A DNA stretch of 64,000 bases from Allobranchiibius huperziae (lineage in GTDB: Bacteria > Actinomycetota > Actinomycetes > Actinomycetales > Dermatophilaceae): contig NZ_JACCFW010000001.1 of the NCBI RefSeq assembly GCF_013410455.1, forward strand, positions 3,116,929-3,180,928, given 5' to 3'. The translations under genes and the position numbers were made by a program. Shown in pieces: positions 1 through 64,000 of this stretch (position 1 is its first letter; each line of letters starts with the position of its first letter). The notes beneath the pieces were generated by a model. It was not told where the DNA came from. It was given only the letters and a program-made list of their open reading frames with translations, and did no database searches.

Positions 1-51
1 CCGCCGCGGGCGCGCGCAGCCCACAGAGCCGCAGGCAGAGGTGAGGAAGGT

Positions 52-102
52 GGTGGGACCCTCCCGAAAGTCAGGGGGGAGGTCTTTCGGGAGGTTCCCA
101 CC
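52..102. repeat. Long inverted repeat (hairpin) near the window start
   Basis: The arm at 52-70 pairs with 84-102 over 19 positions with one mismatch (C59/T95), leaving a 13-base loop. The core arm is CCTCCCGAAAG / CTTTCGGGAGG. No T-run follows on either strand, so this is either a U-less terminator of a gene left of the window or a leader structure for the regulator that starts at 313. No gene is seen in 1-312; the region otherwise holds only the shorter palindrome at 230-249. Confidence 0.6.
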
Positions 103-229
103 GCGAGGCGCGGTGGTCTGCCGAGGGGGGTCGGCGACGCTTCCGCAAGCTCGCACAGCCCAAGGGCTGCAGGCACAACTATGCGGTCCCGGCTCCAACG
201 TTTCAAGTCGGGCGTTGTCGGATATCGTC

Positions 230-249
230 ATTGGCGAAGACCCGCCAAT
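230..249. promoter_or_regulatory. Operator-like palindrome upstream of the LuxR-type regulator
   Basis: ATTGGCG (230-236) and CGCCAAT (243-249) form a perfect 7-6-7 inverted repeat about 65 bases before the chosen start codon of the regulator at 313. Size and position fit a dimeric repressor site, possibly autoregulatory. This is inference from symmetry and position only. Confidence 0.35.
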
Positions 250-312
250 CATCGGACCCGGGACGGCCCCGTACCCGCGTGGTGGGCTTCGGCAACGGGA
301 GGAGTGGCTGTC

Positions 313-1356
313 GTGGCACCTGAGGAAGAGAGCGACCGGAGTGACTTCAGGACCGGCGCGCCCACAAGGGACGGCGGTCCCGAGGATCCCCTCGGCGACG
401 CGGACCTGACCGACATCTACCTGGCGGCGCTGGCGCATCCCCTGCTGCGACGGGAGGACCTGCTGGCCGGCGGTTTCAACGAAGCGGACATCAACGACAC
501 GCTCCCCCTGCTCGAGGCGCGCGGGATGATCCAACGCCTGGACCGGTCCAGTTGGCGGGTGCTTCCCCCGGACGTCGTGCTGCCCGCGTTCGCCGCGCGA
601 CTGGAGGACCGGGCCCGTTCGGTGCGGTCGTCGGCGGCGGCGATGACGCGCGTCTTCCAGCAGCACCAGGAGCGGCCGCAGGACCGCGACCCGTTCGAAG
701 GCGTGCAGATCGTGACGTCGTTCGCCGGGATCAACCAGGCACTGACCCGGCTCATCGGCACCGCGCGTCGCGACGTGATGATGGTCTACGCCGACTCCCC
801 GATTGCCCGGATGCTGCTCGATCAGCCCATGGCGGCCCATCAGCGCGACCTGGTCAACAGCTCCGGTGCGCCCGTGCACGTGCAGGCCAACTACTCCGAC
901 ACCCTGCTGGACCACCCCAACTTCCCCGAGATGCTCCGGCTGCGGGCCGCCAAGGGTGACGAGCAACGCGTCACCCCGGGCATGCGCCTGACCACCCTGG
1001 TCAACGACGTGGGGTTCGCCATGGTGGATCTGGAGGACGACCAGGGTCAGCCGCACGGGCTGGTCGTGACCGACAGCGCCTTCTCGACCGCGATCGCCGA
1101 GGTCTGTCGCTGGGGGTGGCAGATCGGGGTGCCCTGGCGGATGGGGGCCGACGGCACGAACACCATGGGTGCCGCCGACCAGGAGCGCGCCATCCTGCAG
1201 ATGATGGCCGCGGGCGCTTCCGACGCCGCCATCGCCCGGCACCTGAAGCTGTCCCAACGCACCGTGGAGCGCAGGGTGCGCGCGCTGATGGACCGTCTCA
1301 ACGCGACGACGCGCTTCCAGGCGGGGGTGCTCGCCGTACGCCGGGACCTGCTCTGA
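313..1356 (+). CDS. LuxR-type HTH transcriptional regulator with TrmB-like N-terminal part
   Basis: A 347-residue predicted cytoplasmic regulator. The C-terminal ~60 residues form a LuxR/GerE helix-turn-helix (ILQMMAAGASDAAIARHLKL, then a second helix ending in TVERRVRALMDRL). The N-terminal part resembles a winged helix (LLRREDLLAGGFNEADINDT), followed by a ~200-residue domain of unknown ligand, the arrangement often called TrmB/LuxR. GTG at 313 is preferred because GGGAGGAG (297-304) sits 8 bases upstream; GTG 304 overlaps that site, and an in-frame ATG at 181 would run through the hairpin-rich leader. A distant paralogue lies at 9665-10621. The target genes cannot be inferred; no partner gene is coupled to it. 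Confidence 0.8.
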   Translation: MAPEEESDRSDFRTGAPTRDGGPEDPLGDADLTDIYLAALAHPLLRREDLLAGGFNEADINDTLPLLEARGMIQRLDRSSWRVLPPDVVLPAFAARLEDRARSVRSSAAAMTRVFQQHQERPQDRDPFEGVQIVTSFAGINQALTRLIGTARRDVMMVYADSPIARMLLDQPMAAHQRDLVNSSGAPVHVQANYSDTLLDHPNFPEMLRLRAAKGDEQRVTPGMRLTTLVNDVGFAMVDLEDDQGQPHGLVVTDSAFSTAIAEVCRWGWQIGVPWRMGADGTNTMGAADQERAILQMMAAGASDAAIARHLKLSQRTVERRVRALMDRLNATTRFQAGVLAVRRDLL

Positions 1357-1441
1357 GCATCCGCCCACCCAGCGGCGACGATCCGCTCACGCACGGTGAC
1401 TACAGTTATCGGTCTTTGGCGTCGACGTCTTCTGGAGCAAC

Positions 1442-3655
1442 GTGAGCGTGACCCACCGCCCGGCCACCCCACCGATCCCGCCGCAGGTCGCGGCCGAGAT
1501 CGCGCACGAACAAGAGCATGTCGATCGCGTCTACGTCGAGCTCGGCAAGGCCGGCGAGCGCGCGCGGCTCGTGGAGGCCGAGGGCCTCGGCCGCGGGTTC
1601 AGCGACCGCGGCGGCGCGATCCGCGACGACGAGGTGACCGGCCTCTTCCAGCGGGACGCGCTGGTGTTCAACGCCGGCCGTCGGCGCCAGGCGCTGGAGA
1701 CCCAGTACGAAGGCCTGGTCTTCGGACGCCTGGACCTGCAGGACGAGGTCCGGTACGTCGGCCGGCTGGGCGTGCGCGACGACGAGTACGAGCCGCTGGT
1801 CATCGACTGGCGCGCTCCTGCGGCGTCGCCGTTCTACCGCGCCACCCCGGTCGACCCGCACGGCGTCGTACGCCGCCGCGTGCTGCGTTGCCGCGACGCC
1901 CTGGTGCTCGGGGTGGAGGACGACCTGATGGTCCCCGAGGCGCCCGAGGGGATGGTCGTCGTCGGCGACGGCGCCCTGATGGCCGCCCTCAGCCGCTCGC
2001 GGGGCGGCCGGATGCGCGACATCGTCGCGACCATCCAGCAGCACCAGGACGAGGCCATCCGGGCGAGCGCGCGGGGGGTCACCGAGATCACCGGCGGCCC
2101 CGGCACGGGCAAGACGGTCGTGGCCCTGCACCGGGCGGCGTACCTGCTCTACTCCAACCGCCGGCGTTTCGAGAGCGGCGGCATCCTGGTGGTCGGGCCG
2201 TCCAGCTCGTACACGGCGTACATCGAGCGCGTGCTGCCCTCGCTCGGCGAGGACAGCGTGTCGTTGCGCTCGCTCGGCGACGTCGTCGGCGGCATCACCG
2301 CCTATCGTCTCGACCATCCGGAGGCGGCCCGGGTCAAGGGTTCGCTGTCGATCCGTCAGGTGCTCGCGCGGGCGGCGCGCGATGTGCCGCCGGGCAGTCC
2401 CGATCAGCTCCGCACGATGGTCGCGGGGTCCCCCGTGCGCATCGAGGGCGCGGCGCTGGGCAGGATCCGCCGCCAGGTGCTGCGCGGCCACCGGCACAAC
2501 ACCGGTCGCAAGGCCGCGCTGGAGGCGTTGACGGAGGCCGCCTGGGCGCAGGTGCGCACCGGGGAGCGCCCCGAGTTCGTCGACCAGTTCCAGGAGCACC
2601 GTGAGGTGGAGGCCTTCATCGAACGCTGGTGGGCGCCGCTCGACCCGCGCGAGGTGCTGCTGTGGCTGGCCGATCCCGAGCGCCTGCACCGGTACGCCGG
2701 CGACGTGCTCTCGGCGTCCGATGTCGCGGTGCTCGGTCGGTCGATGGCCGAGACCCTCGACACCGGCCAATGGTCGGTCGCGGACATCGCGCTGATCGAC
2801 GACCTGGTGACCCGGCTGGATACCCCGCCGGAGGCACCCCAGGAGGAGCGGGGTTTCTACGAGATCGAGGAGCTGGACGACGTACGCGGTCACGGTGTCG
2901 CCGAGCTCGGCACCGTCGGGGGTCCGGTCGGAGCCCAGCGCACCAGTCGGTCCGAACGGATCGCCGGCGATCCGCGGGAACGCCTGATGCGGGGGCGGAT
3001 CGGCGAAGCCGAGGAGTACGCGCACGTCCTCGTCGACGAGGCGCAGGACCTCTCGCCGATGCAGTGGCGGATGGTCGGGCGGCGCGGCCGTTACGCGTCC
3101 TGGACCGTCGTGGGCGACGCGGCACAGAGCTCCTGGCCGGTGCCCGCGGAGGCCGAACGCGCCCGCGAGGAGGCCTTCGGCACTGCGCCGCGGCAGCGCT
3201 TCCACATGGACACCAACTACCGCAACGCGCGGGAGATCTTCGACTACGCGGCACGTGTGGTCCGTGCGCAGATGCCGGACGCCGACATCCCCGATGCGGT
3301 CCGCGAGACCGGCGTCGATCCGCTGGTCCTGCAGTCCGATCCGGCCGGTGTCGGCCCGCTGGTCGACGACGCCGTACGCAACCTGCTTAGGGAGGTCGAC
3401 GGACTGGTGGCCGTGGTCAGTCCCGCGGCCCACCGCGCCGCGCTGACGGCCGCCCTGGCGTCGGACCCGCGGGTCGTCCTGGTCGACCCGATGTCGACCA
3501 AGGGCCTGGAGTACGACGCCACGGTCGTGGTGGACCCTGCGGAGATCACCCGCGAGTCCCCCGGCGGCGTCCGGGTCCTCTACGTGGCGCTCACCCGCGC
3601 CGCCCACCGGATGACGATCGTCGAGGTATCCGAGGATGGAGCACGCCATGAGTGA
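1442..3655 (+). CDS. helR: HelR/HelD-like UvrD-family ATPase (RNA polymerase recycling motor)
   Basis: A 737-residue superfamily-1 helicase-like protein. Walker A GGPGTGKT lies at residues 218-225 and the motif II DEAQD box at 532-536; the C-terminal motif VLYVALTRAAHRM is typical of UvrD/Rep-type motifs V-VI. The coiled N-terminus with an EHVDRVY..L pattern and the long insertion between the halves of domain 1A match HelD-like proteins, which lack true helicase activity and dislodge stalled RNA polymerase. In actinobacteria the HelR branch rescues polymerase from rifamycins. No rifamycin-associated inverted repeat was found upstream, so drug induction is not supported here. GTG start with GGAGC upstream. 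The last 8 bases overlap the chorismate mutase gene. Confidence 0.8.
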   Translation: MSVTHRPATPPIPPQVAAEIAHEQEHVDRVYVELGKAGERARLVEAEGLGRGFSDRGGAIRDDEVTGLFQRDALVFNAGRRRQALETQYEGLVFGRLDLQDEVRYVGRLGVRDDEYEPLVIDWRAPAASPFYRATPVDPHGVVRRRVLRCRDALVLGVEDDLMVPEAPEGMVVVGDGALMAALSRSRGGRMRDIVATIQQHQDEAIRASARGVTEITGGPGTGKTVVALHRAAYLLYSNRRRFESGGILVVGPSSSYTAYIERVLPSLGEDSVSLRSLGDVVGGITAYRLDHPEAARVKGSLSIRQVLARAARDVPPGSPDQLRTMVAGSPVRIEGAALGRIRRQVLRGHRHNTGRKAALEALTEAAWAQVRTGERPEFVDQFQEHREVEAFIERWWAPLDPREVLLWLADPERLHRYAGDVLSASDVAVLGRSMAETLDTGQWSVADIALIDDLVTRLDTPPEAPQEERGFYEIEELDDVRGHGVAELGTVGGPVGAQRTSRSERIAGDPRERLMRGRIGEAEEYAHVLVDEAQDLSPMQWRMVGRRGRYASWTVVGDAAQSSWPVPAEAERAREEAFGTAPRQRFHMDTNYRNAREIFDYAARVVRAQMPDADIPDAVRETGVDPLVLQSDPAGVGPLVDDAVRNLLREVDGLVAVVSPAAHRAALTAALASDPRVVLVDPMSTKGLEYDATVVVDPAEITRESPGGVRVLYVALTRAAHRMTIVEVSEDGARHE

Positions 3656-3977
3656 CGACGACGCCCTGCACGCCTCGACCGAGACGCCCGACGTGGCCGC
3701 GGACGGGGTCCTCACGTCGTACCGGCAGTCGATCGACAACATCGACGCGGCGCTGATCCACCTGCTCGCCGAGCGCTTCAAGATCACCCAGGCGGTCGGG
3801 GTCTACAAGGCCGAACACGACCTGCCGCCGGCGGATCCCGCCCGTGAGCAGCGTCAGGTCGCACGGCTGCGCGGGCTGGCGAGCGCGTCGCAACTCGACC
3901 CGGAGTTCAGCGAGAAGTTCCTGCGCTTCGTGATCGACGAGGTCATCCACCACCACGAGCGCCTGCGCGACGACTGA
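3648..3977 (+). CDS. Chorismate mutase, AroQ class
   Basis: A 109-residue all-helical enzyme converting chorismate to prephenate, the entry to phenylalanine and tyrosine synthesis. The signature is clear: SYRQSIDNIDAALIHLLAER followed by FKITQAVGVYKAEHDLPP, giving the Arg/Lys residues that bind the two carboxylates, then a third helix ending in IHHHERLR. Its ~90-residue catalytic domain and lack of a signal peptide suggest the cytosolic short form. ATG 3648 is chosen over ATG 3636 because GGAG (3638-3641) lies 6 bases upstream. It overlaps the helR-like stop by 8 bases, so translation is probably coupled, although the two functions are unrelated. Confidence 0.9.
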   Translation: MSDDDALHASTETPDVAADGVLTSYRQSIDNIDAALIHLLAERFKITQAVGVYKAEHDLPPADPAREQRQVARLRGLASASQLDPEFSEKFLRFVIDEVIHHHERLRDD

Positions 3978-4009
3978 CGCCGCTCAACGGCACCCGTCGG
4001 GGCCTCCGG

Positions 4010-5764
4010 TCAGGGGGCGAGCAGCGCGCGGACCCGCTCCGGGCCGATCGCGAGCAGCAGCGTGGGCAGCCGCGGGCCGGTGTCCCTGCTGATGAGCAGG
4101 TTGTAGAGCAGCGTGAAGAACGCCCGCTGGGCCGCGCCGAGTTCCTTGTCGCCCTTCACGATCTGGTCCGCAGCGAGCCCGCGCTGCACCTTCGGCACCC
4201 CGTAGACCTGATGGGTGAGGGTGTCCAGCGACCACCCGTCCTCCAGGCGTCCGAGGTCGGCTCCGTTGCCTTCCAGCAGGATCCGCACTGCGTCGCGCTC
4301 CTGGTCGGTGAGGGTCGCCAGGTGGTCCAGGTCCGGTTCGCCGCGTACGACGGTCCGGTCGGATGAGGGCATCTGGGTGGCGACCCAGTGCTCCACGCAG
4401 TCCAGTCGCGGGCGCAGGTCGTCCAGCGACCGCACCTGCTGCGAGGGGTCGAGCTGCGCGACGATCCGCAGCGTCTGCTCCTCGTCGCCGGTCGTGATGT
4501 CGACGATCGAGGCGAGCGTGCGATAGGCGACGGGTACGGGCGTCTGCGTCAGCACGCCCTCGGCGGTCGAGGTCGCCCGCGTCCATGCCGCCACGTCACC
4601 GGGCTGACCCTTGCCGCCGGCGACCTTGCGGCACAACGCATCCCACTCGTCGTACATCCGCTGCACGTCGGCGTCGAAGGCCACGCTGAAGGACTGGTTG
4701 GGGCGGCGCCGGGCGTAGAGCCACCGCAGCAGGGCCGGCTCCATGATCTGCATGGCGTCCGACGGAGTGGGCACGCCACCGCGCGAGGACGACATCTTGG
4801 CCATCCCCTTCATCCCGACGAAGGCGTACATCGGGCCGATCGGGCGCTCCCAGCCGAAGACGGGCGCGAGGTCCTTGCCCACGACGTATGACGATCCGGG
4901 CGACTGGTGGTCGACGCCGGAGGGCTCGAAGACGACCTTCTCGTAGGCCCAGCGCATCGGCCAGTCGACCTTCCAGACCAGCTTGCCGTGATGCTCGGTG
5001 TGCAGGTCGATCGTGTGCTCGTCGCCGTCGCTGCGGTAGGTCAGGGAACCGGTCGCGTCGTCGTACGCGGTCACGGTGGTCTCGTCGGTGCCCGTGGTGG
5101 CGCTGTACGGACGGTAGGGGAAGTACCCGGACCCGCTGGACCCGTCGTCCTCCGCGGCGGCTCCGGAGCCTGCCTCGGCCTCGGCCACTGCTGCCGCGTC
5201 GTCCTCGGAGATCTTCTGCTGCTGCTTCTGCTGTGCCGGCTTCGGGTCGTCCGTGGCCGCCAGCGTGCGGTACTGGTCGAGCACTTCGTCGATCCGGTCG
5301 CGATGACTCATCGCGAAGAGCACCTGGTCGGTGTAGGCGCCGCTGGTGTACTGCTCGGTCTGGCTGATGCCGCGGTAGACGATGCCCAACTGGGCCAGAC
5401 CCTCCTCGCACTGGGCGCGGAAGTGCTCGGCCCAGGAGGTGTAGGGCGACCCGCTCGGCGGCGGGACCGACGTCAGCGGCTTGCCGATGTGCTGGGCCCA
5501 GGAGTCGTCGACGCCGGGATAGTTCGGCACCTTGCGGAAGCGGTCGTAGTCGTCCCAGCTGATGATGTGCTCGCACTCGACGCCGCGCCGCTTCACCTCG
5601 TCGGCGACCAGGTGAGGGGTCATCACCTCGCGCAGGTTGCCCAGGTGGATGGGGCCGGACGGAGACAGACCGGAGGCGCAGACGACCTTGGTGTCGCGTC
5701 GTTCTGCCTCCTCGATCACCTCGTCGGCGAGGCGGGAGACCCAGTCGTCCAAACGTTCCGTCAC
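4010..5764 (-). CDS. lysS: Lysyl-tRNA synthetase, class I
   Basis: A 584-residue class I lysyl-tRNA synthetase charging tRNA-Lys. The HIGH-type motif HLGN is at residues 40-43 and KMSSS at 323-327, both in a Rossmann fold; the C-terminal third is the helical anticodon-binding part. Between the two halves of the catalytic domain, near residues 165-205, lies a low-complexity Gln/Ala/Glu/Ser-rich insertion (PAQQKQQQKISEDD then Gly/Ser-rich), probably a surface loop. GTG at 5764 begins the conserved protein; the frame stays open upstream, but those codons are not synthetase-like. It converges with chorismate mutase and is divergent from the dehydrogenase at 5907. Confidence 0.92.
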   Translation of the reverse strand: MTERLDDWVSRLADEVIEEAERRDTKVVCASGLSPSGPIHLGNLREVMTPHLVADEVKRRGVECEHIISWDDYDRFRKVPNYPGVDDSWAQHIGKPLTSVPPPSGSPYTSWAEHFRAQCEEGLAQLGIVYRGISQTEQYTSGAYTDQVLFAMSHRDRIDEVLDQYRTLAATDDPKPAQQKQQQKISEDDAAAVAEAEAGSGAAAEDDGSSGSGYFPYRPYSATTGTDETTVTAYDDATGSLTYRSDGDEHTIDLHTEHHGKLVWKVDWPMRWAYEKVVFEPSGVDHQSPGSSYVVGKDLAPVFGWERPIGPMYAFVGMKGMAKMSSSRGGVPTPSDAMQIMEPALLRWLYARRRPNQSFSVAFDADVQRMYDEWDALCRKVAGGKGQPGDVAAWTRATSTAEGVLTQTPVPVAYRTLASIVDITTGDEEQTLRIVAQLDPSQQVRSLDDLRPRLDCVEHWVATQMPSSDRTVVRGEPDLDHLATLTDQERDAVRILLEGNGADLGRLEDGWSLDTLTHQVYGVPKVQRGLAADQIVKGDKELGAAQRAFFTLLYNLLISRDTGPRLPTLLLAIGPERVRALLAP

Positions 5765-5800
5765 GGGAGGCGAGTCTACGGGCGGCGCCGCACCCGCCTT

Positions 5801-5854
5801 CGCGAGTGTCCGCAGTCGCGGGCCGACGCCTGCACGGTTCTGCGGACACCCGCG
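5801..5854. repeat. Imperfect inverted repeat between divergent genes
   Basis: CGCGAGTGTCCGCAG (5801-5815) pairs with CTGCGGACACCCGCG (5840-5854) at 14 of 15 positions. It sits in the divergent promoter region of lysS and the downstream dehydrogenase, so termination is unlikely. The core TGTCCGCA also appears in the convergent hairpin at 42144-42193, suggesting one family of intergenic palindromes. Confidence 0.5.
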
Positions 5855-5906
5855 ATACGTCGTCGCGGCTGGGAAGAGCAACGGTGGCGAGGCGGTTACC
5901 TCTGAC

Positions 5907-6767
5907 ATGACTGAAGAGACGACACAGCGGGTGGCAGTGCTCGGCACGGGCGTGATGGGCGCGGGGATGGCGCATGCGCTGCAGCGCGCCGGGCACGACG
6001 TGGTGGTCTGGAACCGCACCCGATCGAAGGCCGAAGACGTTGCCACCGAGGGGATCTCGGTCGCGGACTCGGTCACGGACGCAGTGCGTGGTGCCGACGT
6101 CGTCGTCACGATCCTCTTCGACGCCGACGCGGTTGTGCAGGTCGCCCGCGAGCTGGTGCCGGCGCTGGGATCGGACACGGTCTGGCTGCAGAGCACGACC
6201 GTCGGCCCCGCGGGGATCGCACGCATCGCGGACGAGAGCGGCAGCGACCGGATCGTCGACGCGCCGATGCTCGGCACCAAGGCGCCGGCCGAGCAGGGCA
6301 AGCTCGTGGCGCTCCTGTCGGGCCCGACCGCGCTCCTCGACGCCGCGCGACCCGCTCTGGAGGCGATGACCGCCCGCAGCGTCGTCGCGGGCGAGGCGCT
6401 CGGCAAGGCCAGCGCCCTGAAACTCGTGTGCAACGCCTGGATCGTGTCCATCACCGCGGCCACCGCCCAGTCGGTCGCGCTCGCCGAGGGCCTGGATATC
6501 GACCCGGCCCTCTTCCTCGCCTCGATCGAGGGCGGCCCCACGGACTCGGCGTACGCGCAGCTGAAGGGGAAGGCCATGATCGGCGCCGACTACAGCCCGT
6601 CGTTCGCGGTGGACGGCGCATTGAAGGACACCGGGCTCATCCGGGACGCCCTGGCCGGTGCCGAGCTGCGCACCGACCTCGCGGACGCCGTGCTCGCCCT
6701 CTTCACGCAGACCTCGAGCTCCGGGCACGGCGCCGACGACATGTCGGCGGTCCGAACGGCGTTCTGA
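5907..6767 (+). CDS. NAD(P)-dependent beta-hydroxyacid dehydrogenase family protein
   Basis: A 286-residue member of the 3-hydroxyisobutyrate dehydrogenase / glyoxylate-succinic semialdehyde reductase family. It has a Rossmann GxGxxG near the N-terminus (VAVLGTGVMGAGMA, residues 10-23), the substrate-loop segment DAPMLGTKAPAEQGKL, and the catalytic lysine in GKASALKLVCNAW. These enzymes oxidise or reduce beta-hydroxyacids in the cytosol; the exact substrate is not readable here. ATG 5907 places the Rossmann motif at the expected position, although the ribosome site is poor. Monocistronic between a divergent lysS and a convergent MFS gene. Confidence 0.85.
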   Translation: MTEETTQRVAVLGTGVMGAGMAHALQRAGHDVVVWNRTRSKAEDVATEGISVADSVTDAVRGADVVVTILFDADAVVQVARELVPALGSDTVWLQSTTVGPAGIARIADESGSDRIVDAPMLGTKAPAEQGKLVALLSGPTALLDAARPALEAMTARSVVAGEALGKASALKLVCNAWIVSITAATAQSVALAEGLDIDPALFLASIEGGPTDSAYAQLKGKAMIGADYSPSFAVDGALKDTGLIRDALAGAELRTDLADAVLALFTQTSSSGHGADDMSAVRTAF

Positions 6768-6791
6768 GGCAGGGCGTGCGGGCCGATCGGA

Positions 6792-7943
6792 CTAGAGGTT
6801 CACCCGGCGCACGCCGACGAGGTAGACGAGGAACGACGCGGCCACCAGGATCGCCCCGATCCACCCGAGCGCGGGCACGGCGACCACGCCGAGCAGCCGG
6901 GAGCCGACGAGCGCCCCTCCTGCGATGCCCAGGTTCGTCGTCGCGTTGACCAGGGAGCTCGCGGCATCGGTCGCGTCTCCCGCCGCCCGCAGCATGACCG
7001 TCTGCGTCAGCGTGGGGAAGGCCCCGAACGCAACCCCCCACAGGGCCACGACCGCGATGATGCCGCCGCTCGAGCCGATCACGGCCGCGAGCACCAGGCT
7101 GAGGCACATCAACACGATGTCGGCGACCAGCGCCAGGCCCGGACGGCGACTCACCGCCCATCCCGCGGCCACCAGTCCGACGACGCCGCCGCAGCCGTAA
7201 CCGAAGAGGACCGCTCCCACATCGGGGTGGGTGATCCCGTCGTGCAGCAGCAGTGGGCTCACGTAGGTGTAGAGCGTGAAGTGCCCGAGCGCGAGCAGGG
7301 TGATCACCACCGACATCACGATCACGGCCGGGCGCCGGATGCCCGTCATCACCGGGATCCGTGCGTTCGTCCGCGGAGGGTCGCGCGGCGGAAGCACCCG
7401 CAGGACCGCGACGGCGAGCCCGCTCAGCGCGACCGCGATGACCACGAACGCCCACCGCCACCCGAGCGCCGTGCCGAGCACGGTGCCGAGCGGCACCCCG
7501 AAGACCAGGGCGATCGCGTTGCCGGTCAACACCACCGCGATGGCCCGGCCCGAGGACGCGGGGTCGACGAGGGACACCGCCGCGGCGATCGCCACCGCGA
7601 AGAACCCTGCGTGGGCCACCCCTCCGATGACCCGGGCGACCATGGCGACGGCGTCATCGGGTGCCGCGGCGAAGATGAGGTTGCTCACCGCGTAGGTGGT
7701 GAGGAGGACCGCCAGCACGCGCCGACGTGGCCACCGCTCCGCGACCGCCGCGATCGGCACCGACATGATCGCGACGATGACGGCGTACGACGAGACCAGG
7801 ATGCCGGCCGTCGAGGCCGAGATGTCGAGCCCCGCCGCGATCTGGGGCAGCAGACCGACCGGGAGCATCTCGGTGCAGATCGCGAAGAAGACGCACGTCG
7901 CGAGCAGGGCCAGTGGCGCTCTCGGCAGGTCTCTCAGCGGCAT
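6792..7943 (-). CDS. MFS transporter (AraJ/Cmx-type drug or sugar efflux)
   Basis: A 383-residue permease with about 12 hydrophobic segments and short termini. The loop 2-3 motif RWPRRRVL and the motif GVPLGTVLGTALGWRWAF in segment 5 fit DHA1 antiporters of the AraJ/chloramphenicol-efflux group. Probably exports small hydrophobic compounds using the proton gradient; the substrate is unknown. It lies 12 bases downstream of a small membrane gene that overlaps purA, so the three may share a transcript. It converges on the dehydrogenase ending at 6767 with only 24 bases between stops. Confidence 0.85.
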   Translation of the reverse strand: MPLRDLPRAPLALLATCVFFAICTEMLPVGLLPQIAAGLDISASTAGILVSSYAVIVAIMSVPIAAVAERWPRRRVLAVLLTTYAVSNLIFAAAPDDAVAMVARVIGGVAHAGFFAVAIAAAVSLVDPASSGRAIAVVLTGNAIALVFGVPLGTVLGTALGWRWAFVVIAVALSGLAVAVLRVLPPRDPPRTNARIPVMTGIRRPAVIVMSVVITLLALGHFTLYTYVSPLLLHDGITHPDVGAVLFGYGCGGVVGLVAAGWAVSRRPGLALVADIVLMCLSLVLAAVIGSSGGIIAVVALWGVAFGAFPTLTQTVMLRAAGDATDAASSLVNATTNLGIAGGALVGSRLLGVVAVPALGWIGAILVAASFLVYLVGVRRVNL

Positions 7944-7955
7944 GCGGACGGCGTC

Positions 7956-9616
<1,661 letters not shown>

Positions 9617-9664
9617 CTAACGGAGGGGTACGACGGGCCCGAACCGTGCGCGGGGCCCGCCCGT

Positions 9665-10621
9665 TCAGCCGGCCCGACCGCGGCGTTCGGCGAGGCGCAG
9701 CGCCAGCTGGAAGCGGGTGTCCACACCGTGCTCGGCCATCAGCGCGGCGACGCGGCGTCGTACCGTCCGCAGCGAGATGCCGAGCACCCGTGCGATCGCC
9801 TCGTCCTTCAACCCCTGCCGCATCAGCTCGAGCAGACCCTCGGGTTCGTCGGCTGCCGGTTCGAGGGCGGCCGAGGCCGACCACAGCCGGTCGAAGAGCT
9901 CGACGAACGCCGCGACCACCATCGGGTCGCGCAGCACGACGAAATCCCCGTCGGACCGACCCCATTCGGTGCTGCCCAGCGCGACGTCCGTGCCGAAGAC
10001 GACGAAGTCGGACGGCAGCGTGCGGGCGACCCGCGCGGCCTCGCCGGCCTGCGCCCACGCCGCGCGCCAGGTCGCGCAGCGCTCCACGACGTCGGCGGCG
10101 TAGAGGGACCGCAGCTCCCGGCCCTCCTGCACCTGGTGGCGCAGCGTGGGGTAGGCCGCAACGTCCTGGCTCGGTGCCGTGCGCGCGGCCTGCCGCACCG
10201 CACCGACGGTCGAGGCGGCCAGGTGCTCGTGCACGGCGACCAGCTCGGCGCGGTCCACCCGCTCACGATCGGGAGCGGACGCCGACGACAGCTCCCGCCC
10301 GATGCGGTGGTCTGCGGCGAACTGGTCGATCGAGTCGCGCACCCGCGCCAGGTCCTGCCGGCGGGTGGCGAGACGCGCCTCCTCGGCGCTGACCAGCCGC
10401 TCGAGCGCGGCGCGGGGATGATCGGTGACGAGCTCGCCGCCGGGGCCGACGCGTACGAGTCGCTGGGTGCGCAGCTCCAGCAACGCCGCGTCGCCCTCGG
10501 CGTCGGTCCACCCCAGCCGACTGCGGTGCGCGGCGAGCTCGAGCCGCGGCATGCGCAGGATGTTGCGGTAGAGCGCCTCGGCCTGCTCCCCCACCCCGAG
10601 CACGGCCAGTCGCGCAGTCAC
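9665..10621 (-). CDS. LuxR-type HTH transcriptional regulator (TrmB/LuxR architecture)
   Basis: A 318-residue regulator with the same layout as the protein at 313-1356: an N-terminal winged-helix-like segment (HRSRLGWTDAEGDAALLEL), a central unknown domain with helical spacer, and a C-terminal LuxR helix-turn-helix (LMRQGLKDEAIARVLGISLR then TVRRRVAALMAEHGV). The two are clearly related in architecture and in the RFQ..L tail but share modest identity. GTG start at 10621. No ligand or target is evident. It is downstream of, and co-oriented with, DUF3151 and fbaA, separated by 51 bases. Confidence 0.8.
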   Translation of the reverse strand: MTARLAVLGVGEQAEALYRNILRMPRLELAAHRSRLGWTDAEGDAALLELRTQRLVRVGPGGELVTDHPRAALERLVSAEEARLATRRQDLARVRDSIDQFAADHRIGRELSSASAPDRERVDRAELVAVHEHLAASTVGAVRQAARTAPSQDVAAYPTLRHQVQEGRELRSLYAADVVERCATWRAAWAQAGEAARVARTLPSDFVVFGTDVALGSTEWGRSDGDFVVLRDPMVVAAFVELFDRLWSASAALEPAADEPEGLLELMRQGLKDEAIARVLGISLRTVRRRVAALMAEHGVDTRFQLALRLAERRGRAG

Positions 10622-10672
10622 CCGTTCACCGTATGCCGCACCGCGCGCCCCGTCCCCGGCGAGCCGGTCGCC

Positions 10673-11077
10673 CTACAGGCCGAGAGCCCGCGCACCCGTG
10701 GCGCTGGAGTCGTGCAGGAAGTCCGCGCACCGGCGCTGCTCGTCGGTCTCGCCGATCACGCCGGCCGCCCGGGACAGGGCAGCGAGCGCGCGCAGGAATC
10801 CGCGGTTGGGCTCGTGCTCCCAGGGCACCGGACCCTGCCCTCGCCAGCCCGACTTGCGCAGCGAGTCCAGGCCGCGGTGGTAGCCGGTGCGGGCGTACGC
10901 GTACGCCTGGACCGGTTCGCCCGCACCCAGCGCGGCCTCGGCGAGCTCGGCCCACGCCAGCGACGAGGTGGGGTGCTCCCTCGCGACCTGGGTGGGGTCG
11001 GCGCCACCGGCGAGCAGGGCGGCGGCGGGGTCGACGGGCAGGCGGGTCTCGGGGATGCCGAGCAGGTTGTCAGTCAC
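10673..11077 (-). CDS. DUF3151 family protein
   Basis: A 134-residue cytosolic protein of the actinobacterial DUF3151 family. The recognisable parts are LPVDPAAALLAGGADPTQVA, AWAELAEAAL, the helical YAYARTGYHRGLDSLRKSGW and GPVPWEHEPNRGFLRALAAL. The family has no assigned biochemical role and commonly sits beside fructose-bisphosphate aldolase, as it does here (fbaA ends 63 bases upstream). GTG start. Helical repeats resembling a TPR fragment suggest a binding rather than catalytic role, which is inference. Confidence 0.85.
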   Translation of the reverse strand: MTDNLLGIPETRLPVDPAAALLAGGADPTQVAREHPTSSLAWAELAEAALGAGEPVQAYAYARTGYHRGLDSLRKSGWRGQGPVPWEHEPNRGFLRALAALSRAAGVIGETDEQRRCADFLHDSSATGARALGL

Positions 11078-11140
11078 CCGCCCATCATCGCTCAGCCCCG
11101 CCGACCGCTCGCCACCCGTCGAGTGCCTCGTACGGTCAGG

Positions 11141-12166
11141 TCAGGCGTGCTTGCCGGCGGAGCCGAGGCTCTCGCAGGCCTCGACGACCCGGGCGCTCAT
11201 GCCCGCTTCGCCCGCCTTGCCCCACGCGCGCGGGTCGTACTTCTTCTTGTCGCCGACCTCGCCGTCGATCTTGAGGACGCCCTCGTAGTTGCCGATCATC
11301 CAGCCGGCGACCGGCCGGGTGAACGCGTACTGGGTGTCGGTGTCGACGTTCATCTTCACCACGCCGTACGAGACCGCTTCCTTGATCTCCTCGGCGCTGG
11401 AGCCGGAGCCGCCGTGGAAGACCAGGTGGAACGGCTTGTCGGTGTCGGTGTGGAACTCCTTGTGGACGGCGTCCTGGGCCTTCTTCAGCACCTCGGGGCG
11501 CAGCTTGACGTTGCCCGGCTTGTAGACGCCGTGCACGTTGCCGAAGGTGAGGGCCGTCATGAAGTAGCCGTTCTCGCCGGTGCCGAGCGCCTTCGCGGTC
11601 TCGATCGCGTCGTCGGTCGTGGAGTACAGCTGCTCCCCGCCGCCGCCCTCGACGCCGTCCTCCTCGCCGCCGACCACGCCCACCTCGATCTCGAGGATGA
11701 TCTTCGCGGCCTTGCACTTCTGCAGCAGGTCCTCGGCGATCTGCAGGTTCTCCTCCAGTGGCACCGCCGAGCCGTCCCACATGTGCGACTGGAAGTAGGG
11801 CAGCCCGCCGCCCTTGACCCGCTCCAGGGACGCCTGCAGGAGCGGCCGGACGAACCCGTCGAGCTTGTCCTTGGGGCAGTGGTCGGTGTGCAGGGCGATG
11901 TTCACGTCGTACTTCTTGGCGATCTCGTGGGCGAACGCCGACATCGCGAGGGACCCGGCGACCATCTCCTTGACGCCCTGCCCGGAGAAGTACTCCGCCC
12001 CGCCGGTCGATACCTGGATGATGCCGTCGCTGCCCGCGTCGGCGAAGCCCTTCATGGCCGCGTTCAGGGTCTGGCTGCTGGAGACGTTGATCGCCGGGAA
12101 GGCGTAGCCGTTCTTCTTCGCACGGTCCAGCATGTCGGCGTAGACCTCGGGCGTTGCGATGGGCAT
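11141..12166 (-). CDS. fbaA: Fructose-bisphosphate aldolase, class II
   Basis: A 341-residue zinc-dependent aldolase that cleaves fructose 1,6-bisphosphate to DHAP and glyceraldehyde 3-phosphate and runs in reverse in gluconeogenesis. Zinc ligands are visible in ALHTDHCPK and in the FHGGSGSS segment; EIEVGVVGGEEDGVE is the class II signature, and NVDTDTQYAFTRPVAG lines the phosphate site. ATG 12166 follows GAAGGAG at ideal distance. Length and order of motifs match the long (E. coli FbaA-like) class IIA type. Followed by the DUF3151 gene. Confidence 0.96.
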   Translation of the reverse strand: MPIATPEVYADMLDRAKKNGYAFPAINVSSSQTLNAAMKGFADAGSDGIIQVSTGGAEYFSGQGVKEMVAGSLAMSAFAHEIAKKYDVNIALHTDHCPKDKLDGFVRPLLQASLERVKGGGLPYFQSHMWDGSAVPLEENLQIAEDLLQKCKAAKIILEIEVGVVGGEEDGVEGGGGEQLYSTTDDAIETAKALGTGENGYFMTALTFGNVHGVYKPGNVKLRPEVLKKAQDAVHKEFHTDTDKPFHLVFHGGSGSSAEEIKEAVSYGVVKMNVDTDTQYAFTRPVAGWMIGNYEGVLKIDGEVGDKKKYDPRAWGKAGEAGMSARVVEACESLGSAGKHA

Positions 12167-12288
12167 CTGCTCACTCCTTCGTGTGGAACGACGGCGCGTG
12201 GGGCGGCGCCGCCGCGGTGGGCCGTCCGTCGGGATGGCCCGCTGCTGGCACTGTCCGAATTCGAGTGCAGTCTCGCACGCCCGAACAC

Positions 12289-12942
12289 TCAGGGGGACTG
12301 GTCGAAAACGTGCCGGCGGGCCCACGCGTGCATCGAGATCGCGGCGGCGGCGCCCGCGTTGATCGACCGGGTCGAGCCGAACTGCTCGATGTGCAGCACC
12401 ACCTGGCATTGCGCCCGCATCGCGTCGCTGAGGCCCGGGCCCTCCTGCCCGAAGACCAGCACACAGGACCGCGGCAGATCGAACGTCTCCAGGGGCCGTG
12501 ATCCCGGCAGGTTGTCGATGCCGATGAGGGGTATGCCGCCCGCCTCCTGGCGCGCCCACGTCGCGAGCGCCGCGGCGTCGTCGTGGTGGTGCTCGTGCTG
12601 GTAGCGGTCGGTCACCATGGCCCCCCGCCGGTTCCACCGCCGTCGGCCCACGATGTGGAACGCGGCGGCGTTGAACGCGTTCGCCGTCCGCACCACGGAC
12701 CCGATGTTGAAGTCGTGGCCCCAGTTCTCGATGGCGACGTGGAACTCGTGCCGCCGGGTGTCGAGGTCCGCGACGATCGCGGCCATCGTCCAGTAGCGGT
12801 AGCGGTCCTGCACGTTGCGGCGGTCGCCGTCGCGCAGCAGCTCGGCGTCGTACCGCGGGTCGATGTCACCGCCCGAAGTGACGGGCCATGGACCTGGCCA
12901 CGGTCCGACGCCGATCGCGTTCGCGGGAATCGGGTCGGTCAC
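12289..12942 (-). CDS. SpoU/TrmH-family RNA 2'-O-methyltransferase
   Basis: A 217-residue SPOUT methyltransferase. The knot motifs are present: [20 protein letters not shown] (motif 1), [14 protein letters not shown] (motif 2) and [20 protein letters not shown] (motif 3). It would transfer a methyl from AdoMet to a ribose 2'-OH in tRNA or rRNA. It is shorter than TrmB/RlmB-type proteins with an L30e substrate domain and has instead a short N-terminal extension, so the target base is not assignable. GTG 12942 precedes [11 protein letters not shown]; its ribosome site is weak. Divergent from the TM2 protein gene. Confidence 0.85.
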
Positions 12943-13046
12943 GGCACGAAGCGTGTCATGCTTCGCGGCTGAATCCGATGGAACCGTTCGGTCGCGGGAC
13001 GCATCGGAGCCACGCGAACGACCCACGATCCGGAGAGGGCACCCAC

Positions 13047-13661
13047 ATGAGCACCGACGACCCGTACGGCACCGGCGGATCCCAGTCCAGCGGCGACGGA
13101 CCCGATCTGAACAAGCCCGGCAACACCGGACCCGGCCAGGGTCCCCAGCAGGGCGGGTACGCCGGATCGCCCCCGTCGGGCGGGCCCGGTGGCTACGGCC
13201 AGGGACCGCAACAGGGCGGGTACGCCGCGCCGCCGCCACCCCCTTCCGGGCCCTACGGCCAGGGACCCCAGGGTGGGTACGGCCCCCCGCAGTCCGGTGG
13301 GGGTGACCAGTTCTTCGCCTTCGTCGACGGTGCGGAGCGCGGCCCGCTGAACATCGCCGACTGTCAGCGACTCGCCGTCGACGGTGCCCTGCACGGCGAC
13401 ACCCCGGTGCGCACGACCAGCGGCCAGCAGATCCTCGCCCGGCAGATCCCGGGGGTCTTCTCCCACCGCGAGTGGCTGACCGCGCTGCTGCTGTCGATCT
13501 TCCTGGGGGGCCTCGGGGTCGACCGCTTCTACCTGGGCCAGACCGGCCTCGGGGTGCTCAAGCTCATCACCTGCGGCGGCTGCGGCATCTGGAGCATCGT
13601 CGACCTCATCCTGATCATCCTGCGCAAGCTGCCCGACGTCGACGGCAAGGCGCTCGCCTGA
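13047..13661 (+). CDS. Pro/Gly/Gln-rich GYF_2-like plus TM2 domain membrane protein
   Basis: A 204-residue membrane protein in three parts. Residues 1-90 are disordered with repeats of GPQQGGY and GYGQGP. Residues ~92-138 ([20 protein letters not shown] then [16 protein letters not shown]) resemble a GYF_2 domain, a fold that binds proline-rich tails. Residues ~142-204 are a TM2 domain: two membrane helices around the loop [25 protein letters not shown] follows in the second helix. ATG 13047 has GGAGAGGG upstream. Such proteins are often envelope scaffolds; the role here is unknown. Confidence 0.85.
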
Positions 13662-13716
13662 CGCACGCTGGGAATTCCGGTGGCGCGAAGGGGCGTGCGT
13701 CCGATGGGATGAACCG

Positions 13717-14994
13717 GTGCCCTCCTCGCGAACAGCCAGCCCGAAACGTCTGCCCGAGCCGCCGCACCTGGCGCAGCCGAAGCTGACGCAGGTCACCGAC
13801 CGCACCTGGACGTCGTGGCACGACACGGTGATCGCCGGGTTCCAGGGGAGCGCCGAGACCGAGACCACCGCGCTCAGCCGGGATCTCTTCCCCCCGGCGG
13901 GCTGCTTCGGGCTGCGGGTGGGTCGTGCCTGGGTGGCGACCGCGTCGAGCACCGTCCGGTCGCTCTCGGTGCCCGGCGGCGAAGTGCCCTGCGCGGCGGT
14001 CTCGGACGTGACGGTCGCGCCGGCGTACCGACGCCGGGGCCTGCTGAGCGCGATGATCCGCCACCAGCTCGATGACCTCACCGCCCGGAAAGTGCCGGTG
14101 GCCGCGCTGTGGGCGAGCGAGTCGGGGATCTACGGCCGGTTCGGGTACGGCGTCGCCACCTGGTCGGCCACGCTGAGCGGCTCGACGCACGAGAGTGCCT
14201 TCCTGCCCGACATCGCGACGGAAGGGTCGGTCGTCGAGGTGAGCGCCGACCAGCGGCTGGCAGCGGCGCGCCCCGTGCACGAGTCGGTGCGCGCGGAGCA
14301 GCCGGGCATGTTCGACCGCCCGGGCCGCTGGTGGGAGATGGAGACCGTGGATCCCGAGCGGTGGCGCGAGGGCCGCTCGGCGCGGCGCTACCTCGTGCAC
14401 TTCGACGCGGGCGGCACGGTCGACGGGGTCGGCACCTACCGCTTCAAGGACGACTGGAACCGCACGGGTCCGGCCGGAAAGGTCAGCGTGGGGCCGGTCC
14501 TCGCCAGCACACCCACGGCGTACGCCGGCCTGTGGCGCTACCAGCTCGACCTCGACCTGGCCCGCACCTTCAGCGCATCCGGTGCGGCGGCACAGGAGAC
14601 CCTGTTGCACCTGCTGGCCGACCCGCGGGCCCTCGACATCCGCCCGGCCGACGGGCTCTACCTGCGGATCCTGGACGTCTCCGAAGCGCTGCAATCCCGG
14701 AGCTACCTCGCCGATGCCGCGCTGGTGCTCCAGGTCGCGGATCCGGTGCTCGCGAGCGTCGACGGGCGCTACTCGCTGAGGATCGCCCGTGGCCACGCCG
14801 AGGTCGCCCGCACCCGCAAGGCACCCGATCTGACCCTGAGCGCGCGCGATCTGGCGGCGGTCTACCTCGGCGGCGTCTCGGTCGGCGATCTGCACCGGGC
14901 TGGACGAGTGCGTGAGCACACGGCGGGCGCGGTGCGGGAGGCGGCCGGAGCCTTCGGGTGGACGCGCTCGCCGTACTGCCCCGACAACTTCTGA
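13717..14994 (+). CDS. GNAT N-acetyltransferase, Eis family
   Basis: A 425-residue protein with the Eis layout: an N-terminal GNAT domain with acetyl-CoA motif VTVAPAYRRRGLLSAMIRHQ, a second degenerate GNAT domain (GVGTYRFKDDWNRTGPAGKV), and a C-terminal SCP2-like domain ending in the free carboxylate tail DNF that serves as catalytic base in Eis. Eis proteins acetylate amines of aminoglycosides, lysine side chains or polyamines in the cytosol. Physiological substrate here is unknown. GTG 13717; upstream bases include GATGGGATGAACCG with no strong ribosome site. A 22-bp hairpin follows the gene. Confidence 0.88.
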   Translation: MPSSRTASPKRLPEPPHLAQPKLTQVTDRTWTSWHDTVIAGFQGSAETETTALSRDLFPPAGCFGLRVGRAWVATASSTVRSLSVPGGEVPCAAVSDVTVAPAYRRRGLLSAMIRHQLDDLTARKVPVAALWASESGIYGRFGYGVATWSATLSGSTHESAFLPDIATEGSVVEVSADQRLAAARPVHESVRAEQPGMFDRPGRWWEMETVDPERWREGRSARRYLVHFDAGGTVDGVGTYRFKDDWNRTGPAGKVSVGPVLASTPTAYAGLWRYQLDLDLARTFSASGAAAQETLLHLLADPRALDIRPADGLYLRILDVSEALQSRSYLADAALVLQVADPVLASVDGRYSLRIARGHAEVARTRKAPDLTLSARDLAAVYLGGVSVGDLHRAGRVREHTAGAVREAAGAFGWTRSPYCPDNF

Positions 14995-15047
14995 AGGCGA
15001 CTGCCGGATCCGTCGTACCCCGACACGGTCATCGCGCGACCGTGGTG

Positions 15048-15099
15048 GCGGTGTGCGTCTGTGGCCAGGGCTGCAGTCCTGGCCACAGACGCACACCGC
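15048..15099 (+). terminator. 22-bp perfect hairpin after the Eis-like gene
   Basis: Bases 15048-15069 (starting GCGGTGTGCGTCTGTGG) pair perfectly with 15078-15099; the 8-base loop contains CTGCAG. It lies 53 bases after the Eis-like stop and 88 bases before DedA. No T-run follows, as is common for actinobacterial terminators. Confidence 0.6.
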
Positions 15100-15187
15100 A
15101 GTACTCGTCGCCCGGCGTACGAACCGCATGGCGCTTCCGGGCAGCCGGCACAGCGTGTGCTCAGTGGATCCCCCGTAGCCTGGAGCG

Positions 15188-15874
15188 GTGATGCATTCCC
15201 TCGGCCCGAGCTTCATGGACCCCAACTACCTGCTCGGACAGTTCGGTGGTGCGTTCTTCTGGTTCTCGATACTGATCGTCTTCATCGAGTGCGGGGTGCT
15301 CTTCCCGTTCCTGCCCGGCGACTCGCTGCTCTTCTCGATCGGACTCTTCACCGCGACGTCCAGCACCAGCGGCTTCCACATACCGCTGTGGCAGACGATG
15401 CCGCTGCTGATGATCGCGGCGTTCGCGGGCAACGTGGCGGGGTACGAGATCGGCCGGGTCGCAGGTGCGCGGCTCTACGAGCGCGACGGCCGGGTGGTCA
15501 AGCGCAGCCACTTCGACAAGACCAGCGCGTTCTTCGACCACCACGGCAACAAGGCCCTGGTCATCGGTCGTTTCGTGCCGGTGGTGCGCACCTTCATCAC
15601 CCTGGTCGCCGGTGCGTCACGGATGGACCGTCGGCGGTTCTTCACCTGGAGCGCCGTGGGTGCGGTGCTGTGGGTCGCGATCGTCACGCTCGCCGGGCTC
15701 GCGCTCGGTAAGACCTTCCCGGGCCTGGGCAAGAACATCGACGTCGTGATCCTGGCCGTCGTCCTCGTCTCGCTGCTGCCGGCGCTCTTCGAGTGGTGGC
15801 GTCACCGCAAGGCCACGAAGGAGCTCATCGACGAGTCCGCCGACGCCGTCGAGAAGGTCGCCCACCGCGACTGA
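15188..15874 (+). CDS. DedA family membrane protein
   Basis: A 228-residue integral membrane protein of the DedA/SNARE-associated family, now thought to flip or scramble lipid carriers such as undecaprenyl phosphate. Typical features are visible: the re-entrant segment ECGVLFPFLPGDSLLFSIGL, an amphipathic middle with GRVAGARLYERDGR, and the conserved GRFVPVVRTFITLVAGASRM with its membrane-embedded Arg. The C-terminus is a charged tail. GTG 15188 and ATG 15191 are both possible starts, GGAGC being 2-6 bases further upstream. Stands alone; the next gene converges. Confidence 0.9.
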   Translation: MMHSLGPSFMDPNYLLGQFGGAFFWFSILIVFIECGVLFPFLPGDSLLFSIGLFTATSSTSGFHIPLWQTMPLLMIAAFAGNVAGYEIGRVAGARLYERDGRVVKRSHFDKTSAFFDHHGNKALVIGRFVPVVRTFITLVAGASRMDRRRFFTWSAVGAVLWVAIVTLAGLALGKTFPGLGKNIDVVILAVVLVSLLPALFEWWRHRKATKELIDESADAVEKVAHRD

Positions 15875-15904
15875 CGGACCCGCTCGACAGCACGACGACC
15901 CAGG

Positions 15905-16639
15905 TCAGGACGTAGCGAGGATGCAGTCGCCGCAGACCGCGCGGGGTCGCACGTCACCCCCGACGCGGTAGATCAGGCAGCAGCTGCGGCGCCGGAAACG
16001 CGAGGTTCCGACCAGACCCGTGTGCACGCCGAGTCCGCCCGGGCCGGGCAGCCCTGCCAGCAGTGCGTCCGCGACGGTACGCAGCCGAGCGGACAGCTCG
16101 GGGTGCGTGGCTGATCCCGCGATGACCGCGCCGTTCACCGCCGAGGCGGTGTTGCCCCACAGCACCGACGGCGATCCCTGCACGGCATCCACCAGAGGAG
16201 CCAGCAGATCGCGGACGAGCCCGACCGCCCACGCGTCAAGCGGACCCGGTCGCGCTCGGTCCAGCGCCCGCGAGGCGACCGACAGCTCGAAACCGCCACC
16301 GAGCGACGGGATCCACCACAGATCGTCGACTCCCACCGGCAGGAGGACCCCGTCCCGTGCCGCCAGGCCCACCCACGGCGAGACCAGGCGCGCGACGAGT
16401 CCGAGGTGCATCACCGAGGCGGCCACTCGCAGCTCGACCCGCGACGGGTCGAGGCCGACGCCCGAGGCGAGGTACGCGCGCACCTGCTCCACCCGTGGCG
16501 CAGGATCGGCCAGCAGGTCGGTGACCGGGCTCCACGGCGCGGGTGGCGGACCCTCGCCGTGGGTACGCACGACGAAGAACGGCCCCAGATCCCGCAGTGC
16601 ATCGAGGGATCCGGGGCCGAACGGTCGTGCGTGGGTCAC
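15905..16639 (-). CDS. FhuF-like (2Fe-2S) ferric-siderophore reductase family protein
   Basis: A 244-residue protein whose last 30 residues carry the FhuF cluster motif: Cys220-Cys221, then Cys236 and Cys239 (RRRSCCLIYRV, then VCGDCIL). FhuF proteins reduce ferric iron in siderophores using this unusual 2Fe-2S site. GTG 16639 overlaps the cbtA stop (GTGA), so it is coupled to the cobalt transporter genes and probably shares their cobalamin riboswitch. That context is odd for a siderophore reductase: it may reduce Co or a corrinoid, or link iron and cobalt supply. The upstream frame stays open but is cbtA shadow. Confidence 0.75.
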   Translation of the reverse strand: MTHARPFGPGSLDALRDLGPFFVVRTHGEGPPPAPWSPVTDLLADPAPRVEQVRAYLASGVGLDPSRVELRVAASVMHLGLVARLVSPWVGLAARDGVLLPVGVDDLWWIPSLGGGFELSVASRALDRARPGPLDAWAVGLVRDLLAPLVDAVQGSPSVLWGNTASAVNGAVIAGSATHPELSARLRTVADALLAGLPGPGGLGVHTGLVGTSRFRRRSCCLIYRVGGDVRPRAVCGDCILATS

Positions 16640-17502
16640 CTCAGGGACGCCGGCGCCGTGTCCCGCCGTGCCGGCTCGGGCGCGCTCGGAGGTGTGAGGA
16701 CGCGTTCGGCCATCGGCGCGAACACCAGCCCGATCGCGCCCCACAGGATCACCTGCGCGAGCAGCGAGTAGATCCGGAAGGTCGCCAGGGTGTCGGCCGG
16801 GAAGCCGGGGTAGACGATGCGGCCCTGTGCGTCCTTGAGCGGCAGCGGCGTCTCGGTGGCGTGCCGCCCGAACGTGTGCACGTTGGCCGCCAGCTCACCG
16901 AACGACGGCAGCAGCGCCATCACGATGCCGACCGCGACGACGTACGCCGCGCCGGCCGCCAGTGCCGCGTTCCAGGTGCCGAGCCGCGCCTGCAGCCACC
17001 GACCGAGCAGTACCGCGCCGATCAGCAGCAGTACCGCCGCCAGCGTCATCGTCAGGTAGAGCACCGACCGACTGCGGATGGTGTCCTCGTGCCCGATGGC
17101 CGGGGGGTTGGCGGGGTACTTCAGGAACGGGACGACGTACATCGACAGCAGCCCGCCCCCGGCGACGAGCAGGGCGAGCGTACGTGCCCGCACGCCGCCG
17201 ACGCGGCCGAGGCAGATCGTGTAGGTGACCGCGAAGAGCAGGCCCATGGCGACACCGAAGAAGACCATGCCGACGCCGATGCCGACGTTGGCCTGGACCG
17301 TGCGGCTGAAGATGTCCGGGCCCATCGCCGGGACGGCCTGACCGGCCGCCTTGTCCAGCGCGTCCTGGGCGGCGTCGCGCCCGCTCTCGTAGTTGATGGC
17401 CGCGGAGATCTGCGGCTCAGCGAAGATTCGTGCGAAGACGAATGCCAGGAGCCCGCCGACGGCGCCCGCGAGGGCGCCGCGCAGGATCAGTGCGCGTTCC
17501 AT
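16636..17502 (-). CDS. cbtA: CbtA-family cobalt transporter subunit
   Basis: A 288-residue protein with about 6-7 membrane helices, starting MERALILRGALAGAVGGLLA and containing the family segment YESGRDAAQDALDKAAG and VVPFLKYPANPP, matching CbtA. CbtA is predicted to import cobalt for vitamin B12 synthesis and is usually paired with the small CbtB and controlled by a B12 riboswitch, all true here. ATG start. Located 24 bases after cbtB and overlapping the FhuF-like gene by 4 bases. Confidence 0.88.
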   Translation of the reverse strand: MERALILRGALAGAVGGLLAFVFARIFAEPQISAAINYESGRDAAQDALDKAAGQAVPAMGPDIFSRTVQANVGIGVGMVFFGVAMGLLFAVTYTICLGRVGGVRARTLALLVAGGGLLSMYVVPFLKYPANPPAIGHEDTIRSRSVLYLTMTLAAVLLLIGAVLLGRWLQARLGTWNAALAAGAAYVVAVGIVMALLPSFGELAANVHTFGRHATETPLPLKDAQGRIVYPGFPADTLATFRIYSLLAQVILWGAIGLVFAPMAERVLTPPSAPEPARRDTAPASLR

Positions 17503-17526
17503 ATCGAGTTGTCCGTCCGGCCGGGG

Positions 17527-17754
17527 TCAGTGGCAGGGGAACCCGAGGAAGTGACGCGAGTCGTGGACGAACTCGTGGATGTGGGTGTCGCTGCCGAAGA
17601 CGGAGAACGCGCCCTGGTCGACGCCGATGAAGTAGTAGAGGGCCAACGCGACGATGGCGGCACCGAAGATCCACGCGAACGCGCGTGCCTCCGAGGTGAC
17701 GACGGGCGTGGCGGATGCGCGCGCCGTGGGGGCGGTGTTGGGAATGGTGCTCAT
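17527..17754 (-). CDS. cbtB: CbtB-family cobalt transporter small subunit
   Basis: A 75-residue protein with one membrane helix (AFAWIFGAAIVALALYYFIG) and a histidine-rich C-terminus: DTHIHEFVHDSRHFLGFPCH, six His and one Cys that could collect Co2+ before transfer to CbtA. This single-helix, His-tail form is diagnostic for CbtB. ATG 17754 has GAGAGGT upstream (minus strand). First gene after the cobalamin riboswitch. Confidence 0.9.
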   Translation of the reverse strand: MSTIPNTAPTARASATPVVTSEARAFAWIFGAAIVALALYYFIGVDQGAFSVFGSDTHIHEFVHDSRHFLGFPCH

Positions 17755-17807
17755 GGTGGTACCTCTCAGCAACGGGATCGTGCGTCCCTTGGCAGAAACA
17801 GAACAAC

Positions 17808-17935
17808 GACGGGTGAGTTCCTGACTGCGGGGACCGGAATCCCCTCTCACAGTGGCGCGACCGTGCCGGATTCTCACCGGCTTCCTCGGTCCCGTCGCGG
17901 GGTCAGTCAACCACCCCCGGACCCGGGCGTCGAGG
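17808..17935 (-). promoter_or_regulatory. Cobalamin (B12) riboswitch
   Basis: On the minus strand the leader contains the B12 elements in order: GACCGAGGAAGCCGGTGAGA, then ATCCGGC, then the B12 box GCCACTG (complement of 17850-17856), then a GGGGATTCC..CCCC stem and CAGTCAGGAACTC. This matches the conserved core of adenosylcobalamin riboswitches. It lies about 55 bases before cbtB and should switch off cbtB-cbtA-fhuF-like when B12 is plentiful. Boundaries are approximate, and the downstream expression platform is not resolved. Confidence 0.9.
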
Positions 17936-17979
17936 CGCCCCGCTCCTACGCACCGTCGCCAGGTCGCGCAGGCACGCGG

Positions 17980-18015
17980 ACGGGGGCCGGTGACGTCGTC
18001 GTCACCGGCCCCCGT
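17980..18015 (-). terminator. 15-bp perfect hairpin after the DUF2339 gene
   Basis: ACGGGGGCCGGTGAC (17980-17994) pairs perfectly with 18001-18015 around a 6-base loop. It lies 26 bases past the DUF2339 stop (read leftward) and upstream of the riboswitch, so it separates the two transcripts. No U-tract. Confidence 0.65.
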
Positions 18016-18041
18016 GCTCCCTTTCCCCCTGGAGGGTCTGA

Positions 18042-19913
18042 TCAGCCGACCGGCTGCAAAGGCACCTCCGCGTCGGTCGACTCATCCGGTGTACGTCGAG
18101 CGACGGCCTGCGCGTACCGGGTGCCCGCCGCGAGCAGCAGCAGGCCGACAGCCATGAAGGATCCGGCCCGGACCAGACCGTCGAGCGCGGCCAGGTCGTA
18201 GAGGAACAACTTGGCCAGGGCGGCCGCCACCAGTCCCAGACCGGCGACCGTGAGCCCGGCGGTGTTGGTCGTGGACCTCAGTCCCAGGGCGAGGGCCGCC
18301 ATGGCCCCGGCCATCAGCGCGGCGGACACGACCAGTTGCGCGGCGTGGTAGCCGCCCTCGCCGCCCACTCCGGCCCCGAAGGTGAGGACGGTGACCAGCA
18401 GGCTCCAGAACGCCGGGACGGGTGCGATCAGCAGCAGCGGCAGCTGGGCCGGGCCGCTCGTCACCCGTCGGGCCGACCACAGGGTGCCGAGCACCGCGGC
18501 CAGCACGACCAGGCCGGCGAGCGCGTCGGTCGGACCGGTCGTCCGGGCGGCGTAGGCCGCGTCCCACGCGACCGCGGGATGCACCAGGTCGGCCTGCACG
18601 CCGACCGCGAGGATCGCGAAGAACGTGCCGATCCCCCAGACGGGCAGCGACCGCTGCTGATGGGCAGCAGCGAGCAGCCCGAGGGCCACGACGGCGATCA
18701 GGGCGGGGAGCAGGTGCCCGCGCGTGGTGGTTACGCACACCTCCAGGCCCGCGATGCTCGCGACGACCGCGGCCGCCGACAGGGTGAAGGCACCGACCGG
18801 CCGGGCGATGACCAGCGCGGCCACGGTGACGGTCGCCAGGACGGCCGCGGCGAGGATGCTCCACGGTCGCTCGATCATCGGGATCGCGACGAGGAACGGC
18901 AGGGACGCCACGGCGTACACCAGCGCGCCCACCGGATCGGCGCCCTTGCCCCGAGGCAACAGCACGGCCACCAGGTCGAGTGCTGCACACGTCGCGGCGG
19001 CGACGATCCGCAGCACGAAGTGGTCGCCGTCGTGGAAGACCTCCGCGACGAGCAACGCCAGGACGACGGGGATCGTGCGGACCGGGCCGACCGTCACCCA
19101 GCCGCGCAGCTTCTCCGGGACGATGCCCGCGGCCTGCAGCAGGAGCAGGAAACCCACGAGTTCGAGGTTCACGTCACCGGTGATGAAGGGGGCCAGGCCG
19201 ACGATAGCGAGGAACGCCAGGACGGTCATCGGCTGCGAGCGCCAGTACGTCGACAGGGTCACCGCCCCGGTCGCGACCGACCCGGCGAGCGCGAGCCCGG
19301 CGATCGGGGAGAGCCAGTGGTAGTAGTCGGTCGTCGCGACGACCACCATGAAGAGCCCGGCGAAACCGGTCGTGGCGAGGGCGACGGCGCCGGTGCGGCC
19401 ACCGGTGCGCCCGAAGAGCCGGACGCCCGCGGCGATGAGGACGACGGAGAGCGCGCTGCCTGCGCCCACCCGGGCCGCGGGGCCGAAGTAGCCGGCCTGT
19501 GCGGCCAGCACAAGCATCATCACCACGCCGATCAGCGTGATCAGGACGCCGAGTCCGGCGAGCAGTCGGCTGATGACGCCGTCGCGCTGCCACCACGGGG
19601 TGCGCGGCGGGGGCGGAATGGTCGGCGGCGGGGGTGGATAGCCGCCACCCGGCATCTGCGGACCGGCTGCGTACGGCTGCTGGTGCGGGCGGGATGCGTA
19701 CGGCTGCTGCGGACCGGCGTGGGGCTGTGAGTTCGACGCTCCGACGTACGACTGGGCCGAGATCCCTCCCCCGGCGTTCAGAGGGAAGGGCGCGCGCTGC
19801 GGACCCGGTCCGCCGGCGGCATGGAAGACCGCCGGCGGTCGACCGTCTGCCGGCGGTGTTGGCTGGGTGGGTTGGGTATCTCGGGACGGGGTGGGGAGCT
19901 GTGGTGTGTTCAT
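18042..19913 (-). CDS. DUF2339-like polytopic membrane protein with disordered N-terminus
   Basis: A 623-residue protein. Residues 1-110 are Pro/Gln/Gly-rich and disordered, ending in the PPPPRTPWWQRDGVISRLLA junction seen in DUF2339 proteins. The rest is a run of about 18 hydrophobic helices with very short loops; FGPAARVGAGSALSVVLIAA and the terminal KLFLYDLAALDGLVRAGSFM match the family. Function is unknown; proposed roles are in envelope or polysaccharide handling, but nothing here tests that. ATG start. Monocistronic, with a strong hairpin after it. Confidence 0.78.
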   Translation of the reverse strand: MNTPQLPTPSRDTQPTQPTPPADGRPPAVFHAAGGPGPQRAPFPLNAGGGISAQSYVGASNSQPHAGPQQPYASRPHQQPYAAGPQMPGGGYPPPPPTIPPPPRTPWWQRDGVISRLLAGLGVLITLIGVVMMLVLAAQAGYFGPAARVGAGSALSVVLIAAGVRLFGRTGGRTGAVALATTGFAGLFMVVVATTDYYHWLSPIAGLALAGSVATGAVTLSTYWRSQPMTVLAFLAIVGLAPFITGDVNLELVGFLLLLQAAGIVPEKLRGWVTVGPVRTIPVVLALLVAEVFHDGDHFVLRIVAAATCAALDLVAVLLPRGKGADPVGALVYAVASLPFLVAIPMIERPWSILAAAVLATVTVAALVIARPVGAFTLSAAAVVASIAGLEVCVTTTRGHLLPALIAVVALGLLAAAHQQRSLPVWGIGTFFAILAVGVQADLVHPAVAWDAAYAARTTGPTDALAGLVVLAAVLGTLWSARRVTSGPAQLPLLLIAPVPAFWSLLVTVLTFGAGVGGEGGYHAAQLVVSAALMAGAMAALALGLRSTTNTAGLTVAGLGLVAAALAKLFLYDLAALDGLVRAGSFMAVGLLLLAAGTRYAQAVARRTPDESTDAEVPLQPVG

Positions 19914-20032
19914 GCGCTTCAGCCTGCTGACCTACGGTGATACGCGGATCGGGGCGATTACGCACCCCGCGTGAGTACTTCTACTCAGGCGGCCGGGGCG
20001 GACCGCGTAGGAGAGCGGGCACGTCCGGGTGG

Positions 20033-20692
20033 TCAGTCCAGGCCCTGCTCCAGGGCGTAGCGCGCCAGCTCTACACGGTTGCCCAGGTGCAGCTTGCGCA
20101 GCGTCGCCTGCACGTGGTTCTCCACGGTGCGGTGGCTGATCCCGAGGCGGGTCGCGACCTGCCGGGCCGACAGGCCCTTGGCCACGAGTCGCAGCACCTC
20201 GGTCTCGCGGTCGGTGAGGGCGGGCAGACCGGGCGTCGCATCGGTCGGTGCGGCGTTCGCCGTACGGCGGTATTCGCCGAGCACCAAACCGGCCAGGCCG
20301 GGCGTGAAGACCGCCTGCCCGTGGGCGGTGCGGGTGACGGCGTCGATCAGCTCCGGGGCGGACGCACTCTTGACCAGATAGCCGCTGGCGCCGGCCTTGA
20401 CCGCGTCGAGCACGTCGTCGCGTTCGGACGATGCCGACAGCACCAGCACGTGGGTGTGCGGCGACACCTCGCGCACCGCGGCGGTGGCCTCGACCCCGCT
20501 GCCGTCGGGCAGGTGCATGTCCATCAGGGCGACGGTGGGGACGGTCGCTGCCGCCCGGCGCTGTGCCGTGGCGACTGAGTCGGCGGTCGCCACGACCTCG
20601 AACCCGGCGTCGGTCAGATCGCGGCTCACGCCGTCGCGCCACATCGGGTGGTCGTCGACCACCATCACGGTGATCGCGGCGGCCTCGCTCAT
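20033..20692 (-). CDS. NarL/LuxR-family response regulator
   Basis: A 219-residue response regulator: receiver domain (residues ~8-125, phospho-acceptor Asp58 in ALMDMHLPDGSG, acidic pair DDH near the N-terminus, Lys in YLVKSAS) and a C-terminal LuxR helix-turn-helix (LTDRETEVLRLVAKGLSARQ, then TRLGISHRTVENHVQATLRK). It should dimerise and bind DNA on phosphorylation by the kinase encoded just upstream; ATG 20692 overlaps that stop (ATGA). Target genes are unknown. Confidence 0.92.
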   Translation of the reverse strand: MSEAAAITVMVVDDHPMWRDGVSRDLTDAGFEVVATADSVATAQRRAAATVPTVALMDMHLPDGSGVEATAAVREVSPHTHVLVLSASSERDDVLDAVKAGASGYLVKSASAPELIDAVTRTAHGQAVFTPGLAGLVLGEYRRTANAAPTDATPGLPALTDRETEVLRLVAKGLSARQVATRLGISHRTVENHVQATLRKLHLGNRVELARYALEQGLD

Positions 20693-21852
20693 GTCGTCCC
20701 CTTGGCCAGGTGGATCTCCCACTCGGTGCCCACTCCCGGACCAGTCTCCAGCACGGCGGTGCCACCGAGAGCGCGTACGCGGCCCTGGATGGAGTCGGCG
20801 ACGCCCATCCGCCCTTGGGCGCGCGCCTGGTCCAGCCGGCCGGGCGGGATGCCCGGCCCGTCGTCGCGCACCGTCAGCACCACCTCGTCCCCGAGGTCCT
20901 CCAGCAGCACGTACGACGACGCGTCCGGCCCGGCGTGCCGCTCGGTGTTGTGCAGGGCCGTGCGGACGACGGCGACCAGCTCGTCGACCCTGTGCCGAGG
21001 CAGCTCGATCGCGTCGGCGGGTGCGGCGAAGGTCGCGGTCGGAGGCAGCACCGCGCGCACGGCGTCGCGCAGGTCCGTGTGGGCAGTGGATCGCTGGTCC
21101 GGCAGCGCGCGGGACCGGCTCAGCAGCACCCGCAACGCGTCCTCCTGCTCGCCTGCCAGCTCCGCCAGGCGCGCACCCTCGCCGCCGACCTCGCGCCCGC
21201 GGCGGCGGACGAGGGCGAGCACCTGCAGCACCCCGTCGTGCACCTCCCGCGCCAGCCGGTCGCGCTCGTCGGTCGCGGCCTGCATGCGGATCGCGGTCTG
21301 CAACTCGGTGTGCGCGCGCCGGGCGATCTGGGCGCCCGCGCCGATCGCCAGACCGACCGTGCCGAGGATCGGCAGCGTCGCGTCGAAGAACCACCGGCCG
21401 AGCTGGTCCAACGCGCTCAGACAGACCAGGCCGATGACCAGCCCGGCGATCATGCCCGCGATCCGTCCGCGCAGGATCGCAACGGAGACAACGGCGTTCG
21501 CCACCCAGAAGGTGGTCGGCAGCGGTTGTTGATGCACGTAGAAGTGGTGCGGCACGACGGCGATCGTGCTGAGGACCAGCAGCAGGGTGACGACGACCTC
21601 GGCGACGACGAGCGGCGTACGCCGGGTGCGCGGGAGCAGGTAGGCGACGCCGAGGTAGGTCGTCCAGGCCAGCTGCAGGGCGATGAGGACCCAGCTCAGG
21701 GCGACCCGGTCGTAGTGGCCGTGCTGCACGATCTGGACGCCGACGGCGTACGCCATGGTGGCGAGGCGGAAGACCTGCGCGGCACGCCAGATGGGGAGCG
21801 TGCCGTCGGTGTCCCGCGCGCTGTCGGGCCGGACGTTGGAGCTCACGCACAC
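20689..21852 (-). CDS. NarL-type sensor histidine kinase, membrane bound
   Basis: A ~387-residue kinase. Residues ~20-160 form about five membrane helices with short external loops (no large sensor domain; the H/Y-rich loop HHFYVHQQPLP is exposed). Then a HisKA_3 dimerisation helix with phospho-His in DERDRLAREVHDGVLQVLAL, and a HATPase with VRDDGPGIPPGRL and GMGVADS-like lids. GTG 21852 is chosen because GAGG lies 9 bases upstream; GTG 21846 is also possible. It forms a coupled two-component system with the regulator at 20033. The signal is not readable; the many helices suggest a membrane-state or small-molecule sensor. Confidence 0.88.
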   Translation of the reverse strand: MCVSSNVRPDSARDTDGTLPIWRAAQVFRLATMAYAVGVQIVQHGHYDRVALSWVLIALQLAWTTYLGVAYLLPRTRRTPLVVAEVVVTLLLVLSTIAVVPHHFYVHQQPLPTTFWVANAVVSVAILRGRIAGMIAGLVIGLVCLSALDQLGRWFFDATLPILGTVGLAIGAGAQIARRAHTELQTAIRMQAATDERDRLAREVHDGVLQVLALVRRRGREVGGEGARLAELAGEQEDALRVLLSRSRALPDQRSTAHTDLRDAVRAVLPPTATFAAPADAIELPRHRVDELVAVVRTALHNTERHAGPDASSYVLLEDLGDEVVLTVRDDGPGIPPGRLDQARAQGRMGVADSIQGRVRALGGTAVLETGPGVGTEWEIHLAKGTT

Positions 21853-21926
21853 GGTGTAGCACCTCGGGGGCCGCGCGCGCGCCCGCTCGCGCGGGTCCGT
21901 CACCCGACCGTGGCACAGATAGGCCC

Positions 21927-21954
21927 GAGAGCCACAGGTCGTCCTGTGGCTCTC
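21927..21954 (-). terminator. 12-bp perfect hairpin after the MFS gene
   Basis: GAGAGCCACAGG (21927-21938) pairs with CCTGTGGCTCTC (21943-21954) around TCGT. It lies 24 bases after the stop of the MFS gene (minus strand) and before the two-component operon. Confidence 0.65.
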
Positions 21955-21977
21955 CGACCTACCTGCGCCAGAGTGGG

Positions 21978-23228
21978 TCAGGGGGCAGGGACGGGCAGCG
22001 GGGTGTCGGCGACCGGCTCGGGCACGTGCTCGGTCGACGTACGCGCGAGCACCGCGGCGCCGGCGGCGAGGACCGCGAGGCCCGCGACGCCGGACACCAC
22101 GAACGCGGGACGGACGCCCAGCAGGACCCCCAGCAGCCCTCCCAGCGCGATAGCGGCGGTCGACGACGTCTGCATGAGCCCGTTGACCGCGGCGGACACC
22201 CGGCCGCGCTGAGCCGACGGCGTGCGGGTGATGAACAGGGCACCGAAGCTTGCGTTGGAGATGCCCACTCCCGCCCCGACGACGACGAGCAGACCGAAGT
22301 ACGCGATCACTGTGGTGGCCACGCCGAGGACTCCGAGCGCAGCGGCCGCGGCCGACAGACCGGTGAGCATCGCCCACGCGCGGGTCCGATCACGCGCGAT
22401 CCGTCCGGCGAGCGCCGCGCCGGCGACCGTGCCCACGCCCGCTGCGATCTCGGAACAGCCGAACTGCGCGGCGCTCACCCCGATGTCGTGCCGCGCCAAG
22501 GAGACCTCGAGGACGTTCAACCCCTGCAGGACCACGACCAGCGGCACCATGCAGGAGAGCAGGCACCAGAGCAGCCGGTCACGGCGCACCGCGCCCAGGT
22601 CGGGCATCAACAGCTGCCGGAGTCCGGGTCCGGTGGCTTCGGCGGCCAGGGCCCGTCGGCGCACCTTCAGCCGCAGCGCCACCACGGCCAGGTAGAGGTA
22701 GCAACCGGCGGCGACCAGCATCGCACCGCCACCGCCGACGGCGCTGTAGAGGACACCCCCCGCCCCGGCCCCGAGCGGCGCCAGCGCCGCGGTGAGCGCC
22801 TGTTGTCCACCGACGGCGGCTCCGACCCTGTCCTCGCCCACCACCATCGGCACCAGCACGCTCCACACCGGCGCGATCAGGGAGGTCCCGACGCTCAGCA
22901 GGGCGATCGCCGCACAGGTGAGGGCGAAGCCGGGCGATGTGGCGAGCACCAGACAAGCGGCGACCTCGGCCGCGATGCCGACCATGAGCACGCCTTGGGA
23001 ATCGCGATGGTCGGCGGCTCGCCCGATCGGGCCGGCACAGAGGATGACCGGCACCACCTCGGCGAGGAGCAGCACCATGATCCGGCCCGAGCCCGCCCCC
23101 TGCGCGGTCAGCCGGAGCAGCTGCACGATGAGCACCATCCCCGCCCCCGCGGCGGCGACGGAACGACCGACGGCCAGCCTGCGGAAGTCACGCACGCGCC
23201 AGACCGAGTCGTGAAGGGTTTGTTTCAT
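21978..23228 (-). CDS. MFS transporter (enterobactin-exporter/macrolide-efflux type)
   Basis: A 416-residue permease with about 12 helices, beginning DSVWRVRDFRRLAVGRSVAA, a start typical of the MFS_3/EntS group that exports siderophores or macrolides. No Walker motif or extra domain. Divergent from the luciferase-like oxidoreductase and ArsR genes across a 46-base gap that contains a GTGAAG/CTTCAC palindrome, so it is probably repressed by that ArsR protein. Substrate unknown. Confidence 0.85.
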   Translation of the reverse strand: MKQTLHDSVWRVRDFRRLAVGRSVAAAGAGMVLIVQLLRLTAQGAGSGRIMVLLLAEVVPVILCAGPIGRAADHRDSQGVLMVGIAAEVAACLVLATSPGFALTCAAIALLSVGTSLIAPVWSVLVPMVVGEDRVGAAVGGQQALTAALAPLGAGAGGVLYSAVGGGGAMLVAAGCYLYLAVVALRLKVRRRALAAEATGPGLRQLLMPDLGAVRRDRLLWCLLSCMVPLVVVLQGLNVLEVSLARHDIGVSAAQFGCSEIAAGVGTVAGAALAGRIARDRTRAWAMLTGLSAAAAALGVLGVATTVIAYFGLLVVVGAGVGISNASFGALFITRTPSAQRGRVSAAVNGLMQTSSTAAIALGGLLGVLLGVRPAFVVSGVAGLAVLAAGAAVLARTSTEHVPEPVADTPLPVPAP

Positions 23229-23231
23229 ATT

Positions 23232-23249
23232 GTGAAGTTACTGCTTCAC
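23232..23249. promoter_or_regulatory. Candidate ArsR-type operator in a divergent promoter
   Basis: GTGAAG (23232-23237) and CTTCAC (23244-23249) form a 6-6-6 inverted repeat exactly between the MFS start (23228) and the oxidoreductase start (23275); another GTGAAG occurs at 23211-23216. The only regulator in the module is the ArsR-type protein at 24208, so both transcription units are plausibly its targets. Confidence 0.5.
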
Positions 23250-23274
23250 GTCGGTATCTGCAAGAGTTGCAGCC

Positions 23275-24204
23275 ATGGATCTGCGCATCTTCACCGAACC
23301 CCAGCAAGGCGCGTCGTACGACGACGTGCTGCGCGTCGCCCGAGCGACCGAGGACCTGGGCTTCGACGCCTTCTTCCGCAGCGACCACTACCTGCGGATG
23401 GGTGACGGCAACGGAGCGCCCGGTCCGACCGACGCCTGGATCACGCTGGCCGGCCTGGCACGGGAGACCTCCCGCATCCGGCTCGGCACACTCGTCACAT
23501 CAGCGACCTTCCGCCACCCCGGCCCGCTGGCGATCTCGGTGGCCCAGGTGGACCAGATGAGTGGCGGCCGGGTTGAATTCGGTTACGGAGCAGGCTGGTT
23601 CAGCGCCGAGCATGCGGCGTACGGGATCCCCTTCCCACCAGTGAAGGAGCGCTTCGACTGGCTCGAGGAGCACCTCGCCGTCATCACCGGCCTTTGGTCG
23701 ACGCCGGCGGGCGAGACCTTCTCCTACGACGGTGCGCACCTGCAGCTGCACGATTCCCCGGCCCTGCCCAAACCGGCGCAGGCCCGGGTGCCGGTCATCA
23801 TCGGCGGCCACGGCAAGCGACGCACGCCGGCGTTGGCGGCGCAGTACGCGACCGAGTTCAACGTGCCGTTCTCCAGCCTGCCGGACACGTCCGCCATCTT
23901 CGAGCGGGTGCGAGCCGCCTGCGCCGAGCGCGGCCGGGACGCGGGCGAGCTCACCTGGTCGGCCGCACAGGTCGTGTGTTGCGGCAGAACCGAAGAGGAT
24001 CTTTCACGACGCGCCGCGGCGATCGGCCGCCCGCTGGGCGACCTGCGGGAGCACGGCCTCGCCGGTACGCCGGCCGAGGTGGTGGACGCGCTCGGCCGGT
24101 TCGCCGAGGCCGGGGTGCAGCGGGTCTACCTGCAGGTGCTCGACCTCGCCGACCTGGATCACCTGGAGGTCATCGCCTCTGACGTCCTGCCGCAGGTCGG
24201 CTGA
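23275..24204 (+). CDS. Luciferase-like (LLM class) F420-dependent oxidoreductase
   Basis: A 309-residue TIM-barrel protein of the LLM family, likely using coenzyme F420 (the actinobacterial TIGR03560-like branch). Visible landmarks are MDLRIFTEPQQG, GLGFDAF-like EDLGFDAFFRSDHYLRMG, SATFRHPGPLAISVAQVDQM, GRVEFGYGAGWFSAEHAAYG and PVIIGGHGKRRTPALAAQYA, which line the cofactor pocket. Probably a hydride-transfer enzyme in detoxification or secondary metabolism; substrate unknown. Start ATG 23275 follows a divergent operator and precedes its likely regulator by 3 bases. Confidence 0.88.
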   Translation: MDLRIFTEPQQGASYDDVLRVARATEDLGFDAFFRSDHYLRMGDGNGAPGPTDAWITLAGLARETSRIRLGTLVTSATFRHPGPLAISVAQVDQMSGGRVEFGYGAGWFSAEHAAYGIPFPPVKERFDWLEEHLAVITGLWSTPAGETFSYDGAHLQLHDSPALPKPAQARVPVIIGGHGKRRTPALAAQYATEFNVPFSSLPDTSAIFERVRAACAERGRDAGELTWSAAQVVCCGRTEEDLSRRAAAIGRPLGDLREHGLAGTPAEVVDALGRFAEAGVQRVYLQVLDLADLDHLEVIASDVLPQVG

Positions 24205-24207
24205 GCC

Positions 24208-24768
24208 ATGGCGCGACGGGAGCGGACGGAGCGCACCCTCACCGACGTCCGTGCGCTGCGCGCACTGGCGCATCCGGTGCGTCAGCAACTCGTCGAGGAC
24301 GTGCTGAGCACGGATGAACCGCTCACGGCGACGGAGGCTGCGGCCCGGTGTGGGATCACCCCGTCGGCGATGAGCTACCACCTGCGCGCGCTGGAGAAGT
24401 GGGGGATGGTCGAGCGGGTCGACTCCGGCGACGGGCGCGAACGACCGTGGCGCAAGACCGCGGACGGGTTCAAGATCGACAACTCGGACGGCACCGACAT
24501 GCCGCTCGCCGAGCAGGAGACGGTGGTCACCGAGTTCCTGCGCTCCGCCACCCAGAACCTGGTGTCCGGGATGCGTGAGGACGACGACTCGCTGACGCTC
24601 TGGCGCGCGAGCCTGCTGCTCACCGAGCAGGAGACCAACGAGCTGGACGCCGAGCTCTCCCGGCTTCTCGACCGGTACCGCGACCTGCACGAACCCGGCG
24701 ACCCGGGCGTGAAGCGGCGTCGTACGTTCTGGCTCAATGCCTCCGCGGAGCCGCGACCGACCGACTGA
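24208..24768 (+). CDS. ArsR-family winged-helix repressor
   Basis: A 186-residue regulator with an N-terminal ArsR/HTH_20 domain: TDVRALRALAHPVRQQLVED, the recognition helix region CGITPSAMSYHLRALEKWGM and the wing VDSGDGRERPWRKT. The C-terminal half is helical and acidic with no cysteine pair, so it is unlikely to sense metal thiolates. It follows the oxidoreductase by 3 bases and should control the divergent promoter at 23229-23274. Confidence 0.88.
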   Translation: MARRERTERTLTDVRALRALAHPVRQQLVEDVLSTDEPLTATEAAARCGITPSAMSYHLRALEKWGMVERVDSGDGRERPWRKTADGFKIDNSDGTDMPLAEQETVVTEFLRSATQNLVSGMREDDDSLTLWRASLLLTEQETNELDAELSRLLDRYRDLHEPGDPGVKRRRTFWLNASAEPRPTD

Positions 24769-24781
24769 GGGCCGCCCCCGT

Positions 24782-24836
24782 CATCGAGCGAAGCGGTCAT
24801 GTCCCCACCACTCGAGCATGAAGGCTCCGCTCGATG
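24782..24836. terminator. Hairpin between convergent ArsR and CbiX genes
   Basis: CATCGAGCG (24782-24790) pairs with CGCTCGATG (24828-24836), with an inner TCATG/CATGA pair (24797-24801 / 24817-24821). The top of the stem, CATGTCCCCACCACTCGAGC, is nearly identical to an arm of the convergent hairpin at 29838-29883, so the two are related repeats and probably serve both strands. Confidence 0.55.
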
Positions 24837-24854
24837 GAGAGAAGGGGTGCGCGG

Positions 24855-25538
24855 TCAGTCGATGGCGGCGCGGTAGCGCGCGACGGCCTGTTGCACGAGC
24901 CGCTCGTCAGCTCCCAGCGGCGCGGTCACGAGGTCGGCGCCGGCCTGGTGCAGCTTGTCGTGGAAGTGTCCGGGGCCGAGCAGGTAGGCCGCGATGGCGA
25001 CCCGGCTCGCGCCGTCGGCACGCAGCCGGGCGACCGCTTCGGGGATGCTCGGCGAGCTCGCGGATCCGTAGCCCAACAGCACCGGGCCGGACCCGGCGCG
25101 GCGTTCGGCGAAGAGAGCAGCGGCCTGCTCGGCGTCCCGCGCCGCCTGCGGCCGGCTCGAGCCCGCCGCTGCGAAGACCACCGCGTCGCTCGGCTCGACG
25201 CCCGATTCGGCGCACCGCGCGATCATCGTGTCGGCGAGCAGGGGCGCCGGGCCGAGCGCGCTCGTCGCCCGGGTACCCGGATGGGCACGGACCACCCGGT
25301 CGATGTCGACCTCGACGTGGTAGCCGGTCGAGAGCAGCAGCGGCACGATCACGGGCGGGTTGGACGCGTCGTACAGATCGGCGACGACGTCGCCCGGGCC
25401 GGGTGCCTGGACGTCGACGTACGCCGCCTGGACGCGGACGCCAGGCAGCTCCCGTCGTGTCGCGGCGAGCAGATCGAGCACGACCTGCTGACCGGCCGGG
25501 TTGGCGGTGCCGTGTGCGCAGAGAACGAGCGGCGGCAT
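24855..25538 (-). CDS. Sirohydrochlorin chelatase / CbiX-like protein
   Basis: A 227-residue protein of the CbiX/SirB family, which inserts Co2+ or Fe2+ into sirohydrochlorin for B12 or siroheme. Two repeats are visible, each with a chelatase half: LVLCAHGTANPAGQQVVLDL with the metal-binding His, STGYHVEVDIDRVV, then VLLGYGSASSPSIPEAVARL and LGPGHFHDKLHQAGADLV. ATG 25538 starts MPPLVLCAHGT. It is 17 bases past the pyrE stop. The family also includes non-chelatase members, so substrate is tentative, but the B12-linked cobalt genes nearby are compatible. Confidence 0.8.
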   Translation of the reverse strand: MPPLVLCAHGTANPAGQQVVLDLLAATRRELPGVRVQAAYVDVQAPGPGDVVADLYDASNPPVIVPLLLSTGYHVEVDIDRVVRAHPGTRATSALGPAPLLADTMIARCAESGVEPSDAVVFAAAGSSRPQAARDAEQAAALFAERRAGSGPVLLGYGSASSPSIPEAVARLRADGASRVAIAAYLLGPGHFHDKLHQAGADLVTAPLGADERLVQQAVARYRAAID

Positions 25539-25555
25539 CCGGATCGCGTCGTCGT

Positions 25556-26122
25556 TCAGGAGATTCCGAGGTCGTTCGGGCCGTACGCCCACAGGTAGGG
25601 CACGCCGCCGTCGGCCTGGATCCGCTCGGCGGCACCGGTCGCCCGATCGGCGATCACCGCGACGGCGACCACCTCGGCGCCCGCCTCGCGCGCGGCGGTG
25701 ACCGCGTCGAGCGCGGACCCGCCGGTGGTGGAGGTGTCTTCGACGATCAGCACCCGGCGACCCTGGATCGAGGGACCCTCGACGCGTTGCTGCAGCCCGT
25801 GCGACTTGCCCTGCTTGCGCACCACGAACGCGTCCAGCGCCGGTCCGTCGTCGTCGGCGGCAGCCGCGTGCAGCATCGCGGTGGCGACCGGATCGGCGCC
25901 CATGGTGAGCCCGCCGACCGCGTCGTACGCGAGATCGCGGGTGAGGTTGAGCATCACGCGGCCGACCATCGGGGCGGCCAGCCCCGAGAGGGTGATCCGG
26001 CGAAGGTCGAGGTACCAGTCGGCCTCCTTGCCGGAGGACAGCGTCACCCGGCCGTGCACGATCGCTCGCTCCTGGATCTGCTGCAGGAGGTTGCGGCGGT
26101 CGACTTCCACGGAGTGCGTCAC
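25556..26122 (-). CDS. pyrE: Orotate phosphoribosyltransferase
   Basis: A 188-residue PRTase making OMP from orotate and PRPP. The PRPP loop VLIVEDTSTTGGSALDAVTA is textbook; the catalytic flexible loop lysines are in FVVRKQGKSHGLQQRVEG; SSGKEADWYLDLRRITL is the N-terminal orotate-binding motif. Length is typical for the short actinobacterial form. GTG 26122. Precedes cbiX and follows the SDR gene by 21 bases, same strand. Confidence 0.96.
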   Translation of the reverse strand: MTHSVEVDRRNLLQQIQERAIVHGRVTLSSGKEADWYLDLRRITLSGLAAPMVGRVMLNLTRDLAYDAVGGLTMGADPVATAMLHAAAADDDGPALDAFVVRKQGKSHGLQQRVEGPSIQGRRVLIVEDTSTTGGSALDAVTAAREAGAEVVAVAVIADRATGAAERIQADGGVPYLWAYGPNDLGIS

Positions 26123-26143
26123 GGCGAAGGAGCCTAGCCGGGG

Positions 26144-26926
26144 TTACTTCTGCGGGCGGTGGGCGCTCGCCAGGCGGCCGCGGCGTACGAGCGGACGCGG
26201 GACCGTACGCAGCGCGGTGGTGATGACCTTGTACTGCAGCCCCGGCACCGAGATGACCTTGCCCTTGTCGACATCGGCCAGGCAGTCGCGCACGAGCCGG
26301 TCGGCCTGCAACCACAGGAACTCCGGCGAGCCCTTGTGGTTGATGCCGGCGCGCTCGTGGAACTCGGTGTGCGTGAAGCCCGGGCACAGGGCCGTCACGG
26401 TCACGCCGGTGCCGACGAGCTCACCGGCGAGGGACTCCGAGAACACGGTGACGTAGGACTTGGCGGCCGAATAGGTACCCGAGGCCATGAAACTCGCCAC
26501 CGACGACACGTTGACGATCGCGCCGTGGCCGCGTTCCTTCATCGCGAGCGCCGCCGAGTGCGAGAGCACCATGACGGTGCGCACGAGGATGTCGAGCGAA
26601 GCGATCTCGTCCTGCACGTCGTTCTGCAGGAAGCGCTTCTTGAGCCCGTACCCGGCGTTGTTGACGAGCAGATCGACGGGCCGCTGCGGTTCGCTGAGCC
26701 GCCAGGCGACCTTCTGTACGTCGAGGGGATCGGTGAGGTCGGCGGTCACCACCTCGACGCTGACGCCGTGCCGCGCCTCGAGGTCGGTCTTGAGCGCCTC
26801 CAGCCGGTCGGTGGAGCGCGCGACGACCACCAGGTCGTACCCGCGCTCGGCGAGCTGGGCGCAGAACGTGGCACCGATGCCCGCGCTGGCTCCGGTGACG
26901 AGGGCGGTCTTCGCGTGGTTACTCAT
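26144..26926 (-). CDS. Short-chain dehydrogenase/reductase (classical, DltE/YqjQ-like)
   Basis: A 260-residue classical SDR: TGASAGIG NADP-binding motif at residues 11-18, NNAGYG, the Ser of VNVSSVASFM, and the active-site YSAAKSY. PG motif is ALCPGFTHTEFH. An Arg after the second strand (VVVARSTDRLEAL) favours NADPH. The substrate is not inferable; homologues reduce ketones or act in lipid modification. ATG 26926. Same strand as pyrE. Confidence 0.85.
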   Translation of the reverse strand: MSNHAKTALVTGASAGIGATFCAQLAERGYDLVVVARSTDRLEALKTDLEARHGVSVEVVTADLTDPLDVQKVAWRLSEPQRPVDLLVNNAGYGLKKRFLQNDVQDEIASLDILVRTVMVLSHSAALAMKERGHGAIVNVSSVASFMASGTYSAAKSYVTVFSESLAGELVGTGVTVTALCPGFTHTEFHERAGINHKGSPEFLWLQADRLVRDCLADVDKGKVISVPGLQYKVITTALRTVPRPLVRRGRLASAHRPQK

Positions 26927-27006
26927 GGGTTCGGAGTGTAGGCAGCCTGCCGCGCCCGACGTCGGGTCGGCGCCCGCCCAACGAGCTCGAGGCGAGGTAC
27001 GGGACG

Positions 27007-27039
27007 GTTCACGCATCGTTCACGCCGGGTTCAGCAACT
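27007..27039 (+). promoter_or_regulatory. PHO-box-like triple direct repeat
   Basis: Three consecutive 11-base units begin GTTCACGCATC (27007), GTTCACGCCGG (27018) and GTTCAGCAACT (27029). Exact 11-base spacing and the GTTCA core match the PhoP direct-repeat units known from Streptomyces. The array ends 42 bases before a secreted phosphoesterase, so phosphate-starvation induction is the natural reading. Confidence 0.65.
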
Positions 27040-27081
27040 GACGGTGGCGACCGCGGACGCACAGTCATTAGACAGGCCATC

Positions 27082-29193
27082 ATGCGAACCCTCACGACAT
27101 TCAGCCGGTGGAAGCGACGGGGCGTGACCGCCGTCGTCGCCACTGCGCTGGTCAGCGGCGGCCTCGCGGCCACGTCCGCGGCGTCCACCCCCACGGTCCA
27201 CAAGGGCCTCACGATCTCCAGCACGGGCCTGCGTCCCGGGCAGATCAAGCACGTCTGGCTGATCATCCTGGAGAACAAATCGTACGACGCGACGTTCACC
27301 GGCCTCAACCAGAACAGCTACCTGTGGAAGACCCTGCCCAGCCAGGGCGTCCTGCTGAAGAACTACTACGGCACCGGGCACTACAGCCAGGACAACTACA
27401 TCTCGATGGTGTCCGGGCAGGCGCCCGAGCAGGACACCCAATCGGACTGCAGCGTCAAGGACTTCGACTTCGGCAGCAACAAGGACATCGTCAAGACGGG
27501 CGTCGACCGCGGCCAGGTCGCCTCACCGGCGAAGGCGAACGCCGCCAACGGATTGAACGGCTGCACCTACCCCCGCGACACTCCGACCCTCTTCAACCAG
27601 CTCGACGCGGCGCACGAGAGCTGGAAGGGCTACGCGCAGGACCTGGGCAACCAGGCCGGCCGCGAGGACGCGGCCTGCGGCGGTCCGGGCACCTCGGCGA
27701 ACGACCCCACGACCAACCCCCGCTACATGAGCGCCGACCCGGCACACCCGCTGCCGCCGGGCGTCACCAGCCTCACCGGCGCCCAGGCGAACGACCAGTA
27801 CGTCGCCAAGCACTTCCCCTTCCCGTGGTTCCACGGAGTGACCGGCACCAAGAACGCCGACGGCAGCACCACCCCGGGGTTGACGACACCGGCCGGCGGT
27901 GGCTCGGACTGCGACTCCAAGCACATCGCCAACCTGGACAACGCCGGCAACGGGCTCTTCCACGACCTGCAGAAGTCCTCGACCACCCCGGCGTTCTCCT
28001 GGATCACGCCGAACAACTGCAGCGACGCGCACGACGCGATCTGCAAGGGCAACAACCTGTCCGGGTCCTTCTCCTCCACCGGCCAGCCGATCTACCAGTC
28101 GCCCACCCCGAACCCGGAGTCGACGACGCCGAAGAACTACACCGGCGGCCTCTACGCCTCAGACCTCTTCCTCAAGTACTACGTGTCGATGATCGAGAAG
28201 TCGCCGGCGTTCAAGGACGGCGGCCTGATCGACGTGACGTTCGACGAGGCCAACCCGCCGTTCACCTACACCGGCAACAGCTTCAACAACGCCAACTCCT
28301 ACGGGCCCACCCAGGGCGACCAGCCGAACGCGACCGCCGGCATCACGGCGGACGCGGCCGGGCAGAACATCTACGGACGCAACGTGGACACCGAGCCGAC
28401 CGGTCCGAACTCCACGCTGCAGACCGACGCCTCGGGCAACCAGCTCTTCCCCGGCCCCGGCGACAACGGCTTCATCGACCGACCGCCGGCCTGCACCCAG
28501 ACCACTCCCACCCGAGTGCCGGCGAACTGTGTGCCGGGAATCGTTCGCGGCGGCTCGGGTGACACACCCGGAGCGCGCACGGACGGCGCAGCGGCGGGCG
28601 CGAGCTCGTCGTACGTGCTGGACAGCTCGATCGTGGCGGACGACACCGGGCGTGAGGTCACCGACACGACCGACAAGACCGGCCCCGGCGGCACGAGTCC
28701 GATCCCGGCGGGCAGTTTCGTCGGCACGGTGAGCGACACCGGCCCGCAACCGGCCGCCTCGTCGAAGGGCTCGGTCATCGACGGCTCCTTCCAGCTGGTG
28801 GACGAGAACGGCAAGCCCGTCACCCCGACCGGTGCGGTGACCTCGGTCTCGCTCAGCGCCGAAGGTGCGCCCGGCCAGCTGGCCGCCGGTCAGACGGCCG
28901 ACCCGTTGTACGACGCGAAGGACGCGACGCCCGGCGGCGGCGACACCGGCAGCGTGCTGATCAGCCCGTACATCAAGCCGGGCAGCTCGAGCACGACGTA
29001 CTACAACCACTACAGCTGGTTGCGCACCATGGAGGACATCTTCGGTGTCGGCCAGGGCAAGGACCACACGCCGCTGACCGTCGGCACCGTGTCGGGCGGG
29101 CTGGACGGCAAGGGCCACCTCGGGTTCGCCGCCCAGGCGGGTCTGACGCCGTTCGGTCGCGACGTCTTCAACAACGCTCGGCGCGTTTGGTGA
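27082..29193 (+). CDS. Secreted phosphoesterase (phospholipase C / acid phosphatase family)
   Basis: A 703-residue secreted protein. Residues 1-35 form a signal peptide with Arg/Lys n-region (WKRRG) and a cleavage-like ATSAAS. The metal-binding motif ENKSYDATFTG follows strand VWLIILEN, as in pfam04185 phosphoesterases; the GTGHYSQDNYISMVSGQAPE and FDEANPPF segments carry other metal ligands, and YYNHYSWLRTMEDIFG is the conserved C-terminal part. A ~200-residue Gly/Ser/Thr-rich insertion with no recognised fold separates the halves (residues ~400-600). Releases phosphate from phospholipids or esters outside the cell. The triple GTTCA repeat upstream suggests PhoP control. Confidence 0.85.
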   Translation: MRTLTTFSRWKRRGVTAVVATALVSGGLAATSAASTPTVHKGLTISSTGLRPGQIKHVWLIILENKSYDATFTGLNQNSYLWKTLPSQGVLLKNYYGTGHYSQDNYISMVSGQAPEQDTQSDCSVKDFDFGSNKDIVKTGVDRGQVASPAKANAANGLNGCTYPRDTPTLFNQLDAAHESWKGYAQDLGNQAGREDAACGGPGTSANDPTTNPRYMSADPAHPLPPGVTSLTGAQANDQYVAKHFPFPWFHGVTGTKNADGSTTPGLTTPAGGGSDCDSKHIANLDNAGNGLFHDLQKSSTTPAFSWITPNNCSDAHDAICKGNNLSGSFSSTGQPIYQSPTPNPESTTPKNYTGGLYASDLFLKYYVSMIEKSPAFKDGGLIDVTFDEANPPFTYTGNSFNNANSYGPTQGDQPNATAGITADAAGQNIYGRNVDTEPTGPNSTLQTDASGNQLFPGPGDNGFIDRPPACTQTTPTRVPANCVPGIVRGGSGDTPGARTDGAAAGASSSYVLDSSIVADDTGREVTDTTDKTGPGGTSPIPAGSFVGTVSDTGPQPAASSKGSVIDGSFQLVDENGKPVTPTGAVTSVSLSAEGAPGQLAAGQTADPLYDAKDATPGGGDTGSVLISPYIKPGSSSTTYYNHYSWLRTMEDIFGVGQGKDHTPLTVGTVSGGLDGKGHLGFAAQAGLTPFGRDVFNNARRVW

Positions 29194-29813
29194 GCGACGC
29201 ACCGGCCCGCAGGTACGGCGCATACGCGCGTCGTACCTGCGGGCGCGCCGCCCTCGCGTTGGCCGGCGGGGCTCTCACGGTGGCTGCGGTGGCCGGCTGC
29301 GGATCGGCCGGCTCCGGTCGCACCGCCACCCACCCGGCGGCCCCGCAGACCTATGGAAGCCTGCCGTCCTGGCTGCCGCCGGACCCGGTCCACGCCGGTG
29401 ATGTGGCGGTCGGCACCCCGACCCGTCCCGCGCTGGCGGCCCAGGGAGAGGCGGTCGACGTGCGCCCCTCCACCGGCGGCACGGTGCGCGCCACGGTCGT
29501 CGGACCGGCGGTCCCGGCCGAGGGGCTGCCGTACGAAACCCCGTCCACGACATGCACCTTCATCGTAACGCTGCGCGCCGGCGCGTTGCCCGTGCCGGTG
29601 CGGGTGTCGGACTTCGGGACGAGCGACCACCTCGGGGCGACGTACGCCGTGCGCCTCGCCGGAGCACGCAAGCCGCCGGCCGTCTTGGCTGCGGGGCGGT
29701 CGACGACGTTCCAGCTGCGCACCTCGATGCCCACGGGTGAGGGCGTCATCAAGTGGGCGCCGGACGGGCGCCGCGCGGCGGTGTCCTGGGACTTCGTGGT
29801 CGAGACCGACTGA
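29190..29813 (+). CDS. Predicted lipoprotein of unknown function
   Basis: A 207-residue lipoprotein: Arg-rich n-region, hydrophobic stretch AALALAGGALTVAAVAGC and lipobox VAGC with Cys37. The mature part is Ala/Thr/Pro-rich with an Ig-like feel (TTCTFIVTLRAGALPVPVRV, then STTFQLRTSM and VSWDFVVETD), perhaps a single beta-sandwich. GTG 29190 overlaps the phosphoesterase stop (GTGA), so the two are likely made together and may cooperate at the surface. A 13-bp hairpin lies inside its first codons. No family recognised. Confidence 0.75.
   Translation: MSDAPARRYGAYARRTCGRAALALAGGALTVAAVAGCGSAGSGRTATHPAAPQTYGSLPSWLPPDPVHAGDVAVGTPTRPALAAQGEAVDVRPSTGGTVRATVVGPAVPAEGLPYETPSTTCTFIVTLRAGALPVPVRVSDFGTSDHLGATYAVRLAGARKPPAVLAAGRSTTFQLRTSMPTGEGVIKWAPDGRRAAVSWDFVVETD
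29205..29244 (+). repeat. Perfect hairpin inside the 5' end of the lipoprotein gene
   Basis: GCCCGCAGGTACG (29205-29217) pairs with CGTACCTGCGGGC (29232-29244), 13 bp with a 14-base loop, starting 12 bases after the phosphoesterase stop. It looks like a terminator but is part of the coding sequence of the coupled lipoprotein; it could attenuate the downstream gene. Confidence 0.5.
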
Positions 29814-29837
29814 CACTCCCCTCATCGGGGGGGTAGA

Positions 29838-29883
29838 GAAATGCTCGAGGGGTGGGGACATATCCCCACCCCTCGAGCATTTC
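29838..29883. terminator. 21-bp perfect bidirectional hairpin
   Basis: Bases 29838-29858 (GAAATGCTCGAGGGGTGGGG A) pair perfectly with 29863-29883 around four bases. It sits between convergent genes (stops at 29813 and 29908), so it should stop transcripts from both sides. It shares the TGCTCGAG-GTGGGGAC block with 24798-24820. Confidence 0.7.
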
Positions 29884-29907
29884 CCACCCCTCGACGGGGA
29901 GCGTCCT

Positions 29908-30318
29908 TCAGGCGCGGCGGTGCGCGACCCGTCGTACGGCGACGCCCAGGAACGGCAGGAGCGAACGCGCCGACCGGGGCCGGACGGCCGTGCTGCCGGT
30001 GACGACGAGACCGATGACCGACCGCTCTCCGTCCCCGATGCTCACGATCACTCCGCGGGGGCCCTCGACATCGAGATGGAGCTCGGCGTCGGCCATGGCG
30101 CGGGCCAGCCGGCCGACAGCCCTCGGACCGCTCACATCTGCGACCGAGTCCGGCAACGACGCCTGGGTGAGTGCGGACCACATCGCCTGGGGGTGCTCGC
30201 TGTGCAGCACGAGCCGCCGACCATCACCCGCGAGATGGGAGAAGACGCCGTCGACCTCGATGTCCAGATCGGCGGTCACCGAGAGCGGCCGTTCGCGACT
30301 GCCCTCGGTGCGCGTCAC
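29908..30318 (-). CDS. Hypothetical protein, second gene of an orphan pair
   Basis: A 136-residue protein I do not recognise. GTG 30318 overlaps the stop of the upstream small gene (GTGA). It has a DLDIEVDGVFSHLAGDGRRL beta-rich start, a helical middle (SGPRAVGRLARAMADAELHL) and a basic C-terminal tail (RSLLPFLGVAVRRVAHRRA) that could touch membrane or nucleic acid. Codon use matches neighbours. Expressed with 30315-30548 from an AT-rich promoter carrying a perfect palindrome. Confidence 0.55.
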   Translation of the reverse strand: MTRTEGSRERPLSVTADLDIEVDGVFSHLAGDGRRLVLHSEHPQAMWSALTQASLPDSVADVSGPRAVGRLARAMADAELHLDVEGPRGVIVSIGDGERSVIGLVVTGSTAVRPRSARSLLPFLGVAVRRVAHRRA

Positions 30319-30548
30319 TTGGCGGTGGCCTTCTCCGAGGTGGTGATGCGCAGGGTGCCGTTGAGCTTCCAGGAGGCGCGCGCGGCGTCCGCACCGGTGG
30401 TCTTCGGCACCTCGACGGTCATGTCGACGAACTGGTAGTCGATCGCGGCGCCGCGACCGGTGAGGTAGGACCACAGGTCCTTGCCCAGGTCGGCGAAGCT
30501 GGTGACGTCCGTCGGCTGACCGGACGGCGGGGTCGTGTGCTGGCTCAT
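30315..30548 (-). CDS. Hypothetical small protein, first gene of an orphan pair
   Basis: A 77-residue protein: polar start MSQHTTPPSGQPTDVTSFAD, then LGKDLWSYLTGRGAAIDYQF, then a beta-rich half ending RITTSEKATAK. Family not recognised; size and fold would suit a small binding subunit. ATG 30548 is preferred over an upstream ATG at 30626 that would add Arg-rich, unconserved-looking residues; the ribosome site is weak (CGGAGC). Overlaps the downstream gene by 4 bases. Confidence 0.55.
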   Translation of the reverse strand: MSQHTTPPSGQPTDVTSFADLGKDLWSYLTGRGAAIDYQFVDMTVEVPKTTGADAARASWKLNGTLRITTSEKATAK

Positions 30549-30634
30549 GGATGCTCCGAACTCGAAAGGCTGGCGACAGTCGAACCGCCGCACCGGCACT
30601 CGAACGGTGCCAGACATTTTGTACATTAACAGAC

Positions 30635-30650
30635 AATTAGTTCACTAATT
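30635..30650. promoter_or_regulatory. AT-rich perfect palindrome upstream of the orphan pair
   Basis: AATTAGTTCACTAATT is a 7-2-7 perfect palindrome in an AT-rich island (30615-30660) unlike the surrounding GC-rich DNA. On the minus strand TTGAAA (complement of 30650-30655) overlaps it, resembling a -35 element for the genes at 30548 and 29908; no clear -10 was found. It probably binds a dimeric repressor that is not encoded next to it. Confidence 0.45.
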
Positions 30651-30768
30651 TTCAACTTGTCTTCACACCGCCTGCAAGGAACTCGAGGACAGGTCGAGTG
30701 CGAAGACCACTATGGCTACGACGCGTGGAACGGCGACGAGCGCACCATGCGTCCGGCAGGTGCATCGA

Positions 30769-31617
30769 TCAGATGCTGGACGTGGCGGGCGCGTGCGGAT
30801 CCCCGAATGCGGCCAACGATGTCGGCTGCCACTCGCGCCAGGTGCGCAGACGCTCGGCGTAGTCCTGCTCGATTCCTTCGAGGGCGCGGCCGAACACGAT
30901 TCGCTGCGGCGCTTCCTCGGCATCGACCACAGCGAGCATCGCCTGTCGCGTCGCTGTCGGATCGCCCAAGAGCCAGCCACCGCGGTCGATGCCGTCGCGC
31001 ACCACGTCGTACTCGGCCATCGAGGTGCTGCGGCGCAGGCCGCTGCTTCCGAATCCGGTGGCGTAAGGCCCGGGTTCGACGCAGGTCACATGGATGCCGA
31101 AAGCCGCCACCTCCAGTCGCAGCGACTGCGACAAGCCCTCGACCGCCCACTTGCTGGCGTGATAAGCCCCGAATTGCGCGAATGCCGTGACACCACCTTC
31201 GCTGGTCACCTGCACGATGTGGCCGCTGCCCTGTGCGCGCAGGGCGGGCAGGACGGCCTGCGTCACCCACAGCGTGCCCAGCAGATTGGCGTCGAGTATC
31301 GCCCGGATCTCCTCGGGACTGATCTCCTCGACCATTCCGAGCTGACCGAAGCCGGCGTTGTTGACGACGACGTCGATTCCTCCGAAGTGGCGCAATGCCT
31401 CGGCGACGGCGGCGGTCACCTCCCCCCGATCGGTCACGTCGAGCGTCAGCGCAAGAACCGAGTCGCCGTACAGCCGTGTCAGGTCGGCGAGTCGATCGAC
31501 GCTCCGTGCCGTTGCCGCCACGCGATCACCACGTTCGAGAGCCGCTTCGGTCCATTCCCGTCCGAATCCCCCCGATGCTCCGGTGATGAACCATGTCTTG
31601 GCATTCGGGCTGGTCAT
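30769..31617 (-). CDS. Short-chain dehydrogenase/reductase
   Basis: A 282-residue classical SDR with TGASGGFG at the N-terminus, NNAGFGQLG, Ser in VQVTSEGGVTAF, the catalytic YHASKWAVEGLSQSL and PGPYATGFGSSGLR. This subgroup resembles oxidoreductases often divergent from LysR or AraC regulators. ATG 31617 has AAGGAGAC upstream. Divergent from the LysR gene; likely its target. Substrate unknown, perhaps a xenobiotic carbonyl. Confidence 0.88.
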   Translation of the reverse strand: MTSPNAKTWFITGASGGFGREWTEAALERGDRVAATARSVDRLADLTRLYGDSVLALTLDVTDRGEVTAAVAEALRHFGGIDVVVNNAGFGQLGMVEEISPEEIRAILDANLLGTLWVTQAVLPALRAQGSGHIVQVTSEGGVTAFAQFGAYHASKWAVEGLSQSLRLEVAAFGIHVTCVEPGPYATGFGSSGLRRSTSMAEYDVVRDGIDRGGWLLGDPTATRQAMLAVVDAEEAPQRIVFGRALEGIEQDYAERLRTWREWQPTSLAAFGDPHAPATSSI

Positions 31618-31688
31618 TGTGCGTCTCCTTGATTGGTTGGTCGTCTCCACCATGCGTCATATGTGCTCTGACCTGTAGCGATGGTTCA

Positions 31689-31705
31689 GCGCATCTGCTC
31701 TGCGC
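31689..31705. promoter_or_regulatory. Candidate LysR-type box
   Basis: GCGCA-N7-TGCGC (31689-31705) lies in the 114-base gap between the divergent SDR and LysR genes. LysR regulators bind such short-armed, 15-17 base palindromes next to their own promoter. Confidence 0.35.
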
Positions 31706-31731
31706 TTCTCGCATGGCAGGATCGACTGGTG

Positions 31732-32646
31732 ATGGAGACCGTGACGTTGTTGGGCCTACGCATCCTGCGGCAGGTGGCCGTTACCGGGTCCTTCGCCGCC
31801 GCAGCCGTTGAGCTGGGCTACACCCAGTCCGCGGTGTCACGTCAGATGGCGGCCCTGGAGAGCGCCGTGGGCGAGCAGTTGTTCGAGCGCGGGCGACGCG
31901 GCGTGACCCTGACACCGGCCGCGCAGATCGTGCTGTCAGGTGCCGGCCGTGCGTTGGCCGAACTCGAGACCACGGGCCAGCAACTGGCCGGGCTTCGCGA
32001 CCGGGTCGGGGGGCGATTGGTGATCGGGGCATTTCCGACGGCTTGTTCGGTGCTGGTGCCTCGAGCAGTGGCGGCTCTGCGTGACGGGCATCCAGCCCTG
32101 ACCGTGATCATCGATGAGGCGCCCACGCCGGTGTTGCTTCGCCGGATGTCAGCTGGGCGGCTCGACGTGGCGCTCGTCGCGCTGAACGATGAATCGACCG
32201 ACCGCGACCTCAAGGATCTTGCACGGTTCCCTCTGCCGATCGTGGGCATGCATGTCGCCGTTCCGGCGGAGCACCCTCTGGCGAGGCGCCCGACGGTGCG
32301 GCCGGAGGATCTCCTCGACGAGCCCTGGATAGTCGGGGTCGGCGGTTCGGGCGATCCTCAGTTCGGCCCATGGCCAGGCATCGCGAACCCTCGCATCGCG
32401 TTCTCCGTCCGCCACTGGACCACCCGACTGGGTCTCGTGGCAGCCGGCTTGGGCATCAGTGTGTTACCCGGAACCATGGCGGTCGCAGTCCCGCCGGGCG
32501 TGCGTGCCATCGAGGTGGATGACCCGTCCCACGCCGAACGCAGCAGCGTGCTGCTCGCGCGCAACGACGCCGGGCCCAGAACCCGCCTGGCTGTGAGGGC
32601 CCTGCTCGCCCAAGCCACCGCGTTGCGAGCCGAGCTCGTCCACTGA
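31732..32646 (+). CDS. LysR-family transcriptional regulator
   Basis: A 304-residue regulator: N-terminal LysR helix-turn-helix (LRILRQVAVTGSFAAAAVEL, recognition SAVSRQMAALESAVGEQLFE) and a C-terminal periplasmic-binding-fold effector domain (GGRLVIGAFPTACSVLVPRA on). ATG 31732 gives the standard spacing; GTG 31729 is equally possible. It presumably controls the divergent SDR in response to the SDR's substrate. Confidence 0.9.
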   Translation: METVTLLGLRILRQVAVTGSFAAAAVELGYTQSAVSRQMAALESAVGEQLFERGRRGVTLTPAAQIVLSGAGRALAELETTGQQLAGLRDRVGGRLVIGAFPTACSVLVPRAVAALRDGHPALTVIIDEAPTPVLLRRMSAGRLDVALVALNDESTDRDLKDLARFPLPIVGMHVAVPAEHPLARRPTVRPEDLLDEPWIVGVGGSGDPQFGPWPGIANPRIAFSVRHWTTRLGLVAAGLGISVLPGTMAVAVPPGVRAIEVDDPSHAERSSVLLARNDAGPRTRLAVRALLAQATALRAELVH

Positions 32647-32821
32647 GCCACCCATCCCGATGCCTACGGTCCCGCGAGGGGCAGGAGCAACCCTCCCTCG
32701 ATCTTCGGTGCACGCACGTCGCGAACGCCGGTTCACCGCGCAAGACCTGATCTGGCGCGGCGCACGAGTGCGCAGCGATCTGCCCCGGCGGGTGTCGGGG
32801 CGGGTCATTAGGGTGGCTCGC

Positions 32822-33610
32822 GTGCGTATCGCGACCTGGAACGTCAACTCCGTCCGCTCCCGCATCGACCGCGTCATGGGGGTGCTGGAGCGTCACGATC
32901 TCGACGTGCTGATGCTGCAGGAGACCAAGTGCCGCGACGACCAGTTCCCGGCCATGCCGGTGCAGGCGGCCGGCTACGAGCTCGCGCACGTCGGCTACAA
33001 CCAGTGGAACGGCGTGGCGGTCATCTCACGCGTCGGCATCGAGGACGTCCAGGTCGGTTTCGAGGACATGCCGACGTACGGCGACCCGGCGGTGAGCGAG
33101 GCTCGCGCGCTGGGGGTGACCTGCGGCGGCGTCCGCGTGTGGTCGCTCTACGTGCCCAACGGCCGCGAGGTCGGGCACGAGCACTACGACTACAAGCTCG
33201 ACTGGCTCGAACGACTGGGGGTCGACGCGGCGAAGTGGCTCGCCGACGACCCGCAGGCTCAGATCGCGCTGGCCGGTGACTGGAACATCGCACCCACGGA
33301 CGCCGACGTGTGGGACACCGAGTTCTTCGAGGGGCGCACCCATGTGACCCCGCCCGAGCGGGCCGCGTTCCAGGGCATCGTGGACGCCGGGTACACGGAC
33401 GTGGTGCGCCCGTACACCTCCGAGCCGCGCACCTTCACCTACTGGGACTACACGCAGCTGCGCTTCCCCAAGAAGCAGGGGATGCGGATCGACTTCGCAC
33501 TGTGCTCCCCCGCGCTCGCCGCGCGGGTGACCGGGGCGTCCATCGACCGCGAGGAGCGCAAGGGCAAGGGTGCCTCGGACCACGCGCCCGTGCTGGTCGA
33601 CCTGGACTGA
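32822..33610 (+). CDS. xth: Exodeoxyribonuclease III
   Basis: A 262-residue AP endonuclease/3'-5' exonuclease of base-excision repair. Motifs: RIATWNVNSVRSR (residues 2-14), LMLQETKCRDDQFP (catalytic Glu), YVPNGREVGHEHYDYKLDWL, AGDWNIAPTDADVWD (Asp/Asn pair) and GASDHAPVLVDLD (Asp-His). GTG 32822 is the conserved start; GTG 32813 would add three residues. The upstream 175 bases hold no further gene. Confidence 0.94.
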   Translation: MRIATWNVNSVRSRIDRVMGVLERHDLDVLMLQETKCRDDQFPAMPVQAAGYELAHVGYNQWNGVAVISRVGIEDVQVGFEDMPTYGDPAVSEARALGVTCGGVRVWSLYVPNGREVGHEHYDYKLDWLERLGVDAAKWLADDPQAQIALAGDWNIAPTDADVWDTEFFEGRTHVTPPERAAFQGIVDAGYTDVVRPYTSEPRTFTYWDYTQLRFPKKQGMRIDFALCSPALAARVTGASIDREERKGKGASDHAPVLVDLD

Positions 33611-33673
33611 GCTCGGACCGACGCGTCCACCGGCGCCTAAGCTGGCCACATCAATCGCCTCCAGGGGGACGCA

Positions 33674-34237
33674 ATGACCGACGACGACCGCACACGGGGC
33701 ATCCCGCAGACGCCGCACACCAACCCGATCCCGCTGCGCAAACCGCAGCAGCCGCCCACCGATCCGCAGGGTGGGCACTCGGGTGCCGTGGTCTTCGAAT
33801 CCCCGGCGTCCCAGCCCGTCCAGGGGTATCCGCAGCAGGGGTATCCGCAGCAGGGTCAGGCGTACCCGCAGCAGGGCCACGGGTATCCGTCGCCGGGCCA
33901 CGCGCACCATCCGGCCCCGGGCTACGGACCCGTCCAGGGGTACGCGCCGCAGTACGCGTACGGCTCGACGACGATGGTGGCCCGTCCGGCGCCGAACACC
34001 GCCCTCATCGTGGTCGCCTGGGTCGTCGCGGTGATCACGTTCTTCTACATGCTGCCGTGGGCGATCGCGGCGACGCGCGGCAAGTCCAACCAGTTGGCGA
34101 TCGGCCTGGTCAACTTCCTGCTCGGATGGTCGTTCATCGGCTGGATGGTGGCGTTGGTGATGGCGTGCGGCGCCGAGCACCACCAGACGATCGTGGTCCA
34201 GCAGAACAACTACGCGCCGGGGCCGTACCGGCACTGA
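33674..34237 (+). CDS. Gln/Pro-rich protein with superinfection-immunity-like membrane domain
   Basis: A 187-residue protein. Residues ~48-95 carry imperfect repeats of QGYPQQGYPQQ and related YPSPGHA units, probably disordered. The C-terminal ~75 residues have two membrane helices (ALIVVAWVVAVITFFYMLPW and NFLLGWSFIGWMVALVMACG) joined by AIAATRGKSNQLA, the consensus of the phage-derived superinfection immunity family (Imm_superinfect). No phage genes are near, so this is likely a domesticated envelope protein. ATG 33674 with AGGGGGAC upstream. Confidence 0.75.
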   Translation: MTDDDRTRGIPQTPHTNPIPLRKPQQPPTDPQGGHSGAVVFESPASQPVQGYPQQGYPQQGQAYPQQGHGYPSPGHAHHPAPGYGPVQGYAPQYAYGSTTMVARPAPNTALIVVAWVVAVITFFYMLPWAIAATRGKSNQLAIGLVNFLLGWSFIGWMVALVMACGAEHHQTIVVQQNNYAPGPYRH

Positions 34238-34255
34238 GCGCCATGGACGACCCGG

Positions 34256-35281
34256 TCAGGCGGTCGCTGCGAGCAGGGCGAACGACACCAGCCAGTGGGT
34301 CGACATGAAATCGCCCGCCACGATCTCGCGTTCGACGTGCGCGACCTGCCGTGCGCTCGCCCGGGCCACGCGACCGGACCGGTCCGGCGGAAGCAGGCCC
34401 TGCAGACGGCGAAGCTGCCAGGCACGCGACAGGGCGAGGCCGAAGAGGTGCACCGCATGCCCGTCGGAGCGGTCCCGCACCTCGGGCAGCTCCAGCAGCG
34501 GGTCATCCGGTGCGCCGAGCCCGGGCAGGAACGCCGCCAGCCACGCCTCGTACTCAGGCGCCGGCAGCACCCGTCCCATCAGGTCGGCTTCGCAGAGGGC
34601 GGGCGACAGGAAGTCGCTGCCGCCCGGCTCCCACGCCACCGGGTAGCCACGGTCCGCGCCGAACCATTCGCGAGCGCGTGCCGCGATGGCGTCGGCCACG
34701 CCGGGGCGCCCCAACGCGGATGCCGCCTCGTGCACCAGAGCAAGCGCGAACGCCGTGTTGGCGTGCGTGCCGTGCCGCACCGGATAGGCCAGTTCAGGCA
34801 GCCACGCCAGCACCAGATCGGCGACCACGTCGAAGAGCGGACGGGTCGCGAGCGCCCAGCCGTGCGCGCCGGGCTCCTCGGACTGCTCGGCCGCGAGCGC
34901 GAGCGCGGCGGCCCAGCCCCAGCCGTAGGGCCGCTCGAAGCTCGGGCGCTCGCGCAGGTACGCCGCCTCCCGAGCCAGGTGCACGGAGGTGAGCCGCGCG
35001 TCGAGGACGGCCCGCAGCCGCGCACGACGCTCGGTGCCGAGCTGCTCCGGTGCCAGGGTGAGCAGCCGCACCGCCGACCACTGCATGTGCACCGACGAGT
35101 GCCAATCGAGGCAGCCGTGGAACGCCGGGTGCAGACGGTCCGGCGTGACATCGACGTCGTCCGGCGTCAACGACTGGTGCGCTGCGCCGTACGGGTAGGT
35201 CGTTGCGAGGACGCTCGCGATCGTGTCGGCCCACTGCGCAGCACATCGCTCGCGCCAGTCGGCGCCTCGGTCGTCGGTCAC
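34256..35281 (-). CDS. DUF2891 family protein
   Basis: A 341-residue cytosolic protein of the DUF2891 family, an alpha/alpha-barrel like fold. Landmarks: YPYGAAHQSL, HPAFHGCLDWHSSVHMQWSA, ERPYGWGWAAALALAAEQ, VRHGTHANTAFALALVHEAA, SDFLSPALCEADLMGRV and DGHAVHLFGLALSRAWQL. The concentration of His, Trp and Asp in the presumed cavity suggests an enzyme on a sugar or polyol, but function is unknown for the family. ATG start. Converges with the immunity-like gene. Confidence 0.85.
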   Translation of the reverse strand: MTDDRGADWRERCAAQWADTIASVLATTYPYGAAHQSLTPDDVDVTPDRLHPAFHGCLDWHSSVHMQWSAVRLLTLAPEQLGTERRARLRAVLDARLTSVHLAREAAYLRERPSFERPYGWGWAAALALAAEQSEEPGAHGWALATRPLFDVVADLVLAWLPELAYPVRHGTHANTAFALALVHEAASALGRPGVADAIAARAREWFGADRGYPVAWEPGGSDFLSPALCEADLMGRVLPAPEYEAWLAAFLPGLGAPDDPLLELPEVRDRSDGHAVHLFGLALSRAWQLRRLQGLLPPDRSGRVARASARQVAHVEREIVAGDFMSTHWLVSFALLAATA

Positions 35282-35368
35282 GCGGATCGCACTCCTCGGG
35301 ACGGGAGACCCGAACGTATCTGCCGATGAGTCACGGCACGTACGGCTCCGGCAGCGACCGTGACCGGC

Positions 35369-35869
35369 TCACCGTGTCGCGGACGCCGTCCTACGGATCT
35401 CCCGCACCGCGGTCGGCCACAGGCCGGACCCGGCGATGGCCAGGCCGCCGAGCGCGATGGCACTCACCGCGACGTCGACGCTGAGGCGTCCCTGCTTGGC
35501 CCAGTAGACGTCCTGCAGATCGATCAGCAGCGCTGCCTCGTCGGCGATCAGCGCCGTGCCGATGCCGTACGCCAGAGCCGTGCTGGGGTGACGCCGATGC
35601 CGCTCCTCGCCCCGGATCGCGACCGCACCGATGCCGGTCAGCAGCACGATCCCGATGTTGTAGTGGTGGAAGTGCCGGCCGCCCACGCTGATGCCGCCGC
35701 CGCTGGGTCCGTGGCCGTCACGCAGCCAATGGGTGAGGGCACGGACGCCGACGAACGTCCCGGCGAACGACGCCCACGCCAGCGTGGCGGACTGCTCCCC
35801 GTCGTCTAGGTGGTCGCCCCAGGCCCGTCGCAGACGAGCCCCCAAGGAAGCGTTCGCGGTCGTCGTCAT
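35369..35869 (-). CDS. Hypothetical integral membrane protein
   Basis: A 166-residue protein with three or four hydrophobic helices (ATLAWASFAGTFVGVRALTH, IGIVLLTGIGAVAIRG, LIADEAALLIDLQDVYWAK region, VAVSAIALGGLAIAGSGLWP) and a conserved-looking loop VGGRHFHHYNIG. Not recognised as a named family. ATG 35869 with GGGACTCAC upstream is preferred over a longer ATG at 35908. Codon bias is normal. Between DUF2891 and an esterase, same strand, 87 bases from each. Confidence 0.6.
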   Translation of the reverse strand: MTTTANASLGARLRRAWGDHLDDGEQSATLAWASFAGTFVGVRALTHWLRDGHGPSGGGISVGGRHFHHYNIGIVLLTGIGAVAIRGEERHRRHPSTALAYGIGTALIADEAALLIDLQDVYWAKQGRLSVDVAVSAIALGGLAIAGSGLWPTAVREIRRTASATR

Positions 35870-35956
35870 GTGAGTCCCATCAAGTGCGGTCGGCGGGGCG
35901 GGCCCCATCGTGACGCTCCTTGCTGGGAGCCCGACGGGAAATGGGTGCTGGGACTC

Positions 35957-37138
35957 TCAGCCCGGTTGCGGATCGCCCTGGCGTCCTTGCGCCTGGAACG
36001 CAGGCTGCTGCGATCCCGCTGCACCCAGGTGGTCCGACAACCATGCGAGGGCGGTCCCGCGCACGGACTGGTAGTCGTGGAAGTTGTGCGCGCCGTTCTT
36101 CACCACGACCAGTCGGGCCGTCATCGGGGGCCGGACCAGGCCGATGAACTGCTGCGCTCCCGGCAGGCCTTCGATGCCGGGTTCGAGGGAGCCGATCGTG
36201 ACCAGGAGCGAGATCGCCGGGGCGGGCAGGTGGGCCAGTCGCCAGTCCAGGTCGTTGAGGTCACGCCGCTTGGTGCTCCCGCCCCACAGGTCTCCCGTAG
36301 TGGAGTCGTGACGTGCGTTGTAGTACCCCGAGAGCGAGACGGCGGTGACGAACTGGTGCGGTGCCATCATCGCCAGCTTCGCGGCGCAGTACCCGCCGGT
36401 CGACTGTCCCATGACCCCCCAGCCGCCGGACGTGACACGCAGATTGGCATGGAGGTCGGCGGGCACGTCCTGCGTGAGGAATGTGACGACCTGCGGGCCG
36501 CCGGGGACGTTCGTGCACTCTGTGTCGCGGGGCAGCACCAGTGACGGGTTCAACATGACCAGGATCATCGGTCGCAGACGGTGGGCCCGGATGCCGTCGA
36601 GCAGGGCGCTCGGGAAGCCCAATCGCGTGACCAGCTGCTGCACCTCCCCGGGGTATCCCGGGAAGACCTCGACGACGGGGAAGCGTGCCGACGAGTCCGC
36701 CGCGTCGAAGTACTGCGGCGGGAGATAGATCAGGGCGCGGGCGCGCTGGCCGGAGCGCCGCCCGGCCAGCTCGACGGAACCGAGCTCACCCTTCTGTGTG
36801 TACTGCTTCGCATCGGACCAGTGGGTGGGTTGCAGCGCGGGTGCGCCCCCGCCCGCGTGGGATTCATCCCAGGCGGAGTGGCCACCGGCAGCGGTGGTGA
36901 CGACACCGGTGGACCCGCCGAACAGATCGGACCAGGACCCGTAGAACGAACCCCAGTCGTTGACGGCGAGACCGACCATGACGAGCGCGACCACCTGCGC
37001 GCTGAGGACCAGGACCGTACGCTGTACGACGCCGACCCACCGAGGCCCCCACCGGGGACCTCCCATGACGGCCCCGACCGTTACGACGACCAGGGCGATA
37101 CCGACGACGACCAGCAGGGGTCCCCCGACCAATGACAC
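35957..37138 (-). CDS. Membrane-anchored alpha/beta-hydrolase (esterase D/mycolyltransferase-like fold)
   Basis: A 393-residue protein: two N-terminal membrane helices (LLVVVGIALVVVTVGAV and VLVLSAQVVALVMVGLAV), a short linker, then an extracellular alpha/beta-hydrolase of the putative esterase family that includes Antigen 85. Nucleophile Ser in GVMGQSTGGYCAAK; acid/His in VVKNGAHNFHDYQS. LGSVELAGRRSGQRARALIY begins the core. Likely an acyl esterase or acyl transferase at the cell surface; real mycolyltransferase function is not implied. GTG 37138, with 107 bases to the divergent monooxygenase. Confidence 0.82.
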   Translation of the reverse strand: MSLVGGPLLVVVGIALVVVTVGAVMGGPRWGPRWVGVVQRTVLVLSAQVVALVMVGLAVNDWGSFYGSWSDLFGGSTGVVTTAAGGHSAWDESHAGGGAPALQPTHWSDAKQYTQKGELGSVELAGRRSGQRARALIYLPPQYFDAADSSARFPVVEVFPGYPGEVQQLVTRLGFPSALLDGIRAHRLRPMILVMLNPSLVLPRDTECTNVPGGPQVVTFLTQDVPADLHANLRVTSGGWGVMGQSTGGYCAAKLAMMAPHQFVTAVSLSGYYNARHDSTTGDLWGGSTKRRDLNDLDWRLAHLPAPAISLLVTIGSLEPGIEGLPGAQQFIGLVRPPMTARLVVVKNGAHNFHDYQSVRGTALAWLSDHLGAAGSQQPAFQAQGRQGDPQPG

Positions 37139-37245
37139 AGGCGGATCATAGATACCCCGTCTGATGATTCGGCGAGCAATCGGCGAGAACCACCTGACTC
37201 CCGAGGTCCCCGCACCCGTCGTACGCGTGGGTAGCCTGACCGGTC

Positions 37246-38757
37246 ATGGACCCCATGCAGACCCCGGTCGATCACGACGTCGTCATCATCGGCAGCGGCT
37301 TCTCCGGCATCGGGATGGCGATCGCCCTGCAGCGGTCGGGCCGTTCGTTCACCGTCCTGGAGAAGGCGCACGACATCGGCGGCACCTGGCGGGACAACCT
37401 CTACCCCGGGTGCGCGTGCGACGTGCCGAGCCACCTCTACTCCTTCTCCTTCGAGCCGAACCCGTACTGGTCACGCGCCTACGCCACCGCCGATGAGATC
37501 CAGGACTACCTGCTCTACGTCGTGGAGAAGTACGACGTGCGCAAGGATGTGCAGTTCGACGCGCAGGTGACCCGCGGCGTCTACGACGAGAGCCTGCGGG
37601 TGTGGCATCTGACCGTCCTCGGCTCCGACGGCGTGGAGACGCACCTGGTCGCGGGCGCGGTCGTCCTGGGCGTCGGCGCGCTGCACGAGCCGTCGCTCCC
37701 CGACATCCCCGGGCTGGAGACGTTCGCCGGCGAGGTGATGCACACGGCGTCCTGGGATCCGGGCGCCAGCATGTTCGGCCGCAAGGTGGGCATCATCGGC
37801 ACGGGCGCCAGTGCGGTGCAGGCGATCCCGCTGCTCGCGGAGGATGCCGACCACCTGACCGTATTCCAGCGCACCCCGGCGTGGGTGCTGCCCAAGGTCG
37901 ACCCGGAGTACCCCGACGCGCTACAGGACGCCTACGACAAGCGGCCGTGGTTGATGAAGCTGCACCGCGCGAAGATCAGGACCGCGAACGAGCTGCGGGC
38001 GATCGCGTTCACCCGCGTGCCCGCGCTCCTGAAGGCCGCATCGGCCGGCGCCGCGGCCAACATCCGCAGGTCCGTGACGGACCCTGAGCTGCGCCGCAAA
38101 CTGATCCCCGACTACACGATGGGCTGCAAGCGGATCACCTTCTCCAACGCCTACTACCCGGCCCTGGCGCGCGAGGACGTGGACGTCGAGACCGAGCACA
38201 TCACCGGCGCGGACGCCCGCGGGCTGGTCACTGCCGACGGCGCCCGTCACGACCTCGACGTCCTCGTGCTGGCCACCGGCTTCGACGTCGCGGGCTCCTA
38301 CCGGCACCTGAATTTCACCGGTGCCCGCGGCCACGACCTCGGCGAGGACTGGGATGCCGGTATCACGTCGTACTACGGGGTGACGGTGCCGCACTTCCCC
38401 AACCTGTTCTTCCTGCTGGGCCCCAACACCGCGCTCGGGCACACCTCGGTGTTGATGATGATCGAGGCGCAGATCGCCCTGACGCTGCGGCTGCTGGACG
38501 AGCGCGACCGGCGCCGTGCCGGCGCGGTGCAGGTGCGCGAGGCGGTCGCGCAGGCGCACATGGCCGCGCTCGATCGGCGTACGCAGCGCACGGTGTGGAT
38601 CGCGGGCGGGTGCGACAGCTGGTACCTGGACCAGTTCGGCCGCAACCGGGTGCTCTGGCCCGGCAGCGTGCCGGAGTACGAGCGCGCGACCCGGCGCACC
38701 GAGATGGTCGACTACGAGTTCACCGGTTCCCGGGCGTCGGTCTCCTCGAGCAGGTGA
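37246..38757 (+). CDS. FAD-dependent Baeyer-Villiger-type monooxygenase
   Basis: A 503-residue class B flavin monooxygenase. FAD Rossmann motif VVIIGSGFSGIGMAIAL near the N-terminus, WRDNLYPGCACDVPSHLYSF, the BVMO fingerprint FAGEVMHTASWDP, and the NADPH motif VGIIGTGASAVQAIP. LATGFDV is the late FAD motif. Oxidises ketones to esters or hydroxylates lipophilic compounds with NADPH and oxygen. Its last 46 bases overlap, tail to tail, the convergent P55-like transporter gene. Confidence 0.9.
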   Translation: MDPMQTPVDHDVVIIGSGFSGIGMAIALQRSGRSFTVLEKAHDIGGTWRDNLYPGCACDVPSHLYSFSFEPNPYWSRAYATADEIQDYLLYVVEKYDVRKDVQFDAQVTRGVYDESLRVWHLTVLGSDGVETHLVAGAVVLGVGALHEPSLPDIPGLETFAGEVMHTASWDPGASMFGRKVGIIGTGASAVQAIPLLAEDADHLTVFQRTPAWVLPKVDPEYPDALQDAYDKRPWLMKLHRAKIRTANELRAIAFTRVPALLKAASAGAAANIRRSVTDPELRRKLIPDYTMGCKRITFSNAYYPALAREDVDVETEHITGADARGLVTADGARHDLDVLVLATGFDVAGSYRHLNFTGARGHDLGEDWDAGITSYYGVTVPHFPNLFFLLGPNTALGHTSVLMMIEAQIALTLRLLDERDRRRAGAVQVREAVAQAHMAALDRRTQRTVWIAGGCDSWYLDQFGRNRVLWPGSVPEYERATRRTEMVDYEFTGSRASVSSSR

Positions 38758-40442
38758 TGCACGGGGATCCGGCGGATCCCCAACGCGATCGCGATGAGCG
38801 CCGCAGCGAAACCGGCGATGGCGGCGCCCAGGAAGATGGTCTGCACCTGCACGACGGCCGCGGCGGCGATCTGCGTGTCGGTGGCATTCGGGATCTGCGC
38901 GACCCGGTCGTAGAACTGGTGCAGGCCGAGCGCCGTCAGCAGACCGAGACCCACCACCATCCCGATCATCCGGCTCACCACGACCAGCGCCGAGACGACG
39001 CCCTGCTGATCGGGGGCGGCATCGTGCAGGGCCGCGTCGTTGATGGGCGCGATCGACAACCCGATGCCGAATCCCACCGCGATCAGGACGAACCACGCGG
39101 GCAGGCTCTCCAGTGACCCGTTGCCCCAGGTGGACATCGCGAGCAGACCGACCGCAGCGACCGCGAGGCCGACCGGGGCGATCAACCCGGGCCCGAACCG
39201 GCGCAGCAGCAGACCGCCCACGAGTGCGCCGACCGGCACGGCGACGAGGAAGCGCAACAGGATGAGGGCGCCGTCGCGTTCGGTGCTGTGCGCGACGGTG
39301 AGCTGCGCGAGCAGCGGGACGTCGACCACGATCGACACCAGCGCGGTGCCGGCGAAGAGCGAGCACGCGAGCGCAGGGGTGACCCGCCGGCGTACGACGC
39401 CGGGTGCGACGAGCGGGTCGGAGACGGTCCGTTGCCGCCAGACGAAGAGCCCGGCGGCGACGGCCGCGACGGGCAGCAGCCACAGACCGAGCGGGCCGAT
39501 CACCTGCTTGGAGGGGTCGGACGTGGCGAAGGTGAGGATGAGGGCGCCCAGCGCGACGCCGATCAGCGCGGCGCCCGGCAGGTCGACCCGGGCGAAGGTG
39601 CGCCATAGGAGCGGGACGGTCAGCACGAGCGCGATGGCGAGCGCGATCATCGCCCACACCCCGATGGGCGTGATCATCCGCGAGGTGTGCGTGCCGTACG
39701 GCACGAACGGGCCGCCCCAGCGGATCGAGGAGGTGAGCGCCGAGGGCGCGGTCAGGGCGAGCGTGAGCAGGACGGCGCCGGCCACGCCGGCGACCGCGGT
39801 GACCGCCGCGACGGGCCGCCACCAACGCGGGCGGGTGCCGGGCGTCGGACGCACCGGTCCCCCGATGACCCGGACGGCGACCGCGAGCAGCACCCCGGCC
39901 ACGGCGTTCACCCAGAAGATCGCGCGCCAGTCCCAGATCGTCAGGATGAGGGCGCCGAGCAGCGGGCCCACCACGCTGCCGATCTCCTGGACGGCGCCGA
40001 CCACGCCGAGCGGTGTGCCGCGTTTGCCGGGCGGCCACAGCTGGGCGACCAGGGCGAGGGTGGCGGGGACGAGCCCGCCACCGCCGAGACCCTGCAATAC
40101 ACGGCCGACGACCAGCACGGACAGCTCCGGTGCCATGGCGGTGATCGCCGAGCCCACCACGAAGATGGCCAGGCAGCCGAGCAGGATCCGCTGCCGGTCC
40201 AGCAGGTCGGCGAGCCGGCCGATCAGCGGGAGCACGGCGACGTAGCCCAGCAGGAAGCCGGAGATGATCGGGGTCGCCTTCTGCAGGGAGTCGATGCCGA
40301 CCCCGACGCCGGTCATCATGTCGGTGAGCGCGAGGACGACGACGTAGGTGTCGGCGGCTGCGAGCGCCACGGCGATCGAGGCGACCCCGAGGAGCGCCTT
40401 CGGGCTCCTCTCGGCGGTTGACCTACGAGGGCTTGCTGACAT
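38712..40442 (-). CDS. MFS efflux transporter, P55 (Rv1410c)-like
   Basis: A 576-residue DHA2-type permease with 14 predicted helices, motif A variant GRLADLLDRQRILL and motif C-like GLVPATLALVAQLW. It directly follows an LprG-like lipoprotein gene, overlapping by 20 bases. That pairing is the conserved LprG-P55 system which exports triacylated lipids or lipomannan precursors through the envelope and affects drug tolerance in mycobacteria. ATG 40442. 3' end overlaps the convergent monooxygenase by 46 bases. Confidence 0.85.
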   Translation of the reverse strand: MSASPRRSTAERSPKALLGVASIAVALAAADTYVVVLALTDMMTGVGVGIDSLQKATPIISGFLLGYVAVLPLIGRLADLLDRQRILLGCLAIFVVGSAITAMAPELSVLVVGRVLQGLGGGGLVPATLALVAQLWPPGKRGTPLGVVGAVQEIGSVVGPLLGALILTIWDWRAIFWVNAVAGVLLAVAVRVIGGPVRPTPGTRPRWWRPVAAVTAVAGVAGAVLLTLALTAPSALTSSIRWGGPFVPYGTHTSRMITPIGVWAMIALAIALVLTVPLLWRTFARVDLPGAALIGVALGALILTFATSDPSKQVIGPLGLWLLPVAAVAAGLFVWRQRTVSDPLVAPGVVRRRVTPALACSLFAGTALVSIVVDVPLLAQLTVAHSTERDGALILLRFLVAVPVGALVGGLLLRRFGPGLIAPVGLAVAAVGLLAMSTWGNGSLESLPAWFVLIAVGFGIGLSIAPINDAALHDAAPDQQGVVSALVVVSRMIGMVVGLGLLTALGLHQFYDRVAQIPNATDTQIAAAAVVQVQTIFLGAAIAGFAAALIAIALGIRRIPVHHLLEETDAREPVNS

Positions 40443-41151
40443 CGACTTTCTCGCCGTACTTGGTGAAGCGCGTCAGGTAGGACGTCGTGTCGCCGGCCGT
40501 GTAGAACGGGCCGGTCACGCGGACCTGGCGCAGTTCGTTCGTGCTGGTGATCTCGTACTCCACGTTGTAGTTGAGGCCGGTGGAGTCCTTGCCGAAGCCC
40601 AGGGTCTTGTGCACGGCGCTCGAGGGCAGCGTGCCGGTGATGGTCTGCACGGTCTCGCTGCCGTCGCGCTTCTGAGATCCGTACGCGGCGCCCTGGGTGA
40701 TGGGGAGCAGCGCCGACAGGCCGCCCGGGCCGGAGGAGAACAGCACGTTGGGGTCGGGCGCGCCGTACGTCGAGGGGTTGATCGTGGAGTAGGCCTTCGC
40801 GAACGGCAGCTTGGCGTAGACGACGTTGCCGATCGCGACGACGGGGACGCTGGCATTGGCGCCCGCGATCTGGACCCTGAGGTCTCCCTTGAAGGCGGGG
40901 GCGTGCGAGCCGTCACCGCTGCCCGACAACAGGCCGCTGGCCGTCGAGGGGACGTTCGCCGAGGAGAGCTCGATGTGGAAGCCGGTCGCGGCGTCCACCA
41001 CCTTCTTCACCGCCTGCAGCCGCTGCACCGCCGTCTCCCCCGCGGTGGTCCTGGCCGCCGCCTTGCCTGCGGTGCTGCTGCATCCGGTGAGCGTGAGGGC
41101 ACCGACCAGCAGGGTGGAGCCGGCCGCGGACAGGGCGGTGCATCGTTGCAT
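40423..41151 (-). CDS. lprG: LprG/LppX-family lipoprotein
   Basis: A 242-residue lipoprotein with lipobox LTGC (Cys24) after a hydrophobic signal. The mature domain is the LolA/LprG beta-half-barrel that holds triacylated lipids: AVKKVVDAATGFHIELSSA, FKGDLRVQIAGANASVPVVA, NVVYAKLPFA, and ITSTNELRQVRVTGPFYTAG. In the mycobacterial pair it shuttles lipids from the MFS partner, encoded immediately downstream with a 20-base overlap. ATG 41151. Confidence 0.87.
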   Translation of the reverse strand: MQRCTALSAAGSTLLVGALTLTGCSSTAGKAAARTTAGETAVQRLQAVKKVVDAATGFHIELSSANVPSTASGLLSGSGDGSHAPAFKGDLRVQIAGANASVPVVAIGNVVYAKLPFAKAYSTINPSTYGAPDPNVLFSSGPGGLSALLPITQGAAYGSQKRDGSETVQTITGTLPSSAVHKTLGFGKDSTGLNYNVEYEITSTNELRQVRVTGPFYTAGDTTSYLTRFTKYGEKVDVSKPS

Positions 41152-41275
41152 GCGGTCAACCTATACGCGCGAGTAGGGAAAGGAACTCCTGCTCCGACGT
41201 CCGGACCGGCTGCGCGGGTTCCGCGTCGGGGCCCGCGACCGGCGCCGATGGCGCGGCCGTGGTTGGCTGCCCCTC

Positions 41276-42127
41276 GTGCCGACAACGACATTCGCCCATC
41301 GCACCGTGACCACCGCCGACGGGGCCCGCCTCGCGGCGTACGTCCGCGAACCTGCCGACCCCGAGGCGACCACGGTGGTCCTCTCGCACGGGTGGACCCT
41401 CGCGCACCAGTCCTGGGACCTCGTGGCCGAGAGACTGCCGGGCGACCTGAGAGTGGTGACGTACGACCAGCGAGGACACGGGCATTCGACGTTCGGACGG
41501 GGCAGCAAACGCCCGAAGGACGAGTCCGTGCGACGTCTCGGATCCGACCTCGACGCCGTCATCGACCAGTGCGTGCCGGCCGGGTCACCGCTCATCCTCG
41601 GGGGTCACTCGATGGGCGGGATGAGCGTGATGGCGTACGCGGGAGCCCACCCCGGCGCGTTCGACGGGCGGGTGCAGCGGGTGCTGCTGACCTCGACCGC
41701 CATCAGCGGTCTCACCGGCGCCGGGGTGCGCGGCGAGGCCGTCGCCATGCAGCTGCTCGCCCGCACTCCCTGGCGGATGGGCAGGCTGGTGACCCTGAAG
41801 GGTCAGCGCACGCTCTACGGCAAGGACCCCGACCCCGCGCTGCTGGAGAGCTCGCGCGCGCTCACCGCCCGGACGTCGATGCGCGCGTTCGGCGCCTTCC
41901 ACGGGGCCTTGATGCAGCACGACGAGACCGCTGCCGCCGCGACACTGGCGAAGGTGCCGGTGACCGTGGTGGTCGGCACCCGCGACCGGCTCACCTCCAA
42001 ACGGCTCGGCACCGCCCTGGCGAGCGAGATCCCGGGTGCCCGCCTGGAGGTGCTCGACGGCATCGGCCACATGACGCCGTACGAGGTGCCCGACCTCTTG
42101 GCCGGACTCCTGGTCGGCACCGCCTGA
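41276..42127 (+). CDS. Alpha/beta hydrolase
   Basis: A 283-residue soluble alpha/beta hydrolase: oxyanion HGWTLAHQSW, VVTYDQRGHGHSTFGRG, nucleophile Ser in LILGGHSMGGMSVMAYAG, acid in VVGTRDRLTS and catalytic His in LDGIGHMTPYEVPDL. Cap helices between suggest a lipid or ester substrate, unassigned. GTG 41276. Divergent from lprG by 124 bases, convergent with clpB. Confidence 0.88.
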   Translation: MPTTTFAHRTVTTADGARLAAYVREPADPEATTVVLSHGWTLAHQSWDLVAERLPGDLRVVTYDQRGHGHSTFGRGSKRPKDESVRRLGSDLDAVIDQCVPAGSPLILGGHSMGGMSVMAYAGAHPGAFDGRVQRVLLTSTAISGLTGAGVRGEAVAMQLLARTPWRMGRLVTLKGQRTLYGKDPDPALLESSRALTARTSMRAFGAFHGALMQHDETAAAATLAKVPVTVVVGTRDRLTSKRLGTALASEIPGARLEVLDGIGHMTPYEVPDLLAGLLVGTA

Positions 42128-42143
42128 CCCGCTGCGCGCTCGC

Positions 42144-42193
42144 CGGTTGTCCGCACTTTCGTGTCGACGGGTACACGCAAGTGCGGACAACCG
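42144..42193. terminator. Long hairpin between convergent hydrolase and clpB genes
   Basis: CGGTTGTCCGCACT (42144-42157) pairs perfectly with 42180-42193; the stem continues inward seven positions with one mismatch (21 bp in all) around CGACGGGT. Placed between two stops (42127 and 42206), so it serves both strands. Same CGGTTGTC core as the hairpin at 49482-49531. Confidence 0.7.
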
Positions 42194-42205
42194 ACTCCCA
42201 GGGCG

Positions 42206-44779
<2,574 letters not shown>

Positions 44780-44888
44780 ATGATCTCCCTGGTCGGACAG
44801 CTGTGTACGACGCTCCGCTCCGAGCGTGCCACTCGGCCACCGGTTACGGAATCGTCTTCGGTCATCTGCCAGATGCAACGCAGGGAAA

Positions 44889-44909
44889 GTTGAGTCGATT
44901 CCGCTCAAC
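44889..44909 (-). promoter_or_regulatory. HAIR-like HspR operator upstream of clpB
   Basis: GTTGAGT-N7-GCTCAAC (44889-44909) matches the HspR HAIR consensus CTTGAGT-N7-ACTCAAG at 11 of 14 arm positions with the exact 7-base spacer. It is 110 bases before clpB, the expected distance for heat-shock repression. No hspR is in this window. Confidence 0.65.
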
Positions 44910-44954
44910 TAGGACTTTCTCCGTGACCGCCGATCGCGGCCTCGGACGCGACGC

Positions 44955-44983
44955 GCCCACCCACCCGGACCGGGTGGGTGGGC
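44955..44983 (-). terminator. 14-bp hairpin after the secreted beta-propeller gene
   Basis: GCCCACCCACCCGG (44955-44968) pairs with CCGGGTGGGTGGGC (44970-44983) around one central base. It lies 25 bases past the stop of the 45008-46114 gene and before the clpB operator. Confidence 0.6.
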
Positions 44984-45007
44984 ACGCGGCGGCCTGCAGA
45001 AACGGCC

Positions 45008-46114
45008 CTACTGGTTGCCGTCGATCGTCTGACCGCTGGTGTACCGCCCGCCTCCGGTCGCCGACGTACCGGCGAGGGTCCGGCGCGTACCGGTCGTCAC
45101 GTCGTAGGTGAACACCGTGCCGCCGTTCGCGATGTCCGACACGACGGTCAGAGTCGATCCGCGACTCCCCGTCGGCTCCGCGTAGGACCCCAGGGGAAGG
45201 GTGCGGTTCCCCTTCGCGGTGTGCAGCACGAACGGCCCCGAGTCGACCTCGCCGCCGACGTTCGTCACGACTCCGGCCGAGGTGGGCCAGATGCCGCCGG
45301 CCGCCTGGCCCGGTCCGGCGAGGGCCGTGACGGCGCCGTCGGACCCGACCCGGTAGGTGCGATCGTCGCCGGCCCCGGACCCGCGGCATTCGAGGACGAA
45401 CGAGCCCGGCGTCCAGGACCGCGTGGGGTCGCACGACCCGTTGACGGCCGGCGAGGGCGGGTTCACCGTCCTGATGACCTTCCCCGTCGCGGCGTCCCGC
45501 AGGTAGAGCTGCTTCCCGCTCTGGAGCAGGGTGCGCCCGTCGGGCGACACCGCGATGCCACGCGGGCCACCGGTCGCGACCGGGATGTCGGCGTACCGGG
45601 TCCGGACCGTTCCCGCGAACGTGCGGACGGTGACCCCCTTGCCCGAGGCCGGTGCCACCAGGATGCCGTTGCCTGCGAATGCCAGCGCGTAGCCGGTGCC
45701 GGAGAGTCGGAAGTAGTACGGCTTCCGGGTGTGCGTGTCCCACGCCGTCACCCGCGTCTGGTCGCCCTGCGAGGTGCTGCCGAAGACCTCCCGGGCCGTG
45801 ATCACGTAACGGCCTCCGAGGGTGACGTCCTCGATGCGCGCGTCGTCCGAGACGTCGCCCACCTGGACGGTCCCGCCCGCCGGAGAGACCATCACCAGCC
45901 GGGCGTGGTCGTCGTCGCGACCGGTCTGGTGCTGCACGGCAGCGGTCCAGCCGATCGCATTTCCGGTGGCCGGCAGCGTCGCGCCCGACGACGCAGCGGG
46001 GGCGTGCCCGAGGCCGACAGCCGATGCGGACTGCTGGGCCGCGGGGAGTGCGACGAGTGCTGCGGCGACACCGAGCGCGACGCCGGTTCGTCGGGAGATG
46101 CGGGTGGTGGTCAT
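45008..46114 (-). CDS. Secreted repeat (beta-propeller-like) protein
   Basis: A 368-residue exported protein. Residues 1-32 are a signal peptide (RRTGVALGVAAALVALPAAQ, then SASA). The mature part alternates short strands with recurring VTAWDTHTRKPYYFRLSGTG, IPVATGGPRGIAVSPDGRTL and LYLRDAATGKVIRTVNPPS units, like a WD40/NHL propeller of six or seven blades. One Cys pair (NGSCDPTRSW .. VLECRGSG) could form a disulfide. No catalytic motif; perhaps a binding protein. ATG 46114 follows GGAGG. Confidence 0.7.
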   Translation of the reverse strand: MTTTRISRRTGVALGVAAALVALPAAQQSASAVGLGHAPAASSGATLPATGNAIGWTAAVQHQTGRDDDHARLVMVSPAGGTVQVGDVSDDARIEDVTLGGRYVITAREVFGSTSQGDQTRVTAWDTHTRKPYYFRLSGTGYALAFAGNGILVAPASGKGVTVRTFAGTVRTRYADIPVATGGPRGIAVSPDGRTLLQSGKQLYLRDAATGKVIRTVNPPSPAVNGSCDPTRSWTPGSFVLECRGSGAGDDRTYRVGSDGAVTALAGPGQAAGGIWPTSAGVVTNVGGEVDSGPFVLHTAKGNRTLPLGSYAEPTGSRGSTLTVVSDIANGGTVFTYDVTTGTRRTLAGTSATGGGRYTSGQTIDGNQ

Positions 46115-46346
46115 CGGATTCCTCCGTCTGCGTCGGGCCCTGCCCCGACACCTGGGATGTGCGGACTCCCCCAGTGCACTGCCCACCCGCGCCGTAGGAC
46201 TACAGGACTGAGTCCTAACCCTGACCGATCCAAGGTCTTAGGCCCTCGCTGGCAGCGGTGCGTGCTCCGAGGCCGCCCCCGTACGGGAGTGCGCGCGCGG
46301 TGCGATGCTGGGCGCAGCGCACCTCCCACCATCCGCCAGGAGCACC

Positions 46347-48317
46347 GTGACCGACGCCGCCACCACGAGCACGGCCCATCCGCTCGACCCCTTGTCGGCA
46401 GAGGAGTTCCGTGCCACTACGGCGATCCTTCGCCGTGACAAGGGATTCGGGCCGGGGTGGCGTGTTGCGTCGATCGAGCTGCGCGAGCCGTCGAAGGGCC
46501 TCGTCCGCGGATTCGAACCGGGACAGGACATCGCGCGCGAGGCGCGCGTCGTCCTCTGGGATCGGGCCGACGGGGCGGCGTACAAGGGCGTCGTCTCGAT
46601 CACCGAGGACCGGGTGCTCTCGTGGGAGGCCGTGCCCGGTCACCAGCCCAACGCCACCACCGACGAGTGGCACGACTGCGACCACGCGATGCGCGAACAC
46701 CCCGCCGTGGCAACGGCGCTCGCGAGTCGTGGCGTGACCGACATGTCGCTGGTGCTGATCGACCTGTGGACCTACGGCGGCTTCCTGGTGCCCGAGCAGT
46801 ATCGCGGCCGCCGGGTCGGCTGGTGCGACGTGTGGGTGCGAGACGCGCCCACGTCCAATCCGTACGCGCACCCGGTCAGCGGCCTGAAGCTCATCGTGGA
46901 CATGAACACGATGGAGTTGCTGGAGATCGAGGACACCGGTGCACCCGCGTCGCTGCCGAACGGGTTCGCGCCCGTCGACGGTGAGTACGCGCCGGAGCAC
47001 ATCGCCGGATACGCCGCCCGCACCGACCGCACGCTGCTGGAGATCACCCAGCCCGACGGGGTGAGCTTCCAGTTGCGGGGCAACGAACTACGTTGGCAGC
47101 GTTGGCGACTGCGACTCGGCTTCAACTACCGCGAGGGCCTGGTGCTGCACCGGGTCGGCTACGAGGACGGCGTCGACGAGGGCGGGCGGCCACGGGTGCG
47201 CTCCATCGCCGACCGGCTGTCGTTCGCCGAGATGGTGGTGCCCTACCGCGACCCCACGCCCAACCACGTGCGCCGCACGGCGTACGACATCGGCGAGTGG
47301 GGTCTGGGCTTCATGACCCGGTCGCTGGAGCTCGGCTGCGACTGCCTGGGCGAGATCGTCTACGTCGACGCCACGCTGCACGACACCGCCGGCGAGCCGC
47401 GCGAGATCCCGCACGCGATCTGCCTGCACGAGGAGGACGCCGCGGTGCTGTGGAAGCACGTCGACGAGCGGGCCGGCGCGCAGGTGCGCCGGATGCGCCG
47501 GCTGGTCGTGTCGTTCCACGTCACCGTCGCCAACTACGAGTACCTCGTCTACTGGCGCTTCTACGAGGACGGCAACATCGAGTGCGAGGTGCGCGCCACC
47601 GGGATCATGGTGACCACGCCGTACGACGGTGACACCCCGCCGCCGTACGGCACCGTCGTGGACCACCAGACCTACGCGCCGATCCATCAGCACTTCATCG
47701 TGGCCCGCCTCGATCTGGCGATCGACGCGGACGGCGACCCGGACACCGCGGGCAACACCGTCGTGATGTCCGAAACGCGACGGCTGCCGACGGATTCCGG
47801 CAATCCCTACGGCCTCGCACTCACCCAGGCGAATGTGCCACTGCGCACCGAGTCCGAGGGCCGCCAGGACTACGAGTGGTCCACCCAGCGGTCCTGGAAG
47901 GTCACCAACCCGGGCCGCACCAACAAGGTGGACGGGCCGGTCGCGTACAAGCTCGTGCCGGGTGCCGCAGTGCCGCCGATGTTCGACCCCGACTCCCCCG
48001 TGCTGGCGCGGGCACGCGTCCTCGAGCACGCCGTGTGGGTGACGCCGTACGACGCCGAGGAGCGTTGGCCCTGCGGCGAATTCGTCAACCAGAGCACGGT
48101 CGACGAAGGATTGCCCGCATGGACGAGTGCAGACCGGTCGATCGAGGACACCGACGTGGTGCTCTGGTACACCTTCGGCATCCACCATGTGCCCCGGATG
48201 GAGGAGTGGCCGGTGATGCCGGCCGACACCGTCTCGTTCTGGCTGAAGCCGGCGGGTTTCTTCGACCGGAACCCGGCGCTCGATGTCGCGCCCACACCCG
48301 GGAAGGCCTGCCACTGA
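46347..48317 (+). CDS. Copper-containing primary amine oxidase
   Basis: A 656-residue TPQ enzyme oxidising primary amines to aldehydes with release of ammonia and H2O2. The self-processed Tyr is Tyr397 in VANYEYLVYW; copper ligands are His447, His449 (HQHFIVARLDLAID) and His614 in HVPRMEEWPVMP. The D3-type segment RLSFAEMVVPYRDPTPNHVR carries the catalytic base region. No signal peptide, so it is cytosolic as in Arthrobacter. GTG 46347 follows AGGAG at good spacing. The next lipoprotein gene overlaps its stop. Confidence 0.93.
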   Translation: MTDAATTSTAHPLDPLSAEEFRATTAILRRDKGFGPGWRVASIELREPSKGLVRGFEPGQDIAREARVVLWDRADGAAYKGVVSITEDRVLSWEAVPGHQPNATTDEWHDCDHAMREHPAVATALASRGVTDMSLVLIDLWTYGGFLVPEQYRGRRVGWCDVWVRDAPTSNPYAHPVSGLKLIVDMNTMELLEIEDTGAPASLPNGFAPVDGEYAPEHIAGYAARTDRTLLEITQPDGVSFQLRGNELRWQRWRLRLGFNYREGLVLHRVGYEDGVDEGGRPRVRSIADRLSFAEMVVPYRDPTPNHVRRTAYDIGEWGLGFMTRSLELGCDCLGEIVYVDATLHDTAGEPREIPHAICLHEEDAAVLWKHVDERAGAQVRRMRRLVVSFHVTVANYEYLVYWRFYEDGNIECEVRATGIMVTTPYDGDTPPPYGTVVDHQTYAPIHQHFIVARLDLAIDADGDPDTAGNTVVMSETRRLPTDSGNPYGLALTQANVPLRTESEGRQDYEWSTQRSWKVTNPGRTNKVDGPVAYKLVPGAAVPPMFDPDSPVLARARVLEHAVWVTPYDAEERWPCGEFVNQSTVDEGLPAWTSADRSIEDTDVVLWYTFGIHHVPRMEEWPVMPADTVSFWLKPAGFFDRNPALDVAPTPGKACH

Positions 48318-49465
48318 GATCGCACCCGCGACCGGGCGCCCGCACCCGGATCGCCGCGGTGGCTGTCGTCGGCGCACTGCTCGCCGCCTGCTCGGGCGGA
48401 TCGTCCGCGCCGTCGTCCTCCGCCGGCACGTCGACGACGCCGTCCGCACCGACGACGTCCACGCGCACCGCCACGCCCACGGTCCCGCCCGGCACCGGCA
48501 CCGCTACCGGCACCAACTCCTATGTCGCCTTGGGTGATTCGTACGCCGCGGGCGTGGGCTCCGGCGGCTCGACCGGGGTCTGCTACCGCTCTGCGCACGG
48601 TTGGGCACCCCTCCTGGCTGAGCGCTACGACCTGCAGCTCAGCTATCAGGCGTGCAGCGGCGCGACCACCGCGTCAATGGGCGAGGAGCAGCTGTCCACC
48701 CTCGGTGCCGGCACGTCGCGGGTGTCGATCACCATCGGCGGCAACGACGTCGGCTTCGCGTTCGTGCTCTTCACCTGCGCGAGCCCGTCGTGGCTGAGCG
48801 ACTGCAGGGGAGCGATCAGCGCGGGCCGCAGCACGCTGCGCACCCTTCTGCCGGGGCGCCTGCGGGCCCTCTTCGCCCAGGTCCGCGGCCGCGCCCCGCA
48901 CGCGAAGGTGACCGTCGTCGGATACCCGCACGTGCTGGGCGATCAGGACTGCAACGCGCTCACCTTCTTCAGCTCCCAGGACCGCTCCGGTCTCGACGCG
49001 GGCACCGACGAACTGGACGCCCTGCTACGCACGACCGCCGCGTCGTACGGGTTCGGTTTCGTCGATCCTCGGTCCCGCTTCGCCGGCCACGCTCCCTGCG
49101 CGTCCGCGCCGTGGATCAACGGGCTGAGCCTGCCGATCGGTGACTCCTTCCATCCGAACCGCGCCGGGCAGCAGGCGTACGCCGGTCTCGTGGGTCCCGT
49201 GCTCGACCCGACCTCCACCGCGTCCGCGCCCCGGGTCACGGTCACCGCGGCGCCGTCGGATCCGCGAGCCGCGGCCGATGCCGTGCTGTCCATGCAGCTG
49301 GACCAACCGCAGAACCTGCGCCAGGCACAGGCCGCGGGCGTCTCCACCTCCCTGCTCAAGCAGTACGTGCAGGATCTGCGCTCCGGCGACACCGCCACCG
49401 TGGCGCGAGGACTCGCGGGCCTGCGCGCGTTGGATCAGGCGCACGCCGACCGGGCATCGCGCTGA
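48314..49465 (+). CDS. SGNH-hydrolase lipoprotein with a CTG start
   Basis: A 383-residue lipoprotein esterase. Signal AAVAVVGALLAAC with lipobox Cys26, a ~45-residue Ser/Thr/Pro linker, then an SGNH fold: block I GDSY with Ser76, block III GGND, block V DSFHPN (Asp277/His280), like lipase/esterases of the Streptomyces scabies type. The only start that gives a proper lipoprotein signal is CTG 48314, in a CTGA overlap with the amine oxidase stop; the nearest in-frame GTG is over 100 bases upstream inside that gene. A helical tail (~60 residues) follows the hydrolase. Confidence 0.72.
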   Translation: MRSHPRPGARTRIAAVAVVGALLAACSGGSSAPSSSAGTSTTPSAPTTSTRTATPTVPPGTGTATGTNSYVALGDSYAAGVGSGGSTGVCYRSAHGWAPLLAERYDLQLSYQACSGATTASMGEEQLSTLGAGTSRVSITIGGNDVGFAFVLFTCASPSWLSDCRGAISAGRSTLRTLLPGRLRALFAQVRGRAPHAKVTVVGYPHVLGDQDCNALTFFSSQDRSGLDAGTDELDALLRTTAASYGFGFVDPRSRFAGHAPCASAPWINGLSLPIGDSFHPNRAGQQAYAGLVGPVLDPTSTASAPRVTVTAAPSDPRAAADAVLSMQLDQPQNLRQAQAAGVSTSLLKQYVQDLRSGDTATVARGLAGLRALDQAHADRASR

Positions 49466-49481
49466 CTGAGCCGCCCCCGGT

Positions 49482-49531
49482 CGGTTGTCAGCGGGTTTCC
49501 GGGGCCGGCGCCGGGTATCCGCTGACAACCG
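49482..49531 (+). terminator. Hairpin after the SGNH lipoprotein gene
   Basis: CGGTTGTCAGCGG (49482-49494) pairs perfectly with CCGCTGACAACCG (49519-49531). Related by the CGGTTGTC arm to the hairpin at 42144. It isolates the alcohol dehydrogenase operon that follows. Confidence 0.6.
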
Positions 49532-49623
49532 GTGGATGCACAGTCAACGACTCTGTGTCCTGACTCACATTCGCCGGTTACCGTGGTCACCAAGGCCGCG
49601 TCCGCGGTCGGACGAGGTGCCAC

Positions 49624-50772
49624 ATGACGCTGTTGAAGTTCCACGCCCCCGAAGTCGTCTTCGGGGCGGGTTCGCTCGGTGAGGCCGGTTTCGCCGCCGG
49701 CCGGCTGGGCGCCAAGCGTCCGTTCGTGGTGACCGACGACGGGATCGTCGAGGCCGGCTGGCTGGCCGAGCTGGAGACGGTGCTGCGCGCCAGCGGCCTG
49801 GACCCCCAGGTCTACGAGAAGGTCAGCCCCAACCCCAAGGACCACGAGATCGCCGCGGCGCATGCTGCGTACGTCGAGCGCGAGGGCGACGTCATCATCG
49901 GCCTCGGCGGCGGCTCGTGCATCGACGCCGCCAAAGGAGTCGCGGTGCTCGCCGGAAACGGCGGCGACATCCTGGACTACCGCGGCGTCGACCAGGTGCT
50001 GTTGCCGATACCGCCCACGCTGATGATCCCCGCGACATCGGGCACCGGCGCGGACGTCTCCCAGTTCTGCATCGTCACCGACACCCGGCGCTCGGTGAAG
50101 GTGACGATCATGGGCCGCGCGCTGGTCCCGGACATCTCCATCACCGATCCCCGCCTGCTGCACACCATGCCGGACTGGCTCAACGCCGCGACCGGGCTGG
50201 ACGCCCTCACCCACGGGGTCGAGGCCTTCGTCTCCCTCGCGCACAACCCGCTCGCGGACATGCACGCCCTGTGCGCCGTCCGCCAGGTGGTCGGCCACCT
50301 GCGGACGACGATGGACCATCCCCTCGACGGGGAGGCGCGCTCGGCGATGGCGGAGGCCAGCCTCAACGCCGGGCTCGCCTTCAGCAACGCGATCCTCGGC
50401 GCGACCCACGCGATGAGCCACCAGGTCGGCGGCCTGCTCGACGCTCCGCACGGCGTGATCAACGGCGTGCTGCTGCCCCACGTGATCCGCTACAACGCCC
50501 AGTCGGCACCGGAGCGCTTCATCGGGCTCGCGCAGGCGGTCGGCCTCGACACGCACGGATGGTCCGGCGAGCAGGCCGCCAACCAGCTCGCCGATCTGGC
50601 GCGGACGCTCGCCGACCAGGTCGGCGTACCGAAGGGCCTGTCGGCGCTCGGGGTGACCGAGCAGGATTGCGAACGGCTCGCCGGCACGACCCTGGAGGAC
50701 GCCTGCCTCACCACCAACCCGCGCAGTGCCTCCGTCGGCGACATCAGGGCGTTGTTCCGGGCGGCCCTGTGA
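49624..50772 (+). CDS. Iron-containing alcohol dehydrogenase (mno-locus type)
   Basis: A 382-residue group III (iron-type) alcohol dehydrogenase. N-terminal nucleotide fold with GGGSCIDAAKG; metal ligands sit in GLDALTHGVEAF (Asp, His) and THAMSHQVGGLLDAPHGVIN. TSGTGADVS lines the cofactor. Closest by context to the 1,3-propanediol-type dehydrogenase beside mno in Mycobacterium smegmatis. Followed, with a 4-base overlap, by the MnoS-like kinase, so alcohol oxidation and its sensor are co-translated. The upstream gap has GGTTACCGTGGTCACC (49576-49591), a possible regulator site. ATG 49624 with GAGGTG upstream. Confidence 0.88.
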   Translation: MTLLKFHAPEVVFGAGSLGEAGFAAGRLGAKRPFVVTDDGIVEAGWLAELETVLRASGLDPQVYEKVSPNPKDHEIAAAHAAYVEREGDVIIGLGGGSCIDAAKGVAVLAGNGGDILDYRGVDQVLLPIPPTLMIPATSGTGADVSQFCIVTDTRRSVKVTIMGRALVPDISITDPRLLHTMPDWLNAATGLDALTHGVEAFVSLAHNPLADMHALCAVRQVVGHLRTTMDHPLDGEARSAMAEASLNAGLAFSNAILGATHAMSHQVGGLLDAPHGVINGVLLPHVIRYNAQSAPERFIGLAQAVGLDTHGWSGEQAANQLADLARTLADQVGVPKGLSALGVTEQDCERLAGTTLEDACLTTNPRSASVGDIRALFRAAL

Positions 50773-52262
50773 CCGCCGATCCCCACCGGGCCGAGGACGT
50801 GGACACCCGCCGTCCGGATCTGGCGTCGCTCACCGGCCTGCGTTCGGGCAAGCGGTCCTACTACCGCGAATACCGCGAGTCCGACGAGCGACTCGCCCGC
50901 GCCGTGCGGGCGATGGACTCCATCTCACGTGCCCTGGTGCGGACCGTCGAAGGCCCCCGCGGACTGCTCGAGGAGGTCGCGCGGACGGCGAGCGCCCACC
51001 TCAGCGCCCAGTGGACGCTGCTGAGCCTCGCGGACGGTCAGCTGCCCGGGGCGCGGCCCCGCTTCGTGGTGGTCGACAGCGAGCGCCGGGTAGTGGAGGA
51101 CGAGGAGCTTCCGGCCGGCGTACGACGCGAGCTGGGCTCGTTGCGGGCCGGGCACCAGGCACCCGTCATCGATACCCGCGGATGGGTGCGGGTGCCGATG
51201 AACCTGGAGGGAGCCACGGTCGGTGGCATCGCGCTGCTGCACGGCCTCCCGAGCGATCCCGAGCCGGGCGACCTGTCGGTGCTGCGCATCCTCGCCAACC
51301 AGGCGGCGGTCTCGCTGCACACCTCCGAGCAGTTCCAGGCCGGCACCGCCCTCCACCGGCGCGCTCAACGGCTGCACGACGAGACGGCGGCACAGGCACG
51401 TGACCTCGCCGAGCGCACAGCCGCCCTGCGGCGCGCCCAGGACCGTCTGGTGGTCGCGGACCAGTGGTTGATCGTCGACGAGGAACGGCACCGGATCGCC
51501 CGCGAACTTCACGACACGGTCGCCCAGCAGGTGCTGACCGTGGGAATGACCGTCGACCTGGCCGAGCGGGACGCCGCGCAGTGGCAGGAGCAGCACGGCG
51601 CGAGCACCGCTCCCATCCGGCAGCAGCTGCGCGTGGCGCGGGATCTGTCGCGTGACGTCGTCGACCAGCTGCGGCAGGCGATCTACGCGCTGAGCCAGCA
51701 CCGCGACGACACGGTGCGCAGCCTGCCGGAGCTGCTCTCGGAGCTGGTGCGCCAGCACGACGGCAAGGTCAGCGTGCGGCTGCGGGTGCACGGCACGGAG
51801 ATCGCCCTTCCCGAGAGCGTCCGGCACGAGCTGACCCGTGCGGTCGGTGAGGCCCTGTTCAACGTCAAGGTCCATTCGGGCGCCACCCGCGCCGTGGTGC
51901 GGGTGAACTACCGCCCCGACCTGGTGATCGTGTCCGTCGCCGACGACGGCCACGGCGACCCCGCGCAGCTGCGGCGAGTGCTCCGGGTGACGATGGCGGC
52001 CACCGGCGACGGGCGCCACCGCGGCCTGGCCAACCTGCACGCCCGCATCACGTCCACCGGTGGCGACCTGCGCTTCCGCCGGTCACGGATGGGTGGCGTC
52101 GAGGTGCAGATGCGGCTGCCGCTCCCGTTGCCCGACGCACTCGACCCGGGCCTCATCGGGCACCTGCTGGATCCGCCGCCCGTCACCGACCAAGCCACGC
52201 CGACGATGCTCGTCACCGGGACCGTACGAGCGCTCTCGCACCGCGTACGGTCGCGGTCATGA
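50769..52262 (+). CDS. mnoS: MnoS-like GAF sensor histidine kinase
   Basis: A 497-residue soluble kinase: a GAF domain (residues ~45-190, starting AMDSISRALVRTVEGP), a coiled-coil linker (AQRLHDETAAQARDLAERTA), HisKA_3 with phospho-His248 in IARELHDTVAQQVLTVGMTV, and an ATPase lid (VSVADDGHGDP). No membrane segment, so the signal is cytoplasmic, plausibly the alcohol or an aldehyde product. GTG 50769 overlaps the dehydrogenase stop (GTGA). Order dehydrogenase-kinase-regulator and proximity to mno match the MnoS/MnoR system of M. smegmatis; orthology is inferred from layout. Confidence 0.8.
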   Translation: MTADPHRAEDVDTRRPDLASLTGLRSGKRSYYREYRESDERLARAVRAMDSISRALVRTVEGPRGLLEEVARTASAHLSAQWTLLSLADGQLPGARPRFVVVDSERRVVEDEELPAGVRRELGSLRAGHQAPVIDTRGWVRVPMNLEGATVGGIALLHGLPSDPEPGDLSVLRILANQAAVSLHTSEQFQAGTALHRRAQRLHDETAAQARDLAERTAALRRAQDRLVVADQWLIVDEERHRIARELHDTVAQQVLTVGMTVDLAERDAAQWQEQHGASTAPIRQQLRVARDLSRDVVDQLRQAIYALSQHRDDTVRSLPELLSELVRQHDGKVSVRLRVHGTEIALPESVRHELTRAVGEALFNVKVHSGATRAVVRVNYRPDLVIVSVADDGHGDPAQLRRVLRVTMAATGDGRHRGLANLHARITSTGGDLRFRRSRMGGVEVQMRLPLPLPDALDPGLIGHLLDPPPVTDQATPTMLVTGTVRALSHRVRSRS

Positions 52263-52966
52263 GCAGCACCGCAGGCCGGGAGCAGGACACGCGGGCGTCG
52301 GACGACGACGCGAGGTCGACCCCGGCGGGCGCGCCGTTGCGCGTCGTCCTGGTCGACGACCACGCCATCGTGCGGCACGGCCTGCGGGCGGTGCTGTCGC
52401 GCGAGCCGGACCTCGAGGTCGTCGGCGAGGCGGCCACCCCCGACGAGGCGCGTGCCGTGATCGGCCACCTGCACCCGGACATCGTCCTGCTCGACCTCAA
52501 GCTGTCGACGACCCACGAGGCCGAGGGGCTCGTACTGTGCGAGCAGCTCACAGCGGCCTACCCCCGGATCGGCGTGCTCGTGCTGACCACCTTCATCGAC
52601 GACGCGCTCGTCCTGCAGGCAGTCCGGGTCGGCGCGCGCGGTTACGTGGTCAAGGACGTCGACACCTCCGCGCTGCTGCGGGCGATCCGCGACGTCGGCG
52701 CGGGCAAGAGCGCGTTCGACGCGCACAGCGCCGCGGCCATGGTGCGCGGGCTCAACGCGCCCACACCGTCCTCGGATCAGCTCACCGAGCGCGAACGCGA
52801 GGTGCTGGCGCTGCTCGCACGCGGACTGTCCAACCGGCAGATCGGCAGCCGTCTCTACGTCGCCGAGACCACCGCGAAGTTCCACGTCGGCAACATCCTG
52901 CGCAAGCTCGGGGTGTCCCGGCGCACCGAGGCCGTCTACGAGGCGAGCAAGCGCGGCGTTCTGTAG
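52259..52966 (+). CDS. mnoR: MnoR-like NarL-family response regulator
   Basis: A 235-residue regulator: receiver domain with acidic DDH, phospho-Asp79 (VLLDLKLS) and Lys in YVVKDVD; C-terminal LuxR helix-turn-helix (LTEREREVLALLARGLSNRQ, then YVAETTAKFHVGNILRKLGV). A ~25-residue disordered N-terminal extension precedes the receiver. ATG 52259 overlaps the kinase stop. By analogy it should activate mno and this dehydrogenase when alcohols are present. Confidence 0.85.
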   Translation: MSSTAGREQDTRASDDDARSTPAGAPLRVVLVDDHAIVRHGLRAVLSREPDLEVVGEAATPDEARAVIGHLHPDIVLLDLKLSTTHEAEGLVLCEQLTAAYPRIGVLVLTTFIDDALVLQAVRVGARGYVVKDVDTSALLRAIRDVGAGKSAFDAHSAAAMVRGLNAPTPSSDQLTEREREVLALLARGLSNRQIGSRLYVAETTAKFHVGNILRKLGVSRRTEAVYEASKRGVL

Positions 52967-52997
52967 CGGACATGGACACCGGGCGATCGCGAGCGTC

Positions 52998-53900
52998 ATG
53001 AGAGCCGCACAGTTCCGCCGGTTCGGCGGCCCCGAGGTCCTCGAGATCGTCGACCTGCCCGAGCCCCACGCGGGCGCCGGTGAGGTGCGAATCGCAGTGC
53101 GTGCGGCGGGCGTCAACGCGAGCGACTGGAAGAAACGATCCGGCCGGATGGATCAGGAACTCCCACAGACCCTCGGGTACGAAGCCGCTGGGGTCGTCGA
53201 CGAGATCGGTGGCGGTGTCACCGACGTTCAGCTCGGCGACGAGGTCGTCGGGATGGGCGGTGGCGGCGCGGCGCAGGCCCAGTTCGCGGTGCTGTCGACA
53301 TGGGCTGCGATCCCGCCGTCGATGAGCTTCGTCGATGCCGCCACGCTGCCGTCGACGGTGGAGACCGCTGCCCGCGCCCTGGATCAATTGGGCGTGACGC
53401 GCGGCAGCACGGTCTTGATCAACGGCGCGTCCGGGAGCATCGGCAGTGCCGCCGTGCAGTTCGCCGTCCACCGCGGGGCCCGCGTGATCGGCACCGGCAG
53501 CGCTGCGTCTCATGGCTACCTGCGCGACCTCGGCGCCGAACCCGTCGCGTACGGCGAGGGAATGACGGGCCGGGTGCGCGCGCTCGCCCCGAACGGGGTC
53601 GACCTGGCCCTGGACGTCGCCGGAAGCGGAGTCCTGCCGGAGCTGATCGACCTGGCCGGGGGCTCGGAGCACGTGGTGACGATCGCGGATTTCGCGGGTG
53701 CACACGAACACGGCGTGCGGTTCAGCCGCGGCGACTCCGGTCGCGCCGACTACGCGATCGCGCTGGCACTGCGGCTCATCGACGAGGGCACGTTCCGCGT
53801 GCCGCCCGTGCACACATTCCCGCTGCAGGAGGTCGCCGAAGCACACCGCGCCGGCGAGTCCGGAGACGTCCGCGCGAAGATCGTCCTCACCCAGGATTGA
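52998..53900 (+). CDS. Zinc-free medium-chain quinone oxidoreductase family protein
   Basis: A 300-residue MDR protein of the quinone oxidoreductase branch: MRAAQFRRFGGPEVLEIVDL start, GYEAAGVVDEIGGGV, Rossmann motif INGASGSIGSAAVQFAV and NADPH site. No structural zinc cysteines. Reduces quinones or enones with NADPH. 31 bases after mnoR, same strand; it could belong to the transcript, but a clear link to alcohol metabolism is not shown. Confidence 0.87.
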   Translation: MRAAQFRRFGGPEVLEIVDLPEPHAGAGEVRIAVRAAGVNASDWKKRSGRMDQELPQTLGYEAAGVVDEIGGGVTDVQLGDEVVGMGGGGAAQAQFAVLSTWAAIPPSMSFVDAATLPSTVETAARALDQLGVTRGSTVLINGASGSIGSAAVQFAVHRGARVIGTGSAASHGYLRDLGAEPVAYGEGMTGRVRALAPNGVDLALDVAGSGVLPELIDLAGGSEHVVTIADFAGAHEHGVRFSRGDSGRADYAIALALRLIDEGTFRVPPVHTFPLQEVAEAHRAGESGDVRAKIVLTQD

Positions 53901-53936
53901 GTCGATCGGCTCAGCCGTGGGCCTAGAGTCCGGCGG

Positions 53937-54098
53937 GTGAACTACCTCGTGTGCCCGGACGACGGGGAGCAGCTGAAGGTGGTCCCGGGTCATCGGGACG
54001 CCGCGGCCGGTCTGGTGGTGCGGTGCCCCCGGTGCGCCGCGGTCTTCCGGTTCGCGAAGGGCAATCTCACCTCGATCGCCGACCCGGACGGTCGGTAG
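53937..54098 (+). CDS. Small zinc-ribbon-like protein (Trm112/UPF0434-like)
   Basis: A 53-residue protein, too short for many gene finders. GTG 53937 follows CGGC-GG. It carries Cys6, Cys30 and Cys33 (VVRCPRCAAVF); the usual second Cys of the first knuckle is replaced by Asp9 (CPDD), so zinc would be bound by three Cys plus Asp, or not at all. Family resemblance is to Trm112-like zinc ribbons that activate methyltransferases, and two methyltransferase genes lie close by (54111, 55068), but on the other strand. Confidence 0.6.
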   Translation: MNYLVCPDDGEQLKVVPGHRDAAAGLVVRCPRCAAVFRFAKGNLTSIADPDGR

Positions 54099-54110
54099 GC
54101 GCCCGCGCGC

Positions 54111-54854
54111 TCAGGCGATGAGAAGGCGAGCCCCGAGCTCCGCGGCATCGAGGTCGAGGATCTCGCTGTTGCGCTCGACCCATCGGCCTGAGGCCAGATC
54201 CCGCCGCAGACTGTGGACCGCGCGCTGTTCGACGTCCGGTCCCACGCCGTGCCACACCGACACGTTGCGACGGACCCGCTCGTCGAGGTAGGCCTCGGGC
54301 CGGCGCCAGTACGCCTCGTGGAAGCCGTCCTCGCAGTCCCAGGGGATGGCCACCGGATCCAACCGGGCCCCGATCGCGTCCGCCAGATCGCTCACGGATG
54401 CCAGGACCCGCACGGCTCTCAGCGCGGCGAACTCGGGCAGGTAGTCACGGTTCAGCCAGAACAGGCTCGGGTCGCTCGTGTCGAACAGGAGCACCACCAC
54501 GCGACGTGCCACACGGCGCATCTCGCGCAGGCCGGCGATCGGGTCCTGCCAGTGGTGGAGGGTGAAGACAGCCATCGCGGCGTCGAAGGTCTCGTCACCG
54601 AACGGCAGGTGCTCCGCGGAGCCGGCAACGCACGGAGCCGAATGCGGGGGACGCTGCGAGCGCATGAGCGCCGAGGGCTCGATGGCAAGGACATCGCGGT
54701 CCGGGGGCTCGTAGCAACCCGTCCCCGCCCCCACGTTGAGCACGGTCCGCGCATCGCCGAGCGCGGCCCAGATGCGCGCGGCGATGCGCGGATCCGTGCG
54801 CCGGGTGGCGGTGTACGTGGCTCCGATGGTGTCGTACAACCGGACGGTTGACAT
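54111..54854 (-). CDS. SAM-dependent methyltransferase
   Basis: A 247-residue class I methyltransferase: motif I VLNVGAGTGCYEP, acidic end of strand 2 (LAIEPSALM), GSAEHLPFGDETFDAAMAVF, and FDTSDPSLFWLNRDYLPEF. Family-level match only (Methyltransf_11); substrate unknown. Its start is preceded, on the opposite strand, by a frameshifted coding remnant. Not obviously part of the mycofactocin set; converges on the zinc-ribbon gene. Confidence 0.8.
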   Translation of the reverse strand: MSTVRLYDTIGATYTATRRTDPRIAARIWAALGDARTVLNVGAGTGCYEPPDRDVLAIEPSALMRSQRPPHSAPCVAGSAEHLPFGDETFDAAMAVFTLHHWQDPIAGLREMRRVARRVVVLLFDTSDPSLFWLNRDYLPEFAALRAVRVLASVSDLADAIGARLDPVAIPWDCEDGFHEAYWRRPEAYLDERVRRNVSVWHGVGPDVEQRAVHSLRRDLASGRWVERNSEILDLDAAELGARLLIA

Positions 54855-54865
54855 GCGGACTCCCT

Positions 54866-55060
54866 CTTGCCGACCTGAGGAACGTGACCGCCGACTCCGC
54901 CGGCGTGACGCTCTACAGCTACACCAGCTCGGCCACCTGGGACTACCGGCCGTCTACACCGAGCAGTCCTACATCTTCGGCACCACCAGCCCGACCTCGC
55001 GACGCTGACCGACTCGTCGGCCAACTCTCCCGGGCGCAGGGCGTGCCCCGCCCGCGCATA
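54866..55060 (+). pseudogene. Frameshifted remnant of a protein-coding gene
   Basis: Codons with G or C in every third position read NVTADSAGVTLYSYTSSATW then DYRP in one frame; at about 54952 coherent coding continues in the next frame as VYTEQSYIFGTTSPTS, and then seems to shift again (TLTDSSANSPG). Such perfect third-position bias broken by frame changes marks a decayed gene, not random DNA. Aromatic, Thr/Ser-rich composition suggests an extracellular or enzyme fragment; parent family unknown. Confidence 0.35.
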
Positions 55061-55067
55061 CCGCAGC

Positions 55068-55997
55068 TCAGCCGGTGCAGTCGATGGTCAGCCAGCCGCC
55101 GTGATCCTCCGCGACCTCGTACGGGCGACCGGTCCAACGGCCCCATCGGTCCAGGTCGGCCAGGTCGATGGTGCGCACGTGCCCGAACGTCTCATTGGCA
55201 TCGGACTCCAGGGGTACGGCGATCACCGCACGCTCGCGGGCCAGTCGGATGGCCTCGGTGATGGCGCGCTCCCCCTGCTCGGGGTCCAGATGCTCCAGCA
55301 GATGCAGCATCAGCACCGTGTCAGCGCACCCGCTGGCGGCCGGCACGTGGGTGGCGTCGGCGACGAGGGTGCGGATGCCCAGGCCGAGCCGGCCCGCGAC
55401 CGCGGACAGCAGTCCGACAGTGCCCGGGGAGACGTCGGACGCGACGGCCGCGACGCCGTCCCGCGCCAGCAGCAGGGACAGGAAACCGAAGCAGCACCCG
55501 AGCTCGATGACACTGCCGCTGCCCTTGCACAGGGTCCGGGCACGCGCGTAGACAGGGGCATAGCCCTCGATGCCCTGCGCGCACCCGTCACCACGTGTGG
55601 CCACCGTGTCGTCGAGGCATTCGTCCAGGCGTCGGATCGTGTTGCGGTAGAACGCTGTCCAAGCATCGAGCGGGTCGGCGGCGACGGTGCGCACCACCCC
55701 CGTCACGATGCGCTCGAACGAGTCGGCACCGCGCACCCAGCCGGGCTCGAACAGCTCGCTCCACAACAGACCGGTGAGGTCCTCATCGACCGTGTCCGCG
55801 TTCAGGGCGTGTCGCACGATCAACTCGGGCCCACGCCCCGACAGGTCGAAGTGCGGGGTGCGCACGATGTGCCGCGCACCCGGCGCCGGACGCAGGCCCT
55901 CCGGCGCGATGTCGACGGTGCCGTCGGCATAGCGGCCGTTCTGCAGCGGGCGGAACGGGTCGAGCGCATCGGCCCCGCCCACCGTCCCGACCGTCAT
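55068..55997 (-). CDS. mftM: Mycofactocin oligosaccharide methyltransferase (MftM)
   Basis: A 309-residue AdoMet methyltransferase. Motif I is VIELGCCFGFLSLLLARDG; other parts are VASDVSPGTVGLL and LMLHLLEHLDPEQGERAITE; an ~130-residue N-terminal region (starting with the DPFRPLQNGRYADGTVDIAP segment) is specific to this group. In M. smegmatis the mno-linked methyltransferase MftM methylates the mycofactocin glucan. Position after mno-MoxR-VWA and beside mftABC supports the same role. ATG 55997 overlaps the VWA stop (ATGA). The frame extends further upstream but only as shadow of the VWA gene. Confidence 0.8.
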   Translation of the reverse strand: MTVGTVGGADALDPFRPLQNGRYADGTVDIAPEGLRPAPGARHIVRTPHFDLSGRGPELIVRHALNADTVDEDLTGLLWSELFEPGWVRGADSFERIVTGVVRTVAADPLDAWTAFYRNTIRRLDECLDDTVATRGDGCAQGIEGYAPVYARARTLCKGSGSVIELGCCFGFLSLLLARDGVAAVASDVSPGTVGLLSAVAGRLGLGIRTLVADATHVPAASGCADTVLMLHLLEHLDPEQGERAITEAIRLARERAVIAVPLESDANETFGHVRTIDLADLDRWGRWTGRPYEVAEDHGGWLTIDCTG

Positions 55998-57523
55998 CGC
56001 ACTTCCTGAGCCAGCTCCAGCGAGAACGATTCGAGGGAGTCCAGTCCGCGCACCACGTGCACGGCGTCGCAGTACTCGGCGTAGAGCGGCACGTCGCAGC
56101 GTCCGAGCCCCCAGGAGTAGCGCGGCTCCGGCGTCAGCCAGATGGTGTGGCGGGCGCGCCGGGTCAGCTCCTCGAACGCGCGCAGACCCGGGTTGTGGCC
56201 GTTGCCCCTGCCGTCGCTCAGCACCACGAACGTCGTTCGGGAGTGCACGGCCGAGCCGTACTCCTCCAGGAAGGTGGAGAAGGCGCTGCCGCAGTCGGTG
56301 TCGGCGTCGACGTCGATCGGCCCGCCCCCCACGGGGCCGGCCATGATGCGGGTGAGTGCCTCCTCCGGACGCAGCTCGTCGAACATGTCGGTGACCTCGG
56401 CCACTTGGTCCACGAAGACGAAACTGCGCACCGAGGACACCAGGGACGCCAGGCCCTGCACGAGGTGCAGCGTGAACTGCGCGGTCGACCGGACAGACAG
56501 GGACACGTCGGCGAGCACCACGAGCCGGGGCCGGTCCGGTGTCTTGCGCACGGTCACCGGGCGGAAGGGGATCGCGTCGTACCGCATGTTGGCGCGCATC
56601 GTGCGACCGCCGTCGACCGTGCCCGTCGACGAGATCCGGCGCCGCGGGCGCGGCGCGCCGTGCAGCCCGCGGACGATGCGGCGCAGGGACTGCTCCATCG
56701 TGAAGCGTTCCCACTGGTCGATCTGCTCGGCCTGCGGGACCTCGTGCTCGCGCTGCTCCATGTCGATCTGCAGGTCGAGCATCTTCTGCAGGTGACGGCG
56801 CAGGCTCTCGGACAGCCCGTCGAGCAGCGGGGCCAGCTTCTGACGCATCGCCTCCAGGTCGAGGTCCTCCTCGTCGTCCGCCCCGTCCGGCAGGTCGGAG
56901 TCGGCCAGCCAGCCGAGCAACGCCATCTCCTGGGCGACGGACAGGTCGGCGTCCACCTCGACGCCGGGAGACTTGGCGATCGTGCCGGGCAGACCGGGGT
57001 TGTGCAGCCGGCGCACCGACAGGCGTACGCGGGCGGCCTCCACCAGCGCGTCGACCTTGTCCTTGGACAGCACCACCTCGTCGGTGCTGGAGGACATGTC
57101 GAGCTTGTTCGCCTCCTGGTGCAGGTTGAACTGCTGCACCAGGTCCTCGGGGCGGAAGTAGTCGCGGATGTCGTCGGGCTCACCGTGGCTGTGCCCCTGC
57201 GACGGGGTGTCGCCCGGTTCCTGGGACAGCGTGAACTGCTGCAGGTCGCCCTCGTCGGACAGGTCGTCGTGGGCGTGGGAGTGCTCCTCGTCCTTGGCGA
57301 GGACGGGCAGCAGGAAGAAGAAGGCGTCGAAGACCGTCTCGAAGGTGGGCAGGTCGCGCCGGTCCTTGATCAGCGTCACCGACAGGGCGGCCCGCAGGGC
57401 CTCCCTGTCGGTGAGCAGACCCGGTGTCGCGGCTGCCCGCATCGCGTCGAGGACCTCACTGACGCTGACGCGGACCCCGTGCAGCCGCAGCAGACGCACG
57501 AACCGGTGCAGTGCGGCTTCCAT
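55994..57523 (-). CDS. VWA-domain protein (CoxE-like) of the mno locus
   Basis: A 509-residue cytosolic protein. The C-terminal third is a VWA/CoxE domain with MIDAS: DVSLSVRSTAQF (DxSxS) and FVVLSDGRGNG, plus ADTDCGSAF. The N-terminal half has helical parts and an exposed acidic, His-bearing linker (EEHSHAHDDLSDEGD and SQGHSHGEPDD). MoxR/CoxE pairs assemble or activate metalloenzymes. Coupled to mftM by ATGA and 6 bases after the MoxR gene. Start ATG 57523. Confidence 0.85.
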   Translation of the reverse strand: MEAALHRFVRLLRLHGVRVSVSEVLDAMRAAATPGLLTDREALRAALSVTLIKDRRDLPTFETVFDAFFFLLPVLAKDEEHSHAHDDLSDEGDLQQFTLSQEPGDTPSQGHSHGEPDDIRDYFRPEDLVQQFNLHQEANKLDMSSSTDEVVLSKDKVDALVEAARVRLSVRRLHNPGLPGTIAKSPGVEVDADLSVAQEMALLGWLADSDLPDGADDEEDLDLEAMRQKLAPLLDGLSESLRRHLQKMLDLQIDMEQREHEVPQAEQIDQWERFTMEQSLRRIVRGLHGAPRPRRRISSTGTVDGGRTMRANMRYDAIPFRPVTVRKTPDRPRLVVLADVSLSVRSTAQFTLHLVQGLASLVSSVRSFVFVDQVAEVTDMFDELRPEEALTRIMAGPVGGGPIDVDADTDCGSAFSTFLEEYGSAVHSRTTFVVLSDGRGNGHNPGLRAFEELTRRARHTIWLTPEPRYSWGLGRCDVPLYAEYCDAVHVVRGLDSLESFSLELAQEVR

Positions 57524-57529
57524 GGCCGC

Positions 57530-58750
57530 CTACAGGGGACGCTTGCGCGAGGCCGAGACGGTGCTGGGCCGGACGGGCATCGGGGTGCGCACCCCGGCCG
57601 CTCCCGCCTTGGCCGGACCGGTCGACCCGTAGTAGCCGTCGTCGTGGCGCCCGGGTCGGTCCTTCGCGGCCCGCCGTGCCACCCCTTCGGGGTCCTTGGC
57701 AGGTGCAGCCTCGGACGCCGGGTGGCTGTGCCCGTCGTCCGGGTGGTCGTGCGAGTGGTCGTGCCCATGGTCGTGACTGTGCCCGTGACCGGGCAGCGTG
57801 TCCGGGACCTCGGCGTTCGGGTCGATCAACCGGGGCAGCGTCCGGCGCGCCGTCTCCAGGTCACGCTCGTACTTCACCACCACCGACAATGTCTCGGAGA
57901 GCAGCGACGCGGACAGCTCCTGCGCGCCGAGGACCGCGAGGGTGCGGGCCCAGTCGATGGTCTCGCTCACGCTGGGCGCCTTGCGCAGGTCGAGCTCGCG
58001 CAGCCCGCGCACCACGTGCACCAGGCTCTCGGCCAGCGCGGGCTCCAGTCCGGTGTCCTTGGACGCGATGATGTCCAGTTCGCGCTCGGCCTGCGGGTAG
58101 TCCAGGAAGAGGTGCAGACAGCGTCGCTTCAACGCAGCGGACAGGTCACGGGAGTTGTTGCTGGTGAGGACGACGTACGGCTGCTGCGCGGCGGTGATCG
58201 TGCCGACCTCCGGGATGGAGATCTGGAACTCCGCGAGGGTCTCCAGGAGGACGGCCTCGAGCGCCTCGTCCGCACGGTCGACCTCGTCGATCAACAGCAC
58301 CACCGGCTCCGGCGAGGTGAGCGCCTCCAGCAGCGGCCGCTGCGCCAGGAACCGTTCGGAGAAGAAGACGCTGTCCTGCTCGGAGATGCGATCGACGGCC
58401 TCTCCGATGGTGCTGGTGTCCGCGACGATCTGCCCGATCTTCTCCCGCAGGATCTGGGTGTAGAGCAGCTGCTTGCCGTAGTCCCACTCGTAGAGCGCCT
58501 TGGACTCGTCCTGCCCCTCGTAGCACTGCAGCCGCAGCAACCGCCGGCCCGTGGCGAGCGCCAGGCTCTGCGCCAGCTGCGTCTTGCCGACACCCGCGGG
58601 GCCCTCGATCAGCAGCGGTTTCTCCAGCCGGGTCTGCAGGAAGACGGTGGTGGCGAGCCGGTCGTCGGTGAGATAACCGACCTCGCGCAGCTTGGCCTTG
58701 GTGTCCTCGACGTCTGCGAAGGCGGGTACCTCGGTGTTCGTGTCGTCCAC
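57530..58750 (-). CDS. MoxR-family AAA+ ATPase with His-rich C-terminal linker
   Basis: A 406-residue AAA+ ATPase: Walker A GPAGVGKT (residues 50-57), Walker B LLIDEVD (152-158), sensor 1 VVLTSNNSRD and Arg fingers in ALKRRC. After the lid domain (to ~315) comes an unusual segment at 321-344 with 10 His in 24 residues (GHGHSHDH pattern), then a disordered basic tail. His clusters of this kind bind Zn, Ni, Co or Fe. GTG 58750 is chosen: AGAGG lies 5 bases before it; an ATG at 58912 would extend through the hairpin spacer. Likely works with the VWA protein on the adjacent methanol dehydrogenase. Confidence 0.85.
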   Translation of the reverse strand: MDDTNTEVPAFADVEDTKAKLREVGYLTDDRLATTVFLQTRLEKPLLIEGPAGVGKTQLAQSLALATGRRLLRLQCYEGQDESKALYEWDYGKQLLYTQILREKIGQIVADTSTIGEAVDRISEQDSVFFSERFLAQRPLLEALTSPEPVVLLIDEVDRADEALEAVLLETLAEFQISIPEVGTITAAQQPYVVLTSNNSRDLSAALKRRCLHLFLDYPQAERELDIIASKDTGLEPALAESLVHVVRGLRELDLRKAPSVSETIDWARTLAVLGAQELSASLLSETLSVVVKYERDLETARRTLPRLIDPNAEVPDTLPGHGHSHDHGHDHSHDHPDDGHSHPASEAAPAKDPEGVARRAAKDRPGRHDDGYYGSTGPAKAGAAGVRTPMPVRPSTVSASRKRPL

Positions 58751-58788
58751 GTCGTCCTCTCCGGCGGATGCACTGGGGAATGTGAGCC

Positions 58789-58827
58789 CGGCGTGGCACA
58801 CCCCTGACCTAAGGATGTGCCACGCCG
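58789..58827 (-). terminator. Hairpin between mno and moxR
   Basis: CGGCGTGGCACA (58789-58800) pairs perfectly with TGTGCCACGCCG (58816-58827), 12 bp with a 15-base loop, 13 bases after the mno stop. Because moxR-vwa-mftM follow in the same direction with only 89 bases between, it may be a partial terminator or mRNA-protecting stem giving high mno and lower chaperone levels. Confidence 0.55.
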
Positions 58828-58839
58828 AGTGTCCTTGTC

Positions 58840-60132
58840 TCAGCCGAGCAGGTCGTCCAGGTCGCCGTTCATGCAGTGGTCGACGACCGGGGAGACCGAC
58901 TCGAACGTGCACTCCCGTGCGTTGCCGGGGGTGCAGGCGTCACCGAGCACGTGATTGGTGATGCGAGCGACGTCGTCCTTGTCGCCGGAGATCTCCGTGG
59001 TCTTCTCGTAGAACTTGGTGGGGCCCTGACCCAGGCGGTTCTTGGAGTAGCTGTCCTGGGTCACGTCGGTGAACTTCTCCGGGATGCCCACGTCGCGCAG
59101 CAGCCGGATCGACGCGGCCAGTGCGGCATCGGCCGCCTGGACGTCGGTCATCCCGTGCGTGTCGACACCGAGCGCCACGGCCATCTCAGCGAACCGCTTG
59201 TAGTTCGCCGGCATGTTGAACGCCCAGACGCGCGGCAACGCGATGGCGTTGTTGAGCCCGTGGTGGGTGTCGTAGAAGGCACTGATCGCGTGCGAGATGG
59301 AGTGGATGATGCCGAGCCCGCCGGAGTTGAAGGCCTGGGCGGCGATGTACTGCGCGTACATCATCCCCTGTCGCCCGGCGAGATCGTCGCCGTTCCAGAC
59401 CGCCTGGCGCAGGTTCTCGCCGGTCAGCTTGATGGCGTAGAGCGCACTCCCGAGCGACGGCGGGAAGTCCAGCCGCGAGACGTACGGCTCGCTGGCGTGC
59501 GCGAGCACGTCGAAGCCGCACTGCGCGGTGTAGTCCGTCGGACAGGTGTAGTAGAGCACCGGGTCGTCGATGGCGAGCGTCGTGATGGCGGCGTCGTCGA
59601 ACGCGACGTACTTGTGCGGCTGGTCGGGGTCGGTCGTGGTGTCGGTGATGACATAGGCCCACGACGTCTCCGATCCGGTGCCGGCCGTGGTGGACACGGC
59701 GATGTGCGGCGGGTTCTTGGGGTTCTCGGACTTGTTGAAGCCCTCGAACTCGTTGACGTTGCGCCCGTCGTGCGCCACGGAGATCCGGGCGCCCTTGCAC
59801 GCGTCGTGGGCCGACCCGCCACCGATCGAGACGAACGAGTCGCAGTCGTTCTCCTGGTACATCGCGACGGCGTCCATCGTGTTGTAGTCCTTGGGGTTGG
59901 ACTCGACCTTGTCGTAGACCACCACCTCCAGACCGTGGTACTTCATCGACTCCACGATCTTGTGCACCGTGTCGGTGCCCCGTAGACCGGTGGTCATCAC
60001 CAAGGTCTTGCGGAAGCCGAGCTTCAGTGCCTCCGGTCCGATCAGCTCGTGGGATCCGGGGCCCAGAAGACCTCGGGGGAACGGGTGGAACTCTTTGATC
60101 GGAAACGGCTTGAGCAGCTCATCGACCTGCAT
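58840..60132 (-). CDS. mno: NDMA-dependent methanol dehydrogenase (nicotinoprotein)
   Basis: A 430-residue iron-type alcohol dehydrogenase of the Mno/Mdo group that oxidises methanol and other primary alcohols with a tightly bound NAD, measured with the dye NDMA; mycofactocin is thought to be the natural electron acceptor. Family landmarks: KPFPIKEFHPFPRGLLGPGS, GGGSAHDACKGA, STTAGTGSETSWAYVITD, CGFDVLAHASEPYVS and HSISHAISAFYDTHHGLNN (metal His). Ends in CMNGDLDDLLG. ATG 60132 has AAGGAGG 6 bases upstream. Divergent from mftA; followed by moxR. Confidence 0.93.
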   Translation of the reverse strand: MQVDELLKPFPIKEFHPFPRGLLGPGSHELIGPEALKLGFRKTLVMTTGLRGTDTVHKIVESMKYHGLEVVVYDKVESNPKDYNTMDAVAMYQENDCDSFVSIGGGSAHDACKGARISVAHDGRNVNEFEGFNKSENPKNPPHIAVSTTAGTGSETSWAYVITDTTTDPDQPHKYVAFDDAAITTLAIDDPVLYYTCPTDYTAQCGFDVLAHASEPYVSRLDFPPSLGSALYAIKLTGENLRQAVWNGDDLAGRQGMMYAQYIAAQAFNSGGLGIIHSISHAISAFYDTHHGLNNAIALPRVWAFNMPANYKRFAEMAVALGVDTHGMTDVQAADAALAASIRLLRDVGIPEKFTDVTQDSYSKNRLGQGPTKFYEKTTEISGDKDDVARITNHVLGDACTPGNARECTFESVSPVVDHCMNGDLDDLLG

Positions 60133-60135
60133 CAC

Positions 60136-60458
60136 GACCTCCTTGTCGAAGCGTTATTCGCCAGACAGTAGGAGCCGACAGCGCCGCCGCGACAGGCTCC
60201 GGAGCAAAGACTGATCCGAGCACTGGGGCATGCTCACCCAACGGTCACCGGCGCCCTGTCCCTTCGAACAGGACCGGTCGATGACGGGCGGTTCGGAGGC
60301 CGCTGCCCTGCCTGAATGTTCGGTGAAATCACCTGTCAAACCTATCTGTTCGGGCAGGTTGCCCTCGACCAGCGAGCAGTGCCCCGTGCGGGGACGCGGG
60401 CATAGCGTTGCGGTCACGAGCGGGCCCAGAAGGGTGCGCGAGCCGGAGGGAGTTCGTG
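60136..60458. promoter_or_regulatory. Shared promoter region of mno and the mft operon
   Basis: 323 bases without a gene. Palindromes: CCTGT-N8-ACAGG (60255-60272), GGTGAAATCACC (60322-60333, 5-2-5) and GGGCAGGTTGCCC (60352-60364). A perfect minus-strand TTGACA (complement of 60334-60339) touches the second one and points at mno, though no good -10 follows. The mno ribosome site AAGGAGGT occupies 60137-60144 and mftA has GGAGGGAG at 60444-60451. The palindromes are candidate sites for MnoR or an MftR-like repressor. Confidence 0.5.
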
Positions 60459-60587
60459 ATGCCAGCTGACCTTGACCAGCAGGAGCAGGTCGCCGACACG
60501 CAGGTCGAGGACCGGGCGGACGAGGCTCCCGTGGAGGAGAGCCTCGTCGAGGACGTGTCCATCGACGGAATGTGCGGCGTCTACTGA
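60459..60587 (+). CDS. mftA: Mycofactocin precursor peptide MftA
   Basis: A 42-residue ribosomal precursor: an acidic leader (DQQEQVADTQVEDRADEAPV) and the invariant core ending IDGMCGVY. MftC decarboxylates and cross-links the terminal Val41-Tyr42; MftE then frees that unit, which becomes the redox head group. Found by reading the sequence around 60459; it is below the usual size cut-off. ATG follows GGAGGGAG by 7 bases. The stop shares one base with the mftB start (TGATG). Confidence 0.95.
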   Translation: MPADLDQQEQVADTQVEDRADEAPVEESLVEDVSIDGMCGVY

Positions 60588-60856
60588 TGCTGCACGAACG
60601 TTGGGAGCTGAGCGGCTCGGTGGCCCTGCGCCCCGAGCCGTTCGGCGCTCTCGCCTACGACTTCGACAGCCGCCGTCTGACCTTCCTGAAGTCACCTGGC
60701 CTGGTGCGGGTCGTGCGCGCCCTCGGGGCCGGCGGCGACGTCGAGGCCGCCCTGGTGGCCGGCGACGTGCCGCAGGAGCAGTGGCCGCGCTACCTAGAGG
60801 CGCTCACCCGGCTCGCGGAGCACCGCATGCTGCGGCCGGCGGAGGTGGCGGCATGA
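60587..60856 (+). CDS. mftB: Mycofactocin precursor peptide chaperone MftB
   Basis: An 89-residue PqqD-like RiPP recognition element that binds the MftA leader and presents it to MftC. The winged-helix features are FDSRRLTFLKSPGLVRVVRA, GDVEAALVAG and LEALTRLAEHRMLRP. ATG 60587 (start MLHERWELSG) overlaps the mftA stop; an upstream ATG at 60572 lies inside mftA. The 3' end overlaps mftC by 4 bases (ATGA). Confidence 0.93.
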   Translation: MLHERWELSGSVALRPEPFGALAYDFDSRRLTFLKSPGLVRVVRALGAGGDVEAALVAGDVPQEQWPRYLEALTRLAEHRMLRPAEVAA

Positions 60857-62028
60857 CGATGGTCGAACCACGCCTGGTCGAGCGCTTCGAGCAGGGCCTG
60901 GATGCCCCGATCTGTCTCACCTGGGAGCTGACGTACGCGTGCAACCTGGCGTGCGTGCACTGCCTGTCCTCCTCAGGTCGGCGCGACCCGCGGGAGCTCA
61001 GCACGCAGGAGTGCATGGCGCTGATCGACGAGTTCAAGCGCATGCAGATCTTCTACGTGAACATCGGCGGCGGCGAGCCGACCGTGCGTCCGGACTTCTG
61101 GGAGCTGGTCGACTACGCGGTCGACAACTACGTGGGAGTCAAGTTCTCCACCAACGGTTTCCGGATCACCAAAGAGCGCGCGGAGCGCCTGGCGTCCACC
61201 GACTACCTCGACGTGCAGATCTCCCTGGACGGTGCGACGGCGGAGGTGAACGACGCCGTACGCGGAGCCGGCACCTACGACCGCGCGTTGCGGGCCCTCG
61301 GATACCTGGCCGACGCCGGCATGAAGGACACCAAGATCTCGGTGGTCTGCACGCGGGAGAACATTCCGCAGCTGGATGAGTTCAAGGCCATCGCCGACCG
61401 GTACAACGCGCAGCTGCGCCTGACCCGGTTGCGTCCCGCCGGCCGCGGCGCGGACACGTGGGGCGATCTGCACCCGCTGCCGGAACAGCAGCGGCTGCTC
61501 TACGACTGGCTGGTCGCGCACGGCGAGGGGGTGTTGACGGGCGACTCGTTCTTCCACCTGTCGGCATACGGCGAAGCCCTGCCCGGGCTCAACCTGTGCG
61601 GCGCCGGACGGGTGGTGTGCCTGATCGATCCGATCGGAGACGTCTACGCCTGCCCGTTCGCGATCCACGACCGGTTCCGCGCGGGCAACGTGCGTGGCGC
61701 GGGGTTCGCGCCGGTCTGGCGGGAGTCGGAGCTGTTCACCGAGCTGCGATCCCCGCAATCGGGCGGGGCGTGCACGCACTGCAGCGCGTACGACTCCTGC
61801 CGCGGGGGGTGCATGGCCGCGAAGTTCTTCACCGGCCTGCCCCTGGACGGGCCTGATCCGGAGTGCGTGAAGGGCAACGGAGCCGTCCCGGCCTCGGTGC
61901 GCCCGCAGCCCTCACAGGACCACTCCCACCGAGGTCCGGTGCGCAACCAGCCGGTGCCACTGACGCTGCAGACCCGCCGCCCGGAGCGGGCCTGCGACGA
62001 GAATCCGCTCGCCGGTCTGCGCGGATGA
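60853..62028 (+). CDS. mftC: Mycofactocin radical SAM maturase MftC
   Basis: A 391-residue radical SAM/SPASM enzyme. The AdoMet cluster motif is Cys30-x3-Cys34-x2-Cys37 in TYACNLACVHCLSSSG; SPASM cysteines occur from CGAGRVVCLIDPIGDVYACP to CTHCSAYDSCRGGCMAAKFF. It oxidatively decarboxylates Tyr42 of MftA and then forms a Val-Tyr carbon-carbon bond. The disordered tail (RPQPSQDHSHRGPVR, then RACDENPLAGLRG) is usual for MftC. ATG 60853 overlaps mftB. Confidence 0.97.
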   Translation: MTMVEPRLVERFEQGLDAPICLTWELTYACNLACVHCLSSSGRRDPRELSTQECMALIDEFKRMQIFYVNIGGGEPTVRPDFWELVDYAVDNYVGVKFSTNGFRITKERAERLASTDYLDVQISLDGATAEVNDAVRGAGTYDRALRALGYLADAGMKDTKISVVCTRENIPQLDEFKAIADRYNAQLRLTRLRPAGRGADTWGDLHPLPEQQRLLYDWLVAHGEGVLTGDSFFHLSAYGEALPGLNLCGAGRVVCLIDPIGDVYACPFAIHDRFRAGNVRGAGFAPVWRESELFTELRSPQSGGACTHCSAYDSCRGGCMAAKFFTGLPLDGPDPECVKGNGAVPASVRPQPSQDHSHRGPVRNQPVPLTLQTRRPERACDENPLAGLRG

Positions 62029-62852
62029 TCACGGGGCCGGGCGGGTCGGGCGGGCCCAGTGCGCGTCGCACGCCGCCCGGCCCGCCCGCGTCCTCGTTCG
62101 CGCGGTGGACCTCCCCGCAGGCCGAGGGCGGCCCCACGTTGATCGTGCCGGTCGGATCCCTGGAGCAGCACGGGCCGCATCTGCCGCTCGACACCGACAG
62201 CGTGATCGCCGTCGCCGCAGCGACGTCGGCGGCCGAACTGCTGACGGCCGGTGGCGAGTACGTCGCGGTGGCCCCGGTCGTCGCCTACGGCGCCTCGGGA
62301 GAGCACCAGGACTTCGCGGGCACGGTGTCGATCGGGCGCGACGTGCTCACCGCGGTACTGATCGAGATCGGCCGCAGCGTCGGCACCTGGACGACGCGCC
62401 TGGTCTTCGTCAACGCGCACGGAGGCAACGGGGCGGCCGTACGCGACGCGGTGCGGCTGCTGCGCGCGGAGTCCAGGGACGTGTCCTGGGTGGCGGCCGG
62501 AGTGCCGGGCGGCGATGCGCATGCGGGCCATGTGGAGACGAGCATGATGCTGCACCTGCGCCCCGCGTCCGTGCACATGGATCGCGCGGTCCGCGGCACG
62601 GGCGGCGCGATCGAGCAGCTGCTCCCCGCCCTGCGGGAGGGTGGCGTACGCGCGGTGTCGCCGACCGGCGTGCTCGGAGATCCGCGCACGGCGGACGCCC
62701 AGGACGGCGCGCGCCTGTGCGGTCTGATCGCCCACGACGTCGCCGACCGCATCCGCCACGGATGCGTCGATGACGCCGGACTCCTGACGGCCCCTGCCCG
62801 GGAGACCGTGGCATCGCCGCAGCCGCCCGGCGTACCGGCAGGCTCGCGGTGA
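62025..62852 (+). CDS. mftE: Mycofactocin precursor peptide peptidase MftE
   Basis: A 275-residue creatininase-fold metallopeptidase releasing the Val-Tyr-derived unit from processed MftA. Metal ligands: Glu47, His49 and Asp58 (SLEQHGPHLPLDTDS), then VNAHGGNGAAV and GDAHAGHVETSMML. ATG 62025 is in frame and overlaps the mftC stop (ATGA); the frame upstream is shadow of mftC. N-terminal ~25 residues are Gly/Pro-rich and variable. Usually mftD stands between mftC and mftE; it is absent here. Confidence 0.93.
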   Translation: MITGPGGSGGPSARRTPPGPPASSFARWTSPQAEGGPTLIVPVGSLEQHGPHLPLDTDSVIAVAAATSAAELLTAGGEYVAVAPVVAYGASGEHQDFAGTVSIGRDVLTAVLIEIGRSVGTWTTRLVFVNAHGGNGAAVRDAVRLLRAESRDVSWVAAGVPGGDAHAGHVETSMMLHLRPASVHMDRAVRGTGGAIEQLLPALREGGVRAVSPTGVLGDPRTADAQDGARLCGLIAHDVADRIRHGCVDDAGLLTAPARETVASPQPPGVPAGSR

Positions 62853-63634
62853 CGGGTCCGGCCGCCCTGGTCACCGGCGCCGCCCGCGGCATCGGTGCCG
62901 CGACCTGCCGCCGACTGGCGCAGCGCGGGCTGCACGTGATCGCGGTCGACGCGTGCCTCGGCGCGGAGCAGGGGCGGTTCGCGGGCGCCGTACCGGCAGA
63001 CCTGGCCATGCTGCAGGCCGAGCTCGGCGACAGCGTCACGACCGTGCGGGCCGACGTACGCGACGCCCGTGCTTTCGCGGCGGGTATCGCCGACGCGCTG
63101 GCAGCCGCCGACGGACTGCGCACCGTGGTGGCCGCGGCGGCGCTCATCGATGGCGGGGACGACCTCTGGAGCACCGATCCCGCCGTCCTGGAGGCGATGT
63201 GGCGCACCGACGTCGTCGGCGTCTGGAACACCGCAGCCGCCTGCGTGCCGGCGCTGCTCGCGACCGCGGACGGCGGAGGTGACGCCTCGTTCGTCGCGAT
63301 CGCGTCCGCGGCCGGCGATCGGGGTCTGTGGCACCTGGCGGCCTACTGCACCGTGAAACACGCGGTCGTCGGGCTCGTGCGCGGGCTGGCCGCCGACCTG
63401 CAGGGCCGAGGCGTCGCCGTCAGCGCCGTGTCCCCCGGGTCGACCGCGACGCCGATGCTCACGGCGACGGCCGCGATCTACGGACTGACGGACACCTCCG
63501 AGCTCGCGCGCGAGATGACCGCTCGCGTACCCCTCGCCCCCGACGACATCGCGCAGGTCATCGAGACCGCGTGCCTCGCCGGTCCGGTCACGCACGGATC
63601 GATCTTCGACGCGACGGGCGGGTTCGGCGCATGA
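62849..63634 (+). CDS. Mycofactocin-associated short-chain dehydrogenase
   Basis: A 261-residue SDR of the mycofactocin-coupled subfamily. Cofactor motif TGAARGIG (residues 9-16); Ser in FVAIASAAGDRG; YCTVKHAV gives the catalytic Tyr and Lys; PG in AVSPGSTATPM. Subfamily members keep a non-exchanging NAD and hand electrons to mycofactocin. The first ~100 residues have the extended insert (DACLGAEQGRFAGAVPADLA) seen in these SDRs. GTG 62849 overlaps mftE (GTGA). Substrate unknown. Confidence 0.88.
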   Translation: MTGPAALVTGAARGIGAATCRRLAQRGLHVIAVDACLGAEQGRFAGAVPADLAMLQAELGDSVTTVRADVRDARAFAAGIADALAAADGLRTVVAAAALIDGGDDLWSTDPAVLEAMWRTDVVGVWNTAAACVPALLATADGGGDASFVAIASAAGDRGLWHLAAYCTVKHAVVGLVRGLAADLQGRGVAVSAVSPGSTATPMLTATAAIYGLTDTSELAREMTARVPLAPDDIAQVIETACLAGPVTHGSIFDATGGFGA

Positions 63635-64000
63635 GCACCGTCGACTCCCTGGTGCCGCCGGGCGTGCGGGTGCGGCTCAGCGACGACGTCGTGCGCTGCG
63701 ACGACGGCCAGACCCTCTTCGGCACCCGCAGCGGACGCATCCTGCGACTGGCGCCGGTCGCGGTGCGAATACTGCAGGACGGCGACTTCACCGTCTCCGA
63801 CCGCACCGGCGCCGTGCTGTCCCGCGCGCTCTTCGACCGCGGCATGGCCGACCCGCTGTGGCCGGCGCGTCCGGCCGAGACCGACCCGGCGCGGGCGTTG
63901 CACGACGTCACGGTGGTCGTGCCGGTGCGCGATCGCACCTCGGCGCTCCAGGCCCTGCTGGAGGCTCTGCCGCCGGTCGGCGACGTGGTCGTCGTCGACG
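63631..64000 (+). CDS. mftF: Mycofactocin glycosyltransferase MftF (5' part)
   Basis: The first 123 residues of a GT2 protein, cut by the window end. The ~85-residue N-terminal domain (VPPGVRVRLSDDVVRCDDGQ, GRILRLAPVAVRIL) is the MftF-specific PqqD-like part; the GT2 fold then starts at LHDVTVVVPVRDRTSALQAL with DVVVVD following. MftF adds the beta-1,4-glucose chain to the mycofactocin core. ATG 63631 overlaps the SDR stop (ATGA). Catalytic Asp motifs lie outside the window. Confidence 0.9.
   Translation, partial: MSTVDSLVPPGVRVRLSDDVVRCDDGQTLFGTRSGRILRLAPVAVRILQDGDFTVSDRTGAVLSRALFDRGMADPLWPARPAETDPARALHDVTVVVPVRDRTSALQALLEALPPVGDVVVVD

Follow-up and report, generated by a model that had tools for sequence, protein, structure and literature searches.

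When genes for mycofactocin synthesis lie beside a methanol dehydrogenase gene, are the cofactor and the enzyme also switched on together? The question is raised by a locus of Allobranchiibius huperziae at the end of the window, the 64,000-nucleotide stretch of DNA analysed here, in which AdhFe-mnoS-mnoR is followed by mftM-VWA-MoxR-mno and then by divergent mftABCE-SDR-mftF (Table 1). The reading favoured here, at a probability of roughly 0.7 from sequence comparison, is that the locus forms one alcohol-oxidation module under MnoSR control, in which cofactor and dehydrogenase would be switched on together. The gene order and orientation proposed by an earlier sequence-only reading hold, as profile matches and ORF positions place every gene it named where it said. 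Two additional genes, a quinone-oxidoreductase-like and a UbiE-like methyltransferase gene, separate mnoR from mftM. At the other end, mftF and mftD end just past the window edge (both read in L002), so that the core order is mftA-B-C-E-SDR-F-D.

Table 1. Features of the locus, with profile scores and NCBIfam cut-offs (in brackets)
Feature	Position	Strand	Evidence
AdhFe, iron-type alcohol dehydrogenase	49624..50772	+	best NCBIfam match ErcA NF041833, 454 bits (below cut-off 550)
mnoS, MadS-family sensor histidine kinase	50769..52262	+	NF047786, 506 bits (500)
mnoR, MadR-family NarL-type response regulator	52259..52966	+	NF047785, 334 bits (300)
Quinone-oxidoreductase-like zinc dehydrogenase	52998..53900	+	TIGR02824, 146 bits (297)
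Class I methyltransferase, generic, UbiE-like	54111..54854	-	no MftM match
mftM, mycofactocin oligosaccharide methyltransferase	55068..55997	-	NF041255, 307 bits (200); ATG at 55997
VWA, MadC-family protein	55994..57523	-	NF047783, 256 bits (600), residues 7-505; VWA_CoxE
MoxR, MadB-family AAA+ ATPase	57530..58768	-	NF047784, 376 bits (475)
mno, NDMA-dependent methanol dehydrogenase	58840..60132	-	TIGR04266, 676 bits (625); ATG at 60132, ORF opens at GTG 60135
Weaker box	60254..60273	.	14.2 bits; midpoint 131 bp before mno ATG
Putative MnoR box, strong	60340..60359	.	25.1 bits, best in window; midpoint 109 bp before mftA ATG
mftA, precursor peptide, C-terminus IDGMCGVY	60459..60587	+	TIGR03969, 48.6 bits (25)
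mftB	60587..60856	+	TIGR03967, 98.7 bits (33)
mftC, radical SAM maturase	60853..62028	+	TIGR03962, 628.8 bits (265)
mftE, peptidase	62025..62852	+	TIGR03964, 300.6 bits (172)
SDR oxidoreductase, mycofactocin-coupled	62849..63634	+	NF040491, 340 bits (265)
mftF, glycosyltransferase	63631..64000, on to stop at 65127	+	TIGR03965, 327 bits (280), part beyond window scored
mftD	65120-66319, beyond window	+	TIGR03966, 677 bits (471), read in L002

The combined locus is recurrent and not unique to the A. huperziae genome. In 13 of 40 related loci, the 10 kb around mno take in mftC, MoxR, VWA, mftM and mnoSR together, gene presence being scored by tblastn bit thresholds set by the analyst. The component families were described in the earlier reading as individually known, and NCBIfam names for them do already exist; the literature origin of the names MadB, MadC, MadS and MadR was not found. 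The zinc dehydrogenase falls outside the conserved set, exceeding 45 bits in one other locus (L052, 60 bits). What appears to be new is regulatory: a palindrome of the mno type also lies 5' of mftA.

The mycofactocin core resembles the mycobacterial cluster (mftR, mftA-F, mftG) in its MftA, B, C, D, E and F proteins, all of which score over their NCBIfam cut-offs (MftF on the portion in L002). It differs in its order, A-B-C-E-SDR-F-D, and in its accessory genes. For MftR (TIGR03968), scoring 19 of the 31 first-look candidates in the window's genome brought no match at E<=1e-30. For MftG, judged by TIGR03970, which covers the M. smegmatis protein, nothing over cut-off was found in that genome, where the best of 9 scored among 14 candidates reaches 285 bits against 387 on another contig; the alternative model, TIGR04542, has no match there at E<=1e-100. 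MftR loss was also weighed as a correlate of clustering, and the idea was dropped: 11 of 48 mftC genomes have no MftR over cut-off, 8 of those also being without mno, and locus L013 holds mftA divergent from mno together with an MftR-like gene in the same stretch.

Two components follow the dehydrogenase and not the cofactor. MftM occurs in 6/6 mno genomes and in 0/42 other mftC genomes. Its gene, which overlaps the end of vwa by 4 bases, was located with a profile made from MftM-like neighbours in L007, L018 and L040. The methyltransferase gene next to it had first been read as mftM, an idea dropped once the profile had found the real gene; it has no NF041255 match and, beyond itself, three matches in the loci compared, at E 0.002-0.005. 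The second component is the MoxR/VWA pair, an AAA+ ATPase adjoining a VWA protein with an intact MIDAS motif. Because both score below cut-off (376/475 bits for MadB, 256/600 for MadC), they are called relatives and not members of these families, although the alignments are near full length (MadB profile 1-297 of 298, MadC profile 8-494 of 498). The VWA protein carries HxHxH and HxH motifs, and the C-terminal tail of MoxR is rich in histidine. A structure model of the VWA protein has moderate confidence (mean pLDDT 68.6), and its fold matches in the PDB cover the VWA domain alone.

The proposal that MoxR and VWA belong to the cofactor/dehydrogenase system is borne out by position and by phylogenetic distribution. 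The pair lies beside mno in 53/53 loci with at least 3.5 kb downstream, and across 158 genomes of the class the seven top-scoring matches to MadB, and likewise to MadC, all adjoin the 7 mno genes, with a score gap before the next ones. By co-occurrence, MftM and the pair go with methanol dehydrogenase and not with the cofactor in general. In known systems, nitric oxide reductase requires NorQD for the insertion of its iron (PMC9976466, as far as the available part of the paper goes), and CoxD-CoxE is a further pair of this kind in the available parts of two others (PMC4240915, PMC3471820). As in those systems, an AAA+ ATPase and a VWA protein are encoded here next to the enzyme they would serve; unlike in them, that enzyme is an alcohol dehydrogenase of the iron type, histidine motifs occur in both partners and the maturation role is putative. 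The pair probably remodels Mno or aids its uptake of metal or bound nucleotide. Another role, such as membrane-complex assembly or envelope stress, is unlikely: E. coli RavA-ViaA, also a MoxR/VWA pair, is linked with respiratory complexes in the available portions of two reports (PMC10585395, PMC3893208), but the constant position beside mno and the fact that the closest family members accompany mno across the 158 genomes argue against such a role, and the conserved histidine motifs would fit metal handling.

The candidate switch lies at the other end of the locus. MnoS shows no apparent transmembrane segment (Kyte-Doolittle maximum 1.03 over 19 aa), and the C-terminal DNA-binding region of MnoR is alike across loci. 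The AdhFe stop codon overlaps the start of mnoS, and 35 of 41 mnoS-bearing loci have AdhFe immediately 5' of that gene in the same orientation. In the ErcA-type control of alcohol oxidation in Pseudomonas, an Fe-ADH-like protein is likewise associated with a kinase and a response regulator. ErcA, in NCBIfam an alcohol dehydrogenase-like regulatory protein, is also the top NCBIfam match of AdhFe; the score stays under the cut-off, and a regulatory role of AdhFe is putative.

MnoSR control of mno has a published precedent. In M. smegmatis the mno operon is MSMEG_6242-6238, which already covers the places between mno and mnoS, and a single MnoR palindrome lies 137 bp before MSMEG_6242; the available part of that report describes a single genomic copy of the MnoR consensus and an expression link for mno only (PMC11303327). 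The locus here shares with that operon, as far as the same source describes it, the dehydrogenase family and the two-component family, and it has a weak candidate palindrome upstream of mno. It differs in that AdhFe-mnoSR forms a separate operon, mft is divergent from mno, and a box lies at mftA. The box found upstream of mno across loci sits about where the published MnoR site lies and is counted as a same-type site; since the available text of PMC11303327 does not print the consensus letters, we infer this identity from palindromy and position.

The palindrome was recovered from the mno upstreams of 56 loci, with 48 of the 56 sites beginning 110-165 bp 5' of mno. The first sampler run had included the window; a rerun without it, on the N-free members of 50 listed loci, left the motif unchanged at 19.25 bits (best of 6 starts), whereas 8 Markov-resampled sets gave 8.4-8.8 bits (best of 3 starts each). 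The matrix behind the scores in Table 1 was built from 43 of the 56 sites, chosen by eye; it leaves out the window and L049, as well as the weak or near-duplicate L004, L012, L021, L028, L039, L047, L048, L051, L052, L053 and L061. The strong box was thus scored by sites that do not contain it, and a matrix from non-divergent loci gives it 24.5 bits. A 15.8-bit site at 15224-15243 is taken as chance, as it sits inside an ORF (15188-15874). With up to 3 mismatches allowed, the pattern occurs 124 times in the genome and its reversed control 39 times, so such a loose pattern is not specific by itself.

Does the box serve mft as well as mno? Co-regulation had been predicted, and the distribution of the box agrees with it. 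Scored with 32 mno sites from loci where mftA is not divergent, the mftA upstream reaches 19.0-24.5 bits in 5/5 scorable mno genomes and at most 11.6 bits in 40/40 scorable mft genomes without mno. Among 500 column-permuted matrices, 1 separates the two groups, with a gap of 0.54 against 7.37 for the real matrix. The counts rest on 158 class genomes with 7 mno genes, 6 mno genomes and 48 mftC genomes. Of the mft genomes, 45 of 48 could be scored: L070 (G006, where contigs end) and L089 (G102) gave no mftA, and L101 (G157) was left out with mftA at a contig edge. Per-genome scoring took up to 13 (MadB), 9 (MadC), 14 (MftM), 10 (MadS) and 19 (MftR) first-look candidates, so weak members may be missed.

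Simple clustering could produce part of this picture: the parts would have been passed on as one block, by descent or by transfer, with the box serving mno alone and mft controlled separately. Where the two are divergent (15 loci), a single short intergenic region separates mno from mftA, which places one box upstream of both by geometry, and 1 of the 15 misses it (L051, 10.5 bits). In M. smegmatis, 8 genes responded when mnoSR was deleted under carbon limitation, the mno operon plus three more, and mft is not named among them in the available part of the report (PMC11303327). Clustering does not account for the boxes before mftA in G129, G139 and G078, where mft lies on another contig or megabases away and MftR is encoded beside it, or in G118, where mft is about 9 kb from mno. 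The window and L049 (24.4-bit site 129 bp 5' of mno) each hold two boxes, one at the customary distance from each gene. Block inheritance alone is accordingly considered improbable, and the same-type box in mno-bearing relatives with mft elsewhere suggests that the link between enzyme and cofactor is regulatory first and positional second.

Still less probable is that a further NarL- or TetR-type regulator, present in mno genomes by coincidence, has its site at the mftA palindrome. Such a protein would fit the variant boxes in Actinomycetospora and Pseudonocardia loci with no MnoSR seen within 10 kb, some of which also hold an MftR-like gene. Against it, the mftA box matches a matrix built solely from mno upstreams at 19-25 bits, MadS over cut-off turns up in 5/6 mno genomes and nowhere else among the 158, and the box differs in sequence from the MftR operator, T-N2-GGCA-N5-TGCC-N2-A in the accessible part of PMC8728441.

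Several observations weigh against joint control itself, including those Actinomycetospora and Pseudonocardia boxes, the low specificity of the loose pattern, and the M. smegmatis deletion result together with the one MnoR consensus copy reported there. MftR-operator-like sequences (up to 2 mismatches) are equally common in both groups (3/5 mno genomes, 26/40 others). The sample is five mno genomes, one being the window's own and three falling in one family. In the 60 loci, 39 mftA upstreams were found; where mftA is near mno but not divergent from it (24 loci), the 14-bit level is attained in only 8 and the 11-bit level in 14. In the window itself the box nearer mno is weak and the copy nearer mftA strong, while the motif is clear across loci. 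No box precedes AdhFe-mnoSR in the window (3.3 bits), and 23 of the 33 AdhFe upstreams score under 14 bits; the 10/33 at or above that score compare with 3/45 for MftM, 2/35 for MnoS and 1/16 for MftD.

Under joint control by MnoSR, an alcohol signal would activate the apparently soluble kinase MnoS, perhaps via the AdhFe encoded just 5' of it. MnoR would then bind palindromes of the type ACCTGNCCGATCGGNCAGGT and turn on two divergent operons, mno-moxR-vwa-mftM and mftABCE-SDR-mftFD. The products of the latter would make mycofactocin, whose sugar chain MftM would methylate; the MoxR/VWA pair would act on Mno as proposed above, and Mno and the SDR would pass electrons to mycofactocin. Gene content and order, co-occurrence and the box with its distribution are direct observations; from them we infer MnoR binding at mftA, the ensuing activation and the MoxR/VWA mechanism. 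A broader and more speculative possibility, on balance doubtful, is that in all Actinomycetota with mno and mnoSR, mycofactocin synthesis answers to alcohol through MnoSR as its master switch, the Fe-ADH-like protein serving as sensor. MnoSR would overlay acyl-CoA-responsive MftR where mft is unlinked, and would have replaced MftR in this lineage, where cofactor and dehydrogenase would now form a single divergent regulon.

The available part of one study reports that mycofactocin regulation responds to ethanol (PMC7491314), but MftR, the one regulator characterised, responds to long-chain acyl-CoA according to the accessible part of another (PMC8728441). If true, a site of the MnoR type at mftA, present where mno is, would be the missing alcohol input to mycofactocin control. 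The co-occurrence of MftM and the MoxR/VWA pair with methanol dehydrogenase, in turn, hints at the purpose of the sugar methylation and of these chaperone-like proteins.

Gene calling and profile scans of the window bear out the gene list of the sequence-only reading. In this 3.72-Mb genome, AdhFe (an iron-type alcohol dehydrogenase gene), mnoS and mnoR lie on the plus strand with a 4-base overlap at each junction; the minus strand carries, in order, mno (NDMA-dependent methanol dehydrogenase), moxR, vwa and mftM (mycofactocin oligosaccharide methyltransferase), vwa and mftM again overlapping by 4 bases. The genes mftA, mftB, mftC, mftE, SDR and mftF are divergent from mno, and mftD comes next, outside the window. 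Between mnoR and mftM sit a quinone-oxidoreductase-like gene and a generic methyltransferase gene, both outside the conserved set; an amine oxidase gene lies upstream of AdhFe-mnoSR. Among named loci, that of Allobranchiibius sp. CTAmp26 (L049, family Dermacoccaceae; Mno identity 97%) is nearest. The whole genome gave no match to the mft repressor MftR at E<=1e-30 and, by two models, no MftG (which we take to be MSMEG_1428 in Mycolicibacterium smegmatis) over cut-off, which puts the re-oxidation route of reduced mycofactocin in this organism in question.

Features located by coordinates
Feature	Source	Position	Score or family match
Strongest box	Window	60340-60359	25.1 bits
Copper-containing primary-amine oxidase gene	Window	46305-48317	NF008559, 859 bits (cut-off 651)
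Acetate uptake transporter between mftM and mnoR	L018 (Nocardioides locus)	15423-16061	NF038013, 103 bits (cut-off 50)
Membrane protein	L007 (related locus)	14806-15420	
Second mftM copy	G129 (mno genome), contig 1	1910610-1911401	
Iron-type alcohol dehydrogenase beside weak MadS match	G023 (genome without mno over cut-off), contig 36	5334-7750	MadS, 211 bits
Variant palindrome ~CCCCnnCCGnnCGGnnGGGG at mftA upstreams	Pseudonocardia/Actinomycetospora loci	L026:7428, L027:8685, L028:6775, L061:7955	

A palindromic motif sampler, applied to the 350 bases upstream of mno in 56 loci, returned a putative MnoR site, ACCTGnCCGATCGGnCAGGT (the box), which starts 110-165 bases before mno in 48 of the 56 sites. 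When the sampler was rerun without the window, the best of six starts reached 19.25 bits, against 8.4-8.8 in resampled sequence; the next two starts shown (14.46 and 10.92 bits) were other alignments. In M. smegmatis, the MnoR palindrome on record is placed 137 bp upstream of MSMEG_6242, its consensus letters being absent from the text available (PMC11303327). With the window's site kept out of the matrix, the top box over all 64 kb lies 109 bases before mftA, and a weaker one (14.2 bits) 131 bases before mno. The chance rate in 2 Mb of Markov sequence is 3 per Mb at >=14 bits and 0.5 per Mb at >=18 bits. Two strong boxes stand at matching places in L049.

Among the scorable genomes sampled, the box at mftA distinguishes those with mno from those without. 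An evenly drawn class-wide sample of 158 genomes, the window's own among them, was searched, each search scoring part of its first-look candidates. Mno exceeded the cut-off in six genomes (seven genes) and MftC in 48, including all six. The mftA upstreams of the mno genomes were compared with those of all 42 sampled mft genomes without mno (5 and 40 scorable): the box scores 19.2-25.1 bits in 5/5 of the former and <=10.6 in 40/40 of the latter, L101 being excluded from these. With a matrix restricted to 32 mno sites from loci with a non-divergent mftA, scores are 19.0-24.5 with mno versus <=11.6 without; 1/500 permuted matrices separated the groups, barely. Three mno genomes (G129, G139 and G078) carry an mft cluster that is unlinked from mno and has its own MftR. 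The box is unlike the published M. smegmatis MftR operator, T-N2-GGCA-N5-TGCC-N2-A (PMC8728441). That operator occurs at mftA with <=1 mismatch in 14/40 genomes without mno and 0/5 with it, and with <=2 mismatches in 26/40 and 3/5, so operator traces may flank the box in G078 and G139. In the related loci described next, 8/39 mftA upstreams hold the operator with <=1 mismatch, four being Pseudonocardia.

Among related loci, a Mno-query scan of genome contigs yielded 60, a set biased to close relatives of the query, with presence judged by analyst-set tblastn thresholds. MoxR and VWA are both present in all 53 loci with >=3.5 kb downstream of mno. Where >=9.5 kb is available (46 loci), MftM is found in 39, MnoS and MnoR in 33 each and AdhFe in 30; MftC occurs in 27 of the 40 loci with ~10 kb either side. 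MftC, MoxR, VWA, MftM, MnoS and MnoR stand together in 13/40 of the latter loci, from Phycicoccus, Nocardioides, Flexivirga, Allobranchiibius, Mycolicibacterium/Mycobacterium and one Chloroflexales metagenome contig. The acetate uptake transporter of L018 would fit a pathway from ethanol to acetate; the L007 membrane protein looks similar by eye.

In the 158 genomes, the seven top matches to MadB, the MoxR family (364-548 bits; next 332), and to MadC, the VWA family (253-793; next 158), are those adjoining the seven mno genes. Together with the 53/53 mno loci, this agrees with the earlier proposal that MoxR and VWA belong to the cofactor/dehydrogenase system. MftM is present in 6/6 mno genomes and 0/42 other MftC genomes, and a second mftM copy in G129 lies ~350 kb from the mno-linked one. 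MadS, the MnoS family, exceeds its cut-off in five of the six; in the sixth, G006, the locus reaches the contig start after mftM. Mno, MoxR, VWA and MftM are a nearly fixed set. MftC is near mno in only 2/6 (the window's genome and G118), megabases away in G129 and on another contig in G139, G078 and G006; the compact locus first described is real here, and such tight clustering is one of several layouts.

Mno is an iron-type alcohol dehydrogenase, a family with metal-ligand motifs of which DxxxH is one part. A motif search found the DxxxH part; the analyst's pattern for the second part matched neither Mno nor AdhFe. Across 35 aligned VWA proteins the MIDAS residues D339, S341, S343, T431 and D437 never vary; histidines H81, H83, H85, H111 and H113 are kept in >=90%. 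MoxR has >=5 histidines within 30 residues in 54/61 homologues, all 54 C-terminal (lacking in L030, cut short, L044, L052, L056, L064, L065 and L072); among 512 ORFs called in the loci the same measure picks out 18%, and among 58 VWA proteins only 8. Solved relatives of MoxR by sequence, all distant, include midasin, CbbQ and NorQ, and NorQ together with NorD is reported to be indispensable for loading nitric oxide reductase with iron (PMC9976466). We infer that MoxR/VWA most likely act on Mno in metal insertion or remodelling.

MnoS has no apparent membrane segment. Of the 41 loci with MnoS, 35 have AdhFe directly before mnoS in the same orientation; in two of the other six, mnoS is at the stretch edge. 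AdhFe matches ErcA best, though under cut-off, a family annotated as alcohol dehydrogenase-like regulatory protein; that AdhFe is the alcohol sensor is our guess. In M. smegmatis its counterpart is given as a putative 1,3-propanediol dehydrogenase (PMC11778925, PMC11303327). The G023 pair looks as if it were an older sensor unit.

Several results do not fit co-control neatly. Among 39 scored mftA upstreams of the 60 loci, >=14 bits is reached in 14/15 divergent from mno and 8/24 others, 14 of these 24 reaching 11 bits. No MnoSR was seen within 10 kb in the Actinomycetospora and Pseudonocardia loci, which carry box variants. Only 10/33 AdhFe upstreams have a 14-bit box, and the window's has none. 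Under carbon limitation, deleting mnoSR in M. smegmatis altered eight genes (the mno operon plus three more); other conditions brought broad effects, and MSMEG_1428 is mentioned once as lowered when carbon-rich cultures were compared. In the text available, the authors connect the MnoR site with mno only (PMC11303327). The explanation may be that M. smegmatis differs, that the conditions used do not elicit an mft response, or that a different regulator reads the box.

MadB, MadC, MadS, MadR and MftM are already NCBIfam families, and Mno is a published putative mycofactocin-dependent dehydrogenase (PMC6529628). Regulation of mno by MnoSR and of mft by MftR has likewise been published. A literature search on MnoR, MnoSR, mftA and mycofactocin found no paper linking MnoR to mft among the matches listed; of these, only PMC11778925 mentions both MnoSR (once) and mycofactocin, and PMC11303327 mentions neither mft nor mycofactocin. 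As far as the literature was searched, novelty is limited to the MnoR-mft connection, through which MnoSR would switch on mno and the mycofactocin genes together.
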